Of a stretch of 64,000 bases of DNA, positions 1 to 64,000 are shown piece after piece. Each line of letters starts with the position of its first letter. The stretch's first letter is position 1. Under the pieces are notes generated by a model. That model worked only from the letters and a program-made list of their open reading frames with translations, searched no databases and was not told where the DNA came from. The position numbers and the translations under genes were made by a program. This stretch comes from Pararhizobium qamdonense (GTDB lineage Bacteria; Pseudomonadota; Alphaproteobacteria; Rhizobiales; Rhizobiaceae), in NCBI RefSeq assembly GCF_029277445.1, contig NZ_CP119566.1, positions 961,001-1,025,000 on the forward strand. Reading direction: 5' to 3'.

Positions 1-1
1 C

Positions 2-1237
2 CTCGGGCTCGTGATCCTCCTGACTGCCTGGCTTCCCATGCTGATGCGGCGGCTTCCACTGTCACTCCCCATCGCATGCCTCGCGATCGGCGCACTTCTC
101 GCGTGGTCACCGTTTCCACTTTTGCCTCGCTTCAACCCGCTGGAAAACCGCGACTTCACCGAACGTATGACGGAAATCGTTGTCATCGTCGCGCTAATGG
201 GTGCAGGTCTCAAACTTGATCGACCGATCGGGTGGCGACGTTGGGGAACGACGTGGCGACTCCTCGGGATCGCCATGCCGCTGACTATCGCCGTGTTGGC
301 GCTTCTCGGCTACTGGATACTCGGACTAGGGGTCGCGTCGGCGCTTTTGCTCGGTGCGTCGCTCGCACCCACGGACCCGGTCCTTGCAAGCGATGTCCAG
401 GTTGGCCCGCCCAAGACGGGCGAAGAGGACGAAGTTCGTTTCGCGCTGACGTCCGAGGCGGGTTTGAATGACGGCTTGAGTTTTCCATTCGTCCATCTGG
501 CGATTGCCATGGCGGTGGCGACAAAAGAAGGCAATGACCTGTTCGCTCACTGGGCCATGATCGACATAGTATGGAGGCTTGGCGCGGGCGTCGTCATGGG
601 ATGGGCTATGGGCAAGTTGTTCGGCGTGTTCTCGTTCAAGCTTCGTGACATAAGCCTGGCGAAAACGCAGGACGGCTTTGTCGCACTCGGAATGACGTTC
701 ACAGTCTACGGATTAACCCAGCTGATCGGCGGATATGGTTTCGTAGCCGTGTTCCTGGCGGCAGTAGCCTTCAGAGCAAGCGAACGTGACGACGATTTCC
801 ATGAACAGCTCCACGATTTCGCCGAGCAGATCGAACGCCTGCTGATGATGGTGTTGCTGGTCTGCCTTGGCTCGATCGCTGCCAGCGGGCAACTCCTCGC
901 CGGGATTGACTGGCGCGTGGTGACAGTGGCCGTTCTCGCCATCGCTCTGGTTCGCCCCTTGATCGGATGGCTATCGCTGATCGGCTCGGGACATCCTCCA
1001 GGCGAAGCCGTCATCATTGCGGTATTCGGCATCCGAGGGCTCGGATCAATCTACTATCTGGCATACGCGAGCGGCCACGCCGAGTTCGAAAGCGTAGAAA
1101 CGGTGTGGGCCACGGTGCTGATGATCGTGATAGCGTCGATTGTCGTCCACGGTACCGCCGTCACGCCAACGATGGCTTGGATCGATGGCCGCAGAGCACG
1201 GTCGAAGCAAGTTGTGGACAGACCGTCGGTTCATTGA
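2..1237 (+). CDS. NhaP-type cation:proton antiporter, 5' end cut by the window
   Basis: Inner-membrane antiporter of the CPA1 (NhaP) family, exchanging Na+ or K+ for H+. The frame is open to the left edge, so the true start lies outside; the first in-frame start-like codon, GTG at 11, falls inside the first hydrophobic helix and is unconvincing. About a dozen hydrophobic segments are visible. Counting from that GTG, SLAPTDPVLASD (about 117-128) matches the ion-binding helix of the family and SEAGLNDG follows at 148-155. The cytoplasmic tail is very short. Which cation is moved cannot be read from the sequence. The next gene runs in the opposite direction, so no operon partner is visible. Confidence 0.9.
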   Translation, partial: LGLVILLTAWLPMLMRRLPLSLPIACLAIGALLAWSPFPLLPRFNPLENRDFTERMTEIVVIVALMGAGLKLDRPIGWRRWGTTWRLLGIAMPLTIAVLALLGYWILGLGVASALLLGASLAPTDPVLASDVQVGPPKTGEEDEVRFALTSEAGLNDGLSFPFVHLAIAMAVATKEGNDLFAHWAMIDIVWRLGAGVVMGWAMGKLFGVFSFKLRDISLAKTQDGFVALGMTFTVYGLTQLIGGYGFVAVFLAAVAFRASERDDDFHEQLHDFAEQIERLLMMVLLVCLGSIAASGQLLAGIDWRVVTVAVLAIALVRPLIGWLSLIGSGHPPGEAVIIAVFGIRGLGSIYYLAYASGHAEFESVETVWATVLMIVIASIVVHGTAVTPTMAWIDGRRARSKQVVDRPSVH

Positions 1238-1322
1238 CCGCTGGGACAAAAGAGCGATGGCGGAATCGTTTTGGACTCTATCCGGAGGCGTCACCCAGAT
1301 CATCATTAATCAGAGCGGGCGA

Positions 1323-1541
1323 CTATTTTGAATTCATTGACGGAAGGTTCGTTTCCACCTCGCGGCGCTTCGCGTCCGGCAAGGTCTCGATCCGTTCGCT
1401 CCAAAATTGGGATGCTTCCTCTGGCTCATCGTCCCATTTCCTTGTTTCGACTATGTTATCGTCAAGTTTGCCCATTCGTGTTCCGCCAAGCTTGACGTAG
1501 TGAGCGGCAAGTTCAGCGGCATCGGTTTCAGGTTCAGCCAT
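1323..1541 (-). CDS. Small acidic protein of unknown function (72 aa)
   Basis: A 72-residue, highly charged soluble protein rich in Glu and Asp, without signal peptide or membrane segment. I do not recognise a named family. The start is supported by a GGGAG ribosome-binding site about 5 bases before the ATG. A candidate EcfG-type promoter lies 34-58 bases upstream, which fits the stress genes around it. It stands alone between the antiporter and the alcohol dehydrogenase, transcribed opposite to both. The reading frame is judged real from its start context, promoter and composition, not from a known function. Confidence 0.6.
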   Translation of the reverse strand: MAEPETDAAELAAHYVKLGGTRMGKLDDNIVETRKWDDEPEEASQFWSERIETLPDAKRREVETNLPSMNSK

Positions 1542-1574
1542 TTCGTTCTCCCGGGTTTAAATGATCGAAGGCTG

Positions 1575-1599
1575 AACCAGCGAGCGTGGCACAAGTTCC
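1575..1599 (-). promoter_or_regulatory. Candidate EcfG-type (general stress) promoter
   Basis: On the minus strand GGAAC is followed after 16 bases by GGTT, close to the alphaproteobacterial general-stress sigma factor consensus (GGAAC, 16-17 bases, CGTT). It sits 34 bases upstream of the start at 1541. The -10 element deviates in its first base. Confidence 0.45.
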
Positions 1600-1667
1600 G
1601 ACACCCATGCGCCGAACGCAATGGTTCGGTGAACCGCGACACTCCTCGTCCCCGTTGGTGTTCATCA

Positions 1668-1709
1668 TTCAAAAGCCTGCCACACCTCCTCCCGCGGTAG
1701 GCTTTTGAA
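1668..1709. other. Long hairpin with anti-Shine-Dalgarno-like loop
   Basis: An 11-bp perfect inverted repeat (TTCAAAAGCCT / AGGCTTTTGAA), extendable with one mismatch, encloses a loop containing CCTCCTCCC on the plus strand. No T-tract follows, so it is not a classical terminator. Such loops are typical of rhizobial trans-acting small RNAs, but no promoter or transcript end is evident. Confidence 0.35.
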
Positions 1710-1796
1710 GGAAGAACAGCGACACGATCGGCACCGGGATTGAGGCTTACTCCATGTTCAATTGAAATCGGTCGCAGAACTCCGTCATCGTTGGTG

Positions 1797-1821
1797 GGAA
1801 CAACTGCTGATTCATTCAGTT
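1797..1821 (+). promoter_or_regulatory. Candidate EcfG-type promoter of the alcohol dehydrogenase
   Basis: GGAAC, 16 bases, AGTT, placed 29 bases before the start codon at 1850. It resembles the general-stress sigma factor promoter with one deviation in the -10 element. Confidence 0.45.
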
Positions 1822-1849
1822 GGGGCATATCATTAATGGAGGTTTCGAT

Positions 1850-3019
1850 ATGCGCGCACTTTGCTGGCACGGAAAAGGTGACGTTCGCGTCGACACTGTT
1901 CCCGATCCCAAAATCCAACACTCCCGAGACGCGATCATCAAAATAACATGCTGCGCAATCTGCGGCTCTGACCTGCATCTCCTTGATGGCTACCAGCCAA
2001 CCATGAAGAGTGGCGATATCCTCGGCCACGAAAACATGGGCGAAGTGATCGAGTTGGGTTCGGACGTCACTAACCTGCAGATCGGCGACCGCGTTGTTGT
2101 ACCGTTTACGATAAGCTGCGGCGATTGCTGGTTTTGCAAACAGGGGATGTACTCATGCTGTGATACTACGAACCCCAACGCGGAGATCGCACGCAAGGCC
2201 ATGGGCCACTCCCCGGCAGGACTATTCGGGTTTAGCCATATGCTGGGGGGGTATAGCGGGGGACAGGCTGAGTATCTTCGCGTCCCTATGGCCGATGTCG
2301 GGCCAATCAAGGTGCCGGACAGTGTCTCTGATGAGCAGGCGCTTTTTCTATCCGATATTTTCCCCACAGGCTTCATGGCAGCTGAGAATGCGCAAATTCA
2401 GCCCGGGGATACGGTGGCCATCTGGGGATGTGGCCCGGTCGGTCAATTCGCAATTCGCTCGGCGCTCATGATGGGAGCGGGCCGCGTGATCGCCATAGAC
2501 GAAGTGGCCGAACGTCTCGCCATGGCAGAAGCGGGTGGGGCGGAAACGATTAACTTTTCCGAGACGGATGTCTACGACGAACTCATGTCACGCACCGCCA
2601 ACCGGGGCCCTGATAGCTGCATTGACGCCGTCGGCTGCGAGGCATCAGGCCACGGCTCTGCAGACGCTCTACTGGATAAGGCAAAGGCAGCACTGTATCT
2701 CGCAACCGATCGAGTCCATGTGCTGCGGGAAGCCATTATGAGCTGCCGTAAAGGCGGTACGATATCCATTCCAGGCGTTTATGTCGGAATGGGTGACAAA
2801 ATTCCCATCGGCGCGGCAATGAACAAGGGTCTTACCCTCAAGATGGGACAGACCCATGTACAGAAATACACAAAGCCTCTCCTTGCAAAAATCGAAGCGG
2901 GTGAGATTGATCCGAGCTTTGTCGTCACTCACCCCGCCGCTCTGGAAGATGCACCGGAAATGTACAAGAAATTCCGCGATAAAGAGGACGGGGTAATCAA
3001 AGTAGTGCTCAGGCCATAG
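1850..3019 (+). CDS. Zinc-dependent alcohol dehydrogenase, formaldehyde-dehydrogenase-like (389 aa)
   Basis: Medium-chain dehydrogenase/reductase that oxidises an alcohol or aldehyde with NAD(P)+. The N-terminal GroES-like domain has the catalytic zinc site CAICGSDLH and GHENMGEV, then a cysteine-rich structural zinc segment (CGDCWFC...CC). The Rossmann motif GCGPVGQ follows near residue 185. Residues after about 260 resemble the glutathione-independent formaldehyde dehydrogenase branch. The start at 1850 is chosen over an upstream ATG at 1820 because GGAGG lies 8 bases before it and the upstream ATG overlaps the candidate EcfG promoter. The gene appears monocistronic. The substrate is not determined. 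Confidence 0.88.
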
Positions 3020-3146
3020 CTCGGGACCAGAGACCGACTGCACTTGAGACAACCTGGCAGCTGCGATGGAATACATCAACGATTAACCGCCTTACGCGCG
3101 TTCACTGTGTTCAATCAACCTCAGGACCCTCACAAAGGAGTTATCC

Positions 3147-3506
3147 ATGACCAACATCAAGGCGAGGGGCTTCGACAGGGACAGTGTCGATCAACTCAAT
3201 GACCACCTGTCCGACATCGCTGAGCCGATAGGCGAAGAAGATGGCGAAACCACAACGCAGGAAGAACAGATCGCGGCACTGCGCGACGAGGTCTACGAGT
3301 TGCGCGAACGCGTTAACAGCATTCGAAGGCGGGTAGACGTGGCAGAGGGCCGAACAGAAACCAAAGGTGAGCTCCATCCGTTGGTTCGCATCGCGGCTAT
3401 GTCGCTGGCCACGGTAGTTCTCGGTCGAATCGTGAAGCGGTTGCGTTTAGGGGCTGCGGGTGTGGCGGCGGTCCCGATGATTGCCGCCCAACTCGATACA
3501 CGGTAA
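3147..3506 (+). CDS. Coiled-coil plus membrane-helix protein, unknown function (119 aa)
   Basis: No named family recognised. Residues 1-45 are acidic, residues about 40-70 form a heptad-like coiled coil (repeated ALRDEVYELRERVNSI pattern), and residues 78-115 hold one or two hydrophobic segments interrupted by KRLRLG. The architecture suggests a small membrane-anchored protein with a cytoplasmic coiled coil. AAAGGAG lies 6 bases before the ATG. It stands between two stress genes on the same strand but with gaps of 127 and 176 bases, so it is probably transcribed separately. Confidence 0.65.
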   Translation: MTNIKARGFDRDSVDQLNDHLSDIAEPIGEEDGETTTQEEQIAALRDEVYELRERVNSIRRRVDVAEGRTETKGELHPLVRIAAMSLATVVLGRIVKRLRLGAAGVAAVPMIAAQLDTR

Positions 3507-3682
3507 CTTTGACCACTACGCGTCGACGAAACCCTAGCTGTCCCTAACGTGGCCGCTAGCGTCCAAGAACGATGTGCCACGCGGGTAGGCTTGCTCGACC
3601 ATTTACACGAAATAGCCCCTCTGGACATGTCGAGGAGAAGGTCCATCTAACTATCCGAAACATGAAGAAGGAGAGGGTTAGC

Positions 3683-4165
3683 ATGGCAGACGAAAACCAA
3701 CTTCGCGAAAAGTTCTGGAAGGCGCTCAAAAGCGACATGACGCTCATGTTGGGTCTGTCGGGTGTGGATGAAAGCCATACCCGTCCTATGACAGCACAAG
3801 TTGAAAACGATCATGGACCGATTTGGTTTTTCACTTCCACAGATTCTGAACTGGTGAGGCAGGTTCAGGGCGGTGGCCGTGCCGTGGCGACATTTGCTTC
3901 GAAAGGTCATGACGTGTTCGCCGCTATCCACGGCGCACTCATCGTCGATAATGATCGGGCGGTAGTCGATCGCCTGTGGAACCGTTACATCGCCGCATGG
4001 TATGAAGGCGGCAAGGACGATCCAAAGCTGGTTCTTCTGCGCCTGGACGCAGAGCACGCCGAAATCTGGAAGGATGGATCGAGTCTTTGGGCGGGTATCA
4101 AGATGCTGCTGGGGTCAGACCCAAAGCAGGACTACAAGGACAACGTTGCTGACGTAACGCTGTAG
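3683..4165 (+). CDS. General stress protein, pyridoxamine-phosphate-oxidase-like flavin-binding fold (160 aa)
   Basis: Member of the split-barrel pyridoxamine 5'-phosphate oxidase superfamily, general stress protein branch (Pyrid_ox_like). The pattern GPIWFFTSTDSELVRQV, then the strand pair ending in FASKGHDVFAAIHG, and the C-terminal EIWKDGSSLWAGIKMLLG are characteristic. These proteins bind flavin or related cofactors; the reaction is unknown for most. The start at 3683 follows GGAGAGG with normal spacing; the upstream in-frame ATG at 3572 lacks a ribosome-binding site and would add non-conserved sequence. It fits the stress-gene character of this end of the window. Confidence 0.82.
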   Translation: MADENQLREKFWKALKSDMTLMLGLSGVDESHTRPMTAQVENDHGPIWFFTSTDSELVRQVQGGGRAVATFASKGHDVFAAIHGALIVDNDRAVVDRLWNRYIAAWYEGGKDDPKLVLLRLDAEHAEIWKDGSSLWAGIKMLLGSDPKQDYKDNVADVTL

Positions 4166-4450
4166 CACGAGCTAAGCGCTCAGGTACCGGGTTCGAGCCC
4201 GGGTCGGGCGCTTCTTTGCCTGATCGGACAGCTGTCGATACTGTCCTGCAACAAAATTGATCACTGGAGTGCCCAGCGAGAGCCGTGCGATCAAGACAGT
4301 GCCGCTCTTTTGCAGCAAGCGACGTTAACACATCACTAGCTTGGGTCGGATGGCCGCGTTGCCATCCGAGCGTGTGCGCCTCCTCTACAAGAAGCTGCAC
4401 CGCCAAATCCACGCTTGGCCTGCAGCGTCGACTGATCAGCCTCCGACTTC

Positions 4451-4735
4451 TTAGATCGTTATTTCGTCAGCGACATCCCGTAGGCCTTTGAACGGGGGGC
4501 GGAGTTTTCCGTCGGCCGTCCACGCGCGGTATTCGATTTTGGCAGCAATGACTGGCTCGACGTACACAGCAGACTTCGTCTTCATGCGGACTGTCGGTCG
4601 CTTTTTGGCGATCGCGTCGAGCTTTGTGCTGACTTGGCGCGCGACCGCATTCGAAAAGCCGTTTCGACGTTTCCGATGTAGACCAGATCGTCGCCCCTTG
4701 CGCGCGGCTAGCGATCCGAGGTTTTTCTTTGCCAT
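4451..4735 (-). pseudogene. Remnant of the C-terminal domain of an ATP-dependent DNA ligase (LigD type)
   Basis: The last part (AVYVEPVIAAKIEYRAWTAD, then GKLRPPFKGLR) is the OB-fold end of an ATP-dependent LigD-type ligase. The segment NGFSNAVARQVSTKLDAI continues the match upstream in the same frame. Between them and the N-terminal KNLGSL segment, the expected GDDLVYIGNV is encoded in the +1 frame, so two opposite single-base shifts bracket about 12 codons. The adenylation domain is absent. It is therefore a fragment with a scrambled patch that keeps an open frame. Whether a protein is still made is unknown; a functional ligase is excluded because the nucleotidyltransferase core is missing. 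Confidence 0.7.
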
Positions 4736-4793
4736 GAACGCAAGGAAAACATGGAAACGTTAAAGAACGGCCGGCTCCTGTTTCGCCCGTCAC

Positions 4794-4818
4794 GGAACTT
4801 CGTGAATCCAGCAGAGTT
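4794..4818 (+). promoter_or_regulatory. Candidate EcfG-type promoter of the DUF3606 gene
   Basis: GGAAC, 16 bases, AGTT, ending 32 bases before the ATG at 4851. It matches the general-stress sigma factor pattern except for the first -10 base. Confidence 0.5.
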
Positions 4819-4850
4819 ATCGGTGATCATTCCAACCAGGGAGGCTCAAA

Positions 4851-5024
4851 ATGGCAACGACAACACGCGGGCGCAATCAAGACAGGGCACGGGTCGCCGC
4901 AGGGCAGGACCACGAAGTCGCATACGAGGCTAAGAAGGAGGGCGTGTCCAAAAGCGAGGTCAAGGATGCCGTCAAGCAAGCTGGCAATAGCCGAGCCAAG
5001 GTCGAGGACAAGCTGAAGAAATGA
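4851..5024 (+). CDS. DUF3606 small protein (57 aa)
   Basis: A 57-residue helical protein matching DUF3606: a charged N-terminus, HEVAYEAKKEGVSKSEVKDAVKQAG in the centre (an aromatic, KK, G-V and AV-x-x-G pattern) and a Lys-rich end. The family is common in rhizobial and other alphaproteobacterial stress loci; its role is not known. GGGAGG precedes the ATG by 7 bases. Its stop overlaps the next start (ATGA at 5021), so the two genes are translationally coupled. A candidate EcfG promoter lies directly upstream. Confidence 0.8.
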   Translation: MATTTRGRNQDRARVAAGQDHEVAYEAKKEGVSKSEVKDAVKQAGNSRAKVEDKLKK

Positions 5025-5263
5025 GAGACGGCAAGGCCAGCGGTGTTGACCAGCAGAAGCATCAGGGCCCCCGTGTGTCGCCGATGCGCGAAGTCCAGCG
5101 AGCCGAAGTGTCGTTGATGCTGACCAAGCATAGCGGCCTCAGGGCGGAGGCAGAGATCACGAACCGTGGACTGCTGTCGGTAGGGGCGCTGGTTTCTTCG
5201 ATCCTGCTTTCGACGGCTGTCCTGGTCCATGTGGCGGTGCTCGCTGGCCGTCGAAGGCGGTAG
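5021..5263 (+). CDS. Small protein with one C-terminal membrane helix (80 aa)
   Basis: No named family recognised. Residues 1-48 are polar; residues 50-74 (LLSVGALVSSILLSTAVLVHV) form one membrane helix, and the protein ends in GRRRR, predicting a tail-anchored protein with the Arg end inside. It overlaps the DUF3606 stop by four bases and so is probably co-transcribed with it from the same stress promoter. No Shine-Dalgarno other than that within the upstream gene (GAAGAA) is seen, consistent with coupling. Confidence 0.55.
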   Translation: MRDGKASGVDQQKHQGPRVSPMREVQRAEVSLMLTKHSGLRAEAEITNRGLLSVGALVSSILLSTAVLVHVAVLAGRRRR

Positions 5264-5551
5264 CGGTTGGTTTCGACGTTGCGGCCTTTATCCGTTGGAC
5301 GGCTGGTTCGATCTGACCATGTTCTCCAGCGGCGAGTCATTCAGGCGCGGACTCGGCTGGGCCAAAACTAAAAGTTGACCTGCGCCTGTAATTCCGCTAT
5401 CAGTGGTTTATCGATATTTTGCTTGCTGAACTTTGGTTGCCGCGCGATTAGCACCGCGCCTGAACGAACTTCCCTCTCAAAAACAATCGCTATCACCATC
5501 CGCCCCGCTTCGGCTTGGCGGTCGTTTAACATTGCTTTGAAAGGGTTCATC

Positions 5552-5761
5552 ATGACCACAGGCACAGTAAAATGGTTCAATTCCACTAAGGGCTTCGGCT
5601 TCATCCAGCCTGACAACGGCGGCGAAGACGCCTTCGTTCACGTTTCGGCCGTCGAGCGCGCAGGAATGCGCGAAATCGTCGAAGGTCAGAAGCTCAGCTA
5701 CGAACTGGAGCGCGACAAGAAGTCGGGCAAGATGTCGGCCACCAATCTTCAGGCCGCGTAA
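5552..5761 (+). CDS. cspA: Cold-shock protein, CspA family (69 aa)
   Basis: Single cold-shock domain that binds single-stranded RNA and DNA and melts structure in transcripts. The RNP1 motif KGFGFIQ (residues 13-19) and RNP2-like DAFVHVS (residues 29-35) are intact and the length is typical. The start at 5552 begins MTTGTVKWFN; the longer upstream frame would run through the untranslated leader. The 288 bases before it hold no gene and are probably the long 5' untranslated leader typical of temperature-responsive csp genes. A strong terminator follows at 5822. No other gene shares the transcript. Confidence 0.95.
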   Translation: MTTGTVKWFNSTKGFGFIQPDNGGEDAFVHVSAVERAGMREIVEGQKLSYELERDKKSGKMSATNLQAA

Positions 5762-5821
5762 TTTGAACTGCTCGCGCTTTGACCACGGATGTACTGGCAC
5801 TGCGTCGAGTTAGTTTTTTGG

Positions 5822-5847
5822 AAGGCCGGGCTTATGTCCGGCCTTTT
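5822..5847 (+). terminator. Rho-independent terminator of cspA
   Basis: An 8-bp perfect stem AAGGCCGG / CCGGCCTT with an 8-base loop is followed by TTTT. It lies 60 bases after the csp stop codon. Confidence 0.85.
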
Positions 5848-5879
5848 CCGTTTCTCAGTCCAAAGCGATCGGAGGACCA

Positions 5880-6098
5880 ATGTCCGTCAGCAAATCCCGT
5901 GAACATGCCGAAGTCGCATTCGGCCACCTGCAGTCCCAGTTCTTCGCGCGCGGAAACGCGGTAGAGGAGATGGATCACGTGACGAAGTCCCGTGAAGAGA
6001 AGACATCCCGACTACGTGAGGCTCGGCTCGCCAAGGAGGAACAAGACCGTCTGAGCGCCTCGACAAAACCTGCCGTGAAAACGCGTAAGAGGGCCTGA
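5880..6098 (+). CDS. Small charged protein upstream of an HWE kinase (72 aa)
   Basis: A 72-residue hydrophilic, helical protein without signal or membrane segment. I do not recognise a named family. Residues 35-60 are dense in Lys, Arg and Glu and could form a single long helix. GGAGG lies 5 bases before the ATG. It ends two bases before the HWE kinase start, so the two are co-transcribed and probably translationally coupled, suggesting a role with that kinase, but nothing in the sequence says which. Confidence 0.65.
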   Translation: MSVSKSREHAEVAFGHLQSQFFARGNAVEEMDHVTKSREEKTSRLREARLAKEEQDRLSASTKPAVKTRKRA

Positions 6099-6100
6099 TA

Positions 6101-7105
6101 ATGACCAAGGACCATAGCTTCGATCATGCCGACTGGTCGTCCGACGAACTTCGAGGCGCGCTCGAGGCGGCAGGAGTCGCGTTATGGTCCTGGCAGGTCG
6201 ATACCGACGCTCTCATCATGGATAGTCATGGCTACACGCTTTGGGATGTCTCGAAAGCGCAACCGCTCACGTTCGAGCGCCTGTCAGACAAGATACACCC
6301 CGCCGACCGGGACAGGGTGCGGGCGGCGTTTACCGCTACCCGAGGCGTTGTCGGACCCTATGAGGTCGATTTCCGCATCATCATCGGCGCCGATGTCCAC
6401 TGGATTTCCGCACGGGGACGTGGCAACGACGCGGGCATCAAGGACCGGAAGATGACAGGCATTTTTCTGGATGTCACGGGTCGGAAAAACGCCGAGGAGA
6501 GCCACGAGCTTCTTGCAGGCGAGATGAGCCATCGGGTTAAGAACCTTCTGGCGATCGCCTCGGGCCTAACGCAGATCACGTCGCGGTCTTCAGAGTCCGT
6601 GGAAATCATGACCAAACAACTCACCGGCCGTCTGACCGCGCTCGGGCGCGCGCATGACCTCGTGCGGCCATTGCCGAACGGGCAGGGCAACGCGGCGCTC
6701 CTTGGCGACATCATTACCGTCTTGCTGGCACCCTATGACGACGAGGGCGCCTTTGCGGGCAGGGTACGGGTCGCCGTCCCGAGGCTCGGTGTCGGCGAAA
6801 CGGCGGCGACAGGCCTGGCACTCGTCATCCACGAGCTCGCGACCAACGCGTTGAAATACGGCGCGCTGTCCGTGCCCGAAGGAACTCTCGACGTATCTGG
6901 CTCCGTTGTCGGCGACGATGTCGTGATACAATGGACCGAACGCGGCGGACCTGATGTGAAAAAGCCGGAGGGCGCTGGCGGCTACGGAAGCAAGCTTCTG
7001 CACAGAACTCTGGCCGGTCACCTGGGCGGCAGTCTCGAGCACGACTGGTCGAAAGAGGGTCTGCTCGTAAAGATGCGGATCGACGGAAATAGATTGTCTT
7101 CCTAG
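6101..7105 (+). CDS. HWE-family sensor histidine kinase with PAS domain (334 aa)
   Basis: Cytoplasmic sensor kinase of the HWE family, typical of Rhizobiales. Residues 20-130 form a PAS domain (ending IFLDVTGRKNAEE). The phosphoacceptor is His144 in EMSHRVKNLLAIASG, followed by the dimerisation helices (TALGRAHDLVRP). The ATPase domain has the N-box HELATNALKYGAL, the HWE signature tryptophan-glutamate QWTERGG and a C-terminal GGYGSKLL. There is no membrane segment. It is coupled to the small gene upstream. A single-domain response regulator faces it convergently at 7117-7464, a likely but unproven partner. HWE kinases often feed the general stress response, which would fit the promoters around. 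Confidence 0.9.
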   Translation: MTKDHSFDHADWSSDELRGALEAAGVALWSWQVDTDALIMDSHGYTLWDVSKAQPLTFERLSDKIHPADRDRVRAAFTATRGVVGPYEVDFRIIIGADVHWISARGRGNDAGIKDRKMTGIFLDVTGRKNAEESHELLAGEMSHRVKNLLAIASGLTQITSRSSESVEIMTKQLTGRLTALGRAHDLVRPLPNGQGNAALLGDIITVLLAPYDDEGAFAGRVRVAVPRLGVGETAATGLALVIHELATNALKYGALSVPEGTLDVSGSVVGDDVVIQWTERGGPDVKKPEGAGGYGSKLLHRTLAGHLGGSLEHDWSKEGLLVKMRIDGNRLSS

Positions 7106-7116
7106 TCAGTTCCTTG

Positions 7117-7464
7117 TCACGACAGCGCTTTGAACCGCTTCACGATGCGATCGAGGTCGTATGGCTTTGACAGGAATTCTGCGGACGGCGGAAGTTCGAT
7201 CTCGTCCGACCTGACACGCCCCGATGCGACGATGATCCTGGCTTCCGGAAAGCGGGCCGCCACTTCCTGCGCGAGGTCGACACCCGTGTGCTGGCCTGGC
7301 ATCTGGATATCCGTGAAGAGGAAATGGATTGTCTGCTCTTCGATGATGTTCATTGCCTCATCGGCTGTGCCGGCTTCGATCACGACGAACCCGGCTTCTT
7401 CCAACGCGTCGATCACGGTCATTCGAATAAGGACCTCGTCGTCCACCACAAGCACTTTTCGCAT
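7117..7464 (-). CDS. Single-domain response regulator (115 aa)
   Basis: A receiver domain alone: acidic pocket DDE at residues 8-10, phosphoacceptor Asp52 in FTDIQMPG, a conserved Ser/Ala switch region near IIVASG, and Lys in LSKPYD. No output domain is present, so it acts by protein contact, as phosphate sink, relay or inhibitor. It converges on the HWE kinase with 11 bases between them. A candidate EcfG promoter lies 25-50 bases upstream of its start. This combination (HWE kinase and stand-alone receiver under a stress promoter) is common in alphaproteobacterial stress signalling. Confidence 0.9.
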   Translation of the reverse strand: MRKVLVVDDEVLIRMTVIDALEEAGFVVIEAGTADEAMNIIEEQTIHFLFTDIQMPGQHTGVDLAQEVAARFPEARIIVASGRVRSDEIELPPSAEFLSKPYDLDRIVKRFKALS

Positions 7465-7488
7465 GACCCACTCCCAGATTTTTTTATT

Positions 7489-7514
7489 AACTCCCGCCCG
7501 GCAATCAACGTTCC
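7489..7514 (-). promoter_or_regulatory. Candidate EcfG-type promoter of the single-domain regulator
   Basis: On the minus strand GGAAC is followed after 17 bases by AGTT, 25 bases upstream of the start at 7464, the best-placed of the five such promoters here. Confidence 0.5.
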
Positions 7515-7563
7515 TCGTGAAGTTGTATCTTTCCTCTAGATATCTTACGGTCAGTCGAGGTGG

Positions 7564-7980
7564 TCATTTCCGTTCGGCCTGCCTCATCGGCATGCTATCG
7601 ACAAGGTCGAACATTTCGACATTACCGACGATGTCCTCGCTCCGAAGCTTTATTCCGCCATCCTTGCCCACGAGAACGACGTGGAAGCCGTCATCCTCAA
7701 TCTTTGCATCCTTCCTGAGTTTAGCAGAATTGAGGGCAGGGATGTTCCCATAGGCAGACGAGGCCCCCTCCTTGGAAACGCGGATAACGACAATGTCACG
7801 CTCCGCTAGCTTTGCTTCCTCGGTCTCCAGGGCCTCCACCTGCCGTGCCACTTTCGGATCGCCATAATTGCCGAATACGAGAACAACGCGGTTTTTCCAG
7901 GCGAGGTCGGAGAGGCTATCCATTGCCAGCACCTGTGATGATGTGAGTGCGAATAGGGACGCAACGAGCAGTCTATTCAT
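7564..7980 (-). CDS. Exported DUF4174 protein (138 aa)
   Basis: Secreted or periplasmic protein with a cleavable signal peptide (residues 1-19, MNRLLVASLFALTSSQVLA). The mature part matches DUF4174: a thioredoxin-like start (WKNRVVLVFGNYGD), a central VIRVSKEG strand, the LVGKDGGIKLRS motif and the characteristic end DSMPMRQAE. The fold is thioredoxin-like but no CxxC is present, so it is not an oxidoreductase of the usual kind. The function is unknown. The gene is monocistronic with 99 bases before the regulator gene promoter region. Confidence 0.85.
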   Translation of the reverse strand: MNRLLVASLFALTSSQVLAMDSLSDLAWKNRVVLVFGNYGDPKVARQVEALETEEAKLAERDIVVIRVSKEGASSAYGNIPALNSAKLRKDAKIEDDGFHVVLVGKDGGIKLRSEDIVGNVEMFDLVDSMPMRQAERK

Positions 7981-8150
7981 GAAGCAAGTTCCCGTTTGTC
8001 CCGACTAACGATTCAACAGGCGGATGGTTCGGCAAAGCCACACCGATATCGGTCTCGATATGGAAAAGCACCAATTACGGCATAGCAGTACCCAGTCCTC
8101 ACGAATACGTACCAGTCGCCCGACCATAGCCAATGAACAGCGAAGCCGCT

Positions 8151-8176
8151 GGAACGAGTCTCCAGCGGTCCGAGTT
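8151..8176 (+). promoter_or_regulatory. Candidate EcfG-type promoter of the DUF2934 gene
   Basis: GGAAC, 17 bases, AGTT, ending 27 bases before the chosen ATG at 8204. Confidence 0.5.
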
Positions 8177-8203
8177 ATCTGCGACCAACGCGAGGAGATG
8201 AAT

Positions 8204-8446
8204 ATGGACGACAGAGAACAACAGCAGCGCGAACGGGCCTACAAAATATGGGAAGACGAGGGTCGACCTGAGGGCGCTCACGACGATCACTGGGGGCGTG
8301 CCGAAGACCAGCACGAACTCACCGAACAGGAATCCGAAGACGTGACCAAGGTCAATCAACAAGCCGATGACCAGTTTGCGAAGGACGACGGCGAAACCGA
8401 GTCCGCCGTCGATATCAGGCCATCATCCACGGTCAGCCCGGACTGA
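8204..8446 (+). CDS. DUF2934 small stress-type protein (80 aa)
   Basis: The N-terminal half carries the DUF2934 signature: RAYKIWEDEGRPEGAHDDHW, which includes the conserved aromatic, GRP-G and HW positions. The C-terminal half is acidic and Gln-rich and looks disordered. The ATG at 8204 is preferred because GAGGAG lies 6 bases before it; an ATG two codons earlier is too close to that site, and the longer upstream frame would cover the promoter. The function of the family is unknown. The glyoxalase-fold gene follows after 23 bases and may be co-transcribed. Confidence 0.78.
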   Translation: MDDREQQQRERAYKIWEDEGRPEGAHDDHWGRAEDQHELTEQESEDVTKVNQQADDQFAKDDGETESAVDIRPSSTVSPD

Positions 8447-8469
8447 GCAAGCAACAGGGAGAAAAGGGC

Positions 8470-8805
8470 ATGGCGTTCGAGAACATTCTGGCAGGGATCG
8501 CTGTTGCGGACATGGAAGCGGCAAAGGCTTGGTACACGGCTTTCTTCGATCGTCAGCCCGACCGCATACCTATGGCAGCGGACGTGGAATGGGATTTCCC
8601 AGGAGGGTCGACTGTCCAGGTCTTCGAAGACGCGGATAGGGCAGGGAGTTCCAGCGCGACACTCGTTCCGGACAACCTCGAGGCTGAGTTGGCACGCCTT
8701 GCTGAACTCGGGCATCAGCCGAGCGAACGCAGTTCCGGCAAATTCCAGATCGCGATATTCGAAGACCTCGACGGAAATCGACTGGTGCTGGCCAAGCCAG
8801 CGTAG
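8470..8805 (+). CDS. VOC (glyoxalase/bleomycin-resistance fold) protein (111 aa)
   Basis: A small vicinal-oxygen-chelate protein with two beta-alpha-beta-beta-beta units. It begins ENILAGIAVADMEAAKAWYTAFF, the usual VOC start, and ends FQIAIFEDLDGNRLVLAKP with the typical D-P/D-G-N metal-side strand. His at the first metal position is replaced (GIAVAD), so metal binding may be lost. It follows the DUF2934 gene closely and probably shares its stress promoter. Its substrate is unknown. Confidence 0.85.
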   Translation: MAFENILAGIAVADMEAAKAWYTAFFDRQPDRIPMAADVEWDFPGGSTVQVFEDADRAGSSSATLVPDNLEAELARLAELGHQPSERSSGKFQIAIFEDLDGNRLVLAKPA

Positions 8806-8924
8806 GAAGGGCGGATTGTGTCGGCCTTGAAAACGGGATCGGCCGAACGCATTTATGGACCATCACCCGTTATATATGCCTTTCCGCAGTGACCCTGTCG
8901 CGCGCGATGCTGTCCGGGTCTGCG

Positions 8925-8967
8925 AAGGGCGCTCTCCAGTAATGGATGGAGCGCCCTTCGTTTTTTT
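8925..8967 (+). terminator. Strong Rho-independent terminator
   Basis: A 10-bp perfect stem AAGGGCGCTC / GAGCGCCCTT is followed by CG and seven T. It lies 120 bases beyond the VOC gene, so it ends either a long 3' tail of that transcript or a separate short RNA. The 187 bases that follow, up to the diguanylate cyclase, hold no gene I can support. Confidence 0.85.
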
Positions 8968-9154
8968 CACCAGGCAGAGATGTCAGCTAGATCGCAGACT
9001 GGATTACCACGGTTGCGGACCGTCAATACCGAAGAAGCACCCTGTGGGTCCGTCAGCCCCGATTGTCGCAAGCCATATCGCACTGGCCGCACCTTCGTCC
9101 GGCGAAAGAACGCCATTGTTCCCGTCCGCGCTGCCACATCACGCGTTCGCGCCG

Positions 9155-10420
9155 TTACTCATTCGATCCGACGTAAGTGAGGACCCGGTTCCGTCCCTGG
9201 CTCTTGGCAGAGTAAAGTGCATTATCCGCCTGGGTCTGAAGGCGGTCGGCAGAAGTGCCTTCACTCCGCTTCGCAACGGCTACGCCGATACTGACCGTGA
9301 CGACCGGCATGACCCGCGACAGGGGATTGGGGAGGGACGCGGCTTCGACCCGTTTTCGGATAGTTTCGGCGACTGCACAGGCGGCATGTTTGTCGGCATC
9401 GGGAAGCAGGACCAAAAACTCCTCGCCTCCGTAGCGGGCGACTTGATCACGATCATTTCTCAGGCTGCTCTGAATGATGCCGGCGACCTTCACCAGACTG
9501 CGGTCGCCCTCCGCGTGTCCGAGGCTGTCATTCAGACTCTTGAAATCGTCGATGTCGCACATCAGAATCGCGGCACCCCCTGAATTTCCCATTTCGTTCC
9601 AGCAGTTGTCGAGCGTGTCCCTCATCGAGCGCCGATTGGCGACACCCGTCAACGGGTCGGTCCTGGCGAGCAGCTCGAGCCGGGCATTGGCATCGGACAG
9701 ATCGGCTAGGCGACTACGGTCCCGCAACTCCAGCAGGAACGTCTTATGTGCCAGGATCGTGGCAGTCCGCCGCGCCACCAAGGTTGCGCCGATGCCGCTC
9801 GCGAAAAAGAGAGTCCCCGCCACCGCACTTCCTGGCTCGATGTCCGGGTTCCGGACCTGAAATACAAGGTAAATGCAGACCGCATACGCGCCGACTACCA
9901 TGGCCCAGCGAAGAGGAATCGGAAAGATGACGATTGCGGTCACGGCTACGAAAAGCATTATCGTCAAATGCCGCTCGTAAAACTCGCCGCCGGTCGCAAC
10001 CCCGACCAAGGCAACGGACAACAGAATAAAGAAGACGCCAATGAGGAGCACCGTTGCCTGAAGCCACCCAGCTCTTTGCTCGCGAAAAAAGACTGCAACG
10101 GTTATGGCTGCCGGGGGAAGAACCGAGGCTGGCAGCAGCATCGACAGGACCGTCCCGGCCGGGAGGAGGAACGCATAGAGGCACAACGTCAGGACATTGA
10201 GGACGATCACCCAGATCATCCAAGCCCGGATGATTTTGGACATCTGCGGCCAGGTTCGCTCGCGGAAAAGCCAGGACAGCTCGCTGTTCAGGTGAATATC
10301 GCGGGTTCGGCCGCCAAGTTGGCGCTCCACTTCTTCGGTGGTAACTGCGCTTAGCCTTGCGACAGGCTTCGGCGACGCGCCTGTCGCTTTCCCAGAACCC
10401 GTTATCGGTTGTTCCTTCAT
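9155..10420 (-). CDS. Membrane diguanylate cyclase, GGDEF domain (421 aa)
   Basis: Makes the second messenger cyclic di-GMP from GTP. Residues 60-215 hold about six membrane helices, probably a sensor of unknown type. The GGDEF domain occupies about 250-415: DPLTGVANRR at 255-264, the metal site CDIDDFKSLND, and the active-site loop GGEEF at 331-335, intact for catalysis. The inhibitory RxxD site five residues before the loop reads NDRD, so product inhibition there is probably lost. There is no EAL domain. The gene is alone; the truncated isochorismatase lies upstream with its stop 151 bases away. Confidence 0.92.
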   Translation of the reverse strand: MKEQPITGSGKATGASPKPVARLSAVTTEEVERQLGGRTRDIHLNSELSWLFRERTWPQMSKIIRAWMIWVIVLNVLTLCLYAFLLPAGTVLSMLLPASVLPPAAITVAVFFREQRAGWLQATVLLIGVFFILLSVALVGVATGGEFYERHLTIMLFVAVTAIVIFPIPLRWAMVVGAYAVCIYLVFQVRNPDIEPGSAVAGTLFFASGIGATLVARRTATILAHKTFLLELRDRSRLADLSDANARLELLARTDPLTGVANRRSMRDTLDNCWNEMGNSGGAAILMCDIDDFKSLNDSLGHAEGDRSLVKVAGIIQSSLRNDRDQVARYGGEEFLVLLPDADKHAACAVAETIRKRVEAASLPNPLSRVMPVVTVSIGVAVAKRSEGTSADRLQTQADNALYSAKSQGRNRVLTYVGSNE

Positions 10421-10571
10421 CTGATGGACTTAGGACGCACATCATAGGAAACAAGAGCGGACGGGATTCGTCGAATAACAGGGTTTGCGACTTCTAAATA
10501 AGAAATGATCGCGTCAGTTGACGAGTATGTTGGGCGACGGCGGTACAATCGCTGCGTCACCCAGGGAAAGA

Positions 10572-11009
10572 TCATTTCGCAAGATACTCTGCGGTAGACA
10601 TGACCTGTCCGTAACCGAAGGCAAGGGCCGACATGTAGGCCGCGTGGACCTTGTCGGCCGACACGACATTACCCTTAAACTCCAGATCGCGCGTTGCGCA
10701 CGCGTCATCCACGATCGTGGTCTTGTAGCCAAGATCGGATGCCGCTCTGGCCGTCGCGTCGATGCACATATGGCTCATTGCTCCGACGACCGTGACTTGT
10801 TCGATGCCAACCGAAGAAAGCATGTCCGCCAGCCCAGCGTCGGGGAACGAATTAGGATGTTTCTGGGTCACGACCGGCTCGCCGTCCTGAGGAGCCATCT
10901 GGGGCGTCATTTGGACGCAGTCAGTCCCCGCGGCGAAGAACGGGCCGTCGGCTGGGCTTCGTGGCGCACGTTGCCAGGAATGGACGTGCTGGACATAAAC
11001 TCCCCTCAC
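10572..11009 (-). pseudogene. N-terminally truncated isochorismatase-family hydrolase
   Basis: The frame matches the central and C-terminal part of the isochorismatase (cysteine hydrolase) family: VQHVHSW, VVTQKHPNSFPDAGL with the catalytic Lys, and VVGAMSHMCIDATARAA with the nucleophilic Cys. The first 35-40 residues, with the beta strand that carries the catalytic Asp (usually LLVIDVQND-like), are missing: a TGA lies a few codons upstream of the GTG at 11009, and I find no matching segment in other frames. One of three catalytic residues is therefore absent. Most likely a decayed gene; a shorter functional protein cannot be excluded. Confidence 0.7.
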
Positions 11010-11278
11010 GGAAAGTTGCGGTGTTCGTCCGGTTCGACCTCATTTGGCACGAGAGTTCGTACTTGAAGTGAGGTTGCGATTCAGATGGACCGTTCCCGGA
11101 AAGTTGAACATCTTGATTTTCCGCCGCAATATCCCGGGTCTTGATTAATGTTCCGGATGGTTTGCGCAATTATAGCCAAAGCCAGAAAGCTTGCAGGCAT
11201 CGCTACACTGATCAATCCAGCCCGCAGTTACACCGCTGCTGCGCCAGCCATCGGCGGTCCGTGGCGTACTCAATAATG

Positions 11279-11518
11279 TCAGAGGTTTCGGTCAATCGCG
11301 TCCTCAACAGTAACTACAGCCAGTACAGTTCCCAGGTCGTCGCTTATATCAATGCCCAAATATGTTGTTCGTCGACCAGTGGCTAACTGGTCCGCTATCA
11401 TTTCGAACAGACTCGCCCTGGCATCTACCGTCGCAGCCTCGAGGTTTTGAAAGGGGATACCGTCATCGTCGGTCTCAACTCCCAGAGACGTCCTGACATG
11501 GAAATGGAATCTCGGCAT
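11279..11518 (-). CDS. DUF6894 small protein (79 aa)
   Basis: Begins MPRFHFHVRTSLGVETDDDG, the hallmark of DUF6894 (rhizobial small proteins with an MPRYFFH-like start, then D-x-x-G), followed by LEAATVDARASLFEMIAD and a C-terminal strand ending in V-x-V-E-D. Soluble, no signal peptide. The function of the family is unknown. The gene stands alone, divergent from the Crp/Fnr gene with 170 bases between starts. Upstream of the isochorismatase remnant (11010-11278) I see no other gene. Confidence 0.78.
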   Translation of the reverse strand: MPRFHFHVRTSLGVETDDDGIPFQNLEAATVDARASLFEMIADQLATGRRTTYLGIDISDDLGTVLAVVTVEDAIDRNL

Positions 11519-11688
11519 GAGGCTCTCCGCCAGTTAGAGCCACTGTCGGCACAGGGCAGGTAGCTAAAAACAAACAACAGACTAACGAGGTGGAGAGGGA
11601 GCGTAAGAGAACGCGATTCAAGCTTACAATTATAGCTCGTGACATTTGTTCCTGCCCGTCTACGATAAACTTTTGTGGAGGACATGCA

Positions 11689-12408
11689 GTGATCGAGTCT
11701 TTGATTGCAAATCTTCGCGCGCGTGACGTGGTATCGTCTCACGAGGCGCAACTTCTGTCGTCAATCATCGTGCGCCAGCGTTGGATCGCCGCCGATGAGG
11801 ACCTGGTGAAGGAGGGCTCACGGCCGACCTACAGCATCCTCCTCGTTGATGGCATTGCCGCGCGCTACAAATTTGTCGAAGACGGAAAAAGACAGATCAC
11901 GGCACTGCATGTGTCCGGGGACTTCGTCGATCTTCACGCCTTTCCCCTCAAGGAAATGGACCATGGCGTCGTGGCACTGTCGCACTGCCATATTGCCTTG
12001 GCCGATCACAGCGACCTGAAGAAAGTCACTGAGACAGAACCACATTTGGCGCGACTGCTATGGCTGTTGACGGTTATCGATGGGGCGATCCACAGAGAAT
12101 GGATCGTGGCGATGGGACGGCGCTCGAAGAAGTCGCATATGGCTCACCTTTTTTGTGAGCTGTTGTTGAGGCTCGAGGTGGTTGGCAAGGTTGAAAACTC
12201 CAGCTTTTCGTTTCCACTGACGCAACTCGAAATGGCCGACGTTTTAGGAATATCGCTGGTCCATCTAAACAAGACTTTGCAGCTCTTGCGCGACGAGAAA
12301 GTGTTGCAATGGACAAAGCAGACGATCACTGTACTCGATCTTGAAAGGCTAAAATCGATCGGGGAGTTCGAGCCCGGGTACCTAAACTTACGGGTAGAAC
12401 CACGATAG
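11689..12408 (+). CDS. Crp/Fnr-family transcription regulator (239 aa)
   Basis: Residues about 15-125 form a cyclic-nucleotide-binding-type beta barrel (GSRPTYSILLVDGIAARYK, then RQITALHVSGDFVDLHAFPL); residues about 150-220 form the winged helix-turn-helix, with the recognition segment LTQLEMADVLGISLVHLNKTLQLLRDEKV. No Fnr-type cysteine cluster is present, so it is not an iron-sulphur oxygen sensor. The GTG at 11689 is chosen because GGAGG precedes it by 7 bases; the upstream ATG at 11590 has no ribosome-binding site and adds non-conserved residues. Such genes often control stress or nitrogen functions in rhizobia. No target can be named. Confidence 0.88.
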   Translation: MIESLIANLRARDVVSSHEAQLLSSIIVRQRWIAADEDLVKEGSRPTYSILLVDGIAARYKFVEDGKRQITALHVSGDFVDLHAFPLKEMDHGVVALSHCHIALADHSDLKKVTETEPHLARLLWLLTVIDGAIHREWIVAMGRRSKKSHMAHLFCELLLRLEVVGKVENSSFSFPLTQLEMADVLGISLVHLNKTLQLLRDEKVLQWTKQTITVLDLERLKSIGEFEPGYLNLRVEPR

Positions 12409-12993
12409 TCACAACGTCCATTGTCGGTGTCGAACGCTGGTAGCCGCGTCGCACTGGTTGCTCGCACCCTTTTTTAAGTCGGTCCTGTACGAACGGGCTA
12501 CAGCCACGATCGTCGGGAAAATGATTCGACGGTATGGAACCATTTTCCCAATGCTTGGTTCTGGCGGCGAGGGTCGCGGTGCGTGTCAATCGGACGCGGC
12601 GGGGATGACGAACACGGGGATTTTTCCGATTTCTTCCCGTGGCCAACGAAACGGCAGTCGAGTGTCCAACCCGTCCGCCCGCGCCCTCAGCATCCTCTCG
12701 TAGAAAGTTTTCCATGATTGATCCGCCAAGCCAACAGCCGGGCCATCCCGAACGGATATTTAAATTGCATCAGGCCGTGGACTAAGTGGTCCAGTTACTT
12801 TTGGAAGAAGCACATCTGCCGGATGGCAGCGGATCGAATTCCTCACAGCAGTGATGGACGCGGGGAACCCGCGACTCTCTGCCATTGAGGAAGAGGTAGA
12901 GATTGAGGAGAGCGAACCAGCGATCCTTACCGACAGCAATTCGAGACCGCAAGCGAATCGCCAGAGCCGACGGTTTGTTACCGCGTCGAACAT
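12409..12993. other. 585-base stretch without a supported gene
   Basis: Several short frames are open here on both strands (up to about 130 codons), but none has a convincing start, family resemblance or G+C-rich third positions. I see no inverted-repeat ends of an insertion sequence. Considered relic or regulatory DNA. Confidence 0.5.
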
Positions 12994-14697
12994 ATGGGTT
13001 CAAAAATGATCAACATTGCTATCATCGGCTCCGGGCCGACCGGAATTTACACTTTGAAGGGGCTGATGGAGAGCAATACACCGGTGTCTGTAACCGTCTA
13101 CGAGGCAAATGCCGATCCAGGGAAGGGAACTCCATATCACCCCCGCGCCAACGATCGGGCAATGCTCGCAAACATCGCAAGTATCGAGTTACCACCCGTG
13201 TGCGAGAGCCTGGCGAACTGGCTTCGGCGCAAGAACCCGGCCGAACTCGCGATGCTAGGCGTTCCAGTCGAGACCATCGGCGAACGGGAGTTTTATCCGC
13301 GGGTCGTTCTTGGGGAGTATTTCGAGGCGCAATTCAACGGCCTTTTGGCGAAGGCGGTGTCGCGCGGGCATGTCGTTCACGTCAAGGCAAGTCACAGGGT
13401 CGTGGATATTCAGCTCAGAGAACGCGACATTGATGTCGCGGTCGAGAGTGCTGACGGCACAACCGAGCGCAACGCATTCGACCATGTCGTGATGGCGACG
13501 GGTCATGACTGGCCGGAGAAAACCGAGACGAAACCGGGATTCTTTGTTTCTCCGTGGCCAGCCAAAAATCTTGACACGATCGGAGATGTCTCGGTCGGCG
13601 TACTCGGAACGTCTTTGAGCGGTATAGACGCTGTCGTGTCGGTCGCCACGTCCCACGGGTCGTTCCTGCTCGATGACTCGGGAACGATGCAGTTTCACTC
13701 GGGTTCCGGCCCCGACTTCCACCTGACGATGATGTCGAGGAAAGGCCTTCTTCCTGAAGCTGACTTCTACTGCCCCATCCCCTACGAACCGCTCGCGATA
13801 TTTACGGAGGCGGCCGTGGATCGCCTGGTGGAAACGGTTCCCTACAGGCTACTCGACGAGATGTTCGAACTCTTCCGTGCCCAGCTGTTCGCCAGCGACC
13901 CGGCCTATGCCGAGAGCATCGGGCTCGGCATGCTGACAGTCGAGACCGTGGCCGACGCATACTTCGCGGAACGGGAGACTTACGACCCGTTTACCTGGGC
14001 CGCACTCAACCTTGGAGAAGCCAAGGCCAATAAGGCGACGCGCAACACTGTTGCCTGGCGATACGCGATACTGTCCATGCACGAGACCGTGCTAAGGGCC
14101 GTCCCGCATTTCAACGACGTCGATCTGAAACGCTTTCACAAGCATTTCAAGACGCTATTCGTCGACGACTATGCGACCGTGCCGCACCAGTCGATCGAAA
14201 GGCTTCTGGCGCTCCATCGGGCTGGGCGGCTGTCGGTTCTCAAACTTGGACCGGACTACAAGCTCGACCACGACACCGTCGAACGGGGAGCCGTGATTGA
14301 GATCGGAGATAAGCGGCACGCTTTCACGGCATTCATCGACGCGACGGGTCAGCACGCCGTTTCCGCATGGGATGTCCCATTTCCAAGTCTGATAGAGCAG
14401 GGTGTCGTGCGCGAAGCCCGGACGGTGATAGCATCCACCGCACTCGCCGCCAACGACGACACGGCCACTGTCGCGACGGGCGGCATTGATCTCGACAGCC
14501 AGTTCCGGCCAAAGTTCGAAAAGTCGCTCAGCCACAACCTATACTGCGTGTCGATACCGTTCCTTCTTCACAAACTGCCGTTTGTCCAGGGGATCACGAG
14601 TGCCGAGGAGCTTGGAAGCCTCGTGGCGAAGGCCATCCTGGAGGATGTCGCAAGCACCGAGTTCGGTTTCGACGCTGTGCGGAAGGTGGTCGCCTGA
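12994..14697 (+). CDS. FAD/NAD(P)-binding protein, hydroxyacylglutathione-type NAD_binding_9 family (567 aa)
   Basis: Large Rossmann-fold protein of the FAD-NAD(P)-binding (NAD_binding_9) family. The N-terminus has the dinucleotide motif IAIIGSGPTGIYTLKGL (residues 7-23), then DPGKGTPYHP, which resembles the family's substrate-side loop, and HVVMATGHDWP near residue 165. A second Rossmann-like segment (VGVLGTSLSGIDAVVSVA) lies near residue 200. No signal peptide or membrane segment. The reaction is unknown; relatives are often called hydroxyacyl or lysine-oxygenase-like proteins without proof. The start may be ATG 12994 or the ATG four codons later; neither has a clear ribosome-binding site. 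No operon partner. Confidence 0.8.
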   Translation: MGSKMINIAIIGSGPTGIYTLKGLMESNTPVSVTVYEANADPGKGTPYHPRANDRAMLANIASIELPPVCESLANWLRRKNPAELAMLGVPVETIGEREFYPRVVLGEYFEAQFNGLLAKAVSRGHVVHVKASHRVVDIQLRERDIDVAVESADGTTERNAFDHVVMATGHDWPEKTETKPGFFVSPWPAKNLDTIGDVSVGVLGTSLSGIDAVVSVATSHGSFLLDDSGTMQFHSGSGPDFHLTMMSRKGLLPEADFYCPIPYEPLAIFTEAAVDRLVETVPYRLLDEMFELFRAQLFASDPAYAESIGLGMLTVETVADAYFAERETYDPFTWAALNLGEAKANKATRNTVAWRYAILSMHETVLRAVPHFNDVDLKRFHKHFKTLFVDDYATVPHQSIERLLALHRAGRLSVLKLGPDYKLDHDTVERGAVIEIGDKRHAFTAFIDATGQHAVSAWDVPFPSLIEQGVVREARTVIASTALAANDDTATVATGGIDLDSQFRPKFEKSLSHNLYCVSIPFLLHKLPFVQGITSAEELGSLVAKAILEDVASTEFGFDAVRKVVA

Positions 14698-14879
14698 TCG
14701 TTCTTCTAGGTGGACGCGGAACAATAGCTTCGACGAGTGGTTGTGCTTCCGCCTCCAACCAAAGGAACATCGTCAACAGCTTGGCGCTGTCCCGGATCGG
14801 TCGCCGCCGCATGAACGCTTCGCTACCGAGCAGCGTGTGGCCAAATCGACGCAAAAATCACCAACGACGAGGGGAAAGA

Positions 14880-14955
14880 TGGTAGGCCCGGCAGGACTCG
14901 AACCTGCAACCAATCGGTTATGAGCCGACGGCTCTAACCGTTGAGCTACAGGCCT
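14880..14955 (-). tRNA. tRNA with anticodon CAT (elongator Met, or Ile2 if lysidine-modified)
   Basis: A complete cloverleaf on the minus strand: acceptor AGGCCTG / CGGGCCT, D-arm GCTC-GAGC, anticodon stem GTCGG / CCGAT with loop CTCATAA, T-arm GCAGG-TTCGAGT-CCTGC, discriminator A and encoded CCA. The absence of the initiator hallmark (three G-C pairs in the anticodon stem, unpaired 5' end) rules out initiator Met. The TTGGTT variable loop looks more like tRNA-Ile(CAU) than elongator Met, but this is not decisive. No integrated element is visible at its 3' end. Confidence 0.92.
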
Positions 14956-15139
14956 ACATTTCTTTCGTCAGTCGTTAGCGAACATGTATCACCGCCGCTC
15001 ATCGCAGGCAATATTGGCTACTATACCCGCACATCCGAATGGCGATTTGATTACAGCCGCTGTAGATTCTTTAAGCCACTACTGGCGGACGGTCGCTGCA
15101 TAACCAAAATCTTTCTATCGGCTTTCCAAGCGAGCAAGG

Positions 15140-15460
15140 TCAGCCGCTCGTTGCAATATAACGTCTATGGCTCCTAATTATCTTATTCTTGAGAACGTGA
15201 GACGCTTTAAAGGTAACAACGCGCCGTTTCAAAATCGGTGCTTCTTCCCCGGTTCTCGGATTACGGCCGACACGCTCGCCTTTATCGCGAACTCGAAATG
15301 TGCCAAAACCAGACAGCATTACGTTGCTATCGTGCTCAATGGCCGCGCATATCTCGTCGAGAACCATTTCTACGAGATATGCGGACTCGGTCCTGGACAG
15401 TCCGACTTTCTTGTAGACCGTCTCTGCCAAATCAGCCCGTGTAACTGTCGTCGGTCCCAT
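15140..15460 (-). CDS. ihfA: Integration host factor alpha subunit-like DNA-bending protein (106 aa)
   Basis: Histone-like DNA-bending protein of the IHF/HU family, alpha type. The N-terminal helices ([32 protein letters not shown]) match IhfA closely; the DNA-binding arm contains [14 protein letters not shown] with the Pro that intercalates, and the end is [14 protein letters not shown]. Residues LKRR replace the usual PRR near position 85, so it is diverged from the standard chromosomal gene and may be an extra copy. A functional IHF needs a beta partner, not present here. It lies beside the tRNA gene (184 bases); no recombinase gene is near. Confidence 0.88.
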
Positions 15461-15627
15461 TCAACCCAGTCTCTGCAAGAATCGTTTGATCTGTTTATCG
15501 TGTGTGGTTGGCGAGAAGCCAGCAATTTTCAGCTGCTCGACAACTCTTGTGACCTATTTCACCTGTCACAAATGTTAAATCAAAGCCGTCCTTTGCTTGG
15601 AGAGCATGAGGTGATCCGCATTCGAGG

Positions 15628-15664
15628 AAAGCTTGAAAGGCGGCGGGGGCGCCTTTCAAGCTTT
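15628..15664 (-). terminator. Long symmetric hairpin after the quinone oxidoreductase
   Basis: A 15-bp perfect inverted repeat (AAAGCTTGAAAGGCG and its complement) with a 7-base loop lies 7 bases beyond the stop of the minus-strand oxidoreductase. The T-tract is short (TTT on the minus strand, TTTT on the plus), so termination may work in both directions. Confidence 0.7.
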
Positions 15665-15670
15665 TATCCG

Positions 15671-16642
15671 TTACGGGACCAACAACAACTTGCCCGTAGT
15701 CTTCCGGCTTTCCATCGCCGTATGCGCTTGGGCGGCATCCGCAAGCGGGTATGTGCCGCCAATTTTGACGTTGATGTCTCCGCGACGAACCCAGTCGAAT
15801 AACCGTTCGGTGTGCTGACGCAAAAGCTGTGGCGTCGGAATGTGGTTCATGAAGACCGCATAACCCAGCTTGATGCTCTTGGGGAGACTCATGATATCTA
15901 GGGGTCCGGGACCGCCTAGCACCGGACCATACCAGCAAAATGTACCCGAACGACGGAGCGCGTCAAGCGATCCTTGGAACGTCGAGGGACCGGAGCCGTC
16001 GTATACAATGTGTACGCCTTCCCCACCGGTGAGACGGAGTACTTCCTCGGCAAACTTCCCTTCTGTGTCCACGATGATGTCGTCGGCACCCGCTGCCCTT
16101 GAAATTTCGGCTTTGCTCTCACTCGACACGCGACTGATGACACGACCCCCGCGAAGTTTGATGATCTGCGTCAGCAGCAGTCCCAGCCCTCCGGCTCCCG
16201 CATGCACGAGCGCAATGTCGCCTGACTGTACAGGGTAGAAGTCCGTCGCAAAATGGCTCGCTGTCAGTCCCTGCATCATGATCGCGGCTGCCGTCCGATC
16301 GTCGATGTCGTCTGGAATCTTCACGAGCGAGTTGACCGGGGCCACGATGCGCTCCGCGTAACTGGAAAGGTTGAAAACCCATGCCACGCGGTCGCCTTTC
16401 GCGAACCCCGTCACACCTGGGCCGACCTCCACGACACGTCCGGCACCCTCAACGCCGAGGACAGTCGGCTTGTAGCCGCTCCCCATCGTGCCGCGTCGCG
16501 CGCCTATGTCCATGAAATTCACTCCAGCCGCAGTCACCGCGATGATGACCTGCTTCTCTCCGGCGACGGGATCCGGGATGTCGGTGTACTCCATTACTTC
16601 GACTCCGCCGAAGCCATTCAATTTAACTGCTTTCATTTTCAT
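15671..16642 (-). CDS. NADPH:quinone oxidoreductase, zinc-independent MDR family (323 aa)
   Basis: Quinone oxidoreductase (QOR) of the medium-chain dehydrogenase superfamily, reducing quinones or enones with NADPH. The N-terminal catalytic domain (VTAAGVNFMDIGARRG, then VLGVEGAGRVVEVGPGV) lacks zinc ligands, and the Rossmann segment VHAGAGGLGLLLTQIIKLRGG near residue 150 is intact, as is ISRVSSESK for NADP phosphate. Length is typical. AAGGAC precedes the ATG. It is followed by the TetR gene upstream (43 bases away, same strand), though a 12-bp site in that gap suggests its own promoter. It probably detoxifies a quinone or aldehyde with the divergent aldo/keto reductase. Confidence 0.9.
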   Translation of the reverse strand: MKMKAVKLNGFGGVEVMEYTDIPDPVAGEKQVIIAVTAAGVNFMDIGARRGTMGSGYKPTVLGVEGAGRVVEVGPGVTGFAKGDRVAWVFNLSSYAERIVAPVNSLVKIPDDIDDRTAAAIMMQGLTASHFATDFYPVQSGDIALVHAGAGGLGLLLTQIIKLRGGRVISRVSSESKAEISRAAGADDIIVDTEGKFAEEVLRLTGGEGVHIVYDGSGPSTFQGSLDALRRSGTFCWYGPVLGGPGPLDIMSLPKSIKLGYAVFMNHIPTPQLLRQHTERLFDWVRRGDINVKIGGTYPLADAAQAHTAMESRKTTGKLLLVP

Positions 16643-16652
16643 AGTCCTTATG

Positions 16653-16671
16653 TTGAATGATCGTTCCAGAA
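16653..16671. promoter_or_regulatory. Candidate TetR operator upstream of the quinone oxidoreductase
   Basis: An imperfect palindrome TTGAATGATCGTTCCAGAA. Its right half, read on the minus strand as TCTGGAACGAT, recurs exactly at 17270-17280 between the TetR gene and the aldo/keto reductase. Shared sites at both promoters fit control by the intervening TetR protein. Confidence 0.5.
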
Positions 16672-16684
16672 TTAGGTAAAAAAA

Positions 16685-17251
16685 CTAATGAATTGCTCGT
16701 ACCGCCATTTTTCCCAAGTCGTTCAACTGCGCGTCTTGGGCACCACTCCTGGCCGCGATGCGAATGCCCGCAAAGCTAGCCGACAGAAAATCGACTACTG
16801 AGGACGGGTTGAGGTCACGTGCAAGGTCGCCATCTGACTGAGCCTCTTCAATGCGCCCGACCAGCGCGGCGCGAAGAAGGCGATCAGACGAAGCGTGGAT
16901 AGAATTCACGTCTTTCTCGCGGTTACCGAACTCGCATACTGAATTCACGCCCAGACAAGACTGCCGGGCTTCGCTTACGACCCGTTCGATCATGGCTGTA
17001 ATACCATCCATTGCTTTCTGCTTGCTCATCAACGTAGTCACATGAGCACTTATTTCCAGACGCCCATAGCGGCTCAGGGCAGAGAGGTAGAGCTGCCATT
17101 TGTCGCCGAAGGTGTCGTATAGGCTTTGCCGTCCGATACGCATCGCACGGGTAAGCATAGGCGTCGACGACCCTTCGAAGCCATGCTCTCGAAAGATTTC
17201 CATTGCCGCCGCGAGGGCCTCTTCCTTGTCGAACTCTTTATGCCTAGCCAT
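16685..17251 (-). CDS. TetR/AcrR-family repressor next to redox enzymes (188 aa)
   Basis: The N-terminal helix-turn-helix is clear (EEALAAAMEIFREHGFEGSS, then RAMRIGRQSLYDTFGDKWQLYLSAL); the rest is the helical ligand-binding domain. Cys in EARQSCLGVNSVCEFG could sense electrophiles, an inference only. The ATG at 17251 is chosen because it starts the family's MARHKEFDKEEAL sequence; the longer upstream frame runs through the divergent promoter. It sits between a quinone oxidoreductase and a divergent aldo/keto reductase, and an 11-base sequence occurs in both flanking promoters. It is similar along its length to the TetR protein at 44607-45191. Confidence 0.88.
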   Translation of the reverse strand: MARHKEFDKEEALAAAMEIFREHGFEGSSTPMLTRAMRIGRQSLYDTFGDKWQLYLSALSRYGRLEISAHVTTLMSKQKAMDGITAMIERVVSEARQSCLGVNSVCEFGNREKDVNSIHASSDRLLRAALVGRIEEAQSDGDLARDLNPSSVVDFLSASFAGIRIAARSGAQDAQLNDLGKMAVRAIH

Positions 17252-17269
17252 AGAAAAACAAATAGGATA

Positions 17270-17280
17270 TCTGGAACGAT
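17270..17280 (+). promoter_or_regulatory. Second copy of the TetR operator half-site
   Basis: TCTGGAACGAT lies 19 bases upstream of the TetR start and 101 bases upstream of the aldo/keto reductase, identical to the half-site at 16659-16670 (minus strand). Confidence 0.45.
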
Positions 17281-17282
17281 AA

Positions 17283-18371
<1,089 letters not shown>

Positions 18372-18447
18372 GCAATACAAGCCACGCGCGCTTGTCTTTT
18401 CAAAATCTAGGGGCGGCTGCCAATGCCGCGCCCCAGCAGTTGCATCG

Positions 18448-19875
18448 TCAAGCGATCTCATGATCGGCCTTTGCGACAGCGCGGTAAGCGGCGATGATAG
18501 CCGCCGCTGCCCTCCGGGCCTGGCGCAAATTAGTATTAGAATTGCAGACAGAGACACGCATTACCCCCTGTCCCTTCCACCGCGCGCCTCCCGCGAATAT
18601 TTCTCCGTTTTCTTGTACTCTGGCGATGACGCTGGCTGTGCAATCATCGTTTCTCATACCGTAAACGGGGTTCGAGAAACTTACGACCACCTGGTTTAGA
18701 TCGATTGTATTCAATACGTTGATCCCTGGCTCTCTCGATAGAGCCGTGGCGATCTCGTCGGCAGAATCACAGGCATTGTCGACGATGCCCGCTATCCCGG
18801 ATTTACCGAAGTGCTTAATGACGGCCCAGGTCGAAAATCCCCGGGCCCTGCGGGAAAGCTCGGGAACGTACTGCGACGGATCGCGTTCGTGAGCCGCGGC
18901 CAGTGGAAGATAGCTCGCGGTAATCGACATTGACCGGCGGTGGGCCTCCTCGTCGCGAACGATGGCATAGCCGCTGTCATAAGGCGTCTGTAGAAATTTG
19001 TGACCGTCAGTGGCCCAGCTATCTGCGAGTTCCACGCCATCCGCGAGGTGTCGGCGGACCTCTGAAGCTCTGGCCCAGAGCCCGAACGCACCGTCGACGT
19101 GCACCCAAGCCCCTTTTTGCTTGGCTATCGGCACCAGCGTTTCGAAGTCATCGAAGGCACCTGTGTTGATCTGCCCGGCTTGAAGAATAACAAGGCACGG
19201 TGATTCCACGTTTTGCAGCGCTAGCTCGAAGTCGTGCGGCTTCATTCGTCCATCGCGGTCCGTTGCGATCCGCACGACGCGCTCATGGCCGAGGCCGAGA
19301 TATTGGAGTGAGGAGAAGACGGTCGTGTGTGCGTCATCTCCGATAATGACCGTAATCGGCGGCGCGCCAAAAAGGCCCAGTGCGTCGACATCCCAGCCGA
19401 CTCCCCGCAGCAATGAGCTTCGTGCGGCCGCCAGACACGTGAAATTCGCCCCGGTCGCGCCGGTCACAAATCCGACCGAACTCTCCCTCGGTAGATCAAG
19501 CAACTCCAGAAGCCAGGATGCCGTCACCGCTTCGACTGCCGAGGCAGAGGGTGCGGCCATGTGGTTTCCCGCGTTTTGGCCCCAGGCGGAGGTAAGGAAG
19601 TCGGTGGCCACGCCGACGGGGTGGGATCCACCCATGACCCACCCGAAGAAGCGTGGACCTGTGGGCATGTGGAGACCCGGCTCGGCTTTGATCTCCAGCT
19701 CCGTTAGGACTTCAGGCATTTCCATGCCTTCTTTGGGAAGAGGTTCTTTGAATGTCGCTAAGGACGCGGAGTAGTCGTTCAGCGGACGTTGGAGCCTTTG
19801 GTCAACGCCCCCTCTGAATTTGGCGGCAAGTGCTGCCGCTGACGCGAAGAGACCGCCGATATCTTGATTGGTCAT
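18448..19875 (-). CDS. PLP-dependent amino-acid decarboxylase, group II (475 aa)
   Basis: Pyridoxal-phosphate enzyme of the aromatic-amino-acid/glutamate decarboxylase family. The N-terminal part (GPRFFGWVMGGSHPVGVATDFL) and the cofactor region are typical: HVDGAFGLWARAS (Asp and Ala of the PLP pocket) and DGHKFLQTPYDSG with the Schiff-base Lys. Length matches the family (450-520). The start at 19875 follows AGAGG; the longer frame upstream lacks a ribosome-binding site. Substrate (tyrosine, tryptophan, glutamate, aspartate or other) is not decided. The 297 bases upstream, up to the epoxide hydrolase remnant, hold no gene I can support. Confidence 0.88.
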   Translation of the reverse strand: MTNQDIGGLFASAAALAAKFRGGVDQRLQRPLNDYSASLATFKEPLPKEGMEMPEVLTELEIKAEPGLHMPTGPRFFGWVMGGSHPVGVATDFLTSAWGQNAGNHMAAPSASAVEAVTASWLLELLDLPRESSVGFVTGATGANFTCLAAARSSLLRGVGWDVDALGLFGAPPITVIIGDDAHTTVFSSLQYLGLGHERVVRIATDRDGRMKPHDFELALQNVESPCLVILQAGQINTGAFDDFETLVPIAKQKGAWVHVDGAFGLWARASEVRRHLADGVELADSWATDGHKFLQTPYDSGYAIVRDEEAHRRSMSITASYLPLAAAHERDPSQYVPELSRRARGFSTWAVIKHFGKSGIAGIVDNACDSADEIATALSREPGINVLNTIDLNQVVVSFSNPVYGMRNDDCTASVIARVQENGEIFAGGARWKGQGVMRVSVCNSNTNLRQARRAAAAIIAAYRAVAKADHEIA

Positions 19876-20172
19876 TCGTATACCTCTGAAAACGAAGTCT
19901 GCTAAGACGACGATCGTCTCCTCACAGCGCGAGCCCTGAAGATGCCGATCTCTCAAATGAAGATGCACTGGCAATGTTCAAAACTGATTTGAGAACAGTG
20001 CCAAATTGTTACCGTTGCACCCGGGTTTCACGGTGTACAAATGGACCGGTTCGTTGCGTTCTAAGTCGGAGAAGCGGTTTTCGATCCGTAGAGGACACGT
20101 TCAACTGGTCTGGGCCAACTCCTTTCATTGACAACGATCCATCTCTCGGTGGCGCGGGCCGAAAATCAACCC

Positions 20173-21485
20173 TTATCGCAACGGCCTGAATGCCTCTCTT
20201 AGATCCTGAGCTAGGGCGTCTGGCTGTTCCCACGCGGCAAAGTGACCACCTTTCTCCTGTCGGCTGTAGAGAAGCAGACTGGGGAATGCCCTCCGCACCC
20301 AACTCTCCGGTGCTTGGTAAAGTTCGTCTGGAAACGCACTGACGGCGACCGGTATTTTGATCCCTTTGGGAGCGAAAAAAGCCAGTTTGTTTTCCCAGTA
20401 AAGCCGTGCCGACGAGACCGCGGTATTGGTCAACCAGTAGAGAGTGATGTTATCGAGTACGTCGTCTGGCGTCAGACCTTCTTTTGCACCGTCAAACACC
20501 CGCGATATCAGGTCGAGGCTTCGTGCGTCATGGTCGAGCATCCATGACGCGAGGCCGATAGGCGAGTCTTCGATCGCATATAGCGTCTGGGGACGCGCGG
20601 ACATTTCCTGCGCGTACGCAAGCCCGTGTTTGTAAAAGAAATCGAGCTGAGAATACGCCCGCTTTTCGTCACTGGAAAGTCCCTCCGGAATTGGTCCGCT
20701 GGCATCCAAGGCATTCTGGATTTCATCTGGAACGGCACCGGGCATGTTCGTATGAATTCCGAGAAGCCCCGAGGGAGCCTGAACGCCCATCTGCTCGGTA
20801 ACCGCGTCGCCCCAATCACCGCCCTGAGCCACGAATTTCTTGTAACCGAGACGTTGCATCAACACAGTCCAAGCCCGCGCGATACGGGCGGGATCCCAGC
20901 CAAGCTCGGTGGGCTTGCCCGAGAAGCCGTATCCGGGGAGTGACGGGATCACGATATCAAAGCGTCGGCCTCGGTGCCGCCGTGAGCGGTCGGATCTGTC
21001 AGCGGGTCGATTATTTTCAGTTGCTCGACGATCGACCCCGGCCAGCCGTGTGTCACGATGATGGGCATCGCGTTTTCGTGACGTGAGCGAACATGGATGA
21101 AATGGATGTCCACTCCATCGATGGTGGTGACAAATTGAGGAAGACTGTTGAGCCGCTTCTCGACAACCCGCCAGTCGTAACCGCTGGACCAACGGGCGGC
21201 GAGCTTTTTCATCGTATCCAGTCTCACACCTTGCGTATCGTCATTGACGAGTTCCCGGCTCGGCCACTTTGTCGCGTTAACCCGCTGCTTGAGGTCATCG
21301 AGTTGCTCGTCGGAAGCGTGATACTGAAAGGGACGTATGGATTCGTCGGTCGCTTTCGCTGTTGCGGGGTTGCCTTTCTCCGCGGCGTGGTAGGCGGTGT
21401 CAGCATGGCTCGGTAGGGGCAGCAGCGCTGCAAATATGACGGCGGAGATTGCAAGTTGTCGACTAAAGCGTCTATGGAAGGCCAT
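20173..21485 (-). pseudogene. Exported epoxide hydrolase broken by a frameshift
   Basis: Two overlapping frames together make one epoxide hydrolase with the N-terminal EHN domain. The first (start 21485) has a signal peptide (residues 1-28), the EHN segment IRPFQYHASDEQLDDLKQRV and the oxyanion HGWPGSIVE. It ends at GGTEADAL. The second frame continues without loss at FDIVIPSLPGYGFSGKP, then GGDWGD (nucleophile Asp) and the catalytic His in GGHFAAWEQP. One missing T in the run at about 20969 explains the break. All catalytic residues remain, so decay is recent or the shift is a sequence error. Probably inactive as read. Confidence 0.82.
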
Positions 21486-21584
21486 GACTTCGATCCTTGG
21501 CTATGGGCGCGTTTTGACGCGGACAGCAACGGGCCGCTGTCAGAAATGCGCGAAAAGGGTGATGAACAGATTCTCGGATCTGGA

Positions 21585-22910
21585 CTAACCGAGGCTATAA
21601 AGACTGCGCGCAAAGTCGCCGATGCCTATAGCGTCCAGCATTGCAAGCGGGGCTCGGAACGTCACGCGCGCTACACCGGGGCTTCGGCCGATTTCAATAG
21701 CGCCAGCCACGGTCGCCCTGTTTCTCACCTCGTCGAGCTTCATGCCTAAAACTTCGGAAGCTCGGCTTAGTCCGTTTTCGACGGCTAGGTTAAGGTCTGC
21801 GCCAGTGCCGATAAAAGTGATGGGGGCATCAACCTCAACCGTTTCGACTCCGTGTTTCGCTGCCAGTGCCAAGACCGAGCGTTTTTCGTGATCGGTCAGG
21901 GGGCGGGCGAGAAATGGCAGGTCCTCTGCGACAGGAAAAAGTATCGGTCCGTCGAGCCGCAGATGTTTGATGACACGCACTTCCAGGATCGCGGTTCCCG
22001 AGACATCGGCGGTATGCCCCGCGATTTCACCGTCGCCCTGGAACGCGTGCATATCGCCGAGATAGATTCCTCCCCCTGGCACCTTGACCGGGCAAATCAG
22101 TACGGCTCCCTCCCTCACGGTATTGATGTCCAGATGTCCGTCCGTCTTGTGGGCAAGCAATTCTTCCTTGGACAAAGCAAATACATGCGGCGCATCCAGG
22201 AGAAATGATCCAAAGTCCCCGGCATTGTGTGAGTCAGGCATTGCCTTGGATGGTGTAGTACCAAGCTGACCGAGAAATGGTCGGAGACGGGTTGCCACAC
22301 CGACCACGTCTGCCGGAGCGAAAGCAAGGATGGGATGTTGAATGGAGTTGTCCGGAATAGCCATCAACGCCAAAGCGTCCAGCGCCATTCTTTCGGCCTC
22401 TGAACGATCGACCGTCAGGCCTACCTCGCGCTCATCATCAAAAGCGATCGTGTAGCCATTTGCGATCGTGAACGGTGCGGCCTCCGCCCCGCATTTTTCG
22501 CACTTCACGGCCGTCGGACCTATACCTTCCAAGCGTGTGGCCGGCCATTCAGTTTTGCAGTTGGGGCAAACGCCAGCGCAAAAGGGGTCTCCGTTGAAGC
22601 GTCCAGCCATCGCCTGATCACTTCCCGACGATGTAGCAGCCGAAGTAACCACCAACGATCGGATCCTGATCGCGATCGCATCGCCCACTTCAGCGCCATC
22701 GACAGCGACAGGCTTTGTTACCTCGTGTCCGCCGCGGATCGCGGGTGTGATCATTGGACCCCAGCATCCAGGTGCGGTACTAGCCACGATGATGCCGCCA
22801 TCCGCCACTGGCCCGAGCATCTCCGTCGAAGGGTCAAGTAGTCCGTCGGTCAGTTCGGTGGCGAAGATGGTTCGCTTTGCGGTTTTAACCCCGTTGAAAA
22901 TATCCGGCAA
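21585..22910 (-). CDS. Acetamidase/formamidase family hydrolase (441 aa)
   Basis: Amide hydrolase of the FmdA/AmdA family, releasing ammonia from formamide, acetamide or related amides. The family features are visible: GPVADGGIIVASTAPGCWGPM near the N-terminus, SHNAGDFG, and GGGIYLGDMHAFQGDGEIAGHT around residue 275, the metal-binding core. An insert with CPNC and CEKC (about residues 110-150) looks like a zinc ribbon seen in one subgroup. Strong AGGAGGAGC lies before a TTG at 22910, so I use that start (LPDIFNGV); an ATG-started version would add 23 residues without family match. It sits between two broken genes and has no obvious operon partner. Confidence 0.8.
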   Translation of the reverse strand: MPDIFNGVKTAKRTIFATELTDGLLDPSTEMLGPVADGGIIVASTAPGCWGPMITPAIRGGHEVTKPVAVDGAEVGDAIAIRIRSLVVTSAATSSGSDQAMAGRFNGDPFCAGVCPNCKTEWPATRLEGIGPTAVKCEKCGAEAAPFTIANGYTIAFDDEREVGLTVDRSEAERMALDALALMAIPDNSIQHPILAFAPADVVGVATRLRPFLGQLGTTPSKAMPDSHNAGDFGSFLLDAPHVFALSKEELLAHKTDGHLDINTVREGAVLICPVKVPGGGIYLGDMHAFQGDGEIAGHTADVSGTAILEVRVIKHLRLDGPILFPVAEDLPFLARPLTDHEKRSVLALAAKHGVETVEVDAPITFIGTGADLNLAVENGLSRASEVLGMKLDEVRNRATVAGAIEIGRSPGVARVTFRAPLAMLDAIGIGDFARSLYSLG

Positions 22911-23071
22911 TCTCTTGCTCCTCCTCAAAGACATCGCCGACATAGTAGCTGTCGGCACGCGTATAGATGAGCTGCGCAAGTATCGTGGATATGTCCGGAA
23001 CGGCTAGATTTGTACTGGAGTGTATGACCAGCGAGAAGGGAGGCTAGCTCAATGTCGCGGCATCGGGGCCC

Positions 23072-23791
23072 TCAGTTATGTGCGTTTAAGTCCGATAGCC
23101 TGCCATCTAGTCGTTTGGTCCAGTCTTCGACCTCATTGGTCTGCAGCCTCCTGATCGCGTGATTCCGCCAGCCTTCCGCAAGCGCGGGAATTTTCGAGAT
23201 GCGTTCGAGTTCGCTGCGGTCAAGCGTATCGATATAGAACGTGCGCCAGACGCGACTTATCGTCCACTCTGGCGATGGACGCTCTACCAAAACGAGACGA
23301 TCGCCCGGCGATACGATTCCCGGTTTGCGCACTCGTTAGTACCAGCCCGTGCGTCCCGATGACTGAACCAACCTAGACATCGCGGAGTTGCCGAACCGTG
23401 CGTTGAGCTTCCAACAAGGCTGTCGTCCCTGGCTGACTTCCAGCACTGCCGACCCGATTTCGAAGACGTCGCCGATGGAAACAGTCCCTTCGCTCATGCC
23501 GACGGTCGAGAAGTTCTCGCCGAACGCCCCCGGGCAGTCCAGCAGGTTGTTGTCCCCGATCTCCGACTTCCAAATGGCATAGTGTTCGTAAGGGTAGTGA
23601 TGGACCGCTTTCTCCGGGCCGCCATGACGGACAAGGTCACCCTGGGCGTCGTCGTCGAAGCCCGTGACGGTCAGGTTTGTTGGCCCCGATACAGGTCCTT
23701 TCACTATACCGCTCGGCACTCCCCGAGGGCCGAGCGGTAAAATTTTCCCGGTCAAAAGCGACAGCAAAGCTTTAGAGGTCATGGCTGTCAT
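23072..23791 (-). pseudogene. YiiM-like MOSC-domain protein interrupted by an in-frame stop
   Basis: The first part (start 23791) is the MOSC domain: a beta-barrel with RHGGPEKAVHHYPYEHY, CPGAFGENF and the molybdenum-cofactor Cys in RQPCWKLNARFG. After SSGRTGWY the codon is TAA where relatives continue with Y or F and RV. The same frame continues after the stop as VRKPGIVSPGDRLVLVERPSPEW and the C-terminal 3-alpha domain ending NEVEDWTKRLDG, all in register. So one base change separates the two halves. It could be a recent nonsense mutation, or two separate polypeptides through a GTG restart at 23332. Confidence 0.8.
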
Positions 23792-24238
23792 CCCCTAGCT
23801 CCGTCCGCACGGTCGCAATGGCGAAGTCCACTCTTGCGACCTGGAGCAACGTTCGTGGACGTGGCGGCCGCTGAAGTCGTTTCGAATGCCAGACGAGGCA
23901 TTCGCGAGAGTGTCGATGTGTCCGTAGTATACACGCATGAGGTAGTCTTGATCCAATCGGTGGTCCGCATCGGGAAGGGCGTCTGGCACGGTCCTTTTGA
24001 CTTCGATCCACTGCTGACACCGCACATTTGGAGGAGCTGCTCAAACCGTTGTCGCAGAGGGTTTCTTTCAGTGCGTAGCACTGGGCTTTCAAGATGGACA
24101 GCGCGCAGTGACGTTGACGGATCAGGCAGACTCGCTCGGTTACACTCTGTGATATCTGTAACGCTTCCGAACCTCCTTGAAATACCGCTGACACCGCCTG
24201 GTGACAAATATTCCCCTGCAGAGCAACGGGAACACACA
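23792..24238. other. 447-base stretch without an intact gene
   Basis: Frames on both strands are open for up to about 155 codons but switch between registers and lack starts or family motifs. I see no terminator or repeat. Possibly the relic of a gene on the minus strand; unproven. Confidence 0.45.
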
Positions 24239-25252
24239 ATGGCCGAACCATCCAAAAACCGACATGATTACCCTCAAATCTGTGTTGCGGGCGCTGGCGC
24301 TATCGGAATCACGATCACGGCCCGCCTTCATCTAGCGGGCTACCGCGTGGGCATGATCGCGCGTGGAGTCACCCTTGCGTTCATCCAGCAACATGGCATC
24401 GAGTTAATCGATCTGGACGGTAGCCATCGGGCAAGACCCGACGTGGCTACGGCCGCCGAACATTCCCGCGCGGACATTCTCTTTCTCTGCCCAAAGTCCC
24501 ACGATTTGCCCGCGCTGGCGGAATCCGTCAGCCATCTGATCACGCCGCATACTACCGTCGTGCCGGTGATCAACGGTATCCCGTGGTGGTACTTCGACGG
24601 TATCGATGGAAAATGGAACGGGCGCAGGATCGAAGCGGTCGACCCTCACGGCGTACTGAAGCAAACCATACCTTCCAGTCTGATCATCGGAACCACCACG
24701 ATGATCACGGCCGAGCGAACCCATTTGGGAACGGCGCGCACCTTCAACCCGCTGCAGATGACGGTCGGAGAGCTCGACGACAGCCCATCCGACCGTCTGG
24801 ACCAGTTGGCGGTCATTCTTTCGAAGGCCGGAATCGCATCTCGAAAGGCTCCCCGCATAAGGAACGCCATTTGGACAAAGGTCGTTCGAAACCTGATCTC
24901 AAATCCCGTGACCGCCATTACCGGAGCGACGCTCCGCCAGAATTTCGGCAATTCCTATCTGGTCGGCATCAGTCGGCAGATGCTTCAGGAGGTACTTCCC
25001 GTTATCGCTGCCCACAACGCGGTACTCGAGGTCGATCCTGAGACCATCCTCGAAAGCGGCCGTAAACTGGGAGATGTCAAAACGTCGATGCTCCAAGACC
25101 TGGAAAGGGGCAACGAGCTCGAACTTGCATCCATCTGCGACGCGGTAATCGAGCTCGGCCGCTTTTACGGAATCGACATGCCTGTCACCCAGGCGATCAG
25201 CAATCTGGCGCATTTCAAAAGCTCTCCCGGCAAGGACGCGTTTGCAGCCTGA
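24239..25252 (+). CDS. Ketopantoate reductase-like (PanE/ApbA) oxidoreductase (337 aa)
   Basis: NADP-dependent oxidoreductase of the 2-dehydropantoate 2-reductase family. The N-terminal Rossmann motif is CVAGAGAIGITITARLHLAGY (residues 12-32); the catalytic Lys is in LCPKSHD, and the segment PVINGIPWWY matches the substrate side. The C-terminal helical domain (IWTKVVRNLISNPVTAITGAT) carries the conserved Lys and Asn. Homologues often act on other 2-oxo acids and a biosynthetic role is not claimed. The start at 24239 is chosen because the frame upstream crosses the non-coding stretch. The next hydrolase follows 42 bases later on the same strand, likely the same transcript. Confidence 0.88.
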   Translation: MAEPSKNRHDYPQICVAGAGAIGITITARLHLAGYRVGMIARGVTLAFIQQHGIELIDLDGSHRARPDVATAAEHSRADILFLCPKSHDLPALAESVSHLITPHTTVVPVINGIPWWYFDGIDGKWNGRRIEAVDPHGVLKQTIPSSLIIGTTTMITAERTHLGTARTFNPLQMTVGELDDSPSDRLDQLAVILSKAGIASRKAPRIRNAIWTKVVRNLISNPVTAITGATLRQNFGNSYLVGISRQMLQEVLPVIAAHNAVLEVDPETILESGRKLGDVKTSMLQDLERGNELELASICDAVIELGRFYGIDMPVTQAISNLAHFKSSPGKDAFAA

Positions 25253-25294
25253 GCTCCTAAACAACGATCCATTTACAGATCAAGGATTCAAGTC

Positions 25295-26179
25295 GTGTAC
25301 GCAGAGGTGAACGGAACCAGGATTTTTTTCGATACCGACGGCAGCTCTCTGAGGAATGTCGAAGGCAGCTTGCGCGAACTGCCGACGGTTGTTGCTCTGC
25401 ACGGTGGTCTTGGTTTTGACCATGGCTATCTACGGGAAGGGCTAGGTCAGCTCGCGAGTACGGCGCAGGTGGTCTACGTGGACCTGCGTGGCCAAGGGCG
25501 ATCGGATCGTACCTCTCTCGAGACAGCGACGCTTGAGCAGATGGCGGACGACATCGCGGATTTGATAAAGACACTCGGGATAAGCAAGCCCCACGTCTTC
25601 GGACACTCTGCAGGCGGTTTCGTGGCCATGCATCTGGCGCTCCAAAATCCGGGCCTCCTCGGGAGCCTGATCCTATGCGGCAGCTCGCCGACTGTGGCTC
25701 CGATACAGGCCCAACTCGACGAACGGTCACCTTCTCTTTCCGACCGAGCTTCGCCGCAGGCCCTGGCGGCAGCGGGGAAGGTGTTTTCGGGAGATATTAC
25801 CCTGGAAAGCGTTGCGACTTTCTTCGAGGAGGTCGGACCGTTTTATGCGGGTCCCGCAAACGCGGACCTGACGTCTCGTTTGATGCGCGCGACGATCCCC
25901 AACATCGAGATGATGAGGCATTTTATGACGAACCTCGCGCCTGGCTTTGATCTGCAGTCGGAACTTCATCACATCGCGGTACCTGTACTCGTCCTTGTCG
26001 GTGCCTTTGACTGGGTCTGTCCTCCGCATGCAAGCCGAACTATCGCCAAAGCGGTGCCGCGAAGTACGCTTGTCGAATTCGAGAACTCAGGGCATTTCCC
26101 GTTTTCAGAAGAGCCCGAGAAGTTTCGAGCTGTCGTCGAAGATTTCTTCGCGAGTAACGCCGCGCCGGGTTGGTATTGA
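25295..26179 (+). CDS. Alpha/beta hydrolase (294 aa)
   Basis: Serine hydrolase of the alpha/beta fold, close to the proline iminopeptidase and lactonase-type group. Oxyanion loop LHGGLGFDHGY (residues 34-44), nucleophile elbow GHSAGG (Ser about 108), Asp in LVGAFDWVCP and His in NSGHFPFSE complete the triad. AAGGA precedes the GTG start. It lies 42 bases after the ketopantoate-reductase-like gene on the same strand and is probably co-transcribed. No signal peptide. Substrate unknown. Confidence 0.88.
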   Translation: MYAEVNGTRIFFDTDGSSLRNVEGSLRELPTVVALHGGLGFDHGYLREGLGQLASTAQVVYVDLRGQGRSDRTSLETATLEQMADDIADLIKTLGISKPHVFGHSAGGFVAMHLALQNPGLLGSLILCGSSPTVAPIQAQLDERSPSLSDRASPQALAAAGKVFSGDITLESVATFFEEVGPFYAGPANADLTSRLMRATIPNIEMMRHFMTNLAPGFDLQSELHHIAVPVLVLVGAFDWVCPPHASRTIAKAVPRSTLVEFENSGHFPFSEEPEKFRAVVEDFFASNAAPGWY

Positions 26180-26249
26180 ATTGCCTACCTGGAAGCGGCG
26201 AAACTGACGAAGTGGGCACGAGGGGGAAGACCCTCATGCCCACATCTCT

Positions 26250-27839
26250 CTATTCGGCGATATCCACACCATCGAAGCGGTGTGCGTCCGACGGTTCGAT
26301 CTGGTAACCCGTTACTTTGGTTGAAGTAACCGCCGTGATGAGACCGTTTGCCAGCGGCACCCAAGGGCTGTCGTCAGCGGCGATTTGCTGTGCCTGCTCG
26401 TAGAGCGACGTCCGGACCGAGGGGTCGCTTTCTGCGCGTGCTTTTTCAAGCAAGGCATCGAACTCCTTGTTGCACCATACGGCTTTGTTGTTGCCGCCGA
26501 TGGAAGCACACGCAAGCAGAGGCGTCAGAAAACTGTCGGGATCGCCATTGTCAGCGGTCCAGCCGGCCAGCACCGCCCCGTCGTGCGCAGGATCGCTCGA
26601 TCGCTTGAGATACTCTCCCCATTCGAACGAAATGATTTCGGACTGAAGGCCGATCTTGTCGAGGTCCGCCTGCAAAAGCTCCGCAGTACGGCGGCCGTTG
26701 GGATTGTATGGCCGGGAGACTGGCATCGCCCACAATGTAATCTTTTGGCCTGTGGCCCCGAGTTCGGAAATCGCCTGCTTTGCGGACGCCGGATCGTATC
26801 CGACAGTCTTCAGTTCTCGGTTGAATCCAGCCATGTCCGGTGGAAGAACACTTTCAGCTACAACGCCGCTTCCCTGATAGACCGCTTCCAAGATCGCTTT
26901 CTTGTTGATCCCCTGCGTCACGGCACGGCGAACCCGCGGATCGTCGAAAGGCTTTTGCGTGGTATTGAACGCGAGGTAACCGACATTGAGGCCGGGTCGC
27001 TGCAAAACATTCAAATTAGAGTTTTCCTTCAGGTCAGGGATATCGGCAGGTGAAGGGTAGACGGCGATCTGGCACTCGCCTGCCTTCAGCTTCTGGATGC
27101 GGGTGGCGGCATCCGTCGTTATCGCGAATATGAGGTCGTCAATCGGCTGCTTGCCGCCCCAGTAGTCGTCAAACGCCTGATATCGGATGGCCGCATCCTG
27201 CTGATACGCCGAGAACTGGAATGGACCTGTACCGATCGGCTTCTGATTGAGGTCTTCCACGCGTCCTTTGGTTACTAATTGATCCGCGTATTCCTTTGAT
27301 ACGATCGAAGCAAAATCGAGTGCTAAAAGACCCAGGAACGGTGCATTGGGAGCGCGAAGGTTGAAGCGGACGGTGGCATCATCAATTTTTTCAATAGATA
27401 CTAGCGATTGCGGTATCCCGACGTCGTTGTAGTACGACCATGCCGCCCCTTCAGCGAAAGCGTCGAAATCCGGCTTTCCCGATTGACGTTCGAAACTGAA
27501 GACAACGTCGTCCGCGTTGAGGTCGCGACTAGGCTTGAATTGATCGTTTTCTTGAAACTTCACGCCCTTGCGAAGATGGAAGGTGTAGGTTTTTCCGTCT
27601 TCCGAAATTTCCCAGCGCTCTGCGAGTGCGGGGACGATATCGGTCGAACCGCGCTTATACTCCACCAGGCGGTTGTAGATCGTTTTCGAAGAGGCGTCGA
27701 ATGTGGAGCCCGACGTGTAGCGCGCTGGATCGAATCCTTCCGGGCTAGCTTCAGAGCAGTAGACCAGAGATTTCGAATATGCGGTACCCGCCAAGCCCAA
27801 CGACAAGGCGAGGGTCGTGCCGATGATGATTGTTTTCAT
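26250..27839 (-). CDS. Peptide/nickel-type ABC transporter substrate-binding protein (529 aa)
   Basis: Periplasmic solute-binding protein of family 5 (DppA/OppA type), delivering peptides or similar solutes to an ABC importer. Signal peptide residues 1-22 (MKTIIIGTTLALSLGLAGTAYS). The SBP_5 core is present: YNRLVEYKRGSTDIVPALAERW, KGVKFQEN, and GTGPFQF; a disulphide pair is likely in CSEASPEGFDP and CASIGG...WCN. The ATG at 27839 is chosen because it begins the signal peptide; the longer frame upstream is the antisense-register shadow of the MsrA-like gene. No permease or ATPase gene is adjacent, so it is an orphan here. Confidence 0.88.
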   Translation of the reverse strand: MKTIIIGTTLALSLGLAGTAYSKSLVYCSEASPEGFDPARYTSGSTFDASSKTIYNRLVEYKRGSTDIVPALAERWEISEDGKTYTFHLRKGVKFQENDQFKPSRDLNADDVVFSFERQSGKPDFDAFAEGAAWSYYNDVGIPQSLVSIEKIDDATVRFNLRAPNAPFLGLLALDFASIVSKEYADQLVTKGRVEDLNQKPIGTGPFQFSAYQQDAAIRYQAFDDYWGGKQPIDDLIFAITTDAATRIQKLKAGECQIAVYPSPADIPDLKENSNLNVLQRPGLNVGYLAFNTTQKPFDDPRVRRAVTQGINKKAILEAVYQGSGVVAESVLPPDMAGFNRELKTVGYDPASAKQAISELGATGQKITLWAMPVSRPYNPNGRRTAELLQADLDKIGLQSEIISFEWGEYLKRSSDPAHDGAVLAGWTADNGDPDSFLTPLLACASIGGNNKAVWCNKEFDALLEKARAESDPSVRTSLYEQAQQIAADDSPWVPLANGLITAVTSTKVTGYQIEPSDAHRFDGVDIAE

Positions 27840-27855
27840 TCTGATGTCTTTCTTT

Positions 27856-28395
27856 CTAAGCGGGGCTCGATGAATTTGTTGGAATGGAGCACGCCTGTTG
27901 GCCGTTTTTCTCGATGTAACGCTGATGTTTTTCATCGGCCAGTTCCAAGCCATTGTACCTGATGATCTGGGTGGTGGCCGGAGCCGACGAGGTTTCGTTG
28001 AAGCGGGCTTTGAGGTTTGATGCCTCCTCGGCCTGTCCGTCGGTATGGACAAAAATCGCAGAGCGGACGCCTTCTCCCGTCTCGTCTCCCTGCTTATCGA
28101 GCGAGGTTGGATCGTGGCCTCGCCAAAACAGTTCGATGAGTTCCTGATAGCCGACGACCGCCGGATCAAAGTCCAGTTGGACGACTTCGATGCGACCCGG
28201 CTTTTTCGAGCCGTCGCTCCCGGTAGAGAAGCCGACACGCGACTCGATAACGCCCTCGATGGCGCGAAAGTATTCTTCGGCTCCCCAGAAGCATCCTGCT
28301 CCGAAGTAGCTTGGCTCGTTGGCATAGTGAAACCTCTTGAAGGCGGTGCCGCGCTTGGCGGATCCCGCGCTGCGGCTGTGATGTCCGATGTCCTT
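27856..28395 (-). pseudogene. MsrA-like protein frame without a start codon
   Basis: This minus-strand frame is open for 180 codons and matches peptide methionine sulfoxide reductase A: GAGCFWGAEEYFR with the catalytic Cys, then EVVQLDFDPAVVGYQELIELFW, HDPTSLDKQGDETGEGVRSAIF and ADEKHQRYIEKNGQQACS. There is no ATG, GTG or TTG between the upstream TAG and the GCFWG motif, and the usual SGxTGHAE segment is shortened (KKPGRIEVV). So either translation begins at a rare codon (ATC) or the gene has lost its start. It sits between the GATACA site and the binding-protein gene, 16 bases before the latter's ATG. Confidence 0.65.
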
Positions 28396-28592
28396 CTATA
28401 TTTGAAGACCAAGCGACTTTCGGGAGGAGAACCTTTTCATTCAGCCTCGACCATCTGTCTACCGGACCACGTCGTTCGGGGAGAGAAACTCCGTTATGAA
28501 ATTGACCGAAATTGTGGACTATTTTTCGTCTGGGGGAGCGTGCCGGAGAATAAGTCGACAATCTACGGGCTTGAGGTTAAGCATATGATATT

Positions 28593-28608
28593 TGTAGCCT
28601 TTTGTATC
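28593..28608 (-). promoter_or_regulatory. GATACA-type tandem site upstream of the MsrA-like frame
   Basis: Read on the minus strand, GATACA is followed after 4 bases by GCTACA (4 of 6 matching), a 10-bp period as at other sites in the window. It lies about 200 bases upstream of the frame at 28395. The remainder of 28396-28723 holds no supported gene. Confidence 0.45.
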
Positions 28609-28723
28609 ATGCGCGACTGCGCTGTCGGCTGAATGATTATTCGTGATTCAAGGCGATCACGATGCATCCGCGGACGTAGAGAAACAGCTTCGACGAACAG
28701 GTTCTGCGACGGTAAATCTGCGG

Positions 28724-29953
28724 TCAGAGCTTTGCCGCAGTTTTACGGGGTGAATGTCCCTGAGAGATGTCTTTAAGTGGGCTTCCGGAACGTGGTCGTA
28801 TAGCAGGCGCAACGAACGATGCGGCTGCCACGAGGGCGAGTACGATATACATGGCATTCCGGAGGCCGGACACCTCACCGACCAGACCGAGGAGAGGAGG
28901 GCCGACAAGAAACGCGACGTAGCCCGCCACGGCGACGAGTTTGACACGTTGCGCTCCGTTAGGACCCGTGTCCGCAGCCGCTGATAACGCTACTGGAAAT
29001 CCAAGAGAGGCACCGAGTCCCCAGAGGATCACTGCCACCGACGCGGATAAAACGCCAGTTCCAAGGATTATCGTGGTGATCCCGATCGAAGCCACGATAG
29101 CGCTGGCTCCAAGGGTGGCTGATCTGCCGAAGCGTCGCAGCACAATGCCGCCGCCAAAACGCCCTACAGTCATCGCTGTTGCAAACCCCAGGTACACGAC
29201 CGAACCCGACGTGGCGCTGAACCCGTAATCGTCTACCATCAGAAGGGGTAACCAGTCGTTTGCAGATCCCTCGGCCAAGGCCATGGCAAGGACTATGAAT
29301 CCGATCGCGAGGACCGTCGGTTCCTTCCACAGCGATGACGGGACATCCGGATTCCGGTCGTGGGAATGGTTGCTCGGAAACGACGTCAGGACGCTTGGTA
29401 TGCTACCGATGAAGTAAATGATCAAAGCACCGCAGAAAACCGCGATCGCTATCATGTGCCACGCGACCGGAAACGAAACGAGGTTGAGGCCAGTTCCTAT
29501 CAGCGCTCCGCAGACGGTGCCAAGGCTGAAAAATCCGTGCAGGGAATGGAGAAGATGGGTGCCCGTCAGGCGCTCGAGGTCAGCCCCGTCCATGTTGATC
29601 GCGATCTCCGAAATTCCCATCCCGAAGCCGAAAGAGGCGAGGCCAAGAGCGACGAGCAAGGCTGAGGAGAGCCCTTCTCCCGCGGCCACGCCTATCATTG
29701 CCGCGACGATAAACCAAAGGCCTGCGGCCATCACCGTCTTTGTGCCGAACCTGTCGACAAACGCGCCGGCGGCGAGGATACCGATCATCGATCCCATAGA
29801 AAGTCCAAACAGGATCGACCCCATTTCGGCGATGGAAACGCCTAGACTGTCACGGATTGACGGAGTTCTGGTCACCCAGGATGCCATGGATATGCCCGGC
29901 ACAAAAAAGAAGGCAAAAAGCGCCAAGCGCCTCTTTCGTGTTGCAAGGTCCAT
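28724..29953 (-). CDS. MFS transporter, YbjJ-like (409 aa)
   Basis: Twelve-helix major-facilitator permease. The signature between helices 2 and 3 reads GAFVDRFGTKTV, and the second half repeats it near VLRRFGRSAT. It resembles the YbjJ/fucose-type group. No substrate can be assigned. The start at 29953 begins MDLATRKRRLALFAF. It is divergent from a TetR gene with 90 bases between starts, holding a TGTACA-based operator; the repressor probably controls this exporter or importer. Confidence 0.88.
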   Translation of the reverse strand: MDLATRKRRLALFAFFFVPGISMASWVTRTPSIRDSLGVSIAEMGSILFGLSMGSMIGILAAGAFVDRFGTKTVMAAGLWFIVAAMIGVAAGEGLSSALLVALGLASFGFGMGISEIAINMDGADLERLTGTHLLHSLHGFFSLGTVCGALIGTGLNLVSFPVAWHMIAIAVFCGALIIYFIGSIPSVLTSFPSNHSHDRNPDVPSSLWKEPTVLAIGFIVLAMALAEGSANDWLPLLMVDDYGFSATSGSVVYLGFATAMTVGRFGGGIVLRRFGRSATLGASAIVASIGITTIILGTGVLSASVAVILWGLGASLGFPVALSAAADTGPNGAQRVKLVAVAGYVAFLVGPPLLGLVGEVSGLRNAMYIVLALVAAASFVAPAIRPRSGSPLKDISQGHSPRKTAAKL

Positions 29954-29994
29954 GGATTTCCCTCTTATTCTCAGCCGCTGTTATTCGTCCGTTA

Positions 29995-30008
29995 TGTACA
30001 TTTGTACA
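29995..30008. promoter_or_regulatory. Candidate operator in the MFS/TetR divergent promoter
   Basis: Two TGTACA hexamers separated by TT (TGTACATTTGTACA), each itself a palindrome, 36 bases upstream of the TetR start and 42 bases upstream of the MFS start. Confidence 0.5.
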
Positions 30009-30043
30009 CATTGCAGTCAAGTTGGAGAAGGGAAGTTTTTCAA

Positions 30044-30589
30044 GTGGTGGCAACAGCTAAACGGAGGCACGACCCTGATCGGAAGGACCGCATCATCGAA
30101 GCGACCCTGGAGGTTATCGCGGTCCACGGCGTCTCGGGTACGACTCACCGCCGCGTAGCGGAGGCGGCCGACGTGCCTCTGGGCTCGATGACGTATCACT
30201 TTGCTGGCATAGATGATCTGGTTCAACAGGCGTTCAGCAAGCTAACGGCCGAGATCGCCGTGCAGTTTGATGCGGTGCTCGGCAACGCCAGGACCGTCGA
30301 CGATGCCCGAGAAACCGTTGTCGGAATAATCTGCGACGGTTTCCTGAACGATCGGCACACGACGCTTGCGCTCGAATTGTACGCTTACGTGGCTAGGGTG
30401 CCCGATGCGCGGAGGCTGACGACGGACTGGATGGCGGAGTGCCGCAAAGCACTGGAGCGCCATTTCACTCCAGAAATAGCCATCGGGCTGGATGCATTGA
30501 TCGAAGGGGCCTCTCTCCACAATTACATGAACCCGGGCCTTGTCGGCGCCGATGCGGTACGTTCCATGGTCGCCAGGCTCACGACTTAG
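30044..30589 (+). CDS. TetR-family repressor divergent from an MFS transporter (181 aa)
   Basis: TetR family: DNA-binding domain RKDRIIEATLEVIAVHGVSGTTHRRVAEAADVPLGSMTYHFAGIDDLVQQAF is standard, and the rest is helical. The ATG at 30002 would place the start inside the operator, so I use the GTG at 30044 (GTG 30047 is equally possible), with GGAAG upstream. Expected to repress the divergent MFS gene and itself. Ligand unknown. Confidence 0.85.
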   Translation: MVATAKRRHDPDRKDRIIEATLEVIAVHGVSGTTHRRVAEAADVPLGSMTYHFAGIDDLVQQAFSKLTAEIAVQFDAVLGNARTVDDARETVVGIICDGFLNDRHTTLALELYAYVARVPDARRLTTDWMAECRKALERHFTPEIAIGLDALIEGASLHNYMNPGLVGADAVRSMVARLTT

Positions 30590-30680
30590 GTCGTCGGGCG
30601 GCCAGTTTCCTCACGCCCAACCGCCCAACATCGCCGCGGGCGGGCTCAAGGCACGAGCAGGGCGGGCAATCAAATTTGTT

Positions 30681-31316
30681 TCACTTGCGGGGAGCCGGCG
30701 CGTTGCCCGCGAATTCCGGTATCGCTTCAAGCTTGCTAAAGACGTCTTCGATGTTTGGCCAGCGGGAGAGGTCGAAGCCAAGGCGTTTAACGCCGACTGC
30801 CTGCGGGAAGAGAAATATGTCGGCGACGCTCAGAAGATCCCCTACAGAAAACGTTCCGCAGCGATTGGCGACCAGAAGCTTTTCCACGGCGTCAAAGCCT
30901 TGGCTCACCCAGTGGCGGTTCCAGTCTGTGGTCGTCTCCGAATTCGCACCGAATGCCGCTGCCAGTTGCAAGGCCACCCTCGGAGGCAAGAGCGCGTGGA
31001 TTTCGGAAGCGATAGCCATCGCGATGGATCTGGCCACGGCGCGCTCGATGGCTCCGCCGGGAAGGAGGGGCGGCTCCGGCTGTATTTCATCCAGATACTC
31101 GATGATCGCGAGCGACTGTGTGATGAGAACTCCGCTGTCGAGTTCGAGTGCCGGGACCAAACCCTGCGGATTGACCTTGCGAAATTCATCCTGACGGCTT
31201 TCAGCGTCAGCGCCAAGGATGCCAACGGATTGAGACACCACTTCCAACCGCTTCAACGCAATTGCAATCCGTACACGAGACGCCGCAGACGAAATTTCGT
31301 TCAAGTAGAGTTTCAT
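30681..31316 (-). CDS. Glutathione S-transferase, maleylacetoacetate isomerase type (211 aa)
   Basis: Glutathione transferase of the zeta class. It begins MKLYLNEISSAASRVRIAIALK, with the S-S-x-x-x-R-V-R motif of maleylacetoacetate isomerases; glutathione contacts follow in NPQGLVPALELDSG and TQSLAIIEYLDE. The C-terminal helical domain contains SVADIFLFPQAV. This zeta class often isomerises maleylacetoacetate in tyrosine breakdown but here stands with an Ohr gene, so a role in electrophile detoxification is as likely. It is on the minus strand 19 bases after the small secreted protein and 249 bases after Ohr, possibly one transcript. Confidence 0.88.
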   Translation of the reverse strand: MKLYLNEISSAASRVRIAIALKRLEVVSQSVGILGADAESRQDEFRKVNPQGLVPALELDSGVLITQSLAIIEYLDEIQPEPPLLPGGAIERAVARSIAMAIASEIHALLPPRVALQLAAAFGANSETTTDWNRHWVSQGFDAVEKLLVANRCGTFSVGDLLSVADIFLFPQAVGVKRLGFDLSRWPNIEDVFSKLEAIPEFAGNAPAPRK

Positions 31317-31335
31317 CTATGGGTTCCTCCGGTTG

Positions 31336-31503
31336 CTAGAATGTGTGTCCGACTGTGACGGAGACCGTTTGTGCCGGCCCCGTTTTCAACTGCGAGACGG
31401 CTACTGCGCCCGCAAGCGGGGAGGGCTCGGTCGAGGTAACATCGTAGATGCACGGTGCCGCGAACACGGCAGCTGTCAGAAAGAAAATCATCGCGAATTT
31501 CAT
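31336..31503 (-). CDS. Small secreted protein (55 aa), unknown
   Basis: A 55-residue frame, MKFAMIFFLTAAVFAAPC..., with a signal peptide (cleavage after AAVFAA) and a mature part rich in Thr, Val and Ala. GGAG lies 6 bases before the ATG. It sits 62 bases downstream of Ohr and 19 bases upstream of the glutathione transferase on the same strand. It is too short for standard frame calls. The family is not recognised. Confidence 0.55.
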   Translation of the reverse strand: MKFAMIFFLTAAVFAAPCIYDVTSTEPSPLAGAVAVSQLKTGPAQTVSVTVGHTF

Positions 31504-31565
31504 GAGATGCTCCAAGGACGGGTGTCAGACCCGTCCTCTTTTCAGGGTTGCGGTTTGACGGCCGT

Positions 31566-31982
31566 TTAGACGAGGTTCAGTTCGACGTTGATGTTGCCGC
31601 GGCTCGCTTTCGAGTAGGGGCAGGTTTGATGTGCTTCTTCGACCAGCACCCTGGCGAGCTCGGGATCGATGTCGGGGATACTGACGTTAAGGCGGGCCTG
31701 AAGCAGAAACGCTCCGTCGGTAACTCCGAGGTCGACTTCGGCATCGACGGAGGTGGAAGACGGGAGTGCAACCTTGCGCTTGCCTGCGGCGATGCCGAGC
31801 GCCCCGATGAAGCATGCCGACCAGCCTGCGGCGAACAGCTGCTCGGGATTGGTGCCCGCACGACCACTGCCCGGCGGTGAGAGCTTGATGTCGAGCGCGC
31901 GGTCATCGCTCTGTGCCGAACCTTCGCGACCGCCCGTGGTGTGCGTCTTGCCCGTGTAAAGGACCTTGTCGATCTTTGTCAT
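31566..31982 (-). CDS. ohr: Organic hydroperoxide resistance protein, OsmC/Ohr family (138 aa)
   Basis: Thiol peroxidase that reduces organic and lipid hydroperoxides with a reactive-cysteine pair. Both cysteines are in their motifs: GWSACFIGALGI (peroxidatic) and EEAHQTCPYSKASRG (resolving). It begins MTKIDKVLYTGKTHTTGGREG, the Ohr start, and the length is typical. AAGGAGTG precedes the ATG at 31982; the ATG further upstream (32048) lacks a site. The upstream gap (31983-32145) holds no MarR-type OhrR gene, so its regulation is not the usual paired one. The small secreted protein and glutathione transferase follow on the same strand. Confidence 0.93.
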   Translation of the reverse strand: MTKIDKVLYTGKTHTTGGREGSAQSDDRALDIKLSPPGSGRAGTNPEQLFAAGWSACFIGALGIAAGKRKVALPSSTSVDAEVDLGVTDGAFLLQARLNVSIPDIDPELARVLVEEAHQTCPYSKASRGNINVELNLV

Positions 31983-32145
31983 TGGACACTCCTTCATTAA
32001 ACCGCCTGGCGCGGTGTTCCTTGACAAGGAGAGTAGTGTGATCCTCAAGTATCCGGCATGTTTCCTCTTAGGGCCGTTTTTGTAACGAAGAGTGTTCGGT
32101 CAACGCTGGTACACGATGCAGTACACGCCTAGCTCTACGCACTGG

Positions 32146-33468
32146 CTACCTGATCGTCACCTCCGCTGCGAGCCCGCCATTCTCTCGGTTGTAAAGCCGG
32201 ATGGTGCCGCCTAGTGCCGCCGTCAGCTGCTGGGCGATAGCTAGGCCAAGCCCTGATCCACCTGTCTCCCTGTTTCGGGAGCTCTCAAGTCGGAAGAACG
32301 GCTGCATCGCCGCTTCGATTTGATCATCCGGGATGCCGGGACCGCCGTCCATAACGGTTATCGATATCGCTCCCCCTACGGTCCGTTCGACAAGCACTTC
32401 GGCGACTTCTCCGAACTTTATCGCGTTATCTATGAGGTTTGTCAGAATCCGACGAAGCGCGTGTGGCTTCGTAGTCGCGGTGCCGCTGATCATGCCGATC
32501 ACGGAGACGGGTTTGCCAATGTCCTGATAGTCGTAGCAGATACTCTCTATGAACGAGGTCAAATCTATCCTGGAGAACTTTTCACCGCTGCTATGCGAGC
32601 TTCGGGAATAGGCGATACCGTCCTGAACAAGGCGTTCCAGCTCTCCCAGATCGTGCAGGAGCTTGATTTTTTCAGGGGTGTCGTCGGCCAGGTCGGCGCG
32701 AAGTCTCATTCGCGTGATCGGCGTCTGAAGGTCGTGCGAAATGGCCGCGAGGATTTGAACCCGCTCCTCGAGGTAGTGCGCGATCCGGTCGCGCATTGCG
32801 TTGAAAGCTCTTGCCGCATGCGCGACTTCGCTCGGTCCAGTGACACTGAGAGCTGGTCCGCTGATGTTCGGATCAAGTGCGTCGGCGGCGGCGGCGAGTT
32901 CCGCCAGCGGGCGGGTGGCTTGCCTCACCGCTAGCCAGGCAAGGAGAGAGATCAGTATCATCTGCAGGACAAAGACATATGGCAGCCACGCTGCCAGAGG
33001 CATGACGTTCTTGGGAGTTATATCGATGGTCAGGGGACTGCCGTCGGTAAGTGTGAGATGTGCCTGTAGCCTCTGAACTTCTCCGGGTATCGCCTCCATC
33101 CTGATCGGGAAGCGATGGCCGATCGCGTCGCTGATCGTATCGGCGATCTCCGCGCCTCGGACTGTTTTGTCGGGAACGCCCTGTTGGCCTGGCCCGAGGA
33201 CGAAACGATAGTTTCCCCGGCTGAGCGGATCAGTGAGGTCTGCCCGCTGGTCAGCCGGGAGGCGGTCAAGAACGGCGATCGACGTTGCGACATCGCTTTC
33301 GAGCGTCCCCAACATTACCGCCTTGGCGCTCACGTACCGCTCCACGTAAAGAACGGAGAAAGAGAGGCCATACGCCACTGCGAGACCAAGTACCAATATG
33401 AGGAGCATGCGGGATCTGAGGCTGCTCGGCCAAATTCCAAGCGGAACGAAGCGATCTACAGCCATCAT
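32146..33468 (-). CDS. Sensor histidine kinase, OmpR-type partner (440 aa)
   Basis: Membrane sensor kinase. Two helices (about 20-44 and 160-182) enclose a periplasmic domain of about 115 residues; a HAMP-type linker follows, then the phosphoacceptor His245 in AAISHDLQTPITRMRLR. The ATPase domain has NLIDNAIKFGE, DGGPGIPDD and GGSGLGLAIAQQL. It overlaps the regulator stop by four bases (ATGA at 33465), so the two are translated together and form a pair. The divergent DipZ gene suggests the pair answers an envelope redox signal. The catalytic half is paralogous to the kinase at 50090. Confidence 0.92.
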   Translation of the reverse strand: MMAVDRFVPLGIWPSSLRSRMLLILVLGLAVAYGLSFSVLYVERYVSAKAVMLGTLESDVATSIAVLDRLPADQRADLTDPLSRGNYRFVLGPGQQGVPDKTVRGAEIADTISDAIGHRFPIRMEAIPGEVQRLQAHLTLTDGSPLTIDITPKNVMPLAAWLPYVFVLQMILISLLAWLAVRQATRPLAELAAAADALDPNISGPALSVTGPSEVAHAARAFNAMRDRIAHYLEERVQILAAISHDLQTPITRMRLRADLADDTPEKIKLLHDLGELERLVQDGIAYSRSSHSSGEKFSRIDLTSFIESICYDYQDIGKPVSVIGMISGTATTKPHALRRILTNLIDNAIKFGEVAEVLVERTVGGAISITVMDGGPGIPDDQIEAAMQPFFRLESSRNRETGGSGLGLAIAQQLTAALGGTIRLYNRENGGLAAEVTIR

Positions 33469-34205
33469 TGACGCTGCTCCGAAATTTCGATCGGCACGGA
33501 GAAGACATATCCCTCGCTACGGACCGTCTTGATATAGCTCGGCTCACGCGCGTCGTCCCCAAGACGCTGGCGGAGCCGGCTTACCAGCAGATCAATGGAT
33601 CTATCGAAGATCTCGGCGTCGCGACCTTGAGTGAGATTCAAGAGCTGGTCGCGGTTCAGGACACGCTGTGGATGATCGATAAACACCCGCAGAAGCCGAA
33701 ACTCCGCGCCGCTGAGGGCTATCGTTGTTCCGGCCCTGTCGAGGAGATGACGCGCCACCGTGTCGAGCCTCCACTCTCCGAAACTGACGATCTGTCCGGC
33801 TTCCGTAACCTGGAAATTCGGTGGAAGCATGCGCGTCCGCCGGAGAACGGATTTGATCCGGGCGAGAAGTTCACGGGCTGCGAATGGCTTTGGGACATAG
33901 TCGTCAGCACCCATCTCTAGTCCGAGGATACGGTCCATTTCGTCGCTGCGAGCGGTCAGCATCAAGATCGGTGTCGCCTTGTGCTTTCCGGAGCGCAATT
34001 CGCGGCACAGAATCAGCCCGTCGTCTCCCGGCATCATCAAGTCTAGCACGATGAGATCGACCGTGTTCGCGTCGAGGAATTGGCGCATCTGCCGACCGTC
34101 CGCGGCAACGGATGCACGAAGGCCGTTCTTTTTGAGATATCCTGAAACCAGCTCCCGGATTTCGCTGTCGTCATCGACAATCAAGATATGATCGACATGA
34201 TCCAA
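33465..34205 (-). CDS. OmpR-family response regulator (246 aa)
   Basis: Receiver domain with acidic pocket DDD at 11-13 and phosphoacceptor Asp55 (IVLDLMMPGDDG), followed by the winged helix DNA-binding domain (ALSGAEFRLLRVFIDHPQRVLNRDQLL, then DRSIDLLVSRLRQRLGDD). The partner kinase follows immediately. The first 98 residues are very similar to the truncated regulator at 63706, so the two are recent paralogues. OmpR-type regulators bind tandem half-sites one helical turn apart; the GATACA pair at 34373 lies in its own upstream region, making autoregulation and control of dipZ plausible. Confidence 0.93.
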   Translation of the reverse strand: MDHVDHILIVDDDSEIRELVSGYLKKNGLRASVAADGRQMRQFLDANTVDLIVLDLMMPGDDGLILCRELRSGKHKATPILMLTARSDEMDRILGLEMGADDYVPKPFAARELLARIKSVLRRTRMLPPNFQVTEAGQIVSFGEWRLDTVARHLLDRAGTTIALSGAEFRLLRVFIDHPQRVLNRDQLLNLTQGRDAEIFDRSIDLLVSRLRQRLGDDAREPSYIKTVRSEGYVFSVPIEISEQRQ

Positions 34206-34372
34206 GGCCGTAACCCTCCAAAACCTCTAGCTGGTCCGTCGGCGATCTGTCGCCGTCCGTTACCGCGCTCCCACGGCGATCCAGTGTGTTGAACCCATTG
34301 AACTGCCTGCATGTATCCCCCGTATGTCGCACCTTGTGAGATATGAATGCAAATGTAGCTTTCGGCGCGTTT

Positions 34373-34388
34373 GATACAGTGTGATACA
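34373..34388 (+). promoter_or_regulatory. Tandem GATACA site between dipZ and the two-component genes
   Basis: Two perfect GATACA hexamers, 10 bp apart (TTGATACAGTGTGATACAA), 192 bases upstream of dipZ and 168 bases upstream of the regulator. Also in this 374-base gap (34206-34579), at 34309-34325 on the minus strand, GACATA and GATACA lie 11 bp apart. No gene is present in the gap. Confidence 0.55.
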
Positions 34389-34579
34389 ATCGACCGAAGA
34401 TTGTCGACCTGCCTTTGTTCGAAAATATTGTAACCGTCTGTCGCCGGACAGCGCATCCGTACACTCGGATACGTTTATCGCGGGAAACGGACATATCCCG
34501 GATACGTCTCTCAAGCCAAGTCACAGGTACCGACGGTCTATGACCCGTTGGCACTATCACTTGTGTCAGAGGAAAGATC

Positions 34580-36340
34580 ATGACGCTTCTTGTAATTGCC
34601 TATCTAGGGGGTGTGCTGACGATCTTCAGTCCTTGCATACTTCCGATCCTTCCCTTTGTATTCGCGAGGGCAGGACAGCCCTTTGCGCGCAGTACGCTTC
34701 CGATGCTGGCGGGCATGGCTGCGACGTTTGCTCTCGTCGCTACACTGGCGGCAGTCGGCGGCAGCTGGGCCGTGCACGCCAACGAGTACGGTCGGATCGC
34801 CGCGCTGGTTTTGCTTGGGCTCTTTGGCGTCAGTCTCCTTTCAACGCGTATCGCGACACGTCTGACTCAGCCCGTGGTAAATTTTGCAAATAGGCTTTTG
34901 AGCGCCTCGGGCGGCGGGATCGCTACGCCCACGGTTGCCAGCTCGCTGGTTCTCGGGATTGCCACGGGCTTGCTATGGGCCCCGTGTGCCGGCCCCATCC
35001 TCGGCCTCGTCCTCACGGGAGCGGCTCTCCAGGGCGCGAACATCGAGACGACGTTCTTGCTGCTTGCCTATGCTGCGGGCGCGGCGACCTCGCTTGCAGC
35101 CGCCCTGTCTGTTGGCGGAAAGCTGTTCGCAAGGATGAAAAAATCGCTCGGTGTCAGCGAGAAGGTTCGTCAGGCTCTGGGCGCAGCAGTTCTCGCTGGA
35201 GTAATCGCGATCGCTTCCGGCGTGGACACGGGTTTACTGGCCAGATTCTCGTACGCGAGCACCGCCTCGTTCGAACAGGCTGTGCTGGACAAGCTCAAAA
35301 CCGGACCCGGTGCGGTGTCGGCGACCGACGACGCTTCTTTGGAAGTCGCAAGCGCGGGACCGTTCAAGAGCGATCTGCCGATCGAAGGAAACGCGCCATC
35401 CCTCGACGGTGCGGTGGAATGGCTGAATACTGCCCCTCTTTCGGATGAACAGCTCCGGGGGAAAGTCGTTCTGGTCGATTTCTGGACCTACTCTTGCATC
35501 AACTGTATCCGAACCATTCCCTACGTGAGGGCTTGGGCAGAGAAGTACAAGGATAAAGGCCTCGTCGTGATCGGGGTCCACGCGCCGGAATTCGCCTTCG
35601 AGAAGAATATCGACAATGTACGTAAGGCCGTCGGGGACTTTCAGATCGGCTACCCGGTTGCCATCGACAATGATTACACCATCTGGCGAGCCTTCCAGAA
35701 TAACTATTGGCCCGCCCACTACCTCATCGATGCGAGCGGCAAGGTTCGCTATACCCATTTCGGCGAGGGGAACTATCGCCAGACCGAGAAAGCGATCCAG
35801 GACCTTCTCCACGAAGCCGGGGACCAGGCCGCGGACGCCACCCCAGCCACACCTGTGGCAAACGGGGCCGAAGTCGGTGCCGATCTGCAGCATCTCCGTT
35901 CTGGCGAGACATATGTCGGATACAAGCAAGCGTCCAATTTCGTATCGCCTGGCGGTTTGAAGCCGGACATTTCTCAGGAATACGCCGCAGGCGACCCGGG
36001 ACTAAACGAATGGGGTCTTTCGGGACGATGGACCGTCGGTGCGGAGGCCGCGAGCCTCGACGCGGCAGACGGTGGTGTCACATACCGCTTCAATGCCCGC
36101 GACCTGCACCTTGTGCTTGGTCCGGGCGAGGACGGCAGACCAGTTCGTTTCCAGGTCTTGGTCGACGGGAAAGAGCCCGGGCCCAGCCATGGAACAGACA
36201 CCGACGCACAGGGCAACGGGACCATTACCTCAACCAAGCTCTACCAACTCGTACGGCAAGCAGGGGATGTCGAAGCCAGGACATTCGATATCCGATTCCT
36301 AGACCCCGGTGCTAAGGCGTATGCGTTCACATTCGGCTAA
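34580..36340 (+). CDS. dipZ: DipZ: DsbD-like membrane part fused to thioredoxin and C-terminal domain (586 aa)
   Basis: Carries electrons across the inner membrane to periplasmic disulphides. Residues 1-225 form the CcdA/DsbD-type membrane part with Cys19 (SPCILP) and Cys136 (APCAGP). Residues 265-425 are a thioredoxin-like periplasmic domain, with CINC at 306-309 (FWTYSCINCIRTIPY). The last 150 residues form a beta-rich, carbohydrate-binding-module-like domain (GLSGRWTVGAE, then HLVLGP). This is the DipZ architecture of bacteria. The start follows GAGGAAAG. It is divergent from the two-component pair, with a GATACA tandem site between, so regulation by that pair is a natural inference. Its substrates may include oxidised periplasmic proteins and the exported MsrA. 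Confidence 0.92.
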   Translation: MTLLVIAYLGGVLTIFSPCILPILPFVFARAGQPFARSTLPMLAGMAATFALVATLAAVGGSWAVHANEYGRIAALVLLGLFGVSLLSTRIATRLTQPVVNFANRLLSASGGGIATPTVASSLVLGIATGLLWAPCAGPILGLVLTGAALQGANIETTFLLLAYAAGAATSLAAALSVGGKLFARMKKSLGVSEKVRQALGAAVLAGVIAIASGVDTGLLARFSYASTASFEQAVLDKLKTGPGAVSATDDASLEVASAGPFKSDLPIEGNAPSLDGAVEWLNTAPLSDEQLRGKVVLVDFWTYSCINCIRTIPYVRAWAEKYKDKGLVVIGVHAPEFAFEKNIDNVRKAVGDFQIGYPVAIDNDYTIWRAFQNNYWPAHYLIDASGKVRYTHFGEGNYRQTEKAIQDLLHEAGDQAADATPATPVANGAEVGADLQHLRSGETYVGYKQASNFVSPGGLKPDISQEYAAGDPGLNEWGLSGRWTVGAEAASLDAADGGVTYRFNARDLHLVLGPGEDGRPVRFQVLVDGKEPGPSHGTDTDAQGNGTITSTKLYQLVRQAGDVEARTFDIRFLDPGAKAYAFTFG

Positions 36341-36374
36341 ATGGTCAAGGCTGGAGGCGATGTTTAAAGGAGCT

Positions 36375-36737
36375 TCAGGCGGCAGAGTGTCGGCTGAAGC
36401 TTTCTCGCATGTCCCGGGCCGGAGCGTCGTTCGGGTCAGAAAGCATGGCGATGGCGGAAACGGTGATGCTGTCCGAGACGGTACGATCATCGGAAGCCAC
36501 AGCGCGGATCGCCTCGACGGCTTCGACGGCATGCTCTCGCCGCACGAGCAGTTCGACCTTCAGACAGGGTATGAACTCGGTCGACACAGCAAGCCCTCTG
36601 ATCACGTCGATGACAGGTGTTCCCGATCCGCAAAACCTAGCTTCCATAACAAGCAATTCATCGACCGCTAGATGATCCACAGCGGTGCGGATGTCCAGGA
36701 TCCTGAACGCCCGCGTTACAAATTCAATTTTCACCAT
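36375..36737 (-). CDS. P-II-like signal protein with altered ligand site (120 aa)
   Basis: The fold matches the nitrogen-regulator P-II family: MVKIEFVTRAFRILDIRTAVDHLAVDELLVMEARFCGSG at the start, then CLKVELLVRREHAVEAVEAIRAVASDDRT. The T-loop tyrosine region is replaced (IDVIRGLAVSTE), and the TGxxGDG ATP-binding loop is missing (SDDRTVSDSIT). A tail of about 20 residues is added. So it is a P-II-like protein with a different ligand or none. It is not next to an ammonium-transporter gene. The ATG at 36737 is chosen because it begins the family start; the upstream extension has no site. The DipZ gene ends 34 bases away, convergent. Confidence 0.72.
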   Translation of the reverse strand: MVKIEFVTRAFRILDIRTAVDHLAVDELLVMEARFCGSGTPVIDVIRGLAVSTEFIPCLKVELLVRREHAVEAVEAIRAVASDDRTVSDSITVSAIAMLSDPNDAPARDMRESFSRHSAA

Positions 36738-37082
36738 CGTCGGCCTTCCAGGCGTTGGGGTACTCGATCCCAATGGCGATCATGATTTGACGCAGTGACA
36801 GCATCGTCTGAAAAGAGGGCCGTTTGGTTACATCTGTAATTCGAAAAAACGAGGCCGACATAAGGGTCGAACGACGTGCGTCTATGTAAGCTTGCGGTCC
36901 CTAAGGCGGCATCGTCGTTTTAGGCGACTCGTCAAGGTGGCTTACGTTATGTCGGGTGTCTTGATGGCAAAACAACACAAACTTACACCCCAGGCCGGGA
37001 CGACAGCATTGTCGACTTGTGTTTCGATGACACCAGATCACGAGATGCAAAGCGTCTGACGTAAAAATCTCAGGAGTACAGC
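36738..37082. other. 345-base gap with one promoter-like motif
   Basis: Divergent intergenic region without a gene. It holds TTGGTTACATCTGTAA at 36824-36839, a sequence found again, inverted, at 52434-52449; its core TTACA-TC-TGTAA is palindromic. No GATACA site is seen. Confidence 0.4.
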
Positions 37083-37391
37083 ATGATGAAGCGGACATTG
37101 TTTGCAGCGGCACTCGGTCTGATGACGACCCAGTATGCTTTCGGTTCCAGTGACGGATCGTGGGACGCCATTTTCGCGAAAGCGAATGGCACGTGCATCG
37201 GTCAATCGGAGATGAATACCCCCGAGGCTTCCGCACCAGTCGTTTTCGACGACGCCACGGGCAAGATTGCGGTGCTGTTGCGCGGAGAGCTCGGTCGTGG
37301 CAAGGCCAAAACAAAAGTCAACCTGATCTGCCTTTACGATAAGAAGACAGGTCGTGCCTCGATCGCCGAGTATCGTTGGCTCGGATCGTGA
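37083..37391 (+). CDS. Small secreted protein, unknown (102 aa)
   Basis: Signal peptide residues 1-21 (MMKRTLFAAALGLMTTQYAFG), then a mature domain of 80 residues with two Cys (NGTCIGQSE and VNLICLYDKK) that could form one disulphide. CAGGAG lies 6 bases before the ATG. No named family recognised; similar small periplasmic proteins occur singly in rhizobia. A hairpin follows the stop. It is convergent with catalase. Confidence 0.65.
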   Translation: MMKRTLFAAALGLMTTQYAFGSSDGSWDAIFAKANGTCIGQSEMNTPEASAPVVFDDATGKIAVLLRGELGRGKAKTKVNLICLYDKKTGRASIAEYRWLGS

Positions 37392-37412
37392 ATTTACAAT
37401 CTGCTAAGAGCC

Positions 37413-37434
37413 CGCGCCAGGCAATCCTGGCGCG
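37413..37434. terminator. Hairpin between the secreted protein and catalase
   Basis: A 9-bp perfect inverted repeat CGCGCCAGG / CCTGGCGCG with a 4-base loop in the convergent gap. No T-tract follows on either strand, so termination efficiency is uncertain. Confidence 0.55.
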
Positions 37435-37448
37435 AGCGTTATCGTCGC

Positions 37449-38924
37449 CTATTCGGCGGCGTCGGTGACTGGGTTCGGCGTGGACTTGGCCCGATGAATT
37501 CGCGCGACAGCCTCGGCGATCCCTGCGCCGTAAGCCGGGTCCGCTTTCGCGCAGTTGTCGATATGGCGCTGGATAGTGCGCTCCGTCGCCCCATAGATCG
37601 AGCGGGCCGTGTTGTCGAACAGCACCTGCTGCTGAGTAGCCGACATCAGGCGGAAAAGGTTTCCCGGTTGGGAATAGTAGTCGTTGTCGGCGCGGTGATC
37701 CCAACGCGCGGCTGCCCCGTCGACCTTGAGCGGAGGCTCGGAAAAATCCGGTTGCGCGTTCCACTCTCCGTAGCTGTTGGGCTCGTAAGCAAGCCTGCGG
37801 CCGCCGTTTCCATCGACGCGCATCGCTCCGTCACGATGGTAGCTGTGGAACGGGCACCTTGGAGCGTTTACGGGGATCTGCGAGTAGTTCACGCCGAGAC
37901 GGTGCCGCTGCGTATCTCCATATGAGAAGAGGCGGCCTTGCAGCAGCTTGTCGGGGGAGAAGCCGATGCCCGGTACGATCGAGCTGGGTGAAAACGCCGC
38001 TTGCTCGATTTCGGCAAAGAAGTTTTCAGGATTTCGATCGAGTTCGATCTCGCCGACTTCGATGAGAGGGTAATCAGACTTAGGCCATACCTTTGTGATG
38101 TCGAATGCGTTGATGTGATAGCTATTTGCATCCTCCTCCGGCATGACCTGGATGAAGAGTGTCCACCTTGGGAAATTTCCTTCCTCTATGTTGTCGAAGA
38201 GATCACGCTGGCTGCTTTCCCGGTCCCGCCCGATAAGATCGGTTGCCTGCTCATCCGTCAGGTTCTCGATCCCCTGCTGGGTGCGGAAATGGAACTTGAC
38301 CCAGTAGCGCTTGTTTTCGGCGCTGATGAAGCTGTACGTGTGACTGCCGAAACCATGCATGTGCCGCCAGCTTCTCGGAATGCCGCGGTCGCTCATCACG
38401 ATGGTGATCTGGTGGAGGGCTTCGGGAAGACTTGTCCAATAGTCCCAGTTGTTCTCGGCGCTCCGCATTCCCGTACGCGGATCACGCTTGACCGCGTGGT
38501 TCAGGTCGGGAAACTTGAGGGGATCGCGGATGAAGAAAATTGGGGTGTTATTCCCGACGAGATCCCAGTTTCCTTCCTCGGTGTAGAACTTCATTGCGAA
38601 GCCCCGGATATCGCGTTCGGCATCGGCCGCTCCGCGTTCGCCTGCGACGGTAGAAAAGCGGACCATCATCTCGGTGGATTTGCCGACCTCGGAAAATAGC
38701 TTCGCTCGCGTGTATCGCGTGATGTCGTGTGTAACGGTAAACCTGCCGAACGCGCCGGCCCCTTTGGCATGCATGCGGCGTTCTGGGATTACCTCGCGGT
38801 CGAAGTGGGCGAGTTTTTCGAGAAACCAGACATCCTGCAGGAGGGCAGGCCCTCGGGGGCCTGCCGTAATGGTGTTGTTGTCGTCTACGACGGGTGCGCC
38901 GAAAGAGGTCGTGAGTTTGTTCAT
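37449..38924 (-). CDS. katA: Haem catalase, small-subunit clade (491 aa)
   Basis: Monofunctional haem catalase that dismutates hydrogen peroxide. The active-site His lies in [12 protein letters not shown], Asn in [12 protein letters not shown], and the haem-ligand Tyr in [14 protein letters not shown]. The length and the absence of a flavodoxin-like extension place it in the small-subunit group. I use the ATG at 38924 (MNKLTTS); the ATG three codons earlier is equally possible and the frame reaches back to 39002. It has no signal peptide, so it acts in the cytoplasm. Two GATACA-type sites lie upstream, at 39030 and 39171. Confidence 0.92.
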
Positions 38925-39029
38925 CGCTGCCATCCGGAAATGAGAAAACGGCCGCGGGGCCGACCGGGCTGGACACAGCGCGGTAAGAGTAAAATAATCC
39001 ATAAGTATCAGTAGTTTAAAGATATTTTT

Positions 39030-39045
39030 GGTATCTTACTGTACC
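39030..39045 (-). promoter_or_regulatory. GATACA-type tandem site close to the catalase start
   Basis: On the minus strand GGTACA, 4 bases, GATACC: both hexamers match GATACA at five of six positions with the 10-bp period. It lies about 100 bases upstream of the catalase start. Confidence 0.45.
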
Positions 39046-39170
39046 CGGCGGCATCTTGCTCGCGTGGCAAGGCTCCCGCGGCAAGCGTTTGTAATAAAAT
39101 GTTTTCCGCGGCAAGCGGCCATTGTCGGCGCACAAGTTCCAGGCTCGTTTCGCCTTCGTTTGTTCAGTTT

Positions 39171-39185
39171 TGTATCGTCTGTATC
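39171..39185 (-). promoter_or_regulatory. Two perfect GATACA hexamers, 9-bp period
   Basis: On the minus strand GATACA, 3 bases, GATACA, 247 bases upstream of the catalase start and just past the ABC-F stop. The spacing is one base shorter than at the other sites. No gene lies in 38934-39232. Confidence 0.45.
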
Positions 39186-39232
39186 AGGGTGGCGACGTGA
39201 TTTTCGTCATCTCGACCTGCTTCAAACGCCTA

Positions 39233-40813
39233 TTATTTTCCCAGGCGAAATTCGCGCTGAATACCCACGCCGGAAAGAAACCGCTCATCGTGGCTCACGA
39301 CGAGCAAGGCTCCGTCGTACGCATTGAGGCCTTCCTCAATCGCCTCGATAGAATCCAGGTCCAGATGGTTGGTAGGTTCATCAAGGACAAGTAGCTGCGG
39401 CGGTTCTGCGCCTCCGAGCACGCAGGCAAGACCTGCCCGCAGCATCTGACCTCCGCTGAGTGTCCCCGTTTGCTGAAGGGCGGCGTCCGCGCGGAAGTGG
39501 AATCGCGCCAAGGTAGAACGGCACATATTTTCAGTGGATGTTGAATTTAACCGGCGAAAATTGTCTATTATAGAGGCTTCAGGGTCCAAAACGCCGATGC
39601 TTTGATCGAGCGCCGCGAAGTTCACAGAGATATCGACTGTCCCGGACAGTGGCTTCAGGTTTCCGACGATCACCTGCAGCAACGTCGTCTTTCCGGATCC
39701 GTTTGGCCCGACGATTGCAACCCGCTCAGGACCCACAATCGTCAGCGAACAGTTGCGAATTATCGGATGGTCGAGTCCGTATCCAGCCGTCACGTCGGTC
39801 AGCTTCAGAACTCTACGACCTGAGGCGAGATTGCTTGACGGGAGAGAGACTGACAACGTCTGAACGTTTTCGACCTTCGATCTCGCCGCTATAGATGCCT
39901 GCAAAGCGTGCTCTTTTTGGCGTTCGGCCAAGCGGACGCTCGCGCCGCCGCTCGACTCGGCCGAATTTTTTCTGACACCCAGGATAATGTTCGGCAAATC
40001 TCCCCGGGCGTTGCGGCGCGCGCCGTTCGCAGCTCGGCGCTCCCTTCTTTCAAATGCCACCTGCGCTTTGCGTTCGAGTTCCGAAACCCGCCGCTCGGCG
40101 CTTGCGAGGTCTTGCTCCGCGGCCAATGATTCGATCTCTTTGCAGTCGCGGTAGTGGCTCCAGTTTCCGCCGTATCGCGTAGCGCCAAGGGAGGTCAGCT
40201 CCACAATGGCGTCCATGGTTTCGAGCAGCTCGCGGTCATGGCTCACGATAATCGCGCCTGCGTGCCAGCCTTTCACAAGGTCGATGACGGCACCTCGGCC
40301 CGAGCGGTCAAGGTTATTCGTCGGCTCGTCCAGAATGAGAAAGTCCGGCTGCCGAAAGACAACTGCACCAAGCCTGGCGCGTGTCTGTTGGCCTCCCGAT
40401 AGATCTGCGAGGCGGGTATCAAGCGGCATGTGCAGCCCCACTTTGGCCATCGAGGTCGCGATACGGTCTTCGAGGGTCCAATCTGCCTCTTCCAGTTCCT
40501 CAATGGTGGCTTCGCCAACTGCGGCGCGCTTCAGTACATTGAGCTCCGTCCTGACGCCAAACAGATTCGCGATCGTGTCGGAGGACCTGGTTTGAACGTT
40601 TTGGCTTAACACTCCGATCGTCCCGACGATCGACACACTTCCACTGTGCGGCGACAATTCCCCGGTCAGCAACTTCAACAAAGTGGTTTTGCCGATACCG
40701 TTGCGTCCGACCAGTCCAACGCGCTCTTTGCCGACGTTGAAGTTGATATTCGCGAGAACGCGCTCTCCGTTTGGCGTCGACCAAACGAGGTTTGTTGCAG
40801 TGATAAACGACAT
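39233..40813 (-). CDS. ABC-F family ATPase (526 aa)
   Basis: Two ATP-binding domains and no membrane part, the ABC-F layout of ribosome-associated factors, some of which give antibiotic resistance. Domain 1 has Walker A GRNGIGKTTLL (about 35-45), signature LSGGQQTR and Walker B FLILDEPTNNLD; domain 2 repeats with GPNGSGKTTLL, LSGGQMLR and LLVLDEPTNHLD. The linker (about 205-280) is Arg-rich and charged. Divergent from a TetR gene over a perfect palindrome, a resistance-like arrangement. Which antibiotic, if any, is unknown. Confidence 0.92.
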   Translation of the reverse strand: MSFITATNLVWSTPNGERVLANINFNVGKERVGLVGRNGIGKTTLLKLLTGELSPHSGSVSIVGTIGVLSQNVQTRSSDTIANLFGVRTELNVLKRAAVGEATIEELEEADWTLEDRIATSMAKVGLHMPLDTRLADLSGGQQTRARLGAVVFRQPDFLILDEPTNNLDRSGRGAVIDLVKGWHAGAIIVSHDRELLETMDAIVELTSLGATRYGGNWSHYRDCKEIESLAAEQDLASAERRVSELERKAQVAFERRERRAANGARRNARGDLPNIILGVRKNSAESSGGASVRLAERQKEHALQASIAARSKVENVQTLSVSLPSSNLASGRRVLKLTDVTAGYGLDHPIIRNCSLTIVGPERVAIVGPNGSGKTTLLQVIVGNLKPLSGTVDISVNFAALDQSIGVLDPEASIIDNFRRLNSTSTENMCRSTLARFHFRADAALQQTGTLSGGQMLRAGLACVLGGAEPPQLLVLDEPTNHLDLDSIEAIEEGLNAYDGALLVVSHDERFLSGVGIQREFRLGK

Positions 40814-40830
40814 AACGAACTCACTAAAGA

Positions 40831-40854
40831 AAACAGCACTATATCGTGCTGTTT
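40831..40854. promoter_or_regulatory. Perfect palindromic operator between ABC-F and TetR
   Basis: AAACAGCAC, 6 bases, GTGCTGTTT: 9-bp arms without mismatch, 18 bases upstream of the ABC-F start and 42 bases upstream of the TetR start. It is well placed to control both genes. Confidence 0.65.
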
Positions 40855-40895
40855 AAATGTGGCAAGAATCGATCCACGTAAAAGGAGGATCTGGA

Positions 40896-41543
40896 ATGAA
40901 CGAACGCGGTGGCGGTGGAAGACCGACAAGGGAGCAGACTATCGCGATCGACAACGCGCTTCTCGACGGTGCTCGAGATGCTTTTGGTCGAAAGGGGATC
41001 ATCAATGCGTCTATCGACGAAATAGCCGAGCTTCTCGGAGTGTCTAAACACACTATCTACCGTCGTTACAAAACGAAGACAGATTTGCTCGGGGCCGTTG
41101 TGTCCAGGGATATCAAACGTTTCCAAGATCGGTTGCGCGCAGCAGGTAAGGGCGGAGCAAGCCCGTTAGACGCTGTGCGCCGGACGGCTTCCTGCTATGT
41201 TGAAATCGGTTGTTCGAGAGACTACGCGGGGCTCTATCTTTCACTCATCGCAGAGGCAGTGGTTTCCGACGAATTGCGCCACCTTTTTAGCGGTTGGACC
41301 CGGCAGTCCCTGGATCCTTTGATGGAGGCGCTTTTAACTGCGCAGGAAGAGAAGGCTGTCGCCTCGGTCGATGCGAAGTTCATGTGTTCGATTCTCGTCG
41401 ATTTGCTCGAGGGCATCAACAACACAGTCCGTCTGTATGACGACGCAAACGGCGAACCGCCGGACCAATCAATTCTTTTCAAAGAACGATGGCGCGTATT
41501 CTTGACTTTGTTTGCCACAGAACCGCAGCGCCGATCTCACTAG
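40896..41543 (+). CDS. TetR-family regulator divergent from ABC-F (215 aa)
   Basis: Helix-turn-helix segment RDAFGRKGIINASIDEIAELLGVSKHTIYRRYKTKTDLLGAVV in residues 25-70, the usual TetR form, then a helical C-terminal domain. AAAGGAGG lies 8 bases before the ATG at 40896; the earlier ATG at 40857 has no such site. The palindrome at 40831-40854 lies in the divergent promoter. Likely represses the ABC-F gene and itself; ligand unknown. Confidence 0.88.
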   Translation: MNERGGGGRPTREQTIAIDNALLDGARDAFGRKGIINASIDEIAELLGVSKHTIYRRYKTKTDLLGAVVSRDIKRFQDRLRAAGKGGASPLDAVRRTASCYVEIGCSRDYAGLYLSLIAEAVVSDELRHLFSGWTRQSLDPLMEALLTAQEEKAVASVDAKFMCSILVDLLEGINNTVRLYDDANGEPPDQSILFKERWRVFLTLFATEPQRRSH

Positions 41544-41553
41544 GGTGACCTCC

Positions 41554-42450
41554 TCATGCGACGTCGAAACGAGCAAAGCCCTCAAGGCTCTCGATAAAGT
41601 CCGCGACTATGCGCGAAGGGGCCTCGTTCGGCGGCAGTAACACGAGAGATCGAAAAAAGACGTCGTGAGAAAATGGCTTAACTACCAGTCCGGACCTGAA
41701 ATACGGCTCCGTTGTCAGCGGGTGTACCAACCCCGTCCCGAGCCCAGCCGCAACCATGGCACAGATCGTCGTCGAGTACGGCGTCTCGAGAATGATTTTC
41801 GGCGTTGATCCTTCGCCTTTAAATATCGCGTCCGCTTCCCTTCGTGCAGTGTCTTCGGCGGCGAGCGCAATGAAGTCCTGGCCGTCGAGATCGATTGCGG
41901 AGATGGCCTCGCGATTTTCCAGAGGATGACCACTCGGGAGCGCCACGACGGCACGAAATTTGGCAAACGGTCGAGAGTCTACTCCTGCCAGATCTATTTC
42001 ATCGGCCGCGAGACCGATGTCGAACTGACCGCTCGCGACTAGGTCCCGCACCACCGATGACAGATGCGTCTGAAAAGTTATGGCTACCTGCGGGTGCCTT
42101 TTCCGGAAAACAGTCAAGGCTTTGGGTACGATATTCGTGCTGAGAGCAGAAAGGCTTGCGATTCTTATCTCCCCGGACCCGAAATCCCTTATACGCGAAG
42201 CGGCGTTTCGGAGAGTTATAAGGCCGGAAAACGAAGCCTCAACATCCCGAAAAAAGAGCCGGGCCTCGGCGGTCGGCGACATTTTTCCTTTTGCGCGGAC
42301 AAAAAGCGGAAATCCCAGATTCCGCTCCAGTTCCTGGATGGCCTTGCTGACCGCGGGTTGAGATATTCTAAGGATTTCCGCTGCGCGCGTGGCAGTTCCC
42401 GCCGTCATGAGCGCGTGAAAGATTTCGATCTGACGAATATTGATGGCCAT
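41554..42450 (-). CDS. LysR-family transcription regulator (298 aa)
   Basis: N-terminal helix-turn-helix (IRQIEIFHALMTAGTATRAAEILRISQPAVSKAIQELE, residues 5-42) and the two-lobed ligand domain of LysR proteins (EIRIASLSAL, then GLGTGLVHPLT). Divergent from the PLP lyase with 90 bases between starts; a perfect 6-bp palindrome lies in the gap. It probably activates that gene in response to a metabolite, as usual for such pairs. Effector unknown. Confidence 0.9.
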   Translation of the reverse strand: MAINIRQIEIFHALMTAGTATRAAEILRISQPAVSKAIQELERNLGFPLFVRAKGKMSPTAEARLFFRDVEASFSGLITLRNAASRIRDFGSGEIRIASLSALSTNIVPKALTVFRKRHPQVAITFQTHLSSVVRDLVASGQFDIGLAADEIDLAGVDSRPFAKFRAVVALPSGHPLENREAISAIDLDGQDFIALAAEDTARREADAIFKGEGSTPKIILETPYSTTICAMVAAGLGTGLVHPLTTEPYFRSGLVVKPFSHDVFFRSLVLLPPNEAPSRIVADFIESLEGFARFDVA

Positions 42451-42471
42451 AACCTCCGAGAATGAAGATCG

Positions 42472-42487
42472 CCAATATGAGTATTGG
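42472..42487. promoter_or_regulatory. Candidate LysR-type binding site
   Basis: CCAATA, 4 bases, TATTGG: a perfect inverted repeat with the T-N11-A character of LysR sites, 22 bases before the LysR start and 54 bases before the lyase start. Confidence 0.55.
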
Positions 42488-42540
42488 ACCTTATGGTCTC
42501 GTCAATGCTGTATTTGAGGCGAGGTAATTTGACGAGGTCA

Positions 42541-43719
42541 ATGATGAGAGATCTAACGCAGTGCGTTGTCACGCCTAAAGTTAATACAACCGGATTCGAC
42601 ACACTTGGCGCCGCAGTTCACAGGGGTTCGACAATTGTCTTTGAAAACGCCCAAGCGTATGCGGATCGCGGCAAACGAGGCGATGACGGTTATAGCTACG
42701 GGCTCTATGGGACCCCGACCACCCGTACGCTTGAAGCGAAGCTGACGGATTTGGAGAATGGTGCCAGAACATTCGTGGTGCCGTCGGGCCAAGCTGCGAA
42801 TACACTCGCAATGCTTCCTTTCCTTTCCAGTGGCGACAAGGTGCTAATCGCCGATACGGCCTATCCACCAGTTCGAGATTTCGCAAACCGCGATCTTGCG
42901 AGGTTCGGCGTGACAGCCGATTATTATGACCCGATCGACATTGCTGATCTGGCCCGTAAGATCGACGGACGCACAAGAATCGTTTTTACCGAATCGCCGG
43001 GTTCGACGACGATGGAAGTGCAGGATCTTCCCGCCATCGCGGAGATCACACACCGACATGGTGCGCTACTAATGTGCGACAACACGTGGGCGACGCCGTT
43101 GAATTACAAACCATTGTCGCTGGGCGCTGACATATCGACACAAGCCCTCACCAAATACATCTCTGGCCACTCCGATCTTCTTTTGGGTTCGCTCACTGTT
43201 CATTCAACGGAACTGATCGAACCCATCCGCGCCACTCTCGGTCGGTTTGGCGTCGGAGTGTCGCCTGACGACGCTTCGCTCGTTCTCAGGGGGTTCGAAA
43301 CTCTAGGTGTCCGAATGCGTCATGCTGAAGCTGGAGCCATGAAGCTCATACAGCAATTTCAAGAAAGCCATCTGGTGGACCGGGTCCTCTATCCCGCTCT
43401 GACGACGGATCCCGGACATGCAATCTGGAAACGCGATTTTAGCGGAGCGAGTGGCGTGTTCAGCGTGGTATTTAAACCAGGCATCTCTATCCATGTCCCT
43501 CCGGCACTCGATATCCTGAAGACGATCGCGATTGGCGCTTCCTGGGGAGGAACACGAAGTATTGTCGCACCGATGCCCGTCTCGTCGCATAGGTCCGTTA
43601 CGAAGTGGAAGGGCGACGATCTTGTGCTTCGCGTGAGCGTAGGACTGGAAGACGCCGAGGACTTGGCGGACGATGTGCGGGCTATGCTCTTCGACATTCG
43701 ACATAGGTCGCTCAGGTAA
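42541..43719 (+). CDS. metC: Cystathionine beta-lyase-type PLP enzyme (392 aa)
   Basis: PLP enzyme of the Cys/Met metabolism family. The family lysine lies in TQALTKYISGHSDLLLG; the pocket residues are in YSYGLYGTPTTRTLEAKL, FVVPSGQAANTLAMLPFL and CDNTWATPLNYKPLSLG. The overall match is to cystathionine beta-lyases (MetC), which release homocysteine. The upstream ATG at 42484 would overlap the palindrome; GAGG lies 4 bases before 42541 and 7 before 42544, either of which could start. Divergent LysR gene. A related role in sulphur-amino-acid breakdown is possible. Confidence 0.85.
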   Translation: MMRDLTQCVVTPKVNTTGFDTLGAAVHRGSTIVFENAQAYADRGKRGDDGYSYGLYGTPTTRTLEAKLTDLENGARTFVVPSGQAANTLAMLPFLSSGDKVLIADTAYPPVRDFANRDLARFGVTADYYDPIDIADLARKIDGRTRIVFTESPGSTTMEVQDLPAIAEITHRHGALLMCDNTWATPLNYKPLSLGADISTQALTKYISGHSDLLLGSLTVHSTELIEPIRATLGRFGVGVSPDDASLVLRGFETLGVRMRHAEAGAMKLIQQFQESHLVDRVLYPALTTDPGHAIWKRDFSGASGVFSVVFKPGISIHVPPALDILKTIAIGASWGGTRSIVAPMPVSSHRSVTKWKGDDLVLRVSVGLEDAEDLADDVRAMLFDIRHRSLR

Positions 43720-43795
43720 GGTTCGCGCGTTGCCGTTATAGCTGGTGAGAGTGGCTGGGCCCGCGCACCGCGGAACCCAGCCAACCGTTCGAGGT

Positions 43796-44533
43796 TTACA
43801 GGATGAAGCCACCGTCGATCGTCAGGCTTGAGCCCGTCATGTACGACGATTCTTCGCCAGCCAGGTATGAAATGAGACCTGCGATCTCCTCTGGGGCGGC
43901 CACGCGCTTCAGAGGGCTCATGTCCGCAAGCATTTCGATAGCACCTGCGTTGATATCGGTGTTGGTCGGGCCGGGCTGCACGTTGTTCACGGTAATCTTG
44001 CGCGGCGCGAGATCTTTGGCCAGTCCCTTTACCATTGCTGCGACTGCAGCCTTCGTGAACTGGTACACGCTTGCTCCGGGGCCGGCGGTGCGAACTGCGA
44101 CATTCGAGCCGATGGTGATGACGTGACCGCCGTCTTTCATCTGGGCTACTGCGGCCTGCACCGAAAGGAAGACGGCCCGAACGTTGATATTCAGCATGAG
44201 GTCAAGGTCTTCGACGCTGACTTCGTCTACAGCTGCCATCTTGAAGACACCGGCGTTAACGACGGCCGTGTCGAGCTTGCCGAATTTTTCGACCGCAGTG
44301 GCGACTGCGCCTTTGATCGCTGCGGCATCCGAGCTGTCTGCCTGAATCGCGAAAGCCTTGCCGCCCGCGGCTTCAACGGCCTTTACCAGCTCGCTCGCCT
44401 TGTCTGGGCGTGACACGTAAGTGAAAGCAACGGCGAAACCGTCCTTAGCCAGACGCTCTACAGCAGCTGCGCCAATTCCGCGCGCGCCGCCGAATACGAG
44501 TGCGGTCTTTTTCGAGGAGTTTTCAGTAGTCAT
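43796..44533 (-). CDS. Short-chain dehydrogenase/reductase (245 aa)
   Basis: NAD(P)-dependent oxidoreductase of the classical SDR family. The cofactor motif is GGARGIG near residue 15; NAG at about 90, the catalytic Ser in ITIGSNVAV, and YxxxK in YQFTKAA complete the active site; the C-terminal MTGSSLTIDGGF is typical. The ATG at 44533 (MTTENSSKKTA) is used because AAGGA lies upstream and the earlier start (44566) lies inside the candidate operator. It is followed on the same strand by the TetR gene upstream and shares operator sequence with it. Substrate unknown. Confidence 0.88.
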   Translation of the reverse strand: MTTENSSKKTALVFGGARGIGAAAVERLAKDGFAVAFTYVSRPDKASELVKAVEAAGGKAFAIQADSSDAAAIKGAVATAVEKFGKLDTAVVNAGVFKMAAVDEVSVEDLDLMLNINVRAVFLSVQAAVAQMKDGGHVITIGSNVAVRTAGPGASVYQFTKAAVAAMVKGLAKDLAPRKITVNNVQPGPTNTDINAGAIEMLADMSPLKRVAAPEEIAGLISYLAGEESSYMTGSSLTIDGGFIL

Positions 44534-44550
44534 TTCAGTTGTTTCCTTTT

Positions 44551-44573
44551 TTGATAGATCAGTCAATAACTAG
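44551..44573. promoter_or_regulatory. Candidate TetR operator at the SDR promoter
   Basis: Read on the minus strand, GTTATTGACTGATC occurs here; the TetR promoter site reads GTTATGGACTGAT on the plus strand. The site lies 18-40 bases upstream of the SDR start. Confidence 0.5.
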
Positions 44574-44606
44574 CCAAATAAAAAGCCGTCGTGGCCCGTT
44601 CGAAGT

Positions 44607-45191
44607 TTATTTGGCGCGCAGGCGCTCTGTCGCGACGCGAGCAGTGGCTCTCAGTTCTTCTAAACCGCCTCCGCTTCGTGCCGCGATTTGTAATCCGCTC
44701 ATCATCACCTGGACGTAAGCGGAAGCTTGTTCAGGGGTTAGCATCAGGTCGATTTCGCCCTGCGCCTGCCCGGCGGATATCCGTTCGGTAATCTTGGCTC
44801 CAAGGACGGAAGATATGCGGCCCCTTAAAACCATGAGCTCGCTGTCGGTTACGCCGAACTCTCCGACCGAACCGACGCCCATACATCCAAGGTTTCGTAT
44901 CCGCTCGTCCTCGGCTATCAACCCCGTCAACAAAGCTCCGATCCCCTCCAACGGAGAAGATGGATTTGCCAGACGCCCCAAATGCTCGGACGTCACCCTT
45001 TGTTGATAGGCTTCGAGTGCTTCCAGATAAAGCTTACGCTTGTCTCCGAAAGCGTTGTAGAGGCTTTGCCTACCGATACCCATCGCTTCGAGGAGATCGT
45101 CTGTCGACGTTCCGGCAAAGCCCTTCGCCCAGAATACCTCAATGGCTTTCTGAAGCGCTTCCTCTCTGATGAATTGTCTCGGCCTAACCAT
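44607..45191 (-). CDS. TetR-family repressor beside an SDR gene (194 aa)
   Basis: TetR-type helix-turn-helix (EEALQKAIEVFWAKGFAGTSTDDLLEAMGIGRQSLYNAFGDKRKLYLEALEAY) and a helical effector domain. It is similar along its length to the TetR protein at 16685-17251, including a single Cys in the effector domain (RNLGCMGVGSVGEFG). Its start at 45191 lies 16 bases downstream of a near-perfect palindrome, and a related sequence lies at the SDR promoter, so it probably represses both. Confidence 0.88.
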   Translation of the reverse strand: MVRPRQFIREEALQKAIEVFWAKGFAGTSTDDLLEAMGIGRQSLYNAFGDKRKLYLEALEAYQQRVTSEHLGRLANPSSPLEGIGALLTGLIAEDERIRNLGCMGVGSVGEFGVTDSELMVLRGRISSVLGAKITERISAGQAQGEIDLMLTPEQASAYVQVMMSGLQIAARSGGGLEELRATARVATERLRAK

Positions 45192-45206
45192 GAAATCAAT
45201 TTAGGC

Positions 45207-45230
45207 GTTATGGACTGATATGTCAATAAC
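45207..45230. promoter_or_regulatory. Palindromic operator at the TetR promoter
   Basis: GTTATGGAC, 6 bases, GTCAATAAC: 9-bp arms with one mismatch, 16 bases upstream of the TetR start. Confidence 0.6.
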
Positions 45231-45283
45231 TAATTTTGCACCCAATATTTTTTTGGAATTGCCGGTTAGCCTTGTGCTTGATC

Positions 45284-45323
45284 AAAAAAAAGGGGCCATT
45301 CGCTGTGGGTAGCGAACGGCCCC
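45284..45323 (-). terminator. Strong terminator of an unidentified minus-strand RNA
   Basis: On the minus strand a 13-bp stem with one mismatch (GGGGCCGTTCGCT / AGCGAATGGCCCC) is followed by eight T. It lies upstream of the TetR start on the same strand, so it must end a separate transcript coming from the right. Confidence 0.82.
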
Positions 45324-45600
45324 GCAAGGGGAAGGTCGTGGACCTTCGAGGGGAACAGCTTCCGGCGGTTGGAGGACCGAGAGAGGAAGCTACAGGCATA
45401 ATCTACGGCGGTGGCAAAACCGCAATACTGGAAATCACGATAGGCGAAGTGAATGATTGCAAATCAAACAGACGGATTACCGTTGTAGCGGCTTTTGCAA
45501 AAGCCCCGTTTTCTTAAATCGAATCGCAATAGTCGACATTCATGACGAGGGGGCGACGATGGTCTCGTGTCGTCCCACGGATGTCATGTCGAAGTGAATG
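45324..45600 (-). ncRNA. Candidate small RNA or leader ending at the terminator
   Basis: The minus strand between the decayed ilvC and the terminator has no gene over 60 codons. One small frame of about 38 codons (MPVASSLGPPTAG...) runs into the stem. A leader peptide or a small RNA is possible. I see no convincing promoter. Boundaries on the right are a guess. Confidence 0.3.
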
Positions 45601-45611
45601 GGAAATGCTCC

Positions 45612-46458
45612 ATGCATATCTATCATGGCCGCGACTCCTATCTTAACCTCGCGGAAATCGAAGGAGGTCACTATTGTCGCCTACGACTTTTAGGCCCGGG
45701 CCCACGCGCTCAATCTAAAAGACAGCGGTGCGAAAGATGTAGGCAACATCCGCGGGGGTCTGCGATCGCCTTCGCACATGGGCTCATTATTATGGCCTCA
45801 TCAAGCCGAAGTCATCGATCGACGTCGTGATGGTCGCACCCAACGGGCCTGGCCATACGGTGCGCGGCGAATACCAGAAGGGCGGCGGCGTCCCGTGCTT
45901 CGTCGCTTTGCAGAAAGACTGGTCCGGAAACGCACTCGAACTCGCTCTTTCATACTCTTGCGCCATCTGGGGCGGCGCGCGGGCATCATCGAGACGACAT
46001 TTAGGGAAAGAGTGCGAGACGTACCTGTTCGGCGAGCAGGTTGTGTTATGCGGCGGACCGGTCGAACTCATGCGCGCAGGTTTTGAGACCTTGACCGAGG
46101 CGGGGTATGCTCCGGCAATGGCATTTCAGGTGCGTGCATGAGATGAAGCTGATTGTCGATTAGATCCACGAGGGCGGGATCGCGAACATGAACCATGCGA
46201 TCTCGAACCCAGCCGAGTGGGGCGAGCACATTTCGAGACCGCGCACCATCACCGCTGAGACGAAGGCGGAGATGAAAAGCGCGGCTTAGCCGACATTCAA
46301 ACTGGGAAATTTACATCCGACTGGATGCAGGAAGACCACGCAGGAGCCTCGCGCTTTAACCGCATTCGCCGGATGCATGACACCCATCAAGTCGAAGAGG
46401 TCGGTGCAGAACTACAAGCCATGATGCCCTGGATCGGAAAAATAAACTTGTCGAAAAG
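45612..46458 (+). pseudogene. ilvC: Decayed ketol-acid reductoisomerase gene
   Basis: Segments across three frames together match IlvC, the NADPH ketol-acid reductoisomerase of branched-chain amino-acid synthesis. In order: MHIYHGRDSYLNLAEIEG, then AHALNLKDSGAKDV (after an in-frame TAG), a large deletion, [42 protein letters not shown], a shifted [34 protein letters not shown] followed by [19 protein letters not shown], and [10 protein letters not shown]. Stops, frameshifts and loss of about 60 residues make it non-functional. Confidence 0.85.
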
Positions 46459-46504
46459 GAGTGACCTGAGGGCGGTTCGGCGGGCTTGCGGCCCCGTCGC
46501 ATTG

Positions 46505-47014
46505 CTACGGGGCGTACCGCGTAAAGACATAGTCGTGATCAACGACATTTCCTTCGTGGCACGCGAGACAGGTCTCGTGCTGTTTCTGGTCGACGGGTTT
46601 ACCGTTGATAAAGCGGCCAAAGCCCCATCCGTGGCTGTCGGGATACTTTTTCGAGTCCTTGACCATCACCTGCACCGTCGTCGGCGCACCCGGAACGGTC
46701 GCGGGCGCGAATTCCGCTGACTGTTTGCGCTTATAAGCCAGCTTCACGAGAACGGAGCCGTCTGGAAAAGGCAAAGTTCCGCTCCTGTAAGCGTCGATAG
46801 CGATGTCGTTGCCGAGCACCGCCCGCAACTCATCGAGAGGGGGTGCCTCCTGCGCGGGGGCAACAAATTTCCAGTCCCGATAACCCTCCGGAATGGTTAC
46901 GCCGTAGATAGGCGCTGCGGTTTCGGTTGCTGGGTCGGTCGCCCGTGAATATGACGCTGCAAGCCCGACACCCAGTGCGCACACAACGGTTCCGGCGATG
47001 ATCGCAAATCTCAT
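46505..47014 (-). CDS. Exported cytochrome P460-type c-haem protein (169 aa)
   Basis: Periplasmic haem protein of the cytochrome P460 family. Signal peptide residues 1-25; the haem-binding CLACH motif lies at 149-153 near the C-terminus, and [13 protein letters not shown] and [14 protein letters not shown] in the middle match the P460 fold. Whether a lysine cross-link to haem exists is not predicted. Relatives act on hydroxylamine or radicals. GCAGGAG lies 6 bases before the ATG. A GATACA-type site lies 83-98 bases upstream. poxB lies upstream on the same strand, with 96 bases between, but the site suggests separate control. Confidence 0.88.
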
Positions 47015-47096
47015 GTTTCACTCCTGCCGCGAAATGGACTTCTCGCGGCAGGTTCGACTTTGTTTGTATCTCCAGGATTTCGTGATGAGGCCTTTT

Positions 47097-47112
47097 TGTA
47101 TCGCCCTGTGTC
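47097..47112 (-). promoter_or_regulatory. GATACA-type tandem site upstream of the cytochrome P460 gene
   Basis: On the minus strand GACACA, 4 bases, GATACA, a 10-bp period with one mismatch, overlapping the poxB stop. A further single GATACA lies at 47065-47070. Confidence 0.5.
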
Positions 47113-48838
47113 AGCGCAGGATGTTACTTTTCGCGAGATCGAGGACTTCGTTTCCGCGCCCGCTCAATACGGCTTTGGCCATCCACAGACTGAAACCAGC
47201 AACCTGCTCGACGTTGATCTTTGGCGGCAGTATCAGCTCGTCGTGATTGGTGACGACATCGACGACGGCTGGCCCGTCGTGTGCAAATGCCTGTCTCAAG
47301 GCGTCTCTGAGCTCTCTTGCGTCCTCGACCCGTTTCCCGAAAACACCTGCTGCCGACGCCATCTGGGCAAAATCGGGGTTCTGCAGCTCCGTATTTGTTT
47401 GCGTGAATCCCGCCGCTTTCATTTCCAAGTCCACAAATCCGAGGACCCCGTTGTTGAAGATAACGATTTTCACGGGCAGTTTTTCCTGTACTAAAGTCAG
47501 GAGATCGCCCATCAGCATGGCAAAGCCTCCGTCACCCGCAAGCGCGATCACCTGCCTTTCCGGGAACGCGGCTTTCGCTCCTATACCCTGGACCATGGCG
47601 TTGGCCATCGAGCCATGGACGAACGATCCCAGGAGGCGGCGACGGCCGTTCATCTGCAGGTATCGTGCCGCCCACACCGTCGGGGTCCCGACATCGCATG
47701 TGAACACTGCGTCCTCCGACGCGAGCTCGCTTATAACCTTTGCAACGAATTGTGGATGGATGGGGGAGCTGGGCCTTCCTTCCGTGGCGAGATCGTCCAG
47801 TGCGCTTCTCGCATCTCGGTAACGACGGAGGCACCGACCAAGGTGCTCGGGGTCTTCCCGTTCTAATAACTTTGGGAGCAACGCGGCGATCGTTGACTTC
47901 ACGTCGCCGACGAGGCCGAGGGAGAGGGGGGTTCTGACTCCGAGCCTTGTCGGGTCAATATCGATTTGAATTACTTTGGCGTCGGTCGGGTAGAATTGAC
48001 GGTAGGGAAAGTCGGTTCCGATCATTAGGAGTGTATCGCAGTCCTTCATCGCGAAATAGCCGGAGGAGAAGCCGATCAGTCCGGTCATGCCGACGTCATA
48101 CGGGTTGTCCCATTCGACGTGCTCTTTTCCTCGCAGCGCATGGACGATGGGAGCCTGCAGGGACTTGGCCAGGGCCATCAGTTCGTCATGTGCGCCGGCG
48201 CAGCCGGCTCCGGCGAGTATCGTGACTTTGCCTCCAGAGTTCAAAAGATCGGCCGCCTGCTCGAGCTCCGGGTCCGCCGGCACAGTAACGGGCGGCTTGG
48301 GAACGAGCCAGCGATCGGCAGATGGCGCGGTTATTTCCTGCATCGCGATATCGCCCGGTATTACGAGGGTCGCCACGCCGCGCTTTCCGACCGCTTGACG
48401 GATCGCGATGTCGAGCAGTCTTGGCATCACGCTCGGCGTGGAGACGAGCTCGCAGTAATGGCTGCATTCCGAGAAGAGTTTTTCGGGGTGCGTCGCCTGG
48501 AAATATCCGGTGCCGATTTCCGAGCTCGGTATATGTGCGGCAATAGCCAGAACGGGCGCGCCGCTACGATGGCAGTCATAAAGCCCGTTGATCAGGTGGA
48601 GATTGCCCGGGCCGCAACTTCCGGCACAGACAGCCAACTCGCCCGTAAGCTGGGCTTCCGCGCCTGCGGCAAAAGCGGCGGCTTCCTCGTGACGCATATG
48701 GACCCATTCAATGGTGCCTTTGCGGCGCAGCGCATCGCATAGACCGTTCAGGGAATCGCCCGTTACCCCGTAGATTCTCTTCACTCCAGCCGCATGCAGT
48801 GTATCGACGATCATTTCGGCGATGGTCTGTTTAAACAT
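47111..48838 (-). CDS. poxB: Pyruvate oxidase (pyruvate:ubiquinone, ThDP/FAD), PoxB (575 aa)
   Basis: Peripheral-membrane enzyme that decarboxylates pyruvate to acetate and CO2 and passes electrons to ubiquinone. The match to E. coli PoxB is continuous: [20 protein letters not shown] at the start, [16 protein letters not shown], the FAD region [30 protein letters not shown], the ThDP motif GDGGFAML...[10 protein letters not shown], and the membrane-binding end. The ATG at 48838 follows GAGGAACAGCT; the upstream extension lacks support. A perfect GATACA tandem site lies 99-114 bases upstream. A divergent TetR gene is next. Confidence 0.93.
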
Positions 48839-48936
48839 AGCTGTTCCTCTATCCTGATTGCACACCGTGTGACTACAAGCGTTCTTGGGGCCCCTGCGCA
48901 ACGAAATAAGCGCGCGAAACGGTCAATCAAGAGAGT

Positions 48937-48952
48937 GATACAGCATGATACA
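48937..48952. promoter_or_regulatory. Perfect GATACA tandem site between poxB and a TetR gene
   Basis: GATACA, 4 bases, GATACA (TGATACAGCATGATACAAT), 10-bp period, 99 bases upstream of poxB and 116 bases upstream of the TetR start. Eleven of twelve core-flank positions match the dipZ site. Confidence 0.55.
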
Positions 48953-49067
48953 ATTTGGGCGAATTTCCATAACAACTTTATCGCTGGACGCCCTACTACG
49001 CTGGTTTTAGCCGTTCTGGACAGACGGTTCTGTATAGTGGTATGTTTTATCTCTCAGGAGAGTCACT

Positions 49068-49712
49068 ATGACAAGGCCAAGCCGACAGACGATCTCACCA
49101 CAGCCAGCTCGGGAGCGCATCTTGGTCGCGGCTGCGCGATTGTTTTACCACAACGGGATACGCGCGACGGGAGTGGACCATCTTATCTCCGAAGCAGGCG
49201 TCGCGAAGATGTCGTTCTATGCGCATTTCCCGTCCAAGAAAGAGCTCGTTCATGCTTTTCTCGAGCGACGGCATGCCTATTGGATAGACATGTTTTCCCG
49301 CGAAGTCGAAGCGCGCCTGCCGAGCGAGGGCCTTGCCGCGATCGGGTCGGCATTGCTCGCATGGTTCACAGGTGACAATTTCAGAGGCTGTGCCTTCATT
49401 AACACGTACGCAGAATTCGGCGCTGATTTCCCTGAGTCGGTCGCCCACAAAGCCGAGTTGGCCGAATACGTGCGCGAAATCGCCCGTCGTCTGGAACTGA
49501 CCAACCCGGAAGCGGTAATGGAACAGGCGATGATCATCATTGAGGGGGCAATCATTCGTGCTCAGATGGGAGCCACGAATAGTTTGCAACCCCCTCTGTC
49601 TGGTCTTCTGAGGCTTGTCGAATCGGCTTTTTCGGCACGGTCGTGTTCGGAGAATACCGCAGACTCGCAAATAGCCGGAACAAACCGCGTTGGTTTCAAA
49701 AGGCTCCAATAG
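49068..49712 (+). CDS. TetR-family regulator divergent from poxB (214 aa)
   Basis: Helix-turn-helix RERILVAAARLFYHNGIRATGVDHLISEAGVAKMSFYAHFPSKKELVHAFL is typical, followed by a helical effector domain with one Cys (NFRGCAFINTYAEFG). CAGGAGAG precedes the ATG. A short palindrome, ACAGA-CGGT-TCTGT at 49020-49033, lies 35 bases before its start and could be its operator. It may repress poxB or itself. Confidence 0.85.
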   Translation: MTRPSRQTISPQPARERILVAAARLFYHNGIRATGVDHLISEAGVAKMSFYAHFPSKKELVHAFLERRHAYWIDMFSREVEARLPSEGLAAIGSALLAWFTGDNFRGCAFINTYAEFGADFPESVAHKAELAEYVREIARRLELTNPEAVMEQAMIIIEGAIIRAQMGATNSLQPPLSGLLRLVESAFSARSCSENTADSQIAGTNRVGFKRLQ

Positions 49713-50089
49713 GATTACATTTGAAACGATACGCCAAAACTCTGACATTTGGGTAAAATATGCAGATGGTTTTATCAGCATAACGGAGGAATAAGAAAAT
49801 CCGTAGGGGATCGACCGAAATCATAGGGTCTTTGCTAGCATTTCGTCAGCAACGACCTTCGGATACATTTCGATTTCCTGCTGAGCAGTAGATTATCAAT
49901 CGATACGTATGAATTTAGACTTCGTGATCGTTTTTCTACATCTTATTTTTGATGTTCGTCAGGTTCAATCCTGGAAATCTGGAGGCGGTGGCGTGCGGGA
50001 ATGCTCAGACGTTTTGAGGCAGTTCGTGTTGCGCTGCGGTTCGGATCGCAGAACGAGGATCAATTGGCTGTCTGATGGCGGAGGGACCG
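49713..50089. other. 377-base gap without a gene
   Basis: Upstream region of the sensor kinase. A single GATACA lies at 49862, followed at 10-bp distance by GATTTC (partial match). Nothing else identified. Confidence 0.4.
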
Positions 50090-51214
50090 ATGTCAGTCGT
50101 TAAAGAAGATTATTGGAGTTCTGACACTCAGGAGCTATCCGGCTCCGCCGACCTCCAGGCGCTGTCGATCAGCTCGGCATGGATGCGTACGGGCCGGGCG
50201 CGTCGACCTTTAGGCCAGGCTGCAAATAGTTCGAATCATATCCGCCGCGTCCTTCTCGGACTCTTTCCAAGCTCGGTGCGGTCGCGGCTTTTCCTGGCAC
50301 CCATCGCGGGACCGGTGGTCGCCTACGGGGTCCTGCTGGCTCTAGGAGACGTTACTGCTCCCCAGTGGACTCTGGGTACGTTCGCGCTGGCGACAGGACT
50401 AGGCTTGGTGATATCGGCAATTGTCGTCCGACAATTGCTGCAGCCGCTCGCCGAGCTCGTGGCGGCGGCGAACAGGCTTGGAATAAACAGTGGGATTGAG
50501 AGACTTCCGGAGACGGGCCCGAGCGAGGCTTGCAACGCTGCCAGAGCGTTCAACGCCATGTCGGAACGGGTGAACCGTCAGGTCGAGGAGCGCATTCGCC
50601 TCCTAACCGCTTTCTCCCACGATATGCAGACTCCCATCACGCGCATGCGGCTAAGGGTCGAGCTGGCCGAACATTTCCCGGAGCGCGAGAAACTGCTTCG
50701 CGATCTGGGCGAGGCGGAAAGGCTTGTAAGGGACGGAATTGCCTATGCCCGAAACTCTCACGTCGTTCGCGAGTCCGACACCCCGGTAGACCTTTGCGCC
50801 TTCATCGAAAGCATTGTGTTTGATTATCAGGACACTGGAAGAGACGTCTTCATCGTAGGCAGCATTCAGGGTATACGCGCTGTAAAGCCTGCGGCGCTGC
50901 GCCGGGTTCTGTCGAATTTCATCGACAACGCTCTCAAGTTCGCCGGTGCAGCACAGATATCGGTCACCCGGGATGTAAACGGCAGAGTTAGCATCGCCGT
51001 TATGGATCGGGGTCCCGGCATCGATCCTCAGAAGCTTGATGCAGTTGTGAAGCCGTTCGTGAGACTCCAGCAGTGCAACGGAGAGCACGCTCCCGGCGTT
51101 GGATTGGGTCTCGCTATCGCGCAGCAGCTGGCGCGGGAGATGAACGCTTCTCTTGTCCTCGAAAACAGGCTCGGCGGCGGGTTGTCCGCACAGATTGTTT
51201 TCGCCGCCAGGTGA
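50090..51214 (+). CDS. Sensor histidine kinase lacking a periplasmic domain (374 aa)
   Basis: OmpR-type sensor kinase paralogous to the one at 32146: the catalytic half matches, with phosphoacceptor His177 in TAFSHDMQTPITRMRLRVEL, then NFIDNALKFAG and GVGLGLAIAQQL. The N-terminal 60 residues are polar, and two helices (about 65-85 and 95-115) are joined by only about ten residues, so no periplasmic sensor domain exists. No regulator gene is adjacent. The start at 50090 follows GGCGGAGGG; 50075 is less good. The DUF3095 gene lies 153 bases downstream on the same strand. A membrane or cytoplasmic signal is implied. Confidence 0.9.
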   Translation: MSVVKEDYWSSDTQELSGSADLQALSISSAWMRTGRARRPLGQAANSSNHIRRVLLGLFPSSVRSRLFLAPIAGPVVAYGVLLALGDVTAPQWTLGTFALATGLGLVISAIVVRQLLQPLAELVAAANRLGINSGIERLPETGPSEACNAARAFNAMSERVNRQVEERIRLLTAFSHDMQTPITRMRLRVELAEHFPEREKLLRDLGEAERLVRDGIAYARNSHVVRESDTPVDLCAFIESIVFDYQDTGRDVFIVGSIQGIRAVKPAALRRVLSNFIDNALKFAGAAQISVTRDVNGRVSIAVMDRGPGIDPQKLDAVVKPFVRLQQCNGEHAPGVGLGLAIAQQLAREMNASLVLENRLGGGLSAQIVFAAR

Positions 51215-51367
51215 TCGGTGCGGCTATGTAAGCCAGTGTATTCGGTGCCGCCCTCGAAACACTTTGACGCAAAACGGCTGGATCTCAAAACATCCTCGAT
51301 ACATGACCACGGTACCTATAGAGAAAGCCGTAAGGCTTTCCGAACGTTTAGAAAGTCGAGGTCCGAC

Positions 51368-52387
51368 ATGACGGAAATGTTGGCTGCAAACCACCATACC
51401 TACCGCAAATTCAGCAGCGTTCTTGATCGCTCGATATACGAGCCGCTTCCGGACAGCTGGATCATCGGGATGACCGATGTCGTAGGGTCAACGGTGGCTA
51501 TCCAAGAGGGCCGATACGAAGACGTGAACTTTCTCGGCGCGTCGATCATCGCGGCTGTCGGAAATGAGATCGGCAATTTCGACTTCCCGTTCAGCTTTGG
51601 CGGCGACGGTGCCACATTCGCGTTGCCGGGCGGATTTCTGACGCAAGCGAAGTCGGCGCTCGGACAGATCGCAAGGCTGTCACGCAATCGCTTCAACCTC
51701 GAGATGAGAGCAGGGCTGCTTCCCGTTGAGGAAGTCAGGCGCAATGGCCGGGACGTGCGTATCGCACGCTACGCGGTCTCGAGAGACGCGACGTATTTTA
51801 TGTTCGCCGGCGGCGGTCTGAGGTGGGCGGAGCGTGAGCTCAAGAAAGGCAGGTTCATCGTGCAAGGGAGCCCTGCCGATCTTTCAGAGCCTGATTTGAA
51901 CGGACTGTCTTGCGAGTGGAATCCCTTCAAAAGCCAACGAGGGACAATTCTGTCACTTTTGGTCGAGCCCCGAGACACCGCGAGTGATCTTGCGTTCAGC
52001 GAGATCGCGCGGGACGTGATGCAGGTGTTTGAAGAGGTCGACAACGGCTCGAGTCCGCTGCCGACAGCGGTCCCCGTGCGCAAGGACGGCCTGGACAGCG
52101 TTGATCCCGAGACTTGGGCTGCCGTTGCTTCCAACTCCGATTTCAGAAAGTTCGACGATGTCCTGAGACTGACGGTGGATTGCACTCTGGCGCAGGTGGA
52201 AGAGGTAGAACGTTTACTTCGAAGTTCCGTTGATCGCGGTGACGTGCGATATGGTCTGCACCGTCAATCTCATGCGATTATGACTTGTCTGGTCCCTGGA
52301 ACCAATGCCGACTCTCATCTCCATTTCCTTGATGGCAGGGACGGGGGATTTGCGAAAGCGGCCGCGATGCTGCGGCTTACTTCTTGA
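51368..52387 (+). CDS. DUF3095 protein, class III cyclase-like (339 aa)
   Basis: Matches DUF3095, a distant relative of class III adenylate/guanylate cyclases. The N-terminal half shows the family core: PLPDSWIIGMTDVVGSTVAIQEGRY (metal-binding Asp in the first strand, like GDI in cyclases), then NFDFPFSFGGDGATFALPGG, which parallels the second metal region, and VRIARYAVS. Function not known. GAGGTCC precedes the ATG at 51368; the longer frame upstream overlaps nothing coding but lacks a site. It follows the sensor kinase at 153 bases on the same strand, so a link with that kinase is possible. Confidence 0.82.
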   Translation: MTEMLAANHHTYRKFSSVLDRSIYEPLPDSWIIGMTDVVGSTVAIQEGRYEDVNFLGASIIAAVGNEIGNFDFPFSFGGDGATFALPGGFLTQAKSALGQIARLSRNRFNLEMRAGLLPVEEVRRNGRDVRIARYAVSRDATYFMFAGGGLRWAERELKKGRFIVQGSPADLSEPDLNGLSCEWNPFKSQRGTILSLLVEPRDTASDLAFSEIARDVMQVFEEVDNGSSPLPTAVPVRKDGLDSVDPETWAAVASNSDFRKFDDVLRLTVDCTLAQVEEVERLLRSSVDRGDVRYGLHRQSHAIMTCLVPGTNADSHLHFLDGRDGGFAKAAAMLRLTS

Positions 52388-52433
52388 ATTGAACTTTGGA
52401 GCGCCTCAATTGCGGTCGATGAGGGTGGCTCTT

Positions 52434-52449
52434 TTACAGATGTAACCAA
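52434..52449. promoter_or_regulatory. Palindrome-containing motif upstream of the MHS transporter
   Basis: TTACAGATGTAACCAA, the exact reverse complement of 36824-36839. Its core TTACA-GA-TGTAA is palindromic, 73-88 bases before the transporter start. Confidence 0.35.
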
Positions 52450-52521
52450 GTTTTCTCATCCGCGCACTGTCGGTAGATGTCGGTTAGCGATAGATTATTT
52501 TAAACACTTGGTCTGGTTCCC

Positions 52522-53838
52522 ATGTCAGAAGTAGAAAACTCACGGGCTTCACTGTCGGCCTGGCAAGACGATGGCTGTATGCCGAGAAAAGAGCAGTACC
52601 GCGCCATCGGTATCGTATCTTTAGGGCAGTGTCTTGAGTTCTACAATTTCGCTATTTTCATCTTCTTCTCTGACGTTATTGGCCAGCTTTTCTTTCCCGT
52701 TGGTATGCCGGAGTGGCTGACGACAGTGCAGACCTGGGGTCTCTTTGCCGCCGGCTATCTTTTTAGGCCTCTAGGGGGTGTCGTACTGGCTCACTTTGGA
52801 GACCTGTTCGGACGCAAACGGGTGTTTGCGTTTTCGGTTCTCCTGATGGCTTTTTCAACTCTTGGTATAGGTCTTCTTCCTGCGTACGAGACGATAGGTC
52901 CGGTTGCACCCGTTTTACTCCTGTGCTTCCGAGTTCTTCAGGGGATAGCTATTGGCGGCGAGGTACCGGGTTCGTGGACCTTTGTGGCTGAACACGTGCC
53001 GAGAAAGAATGTCGGCTGGGCGTGCGGTATCGTCTGCTGCGGGCTGACTTTCGGCATATTGCTCGCGACTTCCGTCGCAAGCGCGGTAGGCACGCTTTTT
53101 CCGCTCGAAGCCGTGCACGAGTTCGGGTGGCGTCTTCCTTTTCTATTGGGTGGCGTGTTCGGATTGGCCGGGCTGAAGCTAAGGCGCATGCTCAACGAGA
53201 CCCCCGTGTTCGACAACATGCGAAAACAGAAAATGCTGGTTCCGGCGCTTCCGCTGAGGGAGGTATTAAAAGCCCACCGCTATGGAATTTTCCTTTCGAT
53301 TGTCGTGACCTGGATACTGTCGAGTGTGGTCGTCCTGACGCTTACGTTGCCAATCGTCCTCCATACATACGGGATCGGTAAAGAGGACGCGCTTTTTGCC
53401 GCGAGCATAAGCACCGTTTTTCTGGCGATAGGAGTAACGGTCTCGGGCGCTCTTCTGGACCGTGTCGGGCCTTCGAGATTCTTCCTTCTGTACGCTGTCT
53501 TGCTCCTGGTCGGCGCGTTTGCTTACCTGAAAATGGAGGGCGCGGACATGGCGTCGCTTTACGCGCTTTGTGCCGTGGTTGGCCTTTTTGGAGGTGTCAC
53601 TGCGGGAACGCCCTATGTCATGGTTTCATCGTTCCCGGCCAGGGTTCGCTATACCGGGGTATCATTCGCCTACAACGTCTCCTACGCGTTCTTCGGTGGG
53701 GTCACTCCTATGATAATAACGGCGTTGAGCCCGTTCGGCGTCGTTTCCCACGTAATTTATTTTGTGTTCATCAGCCTTTTGTCTCTTGTTCTGGGTGTCG
53801 TGTTGATGGCTCGGCCGACAGCCCTCGTTCACCGGTAA
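52522..53838 (+). CDS. MFS transporter, MHS (metabolite:H+ symporter) family (438 aa)
   Basis: Twelve-helix permease of the metabolite:H+ symporter group (ProP/ShiA/KgtP type). The hallmark motif after helix 2 is RPLGGVVLAHFGDLFGRKR (residues 92-110), followed by RVLQGIAIGGEVPGSWTFVAEH. About 30 hydrophilic residues precede helix 1. It likely imports an organic acid or osmolyte; the substrate is unknown. It converges with the VirA-like kinase, 36 bases away. Confidence 0.9.
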   Translation: MSEVENSRASLSAWQDDGCMPRKEQYRAIGIVSLGQCLEFYNFAIFIFFSDVIGQLFFPVGMPEWLTTVQTWGLFAAGYLFRPLGGVVLAHFGDLFGRKRVFAFSVLLMAFSTLGIGLLPAYETIGPVAPVLLLCFRVLQGIAIGGEVPGSWTFVAEHVPRKNVGWACGIVCCGLTFGILLATSVASAVGTLFPLEAVHEFGWRLPFLLGGVFGLAGLKLRRMLNETPVFDNMRKQKMLVPALPLREVLKAHRYGIFLSIVVTWILSSVVVLTLTLPIVLHTYGIGKEDALFAASISTVFLAIGVTVSGALLDRVGPSRFFLLYAVLLLVGAFAYLKMEGADMASLYALCAVVGLFGGVTAGTPYVMVSSFPARVRYTGVSFAYNVSYAFFGGVTPMIITALSPFGVVSHVIYFVFISLLSLVLGVVLMARPTALVHR

Positions 53839-53874
53839 CTCGAACACCAGATCCAGCGTAACGGAGCGCGCCCA

Positions 53875-56424
53875 CTATTGAGCGTTGTCCGCGCCTTGCA
53901 CCAGCGCCTCTGTGGCTTTGGCGATGATCTGGTTATAGAGGGACGTCGCTAAACTGTTTGAACTGATTGGTTTTTTGAGGACAGAGATGCCTCTGGGCGA
54001 CCGAATATCGGGCACGGCCATTTCCGGGTCGATCAGAAAAACGGTTGGCACCGGGGCAAACTGGTCTATCAAAGCGAGACAATCCGGGGGCGAGGGCCAG
54101 ACGTCCAGGTCGAGCAATATCAGATCCGGACTGATGGCTTTACCCTCGATCCAAGTCACCAGCGGCGCGATCGAGGAAAAGCCGATCGGTTCGTAGCCAA
54201 GCGCCGCGATCTTCTCTTCGAGAAGCAGCCTGAGAGAGCTGTCCTGCTGAGCGATCAAAACGATCTGACCTGTCCCTAGTGGCAACGTTCGCTCGTTGAA
54301 AAACTCCTTCAGGGGGATGGGCTTCCGGTACGATACCGGGAAGTAGAGGTCAAAACGGGTTCCAAGCCCGACCTGGCTTTTTACGTCGATCTTGCCATTC
54401 ATTCCCGCGACGTGACCATGCACGGCAGCAAGGCCAAGACCTGTTCCGCCACGTTTCGATCTTGTGGTAAAAAAGGGCTCGAAAATGTTGGATAATATGC
54501 TCTCGGGTATTCCGGACCCACGGTCCTCGACCGACACGCGAACGAACCCGCCCGGCATGAGTTCACCGTGAGACAGTGAAACACGCGCCTTTTCCACGAC
54601 GTGCGCTACCGATACGTCGATCAGACTGTCTTCATCCGACGCATGCGCTGCATTGGTGCAGAGATTAATGACGACCTGCTGGATCTCTATGGGGTTTCCG
54701 AGTATCGGAGGAATATCGTCACCGAGTTGAAGTTTCACGTTGTGACTGCCGGAGATGGACATGCGTACCATCGGCATTATTTCGCGTATCGCTTCGGAAA
54801 CGTCGAATGGCCTGCTGACCCTCTCTCTTTTTCGGCCAAACGTCAGAATCTGGTCTATGATGAATTTCGCCCGATGACCGCTCGAGACCATTTCCTCGAC
54901 GTATTTCCTTGTGTTCGGAGAGTTTGGGTCGAGTTGGAGCGCCATTTCGCCGTACCCGAGAATGGCCCCAAGAGTGTTGTTGAACTCGTGGGCGATACCC
55001 CCAGCCAACGTGCCAAGGGCCTCCAGACGTTGGGCATGGTCGAGCCGCGCTTCCAGGGTTTCGCGCTCGTCTTTTTCCCGCTTTTCTTTGAGACAAGTCG
55101 CCAGCGCTACGATGGCCTGCCCGAGAAGACGAACCTCATCGTGAGTGGGCTTCTTACGAATCTCGCTGTGCTCGAGGAAAAGCAAGGCGACGGAATTACC
55201 GCCGATTTCAGCGGAGACCACGGATCCAGCACTCAAAGAGCCTTCCGGAAAATGATCTAGGTCTTTTTGCTGGAGGTTTTCGTAGTAGAACGGCTTCCAA
55301 GGCGCTAAAGCGCCTTGCCTGACCAGCAGGATTTTTTTTCGCATCATATCGCACAGCGCTTCGAAGCTGCTGTGACTGCTTTGCCCGAACGTCGCTTCCG
55401 TCGCTCCGTTGTCGCTATCCAGTATGGCAAAGGCATGCCGGCTCGCATCGAAAAACTGCGCCAGCATTGCCAATGAGTCGGTAAGCGCGGCGTTCGTTTT
55501 GTCCCGCCCCTCGGTGAAACGCCGCTGAATGTCCGCGATCAGAGATTCGACATCCAACTGCTGTGTCAACTTGAGAGTCTGCTGTCTCAATCTGTAGATA
55601 AGCGATGCTACATATACGCAGAGCAAAATCGCTATCGAGCCGAGGAGGGCCCTGCTCCAGGACGACCGAACGCTCTGTTCGCCATATGCATCCAGGTAGA
55701 CCACCTGAAGGCGGCGAGCGTCTTCCGATGTCTGTGATGCCTGTATCTCGTAGATAATCCGATCGACGGCGGGGAGCGTGTTGAGGATCATTTTGGCGTG
55801 AACGACATACGCCCTCACATCGGGCATGAGACCATGATCAGATTTCAGCATCCCGTCGAGTTGCGCTCTTATGTCCTCCGCGAGCGGAAGTGCGGGTTGA
55901 AGGGCGAACCGCATCATAAGATTGCCGAGGTCGTTTGGAGTGTCGATCGACCGCATTTCGGGCGCGGCCGCTCCGTGCAGCTTGCTCAGCATCTGGTTGG
56001 CGATTGAAAGCGAGTTCTGCAACAGTGCGTTCTTGGTCTTGAATTCCTCAACAAGCTCTTCATCGCGGTCTATGGAAGACGAAAGTTTGGATAGTTCGTC
56101 AGATAGGGCGGATGGTGTTTCGACGCCGCTTTCAGGAAATAACATACCCAATCGAGAAACCGTCGCGTGGAGAGTTCGAATGGGTGTGACCAAGGGGTCG
56201 AAATTTCTGAGCAGACCAGCCCGGGCTTGTAGCACGTCTCTCTGGAGCGATGCATGGTTGACGTCCACCGCACGAAGAGACGTCAGGATAGCCTCATGGA
56301 TTTCTCTCGACGGCACCCGACCAAACGCGAACACCGCGAAGGAAAACGCCCCCGCGACAAGGATCATTATCCTCCATAGTTCAATCGCGCCGCGTCGGGG
56401 CGGTCGTACCGAGTTTGCTTCCAT
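53875..56424 (-). CDS. VirA-like hybrid sensor histidine kinase (849 aa)
   Basis: Membrane hybrid kinase with the layout of Agrobacterium VirA: helix 1 (about 18-36), a periplasmic all-helical domain to about 255, helix 2 (about 259-277), a cytoplasmic linker that looks GAF-like (325-445), His479 in LGTLAGGIAHEFNNTLGAILG, an ATPase domain (GGTGLGLAAVHGHVAG), and a C-terminal receiver with KIAALGYEPIGFSS and LKKPISS. Several of these stretches are near-identical in pattern to VirA (IIDQILTFGRKRERV). It overlaps the di-heme peroxidase by 44 bases and is the last gene of a three-gene operon with a VirG-like regulator. No vir genes accompany it. Confidence 0.88.
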   Translation of the reverse strand: MEANSVRPPRRGAIELWRIMILVAGAFSFAVFAFGRVPSREIHEAILTSLRAVDVNHASLQRDVLQARAGLLRNFDPLVTPIRTLHATVSRLGMLFPESGVETPSALSDELSKLSSSIDRDEELVEEFKTKNALLQNSLSIANQMLSKLHGAAAPEMRSIDTPNDLGNLMMRFALQPALPLAEDIRAQLDGMLKSDHGLMPDVRAYVVHAKMILNTLPAVDRIIYEIQASQTSEDARRLQVVYLDAYGEQSVRSSWSRALLGSIAILLCVYVASLIYRLRQQTLKLTQQLDVESLIADIQRRFTEGRDKTNAALTDSLAMLAQFFDASRHAFAILDSDNGATEATFGQSSHSSFEALCDMMRKKILLVRQGALAPWKPFYYENLQQKDLDHFPEGSLSAGSVVSAEIGGNSVALLFLEHSEIRKKPTHDEVRLLGQAIVALATCLKEKREKDERETLEARLDHAQRLEALGTLAGGIAHEFNNTLGAILGYGEMALQLDPNSPNTRKYVEEMVSSGHRAKFIIDQILTFGRKRERVSRPFDVSEAIREIMPMVRMSISGSHNVKLQLGDDIPPILGNPIEIQQVVINLCTNAAHASDEDSLIDVSVAHVVEKARVSLSHGELMPGGFVRVSVEDRGSGIPESILSNIFEPFFTTRSKRGGTGLGLAAVHGHVAGMNGKIDVKSQVGLGTRFDLYFPVSYRKPIPLKEFFNERTLPLGTGQIVLIAQQDSSLRLLLEEKIAALGYEPIGFSSIAPLVTWIEGKAISPDLILLDLDVWPSPPDCLALIDQFAPVPTVFLIDPEMAVPDIRSPRGISVLKKPISSNSLATSLYNQIIAKATEALVQGADNAQ

Positions 56425-57421
56425 TGTATTCGCCCGTTAGGGTTTCCAGAAACGCTACCAGCTCGTCTATTTCGTATCGCGTAAGACTGCGTCCCAGCTG
56501 GCTTGTCCCCATCACTTCTACAGCCTGTTCAAGCGTCGATGCGCGTCCGTCGTGAAAATATGGCCCCGTTACCGCGACGTTTCTGAGACTTGGGACACGG
56601 AAGACACCTTTGTCGCTTTCCCTGGCGGTGAGCTTGAAGCGACCGACATCGCCGTCGCCAGCTGCAAACGTCCCCGGCGGTTCCGTAAAGATCCCGAAAC
56701 GCTGAAACATGTTGCCGCCGACGTTCGCCCCCTGATGACAGGATGCGCAGCCGTAATCCTTGAACAACTGGTAACCCTGCAGCTGCCTACTGCTGAGGGC
56801 ATTTGTGTCGCCGTTCAGGTATCGATCCAATGCCGACTCAGGTGTCACCAGAGACCGCTGGTAGGTGGACAAAGCATCCAAAACAGACTTCCGGTCTGGC
56901 GGGTGACCGTAGACCCGGTCAAACGATGCGGAATAAGTCGCACTCTGTTCTAGCCGCATGATCAACGTCGGCCAAGTCATCCCCATCAATTCCTGGTCCA
57001 ACAGAATTTTTTCGGTCTGGCTTTCCAAAGATGTAAGACCTCCACGCCAGCCTAATCGGTAATTGCTCCCAACGTTGAAAACCGTTGGAGTGTTGAACAG
57101 GTACGCTTTGCCCGTCTGGCCCAAAGGACGCGGTATATGAACGGTTCCGCCTGTAGATAGATCGTGACAGGTCACGCAAGATCTATCCTTTCTAAGAGAA
57201 AGCAGGCTGTCGGAGAACAGCTGGCCGCCGAGGAGCACGACCTGCGGGTCAAGGGACGGTAGCGGCTGGAGCGGAGCGAGCGGCTCACGGCCATCGACCT
57301 CTTTTACCTCGCTTGAAGCCCCGCAATCTGCCGACAAAAGCAAAGTTGCAAAAAAAAGCGTAATGTAGCGAACTGTCCACCGTAGATGAGGCGGCCTATA
57401 GATCGGCTCGCGTCCAGTCAA
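56381..57421 (-). CDS. Di-heme cytochrome c peroxidase/MauG-type protein (346 aa)
   Basis: Exported protein (hydrophobic signal about residues 16-30) with two c-haem motifs, CVTCH at 82-86 and CASCH at 225-229. The segments TPTVFNVGSNYRLGWRGG, VPSLRNVAVTGPYFHDGRASTLEQAVEVM and LGRSLTRYEIDELVAFLETL are characteristic of bacterial di-haem cytochrome c peroxidases and MauG. It reduces peroxide with electrons from a small cytochrome, or oxidises a protein partner. It overlaps the regulator stop by four bases and runs into the VirA-like kinase, so it sits inside the signalling operon, an unusual place for a peroxidase. Confidence 0.9.
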   Translation of the reverse strand: MTGREPIYRPPHLRWTVRYITLFFATLLLSADCGASSEVKEVDGREPLAPLQPLPSLDPQVVLLGGQLFSDSLLSLRKDRSCVTCHDLSTGGTVHIPRPLGQTGKAYLFNTPTVFNVGSNYRLGWRGGLTSLESQTEKILLDQELMGMTWPTLIMRLEQSATYSASFDRVYGHPPDRKSVLDALSTYQRSLVTPESALDRYLNGDTNALSSRQLQGYQLFKDYGCASCHQGANVGGNMFQRFGIFTEPPGTFAAGDGDVGRFKLTARESDKGVFRVPSLRNVAVTGPYFHDGRASTLEQAVEVMGTSQLGRSLTRYEIDELVAFLETLTGEYNGSKLGTTAPTRRD

Positions 57422-58140
57422 CCTGAGCGCTTTCGCTCATCGACAGAAACGTCCATGTCGAAGATGTAGCCCGCCCCGCGTTCGGTCAGGATCATTGTCG
57501 GATTCGAAGGATCGAGCTCGAGTTTTCTTCTAAGGCGCAATATCAGCACATCGATGCTGCGGTCGAAAATCTCCTCGTCGTGTACCCGGCTTGCGGCCAG
57601 AAGTTGTTCGCGGGAGAGGACTTGCTTTGGCGTGTCGAGCAAAGCGGTCAACAGGTTGAATTCCGCTGCGGTAAGTTTGACTTCTTCCGATCCACCGCGC
57701 ACCAGCTGGCGTCTCTTAACGTTCAGCTCCCAGCTGGCGAACGAGTAAACCTTGTGATCGCGGCGCTCGGGAATCTGCGGTCGCATCCGCAGATTGGCCC
57801 TTACGCGGGCAAGAAATTCTCTCATGCCGAAAGGTTTGGTCATGTAGTCGGCCGCCCCGAGCTCCAGCCCCACTACCTTGTCGGTTTCTTCCAACCGGTC
57901 GCCGCTAATGATGATAATAGGTGTGTCGGATTTCGAGGAAAGCGTCCGCACGATTTCCAGACCGTCTTCATGCCCAAGGTTTAGATCGACGACTACCAGA
58001 TCGACATTCTCAACCGCGAGTATCTGCGCAAGTTGGTAGCTGTCCTTGGCTCCGCTGGCGCGAAATGCGTGTTGCGACAGGTAATCGATCAGAAGTGCCC
58101 GCAGCTTGTTGTCATCGTCGATTATCAGAATGTGTTTCAC
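57418..58140 (-). CDS. VirG-like OmpR-family response regulator (240 aa)
   Basis: Receiver with DDD at 8-10 and phosphoacceptor Asp52 in VDLVVVDLNLGHEDG, then PIIIISGDRLEETDKVVGLELGA and TKPFGMREFLARV (Lys102), and a winged helix (VKLTAAEFNLLTALLDTPKQVLSREQLL). The run of matches with VirG, including DxxK spacing and RSIDVLILRLRRKLE, is long. The GTG at 58140 is used because VKHILIIDDD aligns with VirG; an ATG-started extension of 44 residues looks like leader. GGCGG precedes the GTG. Its stop overlaps the peroxidase start, and the cognate kinase is the VirA-like gene. A GATACA-type tandem lies about 190 bases upstream. Confidence 0.9.
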   Translation of the reverse strand: MKHILIIDDDNKLRALLIDYLSQHAFRASGAKDSYQLAQILAVENVDLVVVDLNLGHEDGLEIVRTLSSKSDTPIIIISGDRLEETDKVVGLELGAADYMTKPFGMREFLARVRANLRMRPQIPERRDHKVYSFASWELNVKRRQLVRGGSEEVKLTAAEFNLLTALLDTPKQVLSREQLLAASRVHDEEIFDRSIDVLILRLRRKLELDPSNPTMILTERGAGYIFDMDVSVDERKRSG

Positions 58141-58331
58141 GTGCTGTCCGCCGCCGCCGTTGTTCTGTGCACCCGCCTGATCTTGAACTGAGCTCGCTTC
58201 TTCCGCCGGGAGGGCGCAACACCCAATCATGCGCGGAAAACAGCTCGGCCAACCGATCATCGGCGTACGCACGCGCCAGCACGTTTATGACAGTCTGTTT
58301 GTATCTCGCATGTTTTCGGAACGCCGATTTT

Positions 58332-58347
58332 TGTATTTTATTGTATC
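58332..58347 (-). promoter_or_regulatory. GATACA-type tandem site upstream of the VirG-like regulator
   Basis: On the minus strand GATACA, 4 bases, AATACA, a 10-bp period with one mismatch. A single GATACA (minus) also lies at 58300-58305. Confidence 0.5.
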
Positions 58348-58569
58348 GATGCGGAGAAATCATTCTGTCTGGCGTCGCGATGTCCGTTATCGCGAACGTG
58401 TGTCAGACCGGGGTCGGTACTCCTTGCTTCTCTCCAACGATAAATTTCAGAACAGTTTTTGTGTATTGCATCCGCAGTCCGAACGCGCATCGCTCAAATG
58501 AAGGAATAACAATTACCGGGCACTTTCGGAGCGCGCCCAGAAGGGACGCGCACTGAAGGAGATTGAAAA

Positions 58570-58731
58570 ATGGAATTCCTGCGGAATTTTATCAGCCGCC
58601 GTGTCAGCGCATTCCGGTCACGTCAAGCAGCCGAACATCTCATGGAGCTCGACGACGATCGACTGTCGGATATCGGTATCCAGCGAGGGATGATTGAATA
58701 CTACGTTCACAACGGCCGTGACCGCCGCTAA
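58570..58731 (+). CDS. DUF1127 small protein (53 aa)
   Basis: Small Arg-rich protein of the DUF1127 (YjiS-like) family of alphaproteobacteria: MEFLRNFISRRVSAFRSRQ, then the core HLMELDDDRLSDIGIQRGMI. Members bind RNA or affect phosphate and carbon metabolism in rhizobia; the role here is unknown. GAAGGAG lies 9 bases before the ATG. A hairpin with 7-bp GC arms follows at about 58757-58781. The gene stands alone between the VirG-like promoter and the symporter. Confidence 0.85.
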   Translation: MEFLRNFISRRVSAFRSRQAAEHLMELDDDRLSDIGIQRGMIEYYVHNGRDRR

Positions 58732-59041
58732 CGGAACTATAAAGCCTGCGAATGAAGTTGCCCTCAGCTGCTAGCAGAGGGCAGACTTCGTCCGGCCTGT
58801 TACAATTGTCACACGATGACTTTCAACCTTTAATCGTTATGTAACATCACGAGTTCGCAATGACATGCTGGGAGAAAGCCTAAGCAATGGCTTTCGGGAG
58901 GGCAATGAACTTGGAACCGAGGAACACTAGCGGTCTGCAGGCTGAAACGCGAAAATCGATTTACTTCGGAGCGCCCGCTAGCGGCATTGTCATCACCACG
59001 CGCTTTGGAAGCCGCGCCATCTATCCCAGCAAGTCTCACCG

Positions 59042-60505
59042 ATGACCGCATCACTCTTGATCGCCGCGGTTATACTAGCTGTTTTGATCGCCGGCTTCTA
59101 TGAAATGAAGAGGCAGGCTGTATCCGTCGACCAATGGGCGCTTGGTGGCCGAAGATTCGGCGCGTTGTTCGTGTTCGTGCTCATGGCAGGCGAAATCTAC
59201 ACCACATTCACTTTCCTCGGCGCTAGCGGCTTTGCCTACGGCAGGGGAGGGGTCGTATTCTACATTCTCACATACAGCTGCCTCGGTTTTGTCATGTCCT
59301 ATTGGCTCCTTCCACCGATCTGGCGGTTCGCGACCGATATGCGCTTGGTCACACAGCCCGACTTTTTCGAGCTGAAGTACAACAGTCCGTTGCTCGGCAT
59401 CCTTGTCGCGCTGGTCGGTCTGATCTCCCTGACGACCTACCTTATCCTGCAGCTGAAAGGTCTCGCGCTCATAACCGAAACCATCTCGCAAGGACGTGTG
59501 AGTTCTTCATCTGCGGTTTGGCTCGGAGCGGCGGTAATGGCTCTTTACGTCATCATTTCGGGAATGAGGGGCTCGGCGCGGGCAGCGGTCGTAAAGGATA
59601 CCACCACATGGATCGTCTGCGGGTTTCTCGGAATCTACCTGCCATACCATTACTATGGAGGGATAGCGGAGATGTTCCGCGAAATCGAGGTGGCAATGCC
59701 GGGATTTTCCGCCCTACCGGATTCCGGCCAGACGATCGTATGGTACTGCAGCACGATCTTTCTATCAGCGCTGGGTCTCTACATGTGGCCCCATACCTTC
59801 TGCTCGGCGTACACTTCGAAATCGGCAATCGCGTTCCGAAAGAACGCCGTGCTTATGCCCATCTACTCGCTCGTGATGCTGTTCTCGATGCTGGTCGGTT
59901 TCGCGGCGGTGTTGCGAGTGCCCGGGTTGGAAGGGCAGGACATCGACCTTTCTTTGCTTAAATTGTCGATCGCGACGTTCGATCCATGGGTAGTGGGGGT
60001 AATCGGCGCAGCAGGTGTGCTCGCTGCGATGGTTCCAGGGGCGACGATCCTGATCACCGGAGCGACGGTTATTTCGAACAACATCTGCTGGAAACTCTAT
60101 CCGGGTCTATCGCCCTATCAGCTGACGAACTGCGCGAGGTCGGCAGTCCTACTTCTAACCGCGATCGCGGTGTATTTCACCTTGGCGGGAGGCGAAAGCA
60201 TCGTCGCGATCCTCATCATGGGATACAGCATCGTTACCCAACTTTTTCCGGCACTGTTGGGAAGCCTCTTGCGGCGTAACCCGTTCACGAAGGAGGGCGC
60301 GATGGCTGGCATTGTCGTTGGCGTGGGAACCGTGTGTCTCGTCAGCGCCACCGGATTGAACATCGCGAGTTTCTTTCCGGATGCCCCGATGTTCGTGAAA
60401 GAGGTCAACACCGGGTTCATCGCTCTGACCCTGAACGTGATGGTTGGCCTGCTCGTAAGCATCGCTACCGAGCAGGCCGCCACGCCGTCCAACCGTATCC
60501 AATAG
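59042..60505 (+). CDS. Sodium:solute symporter family transporter (487 aa)
   Basis: Permease of the SSS family, with about 13 hydrophobic helices. The pattern WALGGRRFGALFVFVLMAGEIYTTFTFLGASGFAYGRGG at the N-terminus and GMRGSARAAVVKDTTTWIV in the centre match the monocarboxylate/amino-acid branch (MctP-like of rhizobia). Sodium or proton dependence cannot be told from the sequence. The start at 59042 gives MTASLLIAAV, with CTCACC upstream and no strong ribosome-binding site. Import of short organic acids such as pyruvate or acetate would fit PoxB, but this is inference. Convergent with MsrA, 40 bases away. Confidence 0.88.
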   Translation: MTASLLIAAVILAVLIAGFYEMKRQAVSVDQWALGGRRFGALFVFVLMAGEIYTTFTFLGASGFAYGRGGVVFYILTYSCLGFVMSYWLLPPIWRFATDMRLVTQPDFFELKYNSPLLGILVALVGLISLTTYLILQLKGLALITETISQGRVSSSSAVWLGAAVMALYVIISGMRGSARAAVVKDTTTWIVCGFLGIYLPYHYYGGIAEMFREIEVAMPGFSALPDSGQTIVWYCSTIFLSALGLYMWPHTFCSAYTSKSAIAFRKNAVLMPIYSLVMLFSMLVGFAAVLRVPGLEGQDIDLSLLKLSIATFDPWVVGVIGAAGVLAAMVPGATILITGATVISNNICWKLYPGLSPYQLTNCARSAVLLLTAIAVYFTLAGGESIVAILIMGYSIVTQLFPALLGSLLRRNPFTKEGAMAGIVVGVGTVCLVSATGLNIASFFPDAPMFVKEVNTGFIALTLNVMVGLLVSIATEQAATPSNRIQ

Positions 60506-60545
60506 GGTACGCGGTCGGTTTGATTGTGAACTGTGAACGACACTG

Positions 60546-61280
60546 TCAGCCGCGATTGTCGATCGTCAAAAGCGGCTGCTCCCGCCAGAGAGACGGATAC
60601 AGCTGCTTCAGTGCTTCGACCTTTGGTTGCTCGACGTAAGCTATGTAAGGTTCCGTCGGGTGGTTGACGAGGTAATCCTGGTGGTAGTCTTCAGCTTCGA
60701 AAAACGTTTTTCCGGCTTCGACAGTCGTCGCTATGGGGGCTTTGAACAAATGCGCGATGTCGATTTGCTTGATGTATCCAGATGCAACGATCCCCTGTTC
60801 CGCTGACTGGGGAAAGATAGCCGAGCGGTACTGCGTGCCCACGTCCGCGCCCTGACTGTCACGCTGCGTCGGATCGTGAGCTACGGAAAAGAAAACCTTC
60901 AACAGCGTTCCGTAGCTTACCTTGCTCGCGTCGTAGACAACCCGTACAGCTTCAGCGTGGCCCGTCGTCCCTGTCTCCGTCAGCTCGTATACCGCAGTCT
61001 GAGCGCTCCCGCCCGCATAGCCGGCCGCTGTCGAAACCACGCCGTTGACTCGCTGGAACACACCCTGTGTCCCCCAAAAACAGCCGCCTACGAACACGGC
61101 GGTCTGGAGCGACGTCACGTCGCTGACATCCCAGGATGGGTCCGGCAAGATCATCGGTTGCTCTGCCGCATATGGACCCGGGGTTGACCAGGCGCTGTAA
61201 AAGACGCCCAGAAAGCCTCCGGCAATCAAGAGAGGCCTAACGGTTCCCGCTCTTTTGAATAGTGCGGTCATCTGGAACAT
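60546..61280 (-). CDS. msrA: Peptide methionine sulfoxide reductase A, exported or membrane-anchored (244 aa)
   Basis: Reduces methionine-S-sulfoxide in proteins. The catalytic Cys67 lies in VGGCFWGTQGVFQRVNGV, then GTTGHAEAVRVVYD, HDPTQRDSQGADVGTQYRSAIF and AEDYHQDYLVNHP. Residues 13-38 form an uncleaved anchor or signal (PLLIAGGFLGVFYSAW), so it acts outside the cytoplasm, unlike usual MsrA. The second Cys for recycling is not seen at the C-terminus (TIDNRG), so it may need an external thiol donor, such as DipZ. GGAG lies 9 bases before the ATG. Confidence 0.92.
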   Translation of the reverse strand: MFQMTALFKRAGTVRPLLIAGGFLGVFYSAWSTPGPYAAEQPMILPDPSWDVSDVTSLQTAVFVGGCFWGTQGVFQRVNGVVSTAAGYAGGSAQTAVYELTETGTTGHAEAVRVVYDASKVSYGTLLKVFFSVAHDPTQRDSQGADVGTQYRSAIFPQSAEQGIVASGYIKQIDIAHLFKAPIATTVEAGKTFFEAEDYHQDYLVNHPTEPYIAYVEQPKVEALKQLYPSLWREQPLLTIDNRG

Positions 61281-61629
61281 TTCTTCAATCTCCTATCGAA
61301 CGTGGATAAAGGTCGCGCGCAGGTGTCCCTAGACGTCTGCCTCCGGCTCGCTACGTTTGCCGAAGCGGCGCTCCTTTGCCGAACGAGATCATAGGCTTCA
61401 CGTATCGGCAGTGTGTCGACGCGTCAGGGAAATTGTATCGCAGTCATTCCGCAGAGACCGCTACGTTCTCTCCCCACGCCATTTATTTCGGGCACGCGCG
61501 CGTCGAGTTGATCTCGCGCCGACTACAAAGACTTACAAATATGGGTAGTGCCCGACACACCTGCGAAGCATTCGGCTACTCAAATGCGGCGTCCGATTTG
61601 GACGACTATGTTAAACTGAGGATGATGTC
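61281..61629. other. 349-base gap between msrA and the cupin gene
   Basis: Divergent promoter region. It has single TGTATC at 61434 (GATACA on the minus strand) with a weak partner at 10-bp distance. No gene is supported. Confidence 0.4.
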
Positions 61630-62025
61630 ATGACTTCAAAAATCTTTGGCCTGGCCATGTTGCTGGGCAGCGCCTTGGCTACCTTCAACGTTGCCCACGC
61701 TGACCAATCCCTGACGCGGACCGATCTCGTGAAAAGTGATATCGACGTGCCGGGCCACGAGGTCGTGCAGGTCCGCGTGGATTTCCCGTCGGGGTTTCTC
61801 GCTGCCCGCCACTCGCACCCCGGCGAGGAAATCGCCTTCGTTATCGAGGGTACCCTCGAATACAAACTGGACGGCAGGCCCGCTGTGACGCTTCACGCCG
61901 GGCAGGCGTTGTTCATACCGACGGGCGTTGCGCACTCGGCAGAAAATGTCGGCAAGGACAAAGCCTCGGAACTGGCCACCTACATTGTTCGTAAGGGCGA
62001 AAAGCTCGTCGTTCCCGCGAAATAG
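61630..62025 (+). CDS. Secreted cupin-domain protein (131 aa)
   Basis: Signal peptide residues 1-24 (cleavage near AHA-D). The mature part is one cupin barrel: HSHPGEEIAFVIEGTLEYKLDGRP (metal-binding His-x-His and Glu) and ALFIPTGVAHSAENVG with the second His. All metal ligands of a mononuclear cupin are present. Function not determined; secreted single-cupin proteins often bind or oxidise small substrates. GAGGATG lies close before the ATG. A strong terminator follows. It is upstream of the Tat-exported hydrolase. Confidence 0.86.
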   Translation: MTSKIFGLAMLLGSALATFNVAHADQSLTRTDLVKSDIDVPGHEVVQVRVDFPSGFLAARHSHPGEEIAFVIEGTLEYKLDGRPAVTLHAGQALFIPTGVAHSAENVGKDKASELATYIVRKGEKLVVPAK

Positions 62026-62056
62026 CCGCTCCGGCTGCTATCAGCATCGCGAAATC

Positions 62057-62092
62057 AAAGCTCGGAGACGCGCACTGGCTCCGAGCTTTTTT
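62057..62092 (+). terminator. Rho-independent terminator of the cupin gene
   Basis: AAAGCTCGGAG / CTCCGAGCTTT, an 11-bp perfect stem with an 11-base loop, followed by six T. Confidence 0.92.
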
Positions 62093-62154
62093 GTGCAATC
62101 TCGGCGACGTCGGTGCACGTATCATAGACCCATTAAGCGTCCTCACTCAACCAC

Positions 62155-62170
62155 TGTATCTCACTGTATC
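62155..62170 (-). promoter_or_regulatory. Perfect GATACA tandem site upstream of the Tat-exported hydrolase
   Basis: TGTATC, 4 bases, TGTATC on the plus strand, so GATACA, 4 bases, GATACA on the minus strand, 10-bp period. It lies 104-119 bases before the hydrolase start. A single GATACA on the plus strand follows at 62227. Confidence 0.55.
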
Positions 62171-62273
62171 TGCGGGCGTCTTAGGTACATCTGCTTTCAA
62201 AAATCCGGATATCTCGACATAGACGCGATACAACGAGGGCGCTTTATCGGGATCATACATAAAGGAGATAGCA

Positions 62274-63317
62274 ATGTCTGATCCCGTTGAAATCAAGCGC
62301 AGAAGCCTTTTCGCCCTAGCCGCAGCATCGGTTGCCGCGGTACAGTTTGGCGGCGTCAACGAAGCCGTCGCCCAAGCGGCCACTGCCTCCGCCGCCCAGC
62401 CTGCCGGCGGCAAACTCATGAGCTTCAAAGAGACCAAGGAAATCAAAGCCGGACTGCTCAATGTGCAATTTGCGGAGGACGGTCCGGCCGACGGCCCACC
62501 CGTCATCCTGCTTCATGGCTGGCCATACGATATCTACAGCTATGTGGCCGTCGCGCCTATTCTTGCGTCCGCCGGCTACCGGGTTATCGTTCCATATTTC
62601 CGCGGCTATGGCGGCACGCGTTTCCTGTCTTCAAAGACGCCTCGTAACGGTCAGCAGGCCGCCATCGCCAAAGACGTCATCGACCTGATGGATGCTTTGA
62701 AAATCGAACGGGCTGTAATTGCGGGTTACGACTGGGGTGCGAGAACCGCCAACATCATCGCGGCCCTGTGGCCGGAACGGTGCAAAGCGATGGTCTCTGT
62801 CAGCGGCTACCTGATCGGAAGCCAGGAACTCAACAAGAAGCCCCTGCCGCCCAAGGCGGAGCTTGCCTGGTGGTATCAGTTCTACTTTACGACAGAGCGC
62901 GGCCGCGCAGGCTACGAAGCCAACCGGCATGACTTCAACAAGCTCATCTGGCAGCTTGCTTCGCCACAGTGGAAGTTTACCGATGACGCGTACGACCGGT
63001 CGGCCGAGTCTTTCAACAACCCGGACCACGTGGCGATCGTAATTCACAACTACCGTTGGCGGCTGGATCTTGCAAAAGGCGAGAAGAAGTACGATGCCCT
63101 CGAGAAGAAGCTTGCTAAGCAACCCTCAATCGACGTTCCAACCATTACGATCGAGGGCGACGCAAACGGTGCGCCCCATCCGCAACCGTCGGCTTATGCC
63201 AGCAGGTTCAAGGGTAGGTACGAGCATCGGAATTTCACGGGCGGGATCGGCCACAATCCCCCTCAGGAGGCTCCGGAAGAGTTCGCCAAGGCCGTCATCG
63301 ACGCCGACAAGCTCTGA
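62274..63317 (+). CDS. Tat-exported alpha/beta hydrolase, epoxide hydrolase-like (347 aa)
   Basis: N-terminal twin-arginine signal (KRRSLFALAAASVAAVQF, residues 8-25, then cleavage after VAQA). The fold has the oxyanion loop LLHGWPYDIYSY, the nucleophile in AGYDWGARTAN (an Asp, not Ser) and His in GGIGHNPPQEAP. The Asp nucleophile places it with epoxide hydrolases and haloalkane dehalogenases. Substrate unknown. AAAGGAGA precedes the ATG. Folded export through Tat fits the tatA copy 146 bases downstream. A perfect GATACA pair lies upstream. Confidence 0.9.
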   Translation: MSDPVEIKRRSLFALAAASVAAVQFGGVNEAVAQAATASAAQPAGGKLMSFKETKEIKAGLLNVQFAEDGPADGPPVILLHGWPYDIYSYVAVAPILASAGYRVIVPYFRGYGGTRFLSSKTPRNGQQAAIAKDVIDLMDALKIERAVIAGYDWGARTANIIAALWPERCKAMVSVSGYLIGSQELNKKPLPPKAELAWWYQFYFTTERGRAGYEANRHDFNKLIWQLASPQWKFTDDAYDRSAESFNNPDHVAIVIHNYRWRLDLAKGEKKYDALEKKLAKQPSIDVPTITIEGDANGAPHPQPSAYASRFKGRYEHRNFTGGIGHNPPQEAPEEFAKAVIDADKL

Positions 63318-63397
63318 CTGCGCCTTTAAGAATTAGTGTCTCGCCAAGAGGTGCTCTCCGGTAAATCCGGCCCACGTGCCCCGCGTTCGGTGCCGGT

Positions 63398-63446
63398 CGG
63401 CTATCCACGGTCCTCCCCTCCCGCTTGGATAGCCGCCTCTTTTTTT
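63398..63446 (+). terminator. Terminator hairpin with pyrimidine-rich loop before tatA
   Basis: CGGCTATCCA / TGGATAGCCG, a 10-bp stem, is followed by CCTC and seven T. The 18-base loop contains CCTCCCCTCCC, an anti-Shine-Dalgarno-like motif common in rhizobial small RNAs. Confidence 0.82.
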
Positions 63447-63462
63447 CGAAAGGAGATCCGTC

Positions 63463-63642
63463 ATGGGATCATTTAGCGCATGGCATTGGCTGATCGTGCT
63501 CGCGATTACGATGCTTCTCTTTGGACGCGGAAAGATACCCGCCTTAATGGGCGACGTCGCGGCTGGGATCAAGAATTTCAGGAAGGGTATCGCGGACGAC
63601 GACGCGCTGCCTGCGCCAGTCAAGATTTCCGAGCGCGACTAG
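63463..63642 (+). CDS. tatA: TatA-type Sec-independent translocase subunit (59 aa)
   Basis: Component of the twin-arginine protein export pore. One membrane helix (about residues 6-20, [14 protein letters not shown]), the conserved FG hinge and [23 protein letters not shown] amphipathic helix, then a short acidic tail. Length is short but typical of accessory copies. AAAGGAGATCC precedes the ATG. No tatB or tatC is present, so it must work with the genome's main system. It follows the Tat substrate, separated by a terminator, and precedes the regulator by 63 bases on the same strand. Confidence 0.88.
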
Positions 63643-63705
63643 GCGCTTTGGACGAAGCTTTCCCGTCGGCGACGAGCCGTGCGCGTCGGCGATTGAGGTT
63701 TGGTT

Positions 63706-64000
63706 ATGGAACACGTTGATCATGTACTGATCGTTGACGACGATCGAGATATCCGTGAACTTGTTTCCGGATATCTCACCAAAAACGGCCTGCGTGTCAC
63801 AGCCGCTGCCGACGGCCGCCAGATGCGCAGTCTGGTGGAGGAGCGCGCCTTTGATCTCATCGTGCTGGATGTCAGGATGCCCGGCGATGACGGGCTGGTG
63901 CTATGTCGCGAACTGCGGTCCGGCAGACACAAGACCGTGCCGATCATGATGCTGACGGCTCAGTCTGACGAGTCGGACCGGATTCTCGGCCTCGAGATGG
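63706..64000 (+). CDS. OmpR-family response regulator, 3' end cut by the window
   Basis: Only the receiver domain (98 residues) is in the window: DDD at 11-13, phosphoacceptor Asp55 in IVLDVRMPGDDG, and MLTAQSDESDRILGLEM. It is nearly the same as the first 98 residues of the regulator at 33465 (differences are mostly conservative), so it is a paralogue or duplicate. GAGG precedes the ATG at 63706. It lies 63 bases after tatA on the same strand. The partner kinase would be beyond the edge; the kinase at 50090 is an alternative. Confidence 0.92.
   Translation, partial: MEHVDHVLIVDDDRDIRELVSGYLTKNGLRVTAAADGRQMRSLVEERAFDLIVLDVRMPGDDGLVLCRELRSGRHKTVPIMMLTAQSDESDRILGLEM

Follow-up and report, generated by a model that had tools for sequence, protein, structure and literature searches.

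A tandem TGTATC site clustered in an oxidant-defence island of Pararhizobium qamdonense, and its putative OmpR-family regulator

A 64,000-nucleotide stretch of the Pararhizobium qamdonense genome (contig NZ_CP119566.1, positions 961,001 to 1,025,000; hereafter, the window) contains a cluster of tandem sites with the consensus WTTGTATC-NNAN-TGTATC. In our reading, to which we assign a probability of about 0.82 on the basis of sequence comparison, this is the operator of RR1, an OmpR-family response regulator, and probably also of its paralogue RR3, with RR1 and the sensor kinase HK1 constituting a two-component system. Distantly related bacteria share the regulator, the site and the genes around them; the conserved partners are DipZ, a secreted hydrolase and an Ohr peroxiredoxin.

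Clustering of the tandem site

A perfect site was defined as TGTATC-N4-TGTATC, equivalent to GATACA-N4-GATACA on the opposite strand, with the half-sites 10 bp apart. The first-pass annotation had listed three perfect pairs, four near-perfect ones and one pair at 9-bp spacing, all of which are indeed present; exactly three pairs in the window are perfect. The sites, together with two additional half-sites, are the following.

28593..28608, plus strand: one-mismatch site; matrix score 14.9, near the best among the outside sites scored
34373..34388, minus strand: perfect site TGTATCACACTGTATC, between RR1 (minus) and dipZ (plus); matrix score 30.2, the best in 104 kb
39030..39045, plus strand: two-mismatch pair before the catalase gene; matrix score 10.2, equal to background
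39171..39185, plus strand: pair of perfect half-sites with 9-bp spacing, located upstream of the catalase gene
47065..47070, plus strand: third TGTATC half-site, at a distance of exactly 32 bp from the 47097 pair
47097..47112, plus strand: one-mismatch site ~83 bp ahead of the cytochrome P460 gene, overlapping the final 2 bases of the poxB ORF; matrix score 21.0
48937..48952, minus strand: perfect site between poxB (minus) and a TetR gene (plus), either of which may be the target; matrix score 20.7
58300..58305, plus strand: third TGTATC half-site, at a distance of exactly 32 bp from the 58332 pair
58332..58347, plus strand: one-mismatch site preceding the VirG-like/MauG/VirA-like gene group; matrix score 21.5
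62155..62170, plus strand: perfect site, 103 bp ahead of the alpha/beta hydrolase gene and at a comparable position in orthologues; matrix score 22.4

Dinucleotide-preserving shuffles of the window yielded on average 0.00 perfect pairs against the three seen, and 0.06 against six when one mismatch was allowed. All three perfect pairs of the 6.24-Mb genome lie inside the window, and the reversed control pattern is absent from the genome. With at most one mismatch, 6 of the 10 genomic sites fall within the window, which represents 1% of the genome (binomial P ~2e-10, a value somewhat overstated given that the window was not picked blind). Equal frequency throughout the genome, which the first-pass annotation had proposed to check for, is thus not what was found. 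At up to two mismatches the whole genome contains 123 sites against 109 for the reversed control, and a wider regulon across the rest of the genome was rejected because these counts are near background.

A weight matrix built solely from 73 distinct sites of other genomes gave its six highest scores in 104 kb (14.9 to 30.2) to the six window sites that have no more than one mismatch, random sequence being expected to give ~1.35 matches scoring above 10 per 104 kb. Among the 22 outside sites scored (4 with one mismatch and 18 with two), drawn from 113 outside places with at most two mismatches, the maximum was 14.3; this candidate, C1:3453548, is located ~33 bp ahead of an ORF of 238 aa that has no Pfam match, and is not claimed here. 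The outer flanks contribute less than 0.25 bits per position, indicating that the site is not part of a longer repeated element.

Genes of the island

The genes relevant to the analysis are listed below.

30681..31316, minus strand: GST-fold protein, same direction as Ohr; maleylacetoacetate isomerase model 195.3 bits (cut-off 171.05)
31566..32048, minus strand: Ohr-family peroxiredoxin, downstream of HK1; TIGR03561 157.7 bits (cut-off 88.85), placing it in the Ohr subfamily
32146..33468, minus strand: HK1, sensor kinase; HATPase_c and HAMP domains present, HisKA match just under cut-off
33465..34205, minus strand: RR1, OmpR-family response regulator, the proposed binder; receiver domain PF00072 104.9 bits, winged-helix Trans_reg_C domain PF00486 78.8 bits
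34580..36340, plus strand: DipZ-like protein, thioredoxin-like with C-terminal Thioredoxin_10; N-terminal DsbD_TM match below cut-off
37449..39002, minus strand: catalase, a weak regulon candidate
46505..47014, minus strand: cytochrome P460
47111..48901, minus strand: PoxB, ubiquinone-dependent pyruvate dehydrogenase; PRK09124 998 bits (cut-off 792)
49068..49712, plus strand: TetR-family regulator
50075..51214, plus strand: HK3, HK1 paralogue (50.5% over 279 aa) without the periplasmic sensor region
53875..56424, minus strand: VirA-like sensor kinase with DAHL domain
56381..57421, minus strand: MauG-like di-haem protein
57418..58272, minus strand: RR2, VirG-like regulator, a probable target; VirG model 379.6 bits (cut-off 344)
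62274..63317, plus strand: alpha/beta hydrolase with a Tat-like signal recognised by eye
63706..64000 in the window, continuing to ~64431 beyond it, plus strand: RR3, RR1 paralogue (75% identical by sequence comparison)

RR1 scores below the cut-offs of the curated models for RstA (183.7 bits against 330), OmpR of EnvZ/OmpR (257.3 against 331) and VirG (200.5 against 344). The products encoded in the island suggest a role in countering peroxides and oxidised thiols at the envelope, which bears out the oxidant-defence theme proposed earlier and extends it by the Ohr peroxiredoxin and DipZ.

Co-occurrence of the site with RR1 relatives

For the comparison of loci, the best 80 of 588 RR1 relatives were used, which are not independent samples. 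Within this set, 49 of the 51 loci encoding a relative with at least 63% identity carry the site at no more than one mismatch, compared to 1 of 29 loci of more distant regulators, and the control pattern is found in 0 of 80. Exact direct pairs in the 51 loci are spaced at 10 bp in 40 cases, at 11 bp in one and at 9 bp in none; a direct repeat at about one helical turn is the arrangement typical of OmpR/PhoB regulators, consistent with the putative role of the site in RR1 binding. The recognition helix is nearly invariant among site carriers and different in the distant regulators. Nine loci have an RR1-like helix but no site, seven of which were covered with 1.5-kb flanks only. Three regulators of 52-55% identity (G052, G174 and G220) have a perfect site close by, suggesting that neighbouring subfamilies may share it. 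The site is directly upstream of only 20 of 94 RR1-like genes because many of these sit inside an operon, and 12 regions matching RR3 better than RR1 have no site in the 300 bp upstream. Across 297 genomes of the family there are 42 perfect sites, 16 of them within 20 kb of an RR1 relative (including the window's own three and three beside the 52-55% relatives) and 26 not; the reversed control occurs 15 times, so over half of the remote sites may be due to chance.

Conserved and genome-specific targets

The site lies no more than 300 bp ahead of the hydrolase gene in 39 of 41 cases; for DipZ the figure is 26 of 31, and for the control pattern zero. Among 29 rhizobial hydrolase loci, it precedes the gene in 20 of the 23 genomes with RR1 and in none of the six without it (Fisher 1.8e-4), and it is kept even when RR1 is encoded 1.87 Mb away (G071) or on another contig (G287). 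Two hydrolase orthologues lack the site despite the presence of RR1 in the genome (G149 and G290), that of G212 has a site with two mismatches, and for that of G278 the sole site lies at 87 bp and on the opposite strand. When 21 DipZ-hydrolase intergenic regions were aligned, no other 16-base block outside the DipZ coding edge proved as well conserved as the site. Conservation in orthologous promoters, likewise proposed for checking at first pass, thus holds for the hydrolase and DipZ upstream regions. An Ohr relative is present in 22 of 26 rhizobial loci (L062-L087).

No site at up to two mismatches was found at two loci with cytochrome P460 relatives or, with 1.5-kb flanks, at five loci with RR2 relatives, and the 1-2-mismatch matches at 3 of 29 other catalase loci all fall within the coding region, ~200 bases in. 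No convincing hits were thus obtained for relatives of catalase, P460 and the VirG-like regulator, and the case for these targets comes from the present genome alone. The catalase assignment made at first pass is weakened by the background-level score at 39030 and by the spacing at 39171, seen in none of the 51 relative loci. The MsrA-like gene that had been placed at 28593 is not among the ORFs scanned nearby; MsrA sits at 60546-61280. The 28593 site lies upstream of a DppA-like binding-protein ORF, the conserved part of which begins ~200 codons into the ORF, and the sole ORF of at least 100 aa spanning the site (28045-28632) has no Pfam match and returned only itself in the homologue search. 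We regard the catalase, 9-bp and 28593 sites as weak or doubtful members of the regulon.

Candidate binders

The first-pass annotation had envisaged an OmpR/VirG-type binder and counted three such regulators as encoded in the window. The comparisons between genomes support the OmpR-family assignment and reduce the likely binders to two, RR1 and RR3, the VirG-like RR2 being the less likely part of that proposal. Conceivably, only one of the two paralogues uses the sites, the other having diverged in signal or partner: no kinase gene adjoins RR3, and the sensor-less HK3 is encoded ~12 kb from it. Nevertheless, the recognition-helix segments of RR1 EIFDRSIDLLVSRLRQRL and RR3 DIFDRSIDLLVSRLRQRL differ in a single residue at the helix edge and a perfect site is present upstream of each gene or gene group, so that exclusive use by one paralogue appears unlikely.

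That RR2, paired with the VirA-like kinase, binds the sites as its own targets is highly improbable. RR2 is an OmpR-family regulator within the island, passes the VirG model and belongs to a gene group preceded by the site, but its relatives at E 1e-60 or better are confined to 4 of 198 other family genomes (five loci, best 62%), with the site at none of the five loci at up to two mismatches within 1.5-kb flanks. In loci L062-L112, by contrast, RR1 and the site are again found together, and no separate RR2 or MauG match is listed there. Furthermore, its recognition helix is unlike that of RR1, and the vir box is a different sequence from the tandem site. RR2 looks like a target rather than a binder.

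Another factor travelling with the gene group, for example, a TetR regulator or an ECF sigma factor, is a very improbable owner of the sites: TetR genes are present in the island, but across lineages TetR matches are few and it is RR1 and HK1 that stay constant as regulators; direct repeats with a 10-bp period are characteristic of OmpR-family binding, as described for RstA (PMC4117788) and BfmR (PMC8025907); and the site can face either way with respect to the gene downstream, an arrangement unsuited to a sigma-factor promoter. Finally, although short AT-rich words recur by chance and 26 of the 42 perfect sites in the family are remote from RR1 relatives, an origin by chance or from a repeated mobile element can practically be dismissed given the empty window shuffles, the uninformative outer flanks and the conservation across orthologous promoters.

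Proposed circuit

With RR1 as the binder, HK1 would phosphorylate RR1 upon a cell-envelope signal, and an RR1 dimer would occupy the pair of half-sites in head-to-tail fashion, one on each helical turn, by analogy with RstA and other OmpR/PhoB relatives. RR1 would most likely switch on its own group (RR1-HK1-Ohr-GST) together with dipZ and the gene for the secreted hydrolase; judging from the sites, its further targets in this genome may be cytochrome P460, either poxB or the TetR gene, and the VirG/MauG/VirA-like group. A bolder reading, which we put forward tentatively and at less than even odds, is that the island is a self-contained, layered stress circuit: a transferable module (DipZ, secreted hydrolase, RR1, HK1 and Ohr) with one conserved operator, common to alpha-, beta- and gammaproteobacteria, would have been duplicated here (orphan RR3, sensor-less HK3) and its operator recruited before the VirG/MauG/VirA-like system. 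If so, an envelope peroxide sensor would switch on a haem-linked second sensor. More generally, the analysis assigns a putative operator and a likely function to a widespread two-component system, for which no description was found in the literature searched, and would tie Ohr and DipZ-type thiol chemistry to envelope signalling. The putative operator is simple enough for reporter testing in a laboratory rhizobium.

Comparison with known systems

OhrR is a MarR-type repressor. The island resembles OhrR-regulated systems in encoding an Ohr-family peroxiredoxin, but here ohr lies behind a two-component system with a putative tandem operator. The sensor domain of DsbRS has a copper-binding cysteine, and the DsbR site has half-sites other than those of the island. 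DsbRS was the first lead for RR1, taken from the DipZ neighbour, and was not adopted because neither the DsbR site nor the sensor cysteine appears to fit; no Cys was found in the periplasmic part of HK1. As described for Pseudomonas aeruginosa (PMC10141476, PMC13101516), DsbRS is a copper-responsive two-component system of dsbDEG, and the likeness consists in a two-component system set over periplasmic thiol-disulfide genes.

The site type itself resembles the published RstA and BfmR boxes. The RstA box of enterobacteria, given as TACATNTNGTTACA and bound by a dimer head to tail (PMC4117788), has the tandem TACA at 10 bp in common with the island site; here, however, the half-site is GATACA, conservation extending to the letters ahead of TACA, and RR1 is under the RstA cut-off. 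No BfmR model is among the matching families listed (25 of 97). For BfmR of P. aeruginosa (BfmRS), also an OmpR-type regulator, the ChIP-seq motif TACAA-N3-GATACA and the footprint word GATACAnnGC are reported (PMC8025907, PMC4148453), with two TACA words 10 bp apart as in the island site. According to these reports, BfmR has a broad reach (174 ChIP regions, phoB, rhlR) and its first half-site is looser, whereas the P. qamdonense sites are six in number and grouped in one island.

Clustering of the tandem site in one genomic region

The site analysed here is the tandem pair TGTATC-N4-TGTATC (GATACA-N4-GATACA on the other strand), with half-sites 10 bp apart; the reversed pattern served as control. 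The relevant features of the window are the following.

28593, site
32146-33468, sensor kinase HK1, beside RR1
33465-34205, OmpR-family regulator RR1, the proposed binder
34373, site between RR1 and dipZ
34580-36340, dipZ
39030, candidate site, catalase
47097, site, cytochrome P460
48937, site, poxB/TetR
50075-51214, sensor kinase HK3, paralogue of HK1
57418-58272, VirG-like regulator RR2
58332, site, VirG-like group
62155, site, hydrolase
62274-63317, hydrolase
63706-64431, RR3, paralogue of RR1, running past the end of the window

The three perfect pairs reported by the first-pass annotation are present where it placed them (34373, 48937 and 62155), and its chance expectation is correct under equal base frequencies (2 x 64000 / 4^12 = 0.0076). 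When the window was shuffled with its dinucleotides preserved, perfect pairs averaged 0.00 (3 observed) and pairs with at most one mismatch 0.06 (6 observed). These three are the only perfect pairs in the whole genome (6,242,368 bases), in which the reversed control has none. Allowing one mismatch adds seven places genome-wide, three of them in the window, so that 6 of 10 sites fall in 1% of the genome (binomial P ~2e-10, for a window that was not picked blind). With up to two mismatches, the genome-wide counts (63 and 60) are close to those of the control (54 and 55).

A scoring matrix built from 73 distinct sites, all from other genomes, was applied to the window plus a total of 40 kb of flanking sequence. 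The six highest scores were obtained at 34373 (30.2), 62155 (22.4), 58332 (21.5), 47097 (21.0), 48937 (20.7) and 28593 (14.9); the seventh-best place scored 12.5, and 0.25 matches above 14 are found in random sequence. The four one-mismatch sites located outside the window have scores from 0.7 to 14.3, so that 28593 is hardly set apart from them. The catalase site at 39030 scores at background (10.2), and the best of 18 scored two-mismatch places outside the window reaches 7.7. The open frame at 28045-28632 (195 aa) is probably not a gene; a protein search returned itself as sole homologue. One of the outside one-mismatch sites (L009:1501-1516, G000:C1:3453548) lies ~33 bp ahead of a 238-aa ORF without Pfam match, with a ROS/MUCR-type regulator gene nearby.

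In the P460 and VirG-like promoters, a third half-site (47065 and 58300, respectively) was noticed post hoc at a distance of exactly 32 bp from the pair; both copies sit within a common word, GAGATACAAACA, on the other strand.

The site accompanies RR1 and its close relatives

Searching with RR1 gave 80 loci from named organisms, the best 80 of 588 relatives, with organisms that include Rhizobium, Ensifer, Mesorhizobium, Pseudomonas, Ralstonia, Lysobacter, Paraburkholderia, Dyella, Lelliottia, Cedecea and Enterobacter; a protein search also returned an Agrobacterium relative at ~85%. Among these 80, the pair is present, with no more than one mismatch, in 49 of the 51 loci with RR1 identity of at least 63% (L062-L112; the exceptions are L106 and L109) and in 1 of 29 more distant ones (L120), and the control pattern in none. 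In these 51 loci, the spacing of exact direct pairs is 10 bp in 40 cases and 11, 22, 31, 37 and 38 bp in one case each. A further 26 family-genome loci, with flanks of only 1.5 kb, contain the pair in 19 cases. The 297 family genomes contain 42 perfect sites, of which 16 have an RR1 relative within 20 kb; such a nearby perfect site occurs in 11 of the 27 genomes with RR1 of at least 75% (own included). Perfect sites also lie ~70-120 bp upstream of regulators 52-55% identical to RR1 in L171 (G052), G174:C14 and G220:C15.

Among the 53 hydrolase matches listed in the family genomes, we examined the best 30, including the window's own. A site with at most one mismatch precedes the hydrolase in 20 of 23 other genomes with RR1 of at least 80%, versus 0 of 6 genomes without (best 4-5 mismatches; one of these, G248, encodes a 53% relative; Fisher P 1.8e-4). 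Nineteen of the 20 sites are on the same strand, 107-137 bp ahead of the match start; that of G278 is on the opposite strand at 87 bp. The remaining RR1 genomes have two mismatches (G212) or no site before the hydrolase (G149, G290). RR1 lies 1.87 Mb from the hydrolase and its perfect site in G071, and on another contig in G287; thus, the association goes beyond mere linkage.

Gene order and site placement

Of the rhizobial loci L062-L087, 21 of 26 share the order dipZ, intergenic stretch with site, hydrolase, RR1, HK1, with a second site on the opposite strand closer to dipZ in 13 of the 21. An Ohr-family gene occurs in 22/26 of these loci and a GST gene in 9/26; most of them lie directly behind HK1. 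In the window, site 34373 is flanked by RR1-HK1-Ohr-GST and dipZ, and the hydrolase with site 62155 is followed by RR3. After RR3 comes an epoxide hydrolase gene (EHN domain, L061:853-2151), a relative of which (55%) precedes RR1 in two family genomes (L161, L166).

Sites within 300 bp upstream were counted over loci L062-L141 and L143-L168, using matches that had at least 45% identity, began no later than residue 40 and left at least 150 bases upstream.

Sites within 300 bp upstream of each gene (L062-L141 and L143-L168)
Hydrolase: 39/41
DipZ: 26/31
RR1: 20/94
HK1: 2/76
TetR2: 1/1
Cupin: 1/3
RR3-like: 0/12
Other genes, 1 to 3 cases each: 0
Control pattern, every gene: 0

The hydrolase and DipZ counts overlap, since in many loci a single intergenic stretch serves both genes. 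A perfect site lies ahead of the Ohr gene in Lysobacter (L098) and Dyella (L108).

Regulators and probable role

Site carriers keep the recognition-helix segment EIFDRSIDLLVSRLRQRL of RR1 almost unchanged, as does RR3; that of RR2, EIFDRSIDVLILRLRRKL, is different, and distant regulators differ as well, often having DRAIDNQVSRLRKKI. Nine loci combine an RR1-like helix with no detected site, seven of them with 1.5 kb flanks only. The kinase core of HK3 matches that of HK1 at 50.5%. HK3 lacks the periplasmic part of HK1 and so may signal to RR1 or RR3 with no external sensor of its own. Behind HK3 comes a DUF3095 gene (50075-52387 for the pair), and in Rhizobium cauense (L062) that pair adjoins RR1. 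RR2 and the kinase at 53875 score above the VirG and VirA-like model cut-offs, respectively; between this DAHL kinase and RR2 lies a MauG-like di-haem gene, all in one direction (53875-58272).

The loci repeatedly encode an Ohr-type peroxiredoxin, a DipZ-like membrane thiol carrier and a predicted exported hydrolase; P460 is present in two other loci (L105, L106), and the window adds PoxB, a GST-fold protein, MauG and the VirA/VirG-like pair. This set of products fits an envelope response for which peroxides or oxidised thiols are the presumed signal.

Comparison with known sites

A literature search, with subscription journals mostly outside its reach, found no published description of this regulon. 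RR1 scores under the curated cut-offs for OmpR, RstA and VirG. The kind of site is already known: RstA binds as a head-to-tail dimer to tandem TACA words, TACATNTNGTTACA (PMC4117788), and for BfmR of P. aeruginosa a ChIP motif, TACAA-N3-GATACA (PMC8025907), and footprints containing GATACAnnGC (PMC4148453) are described.
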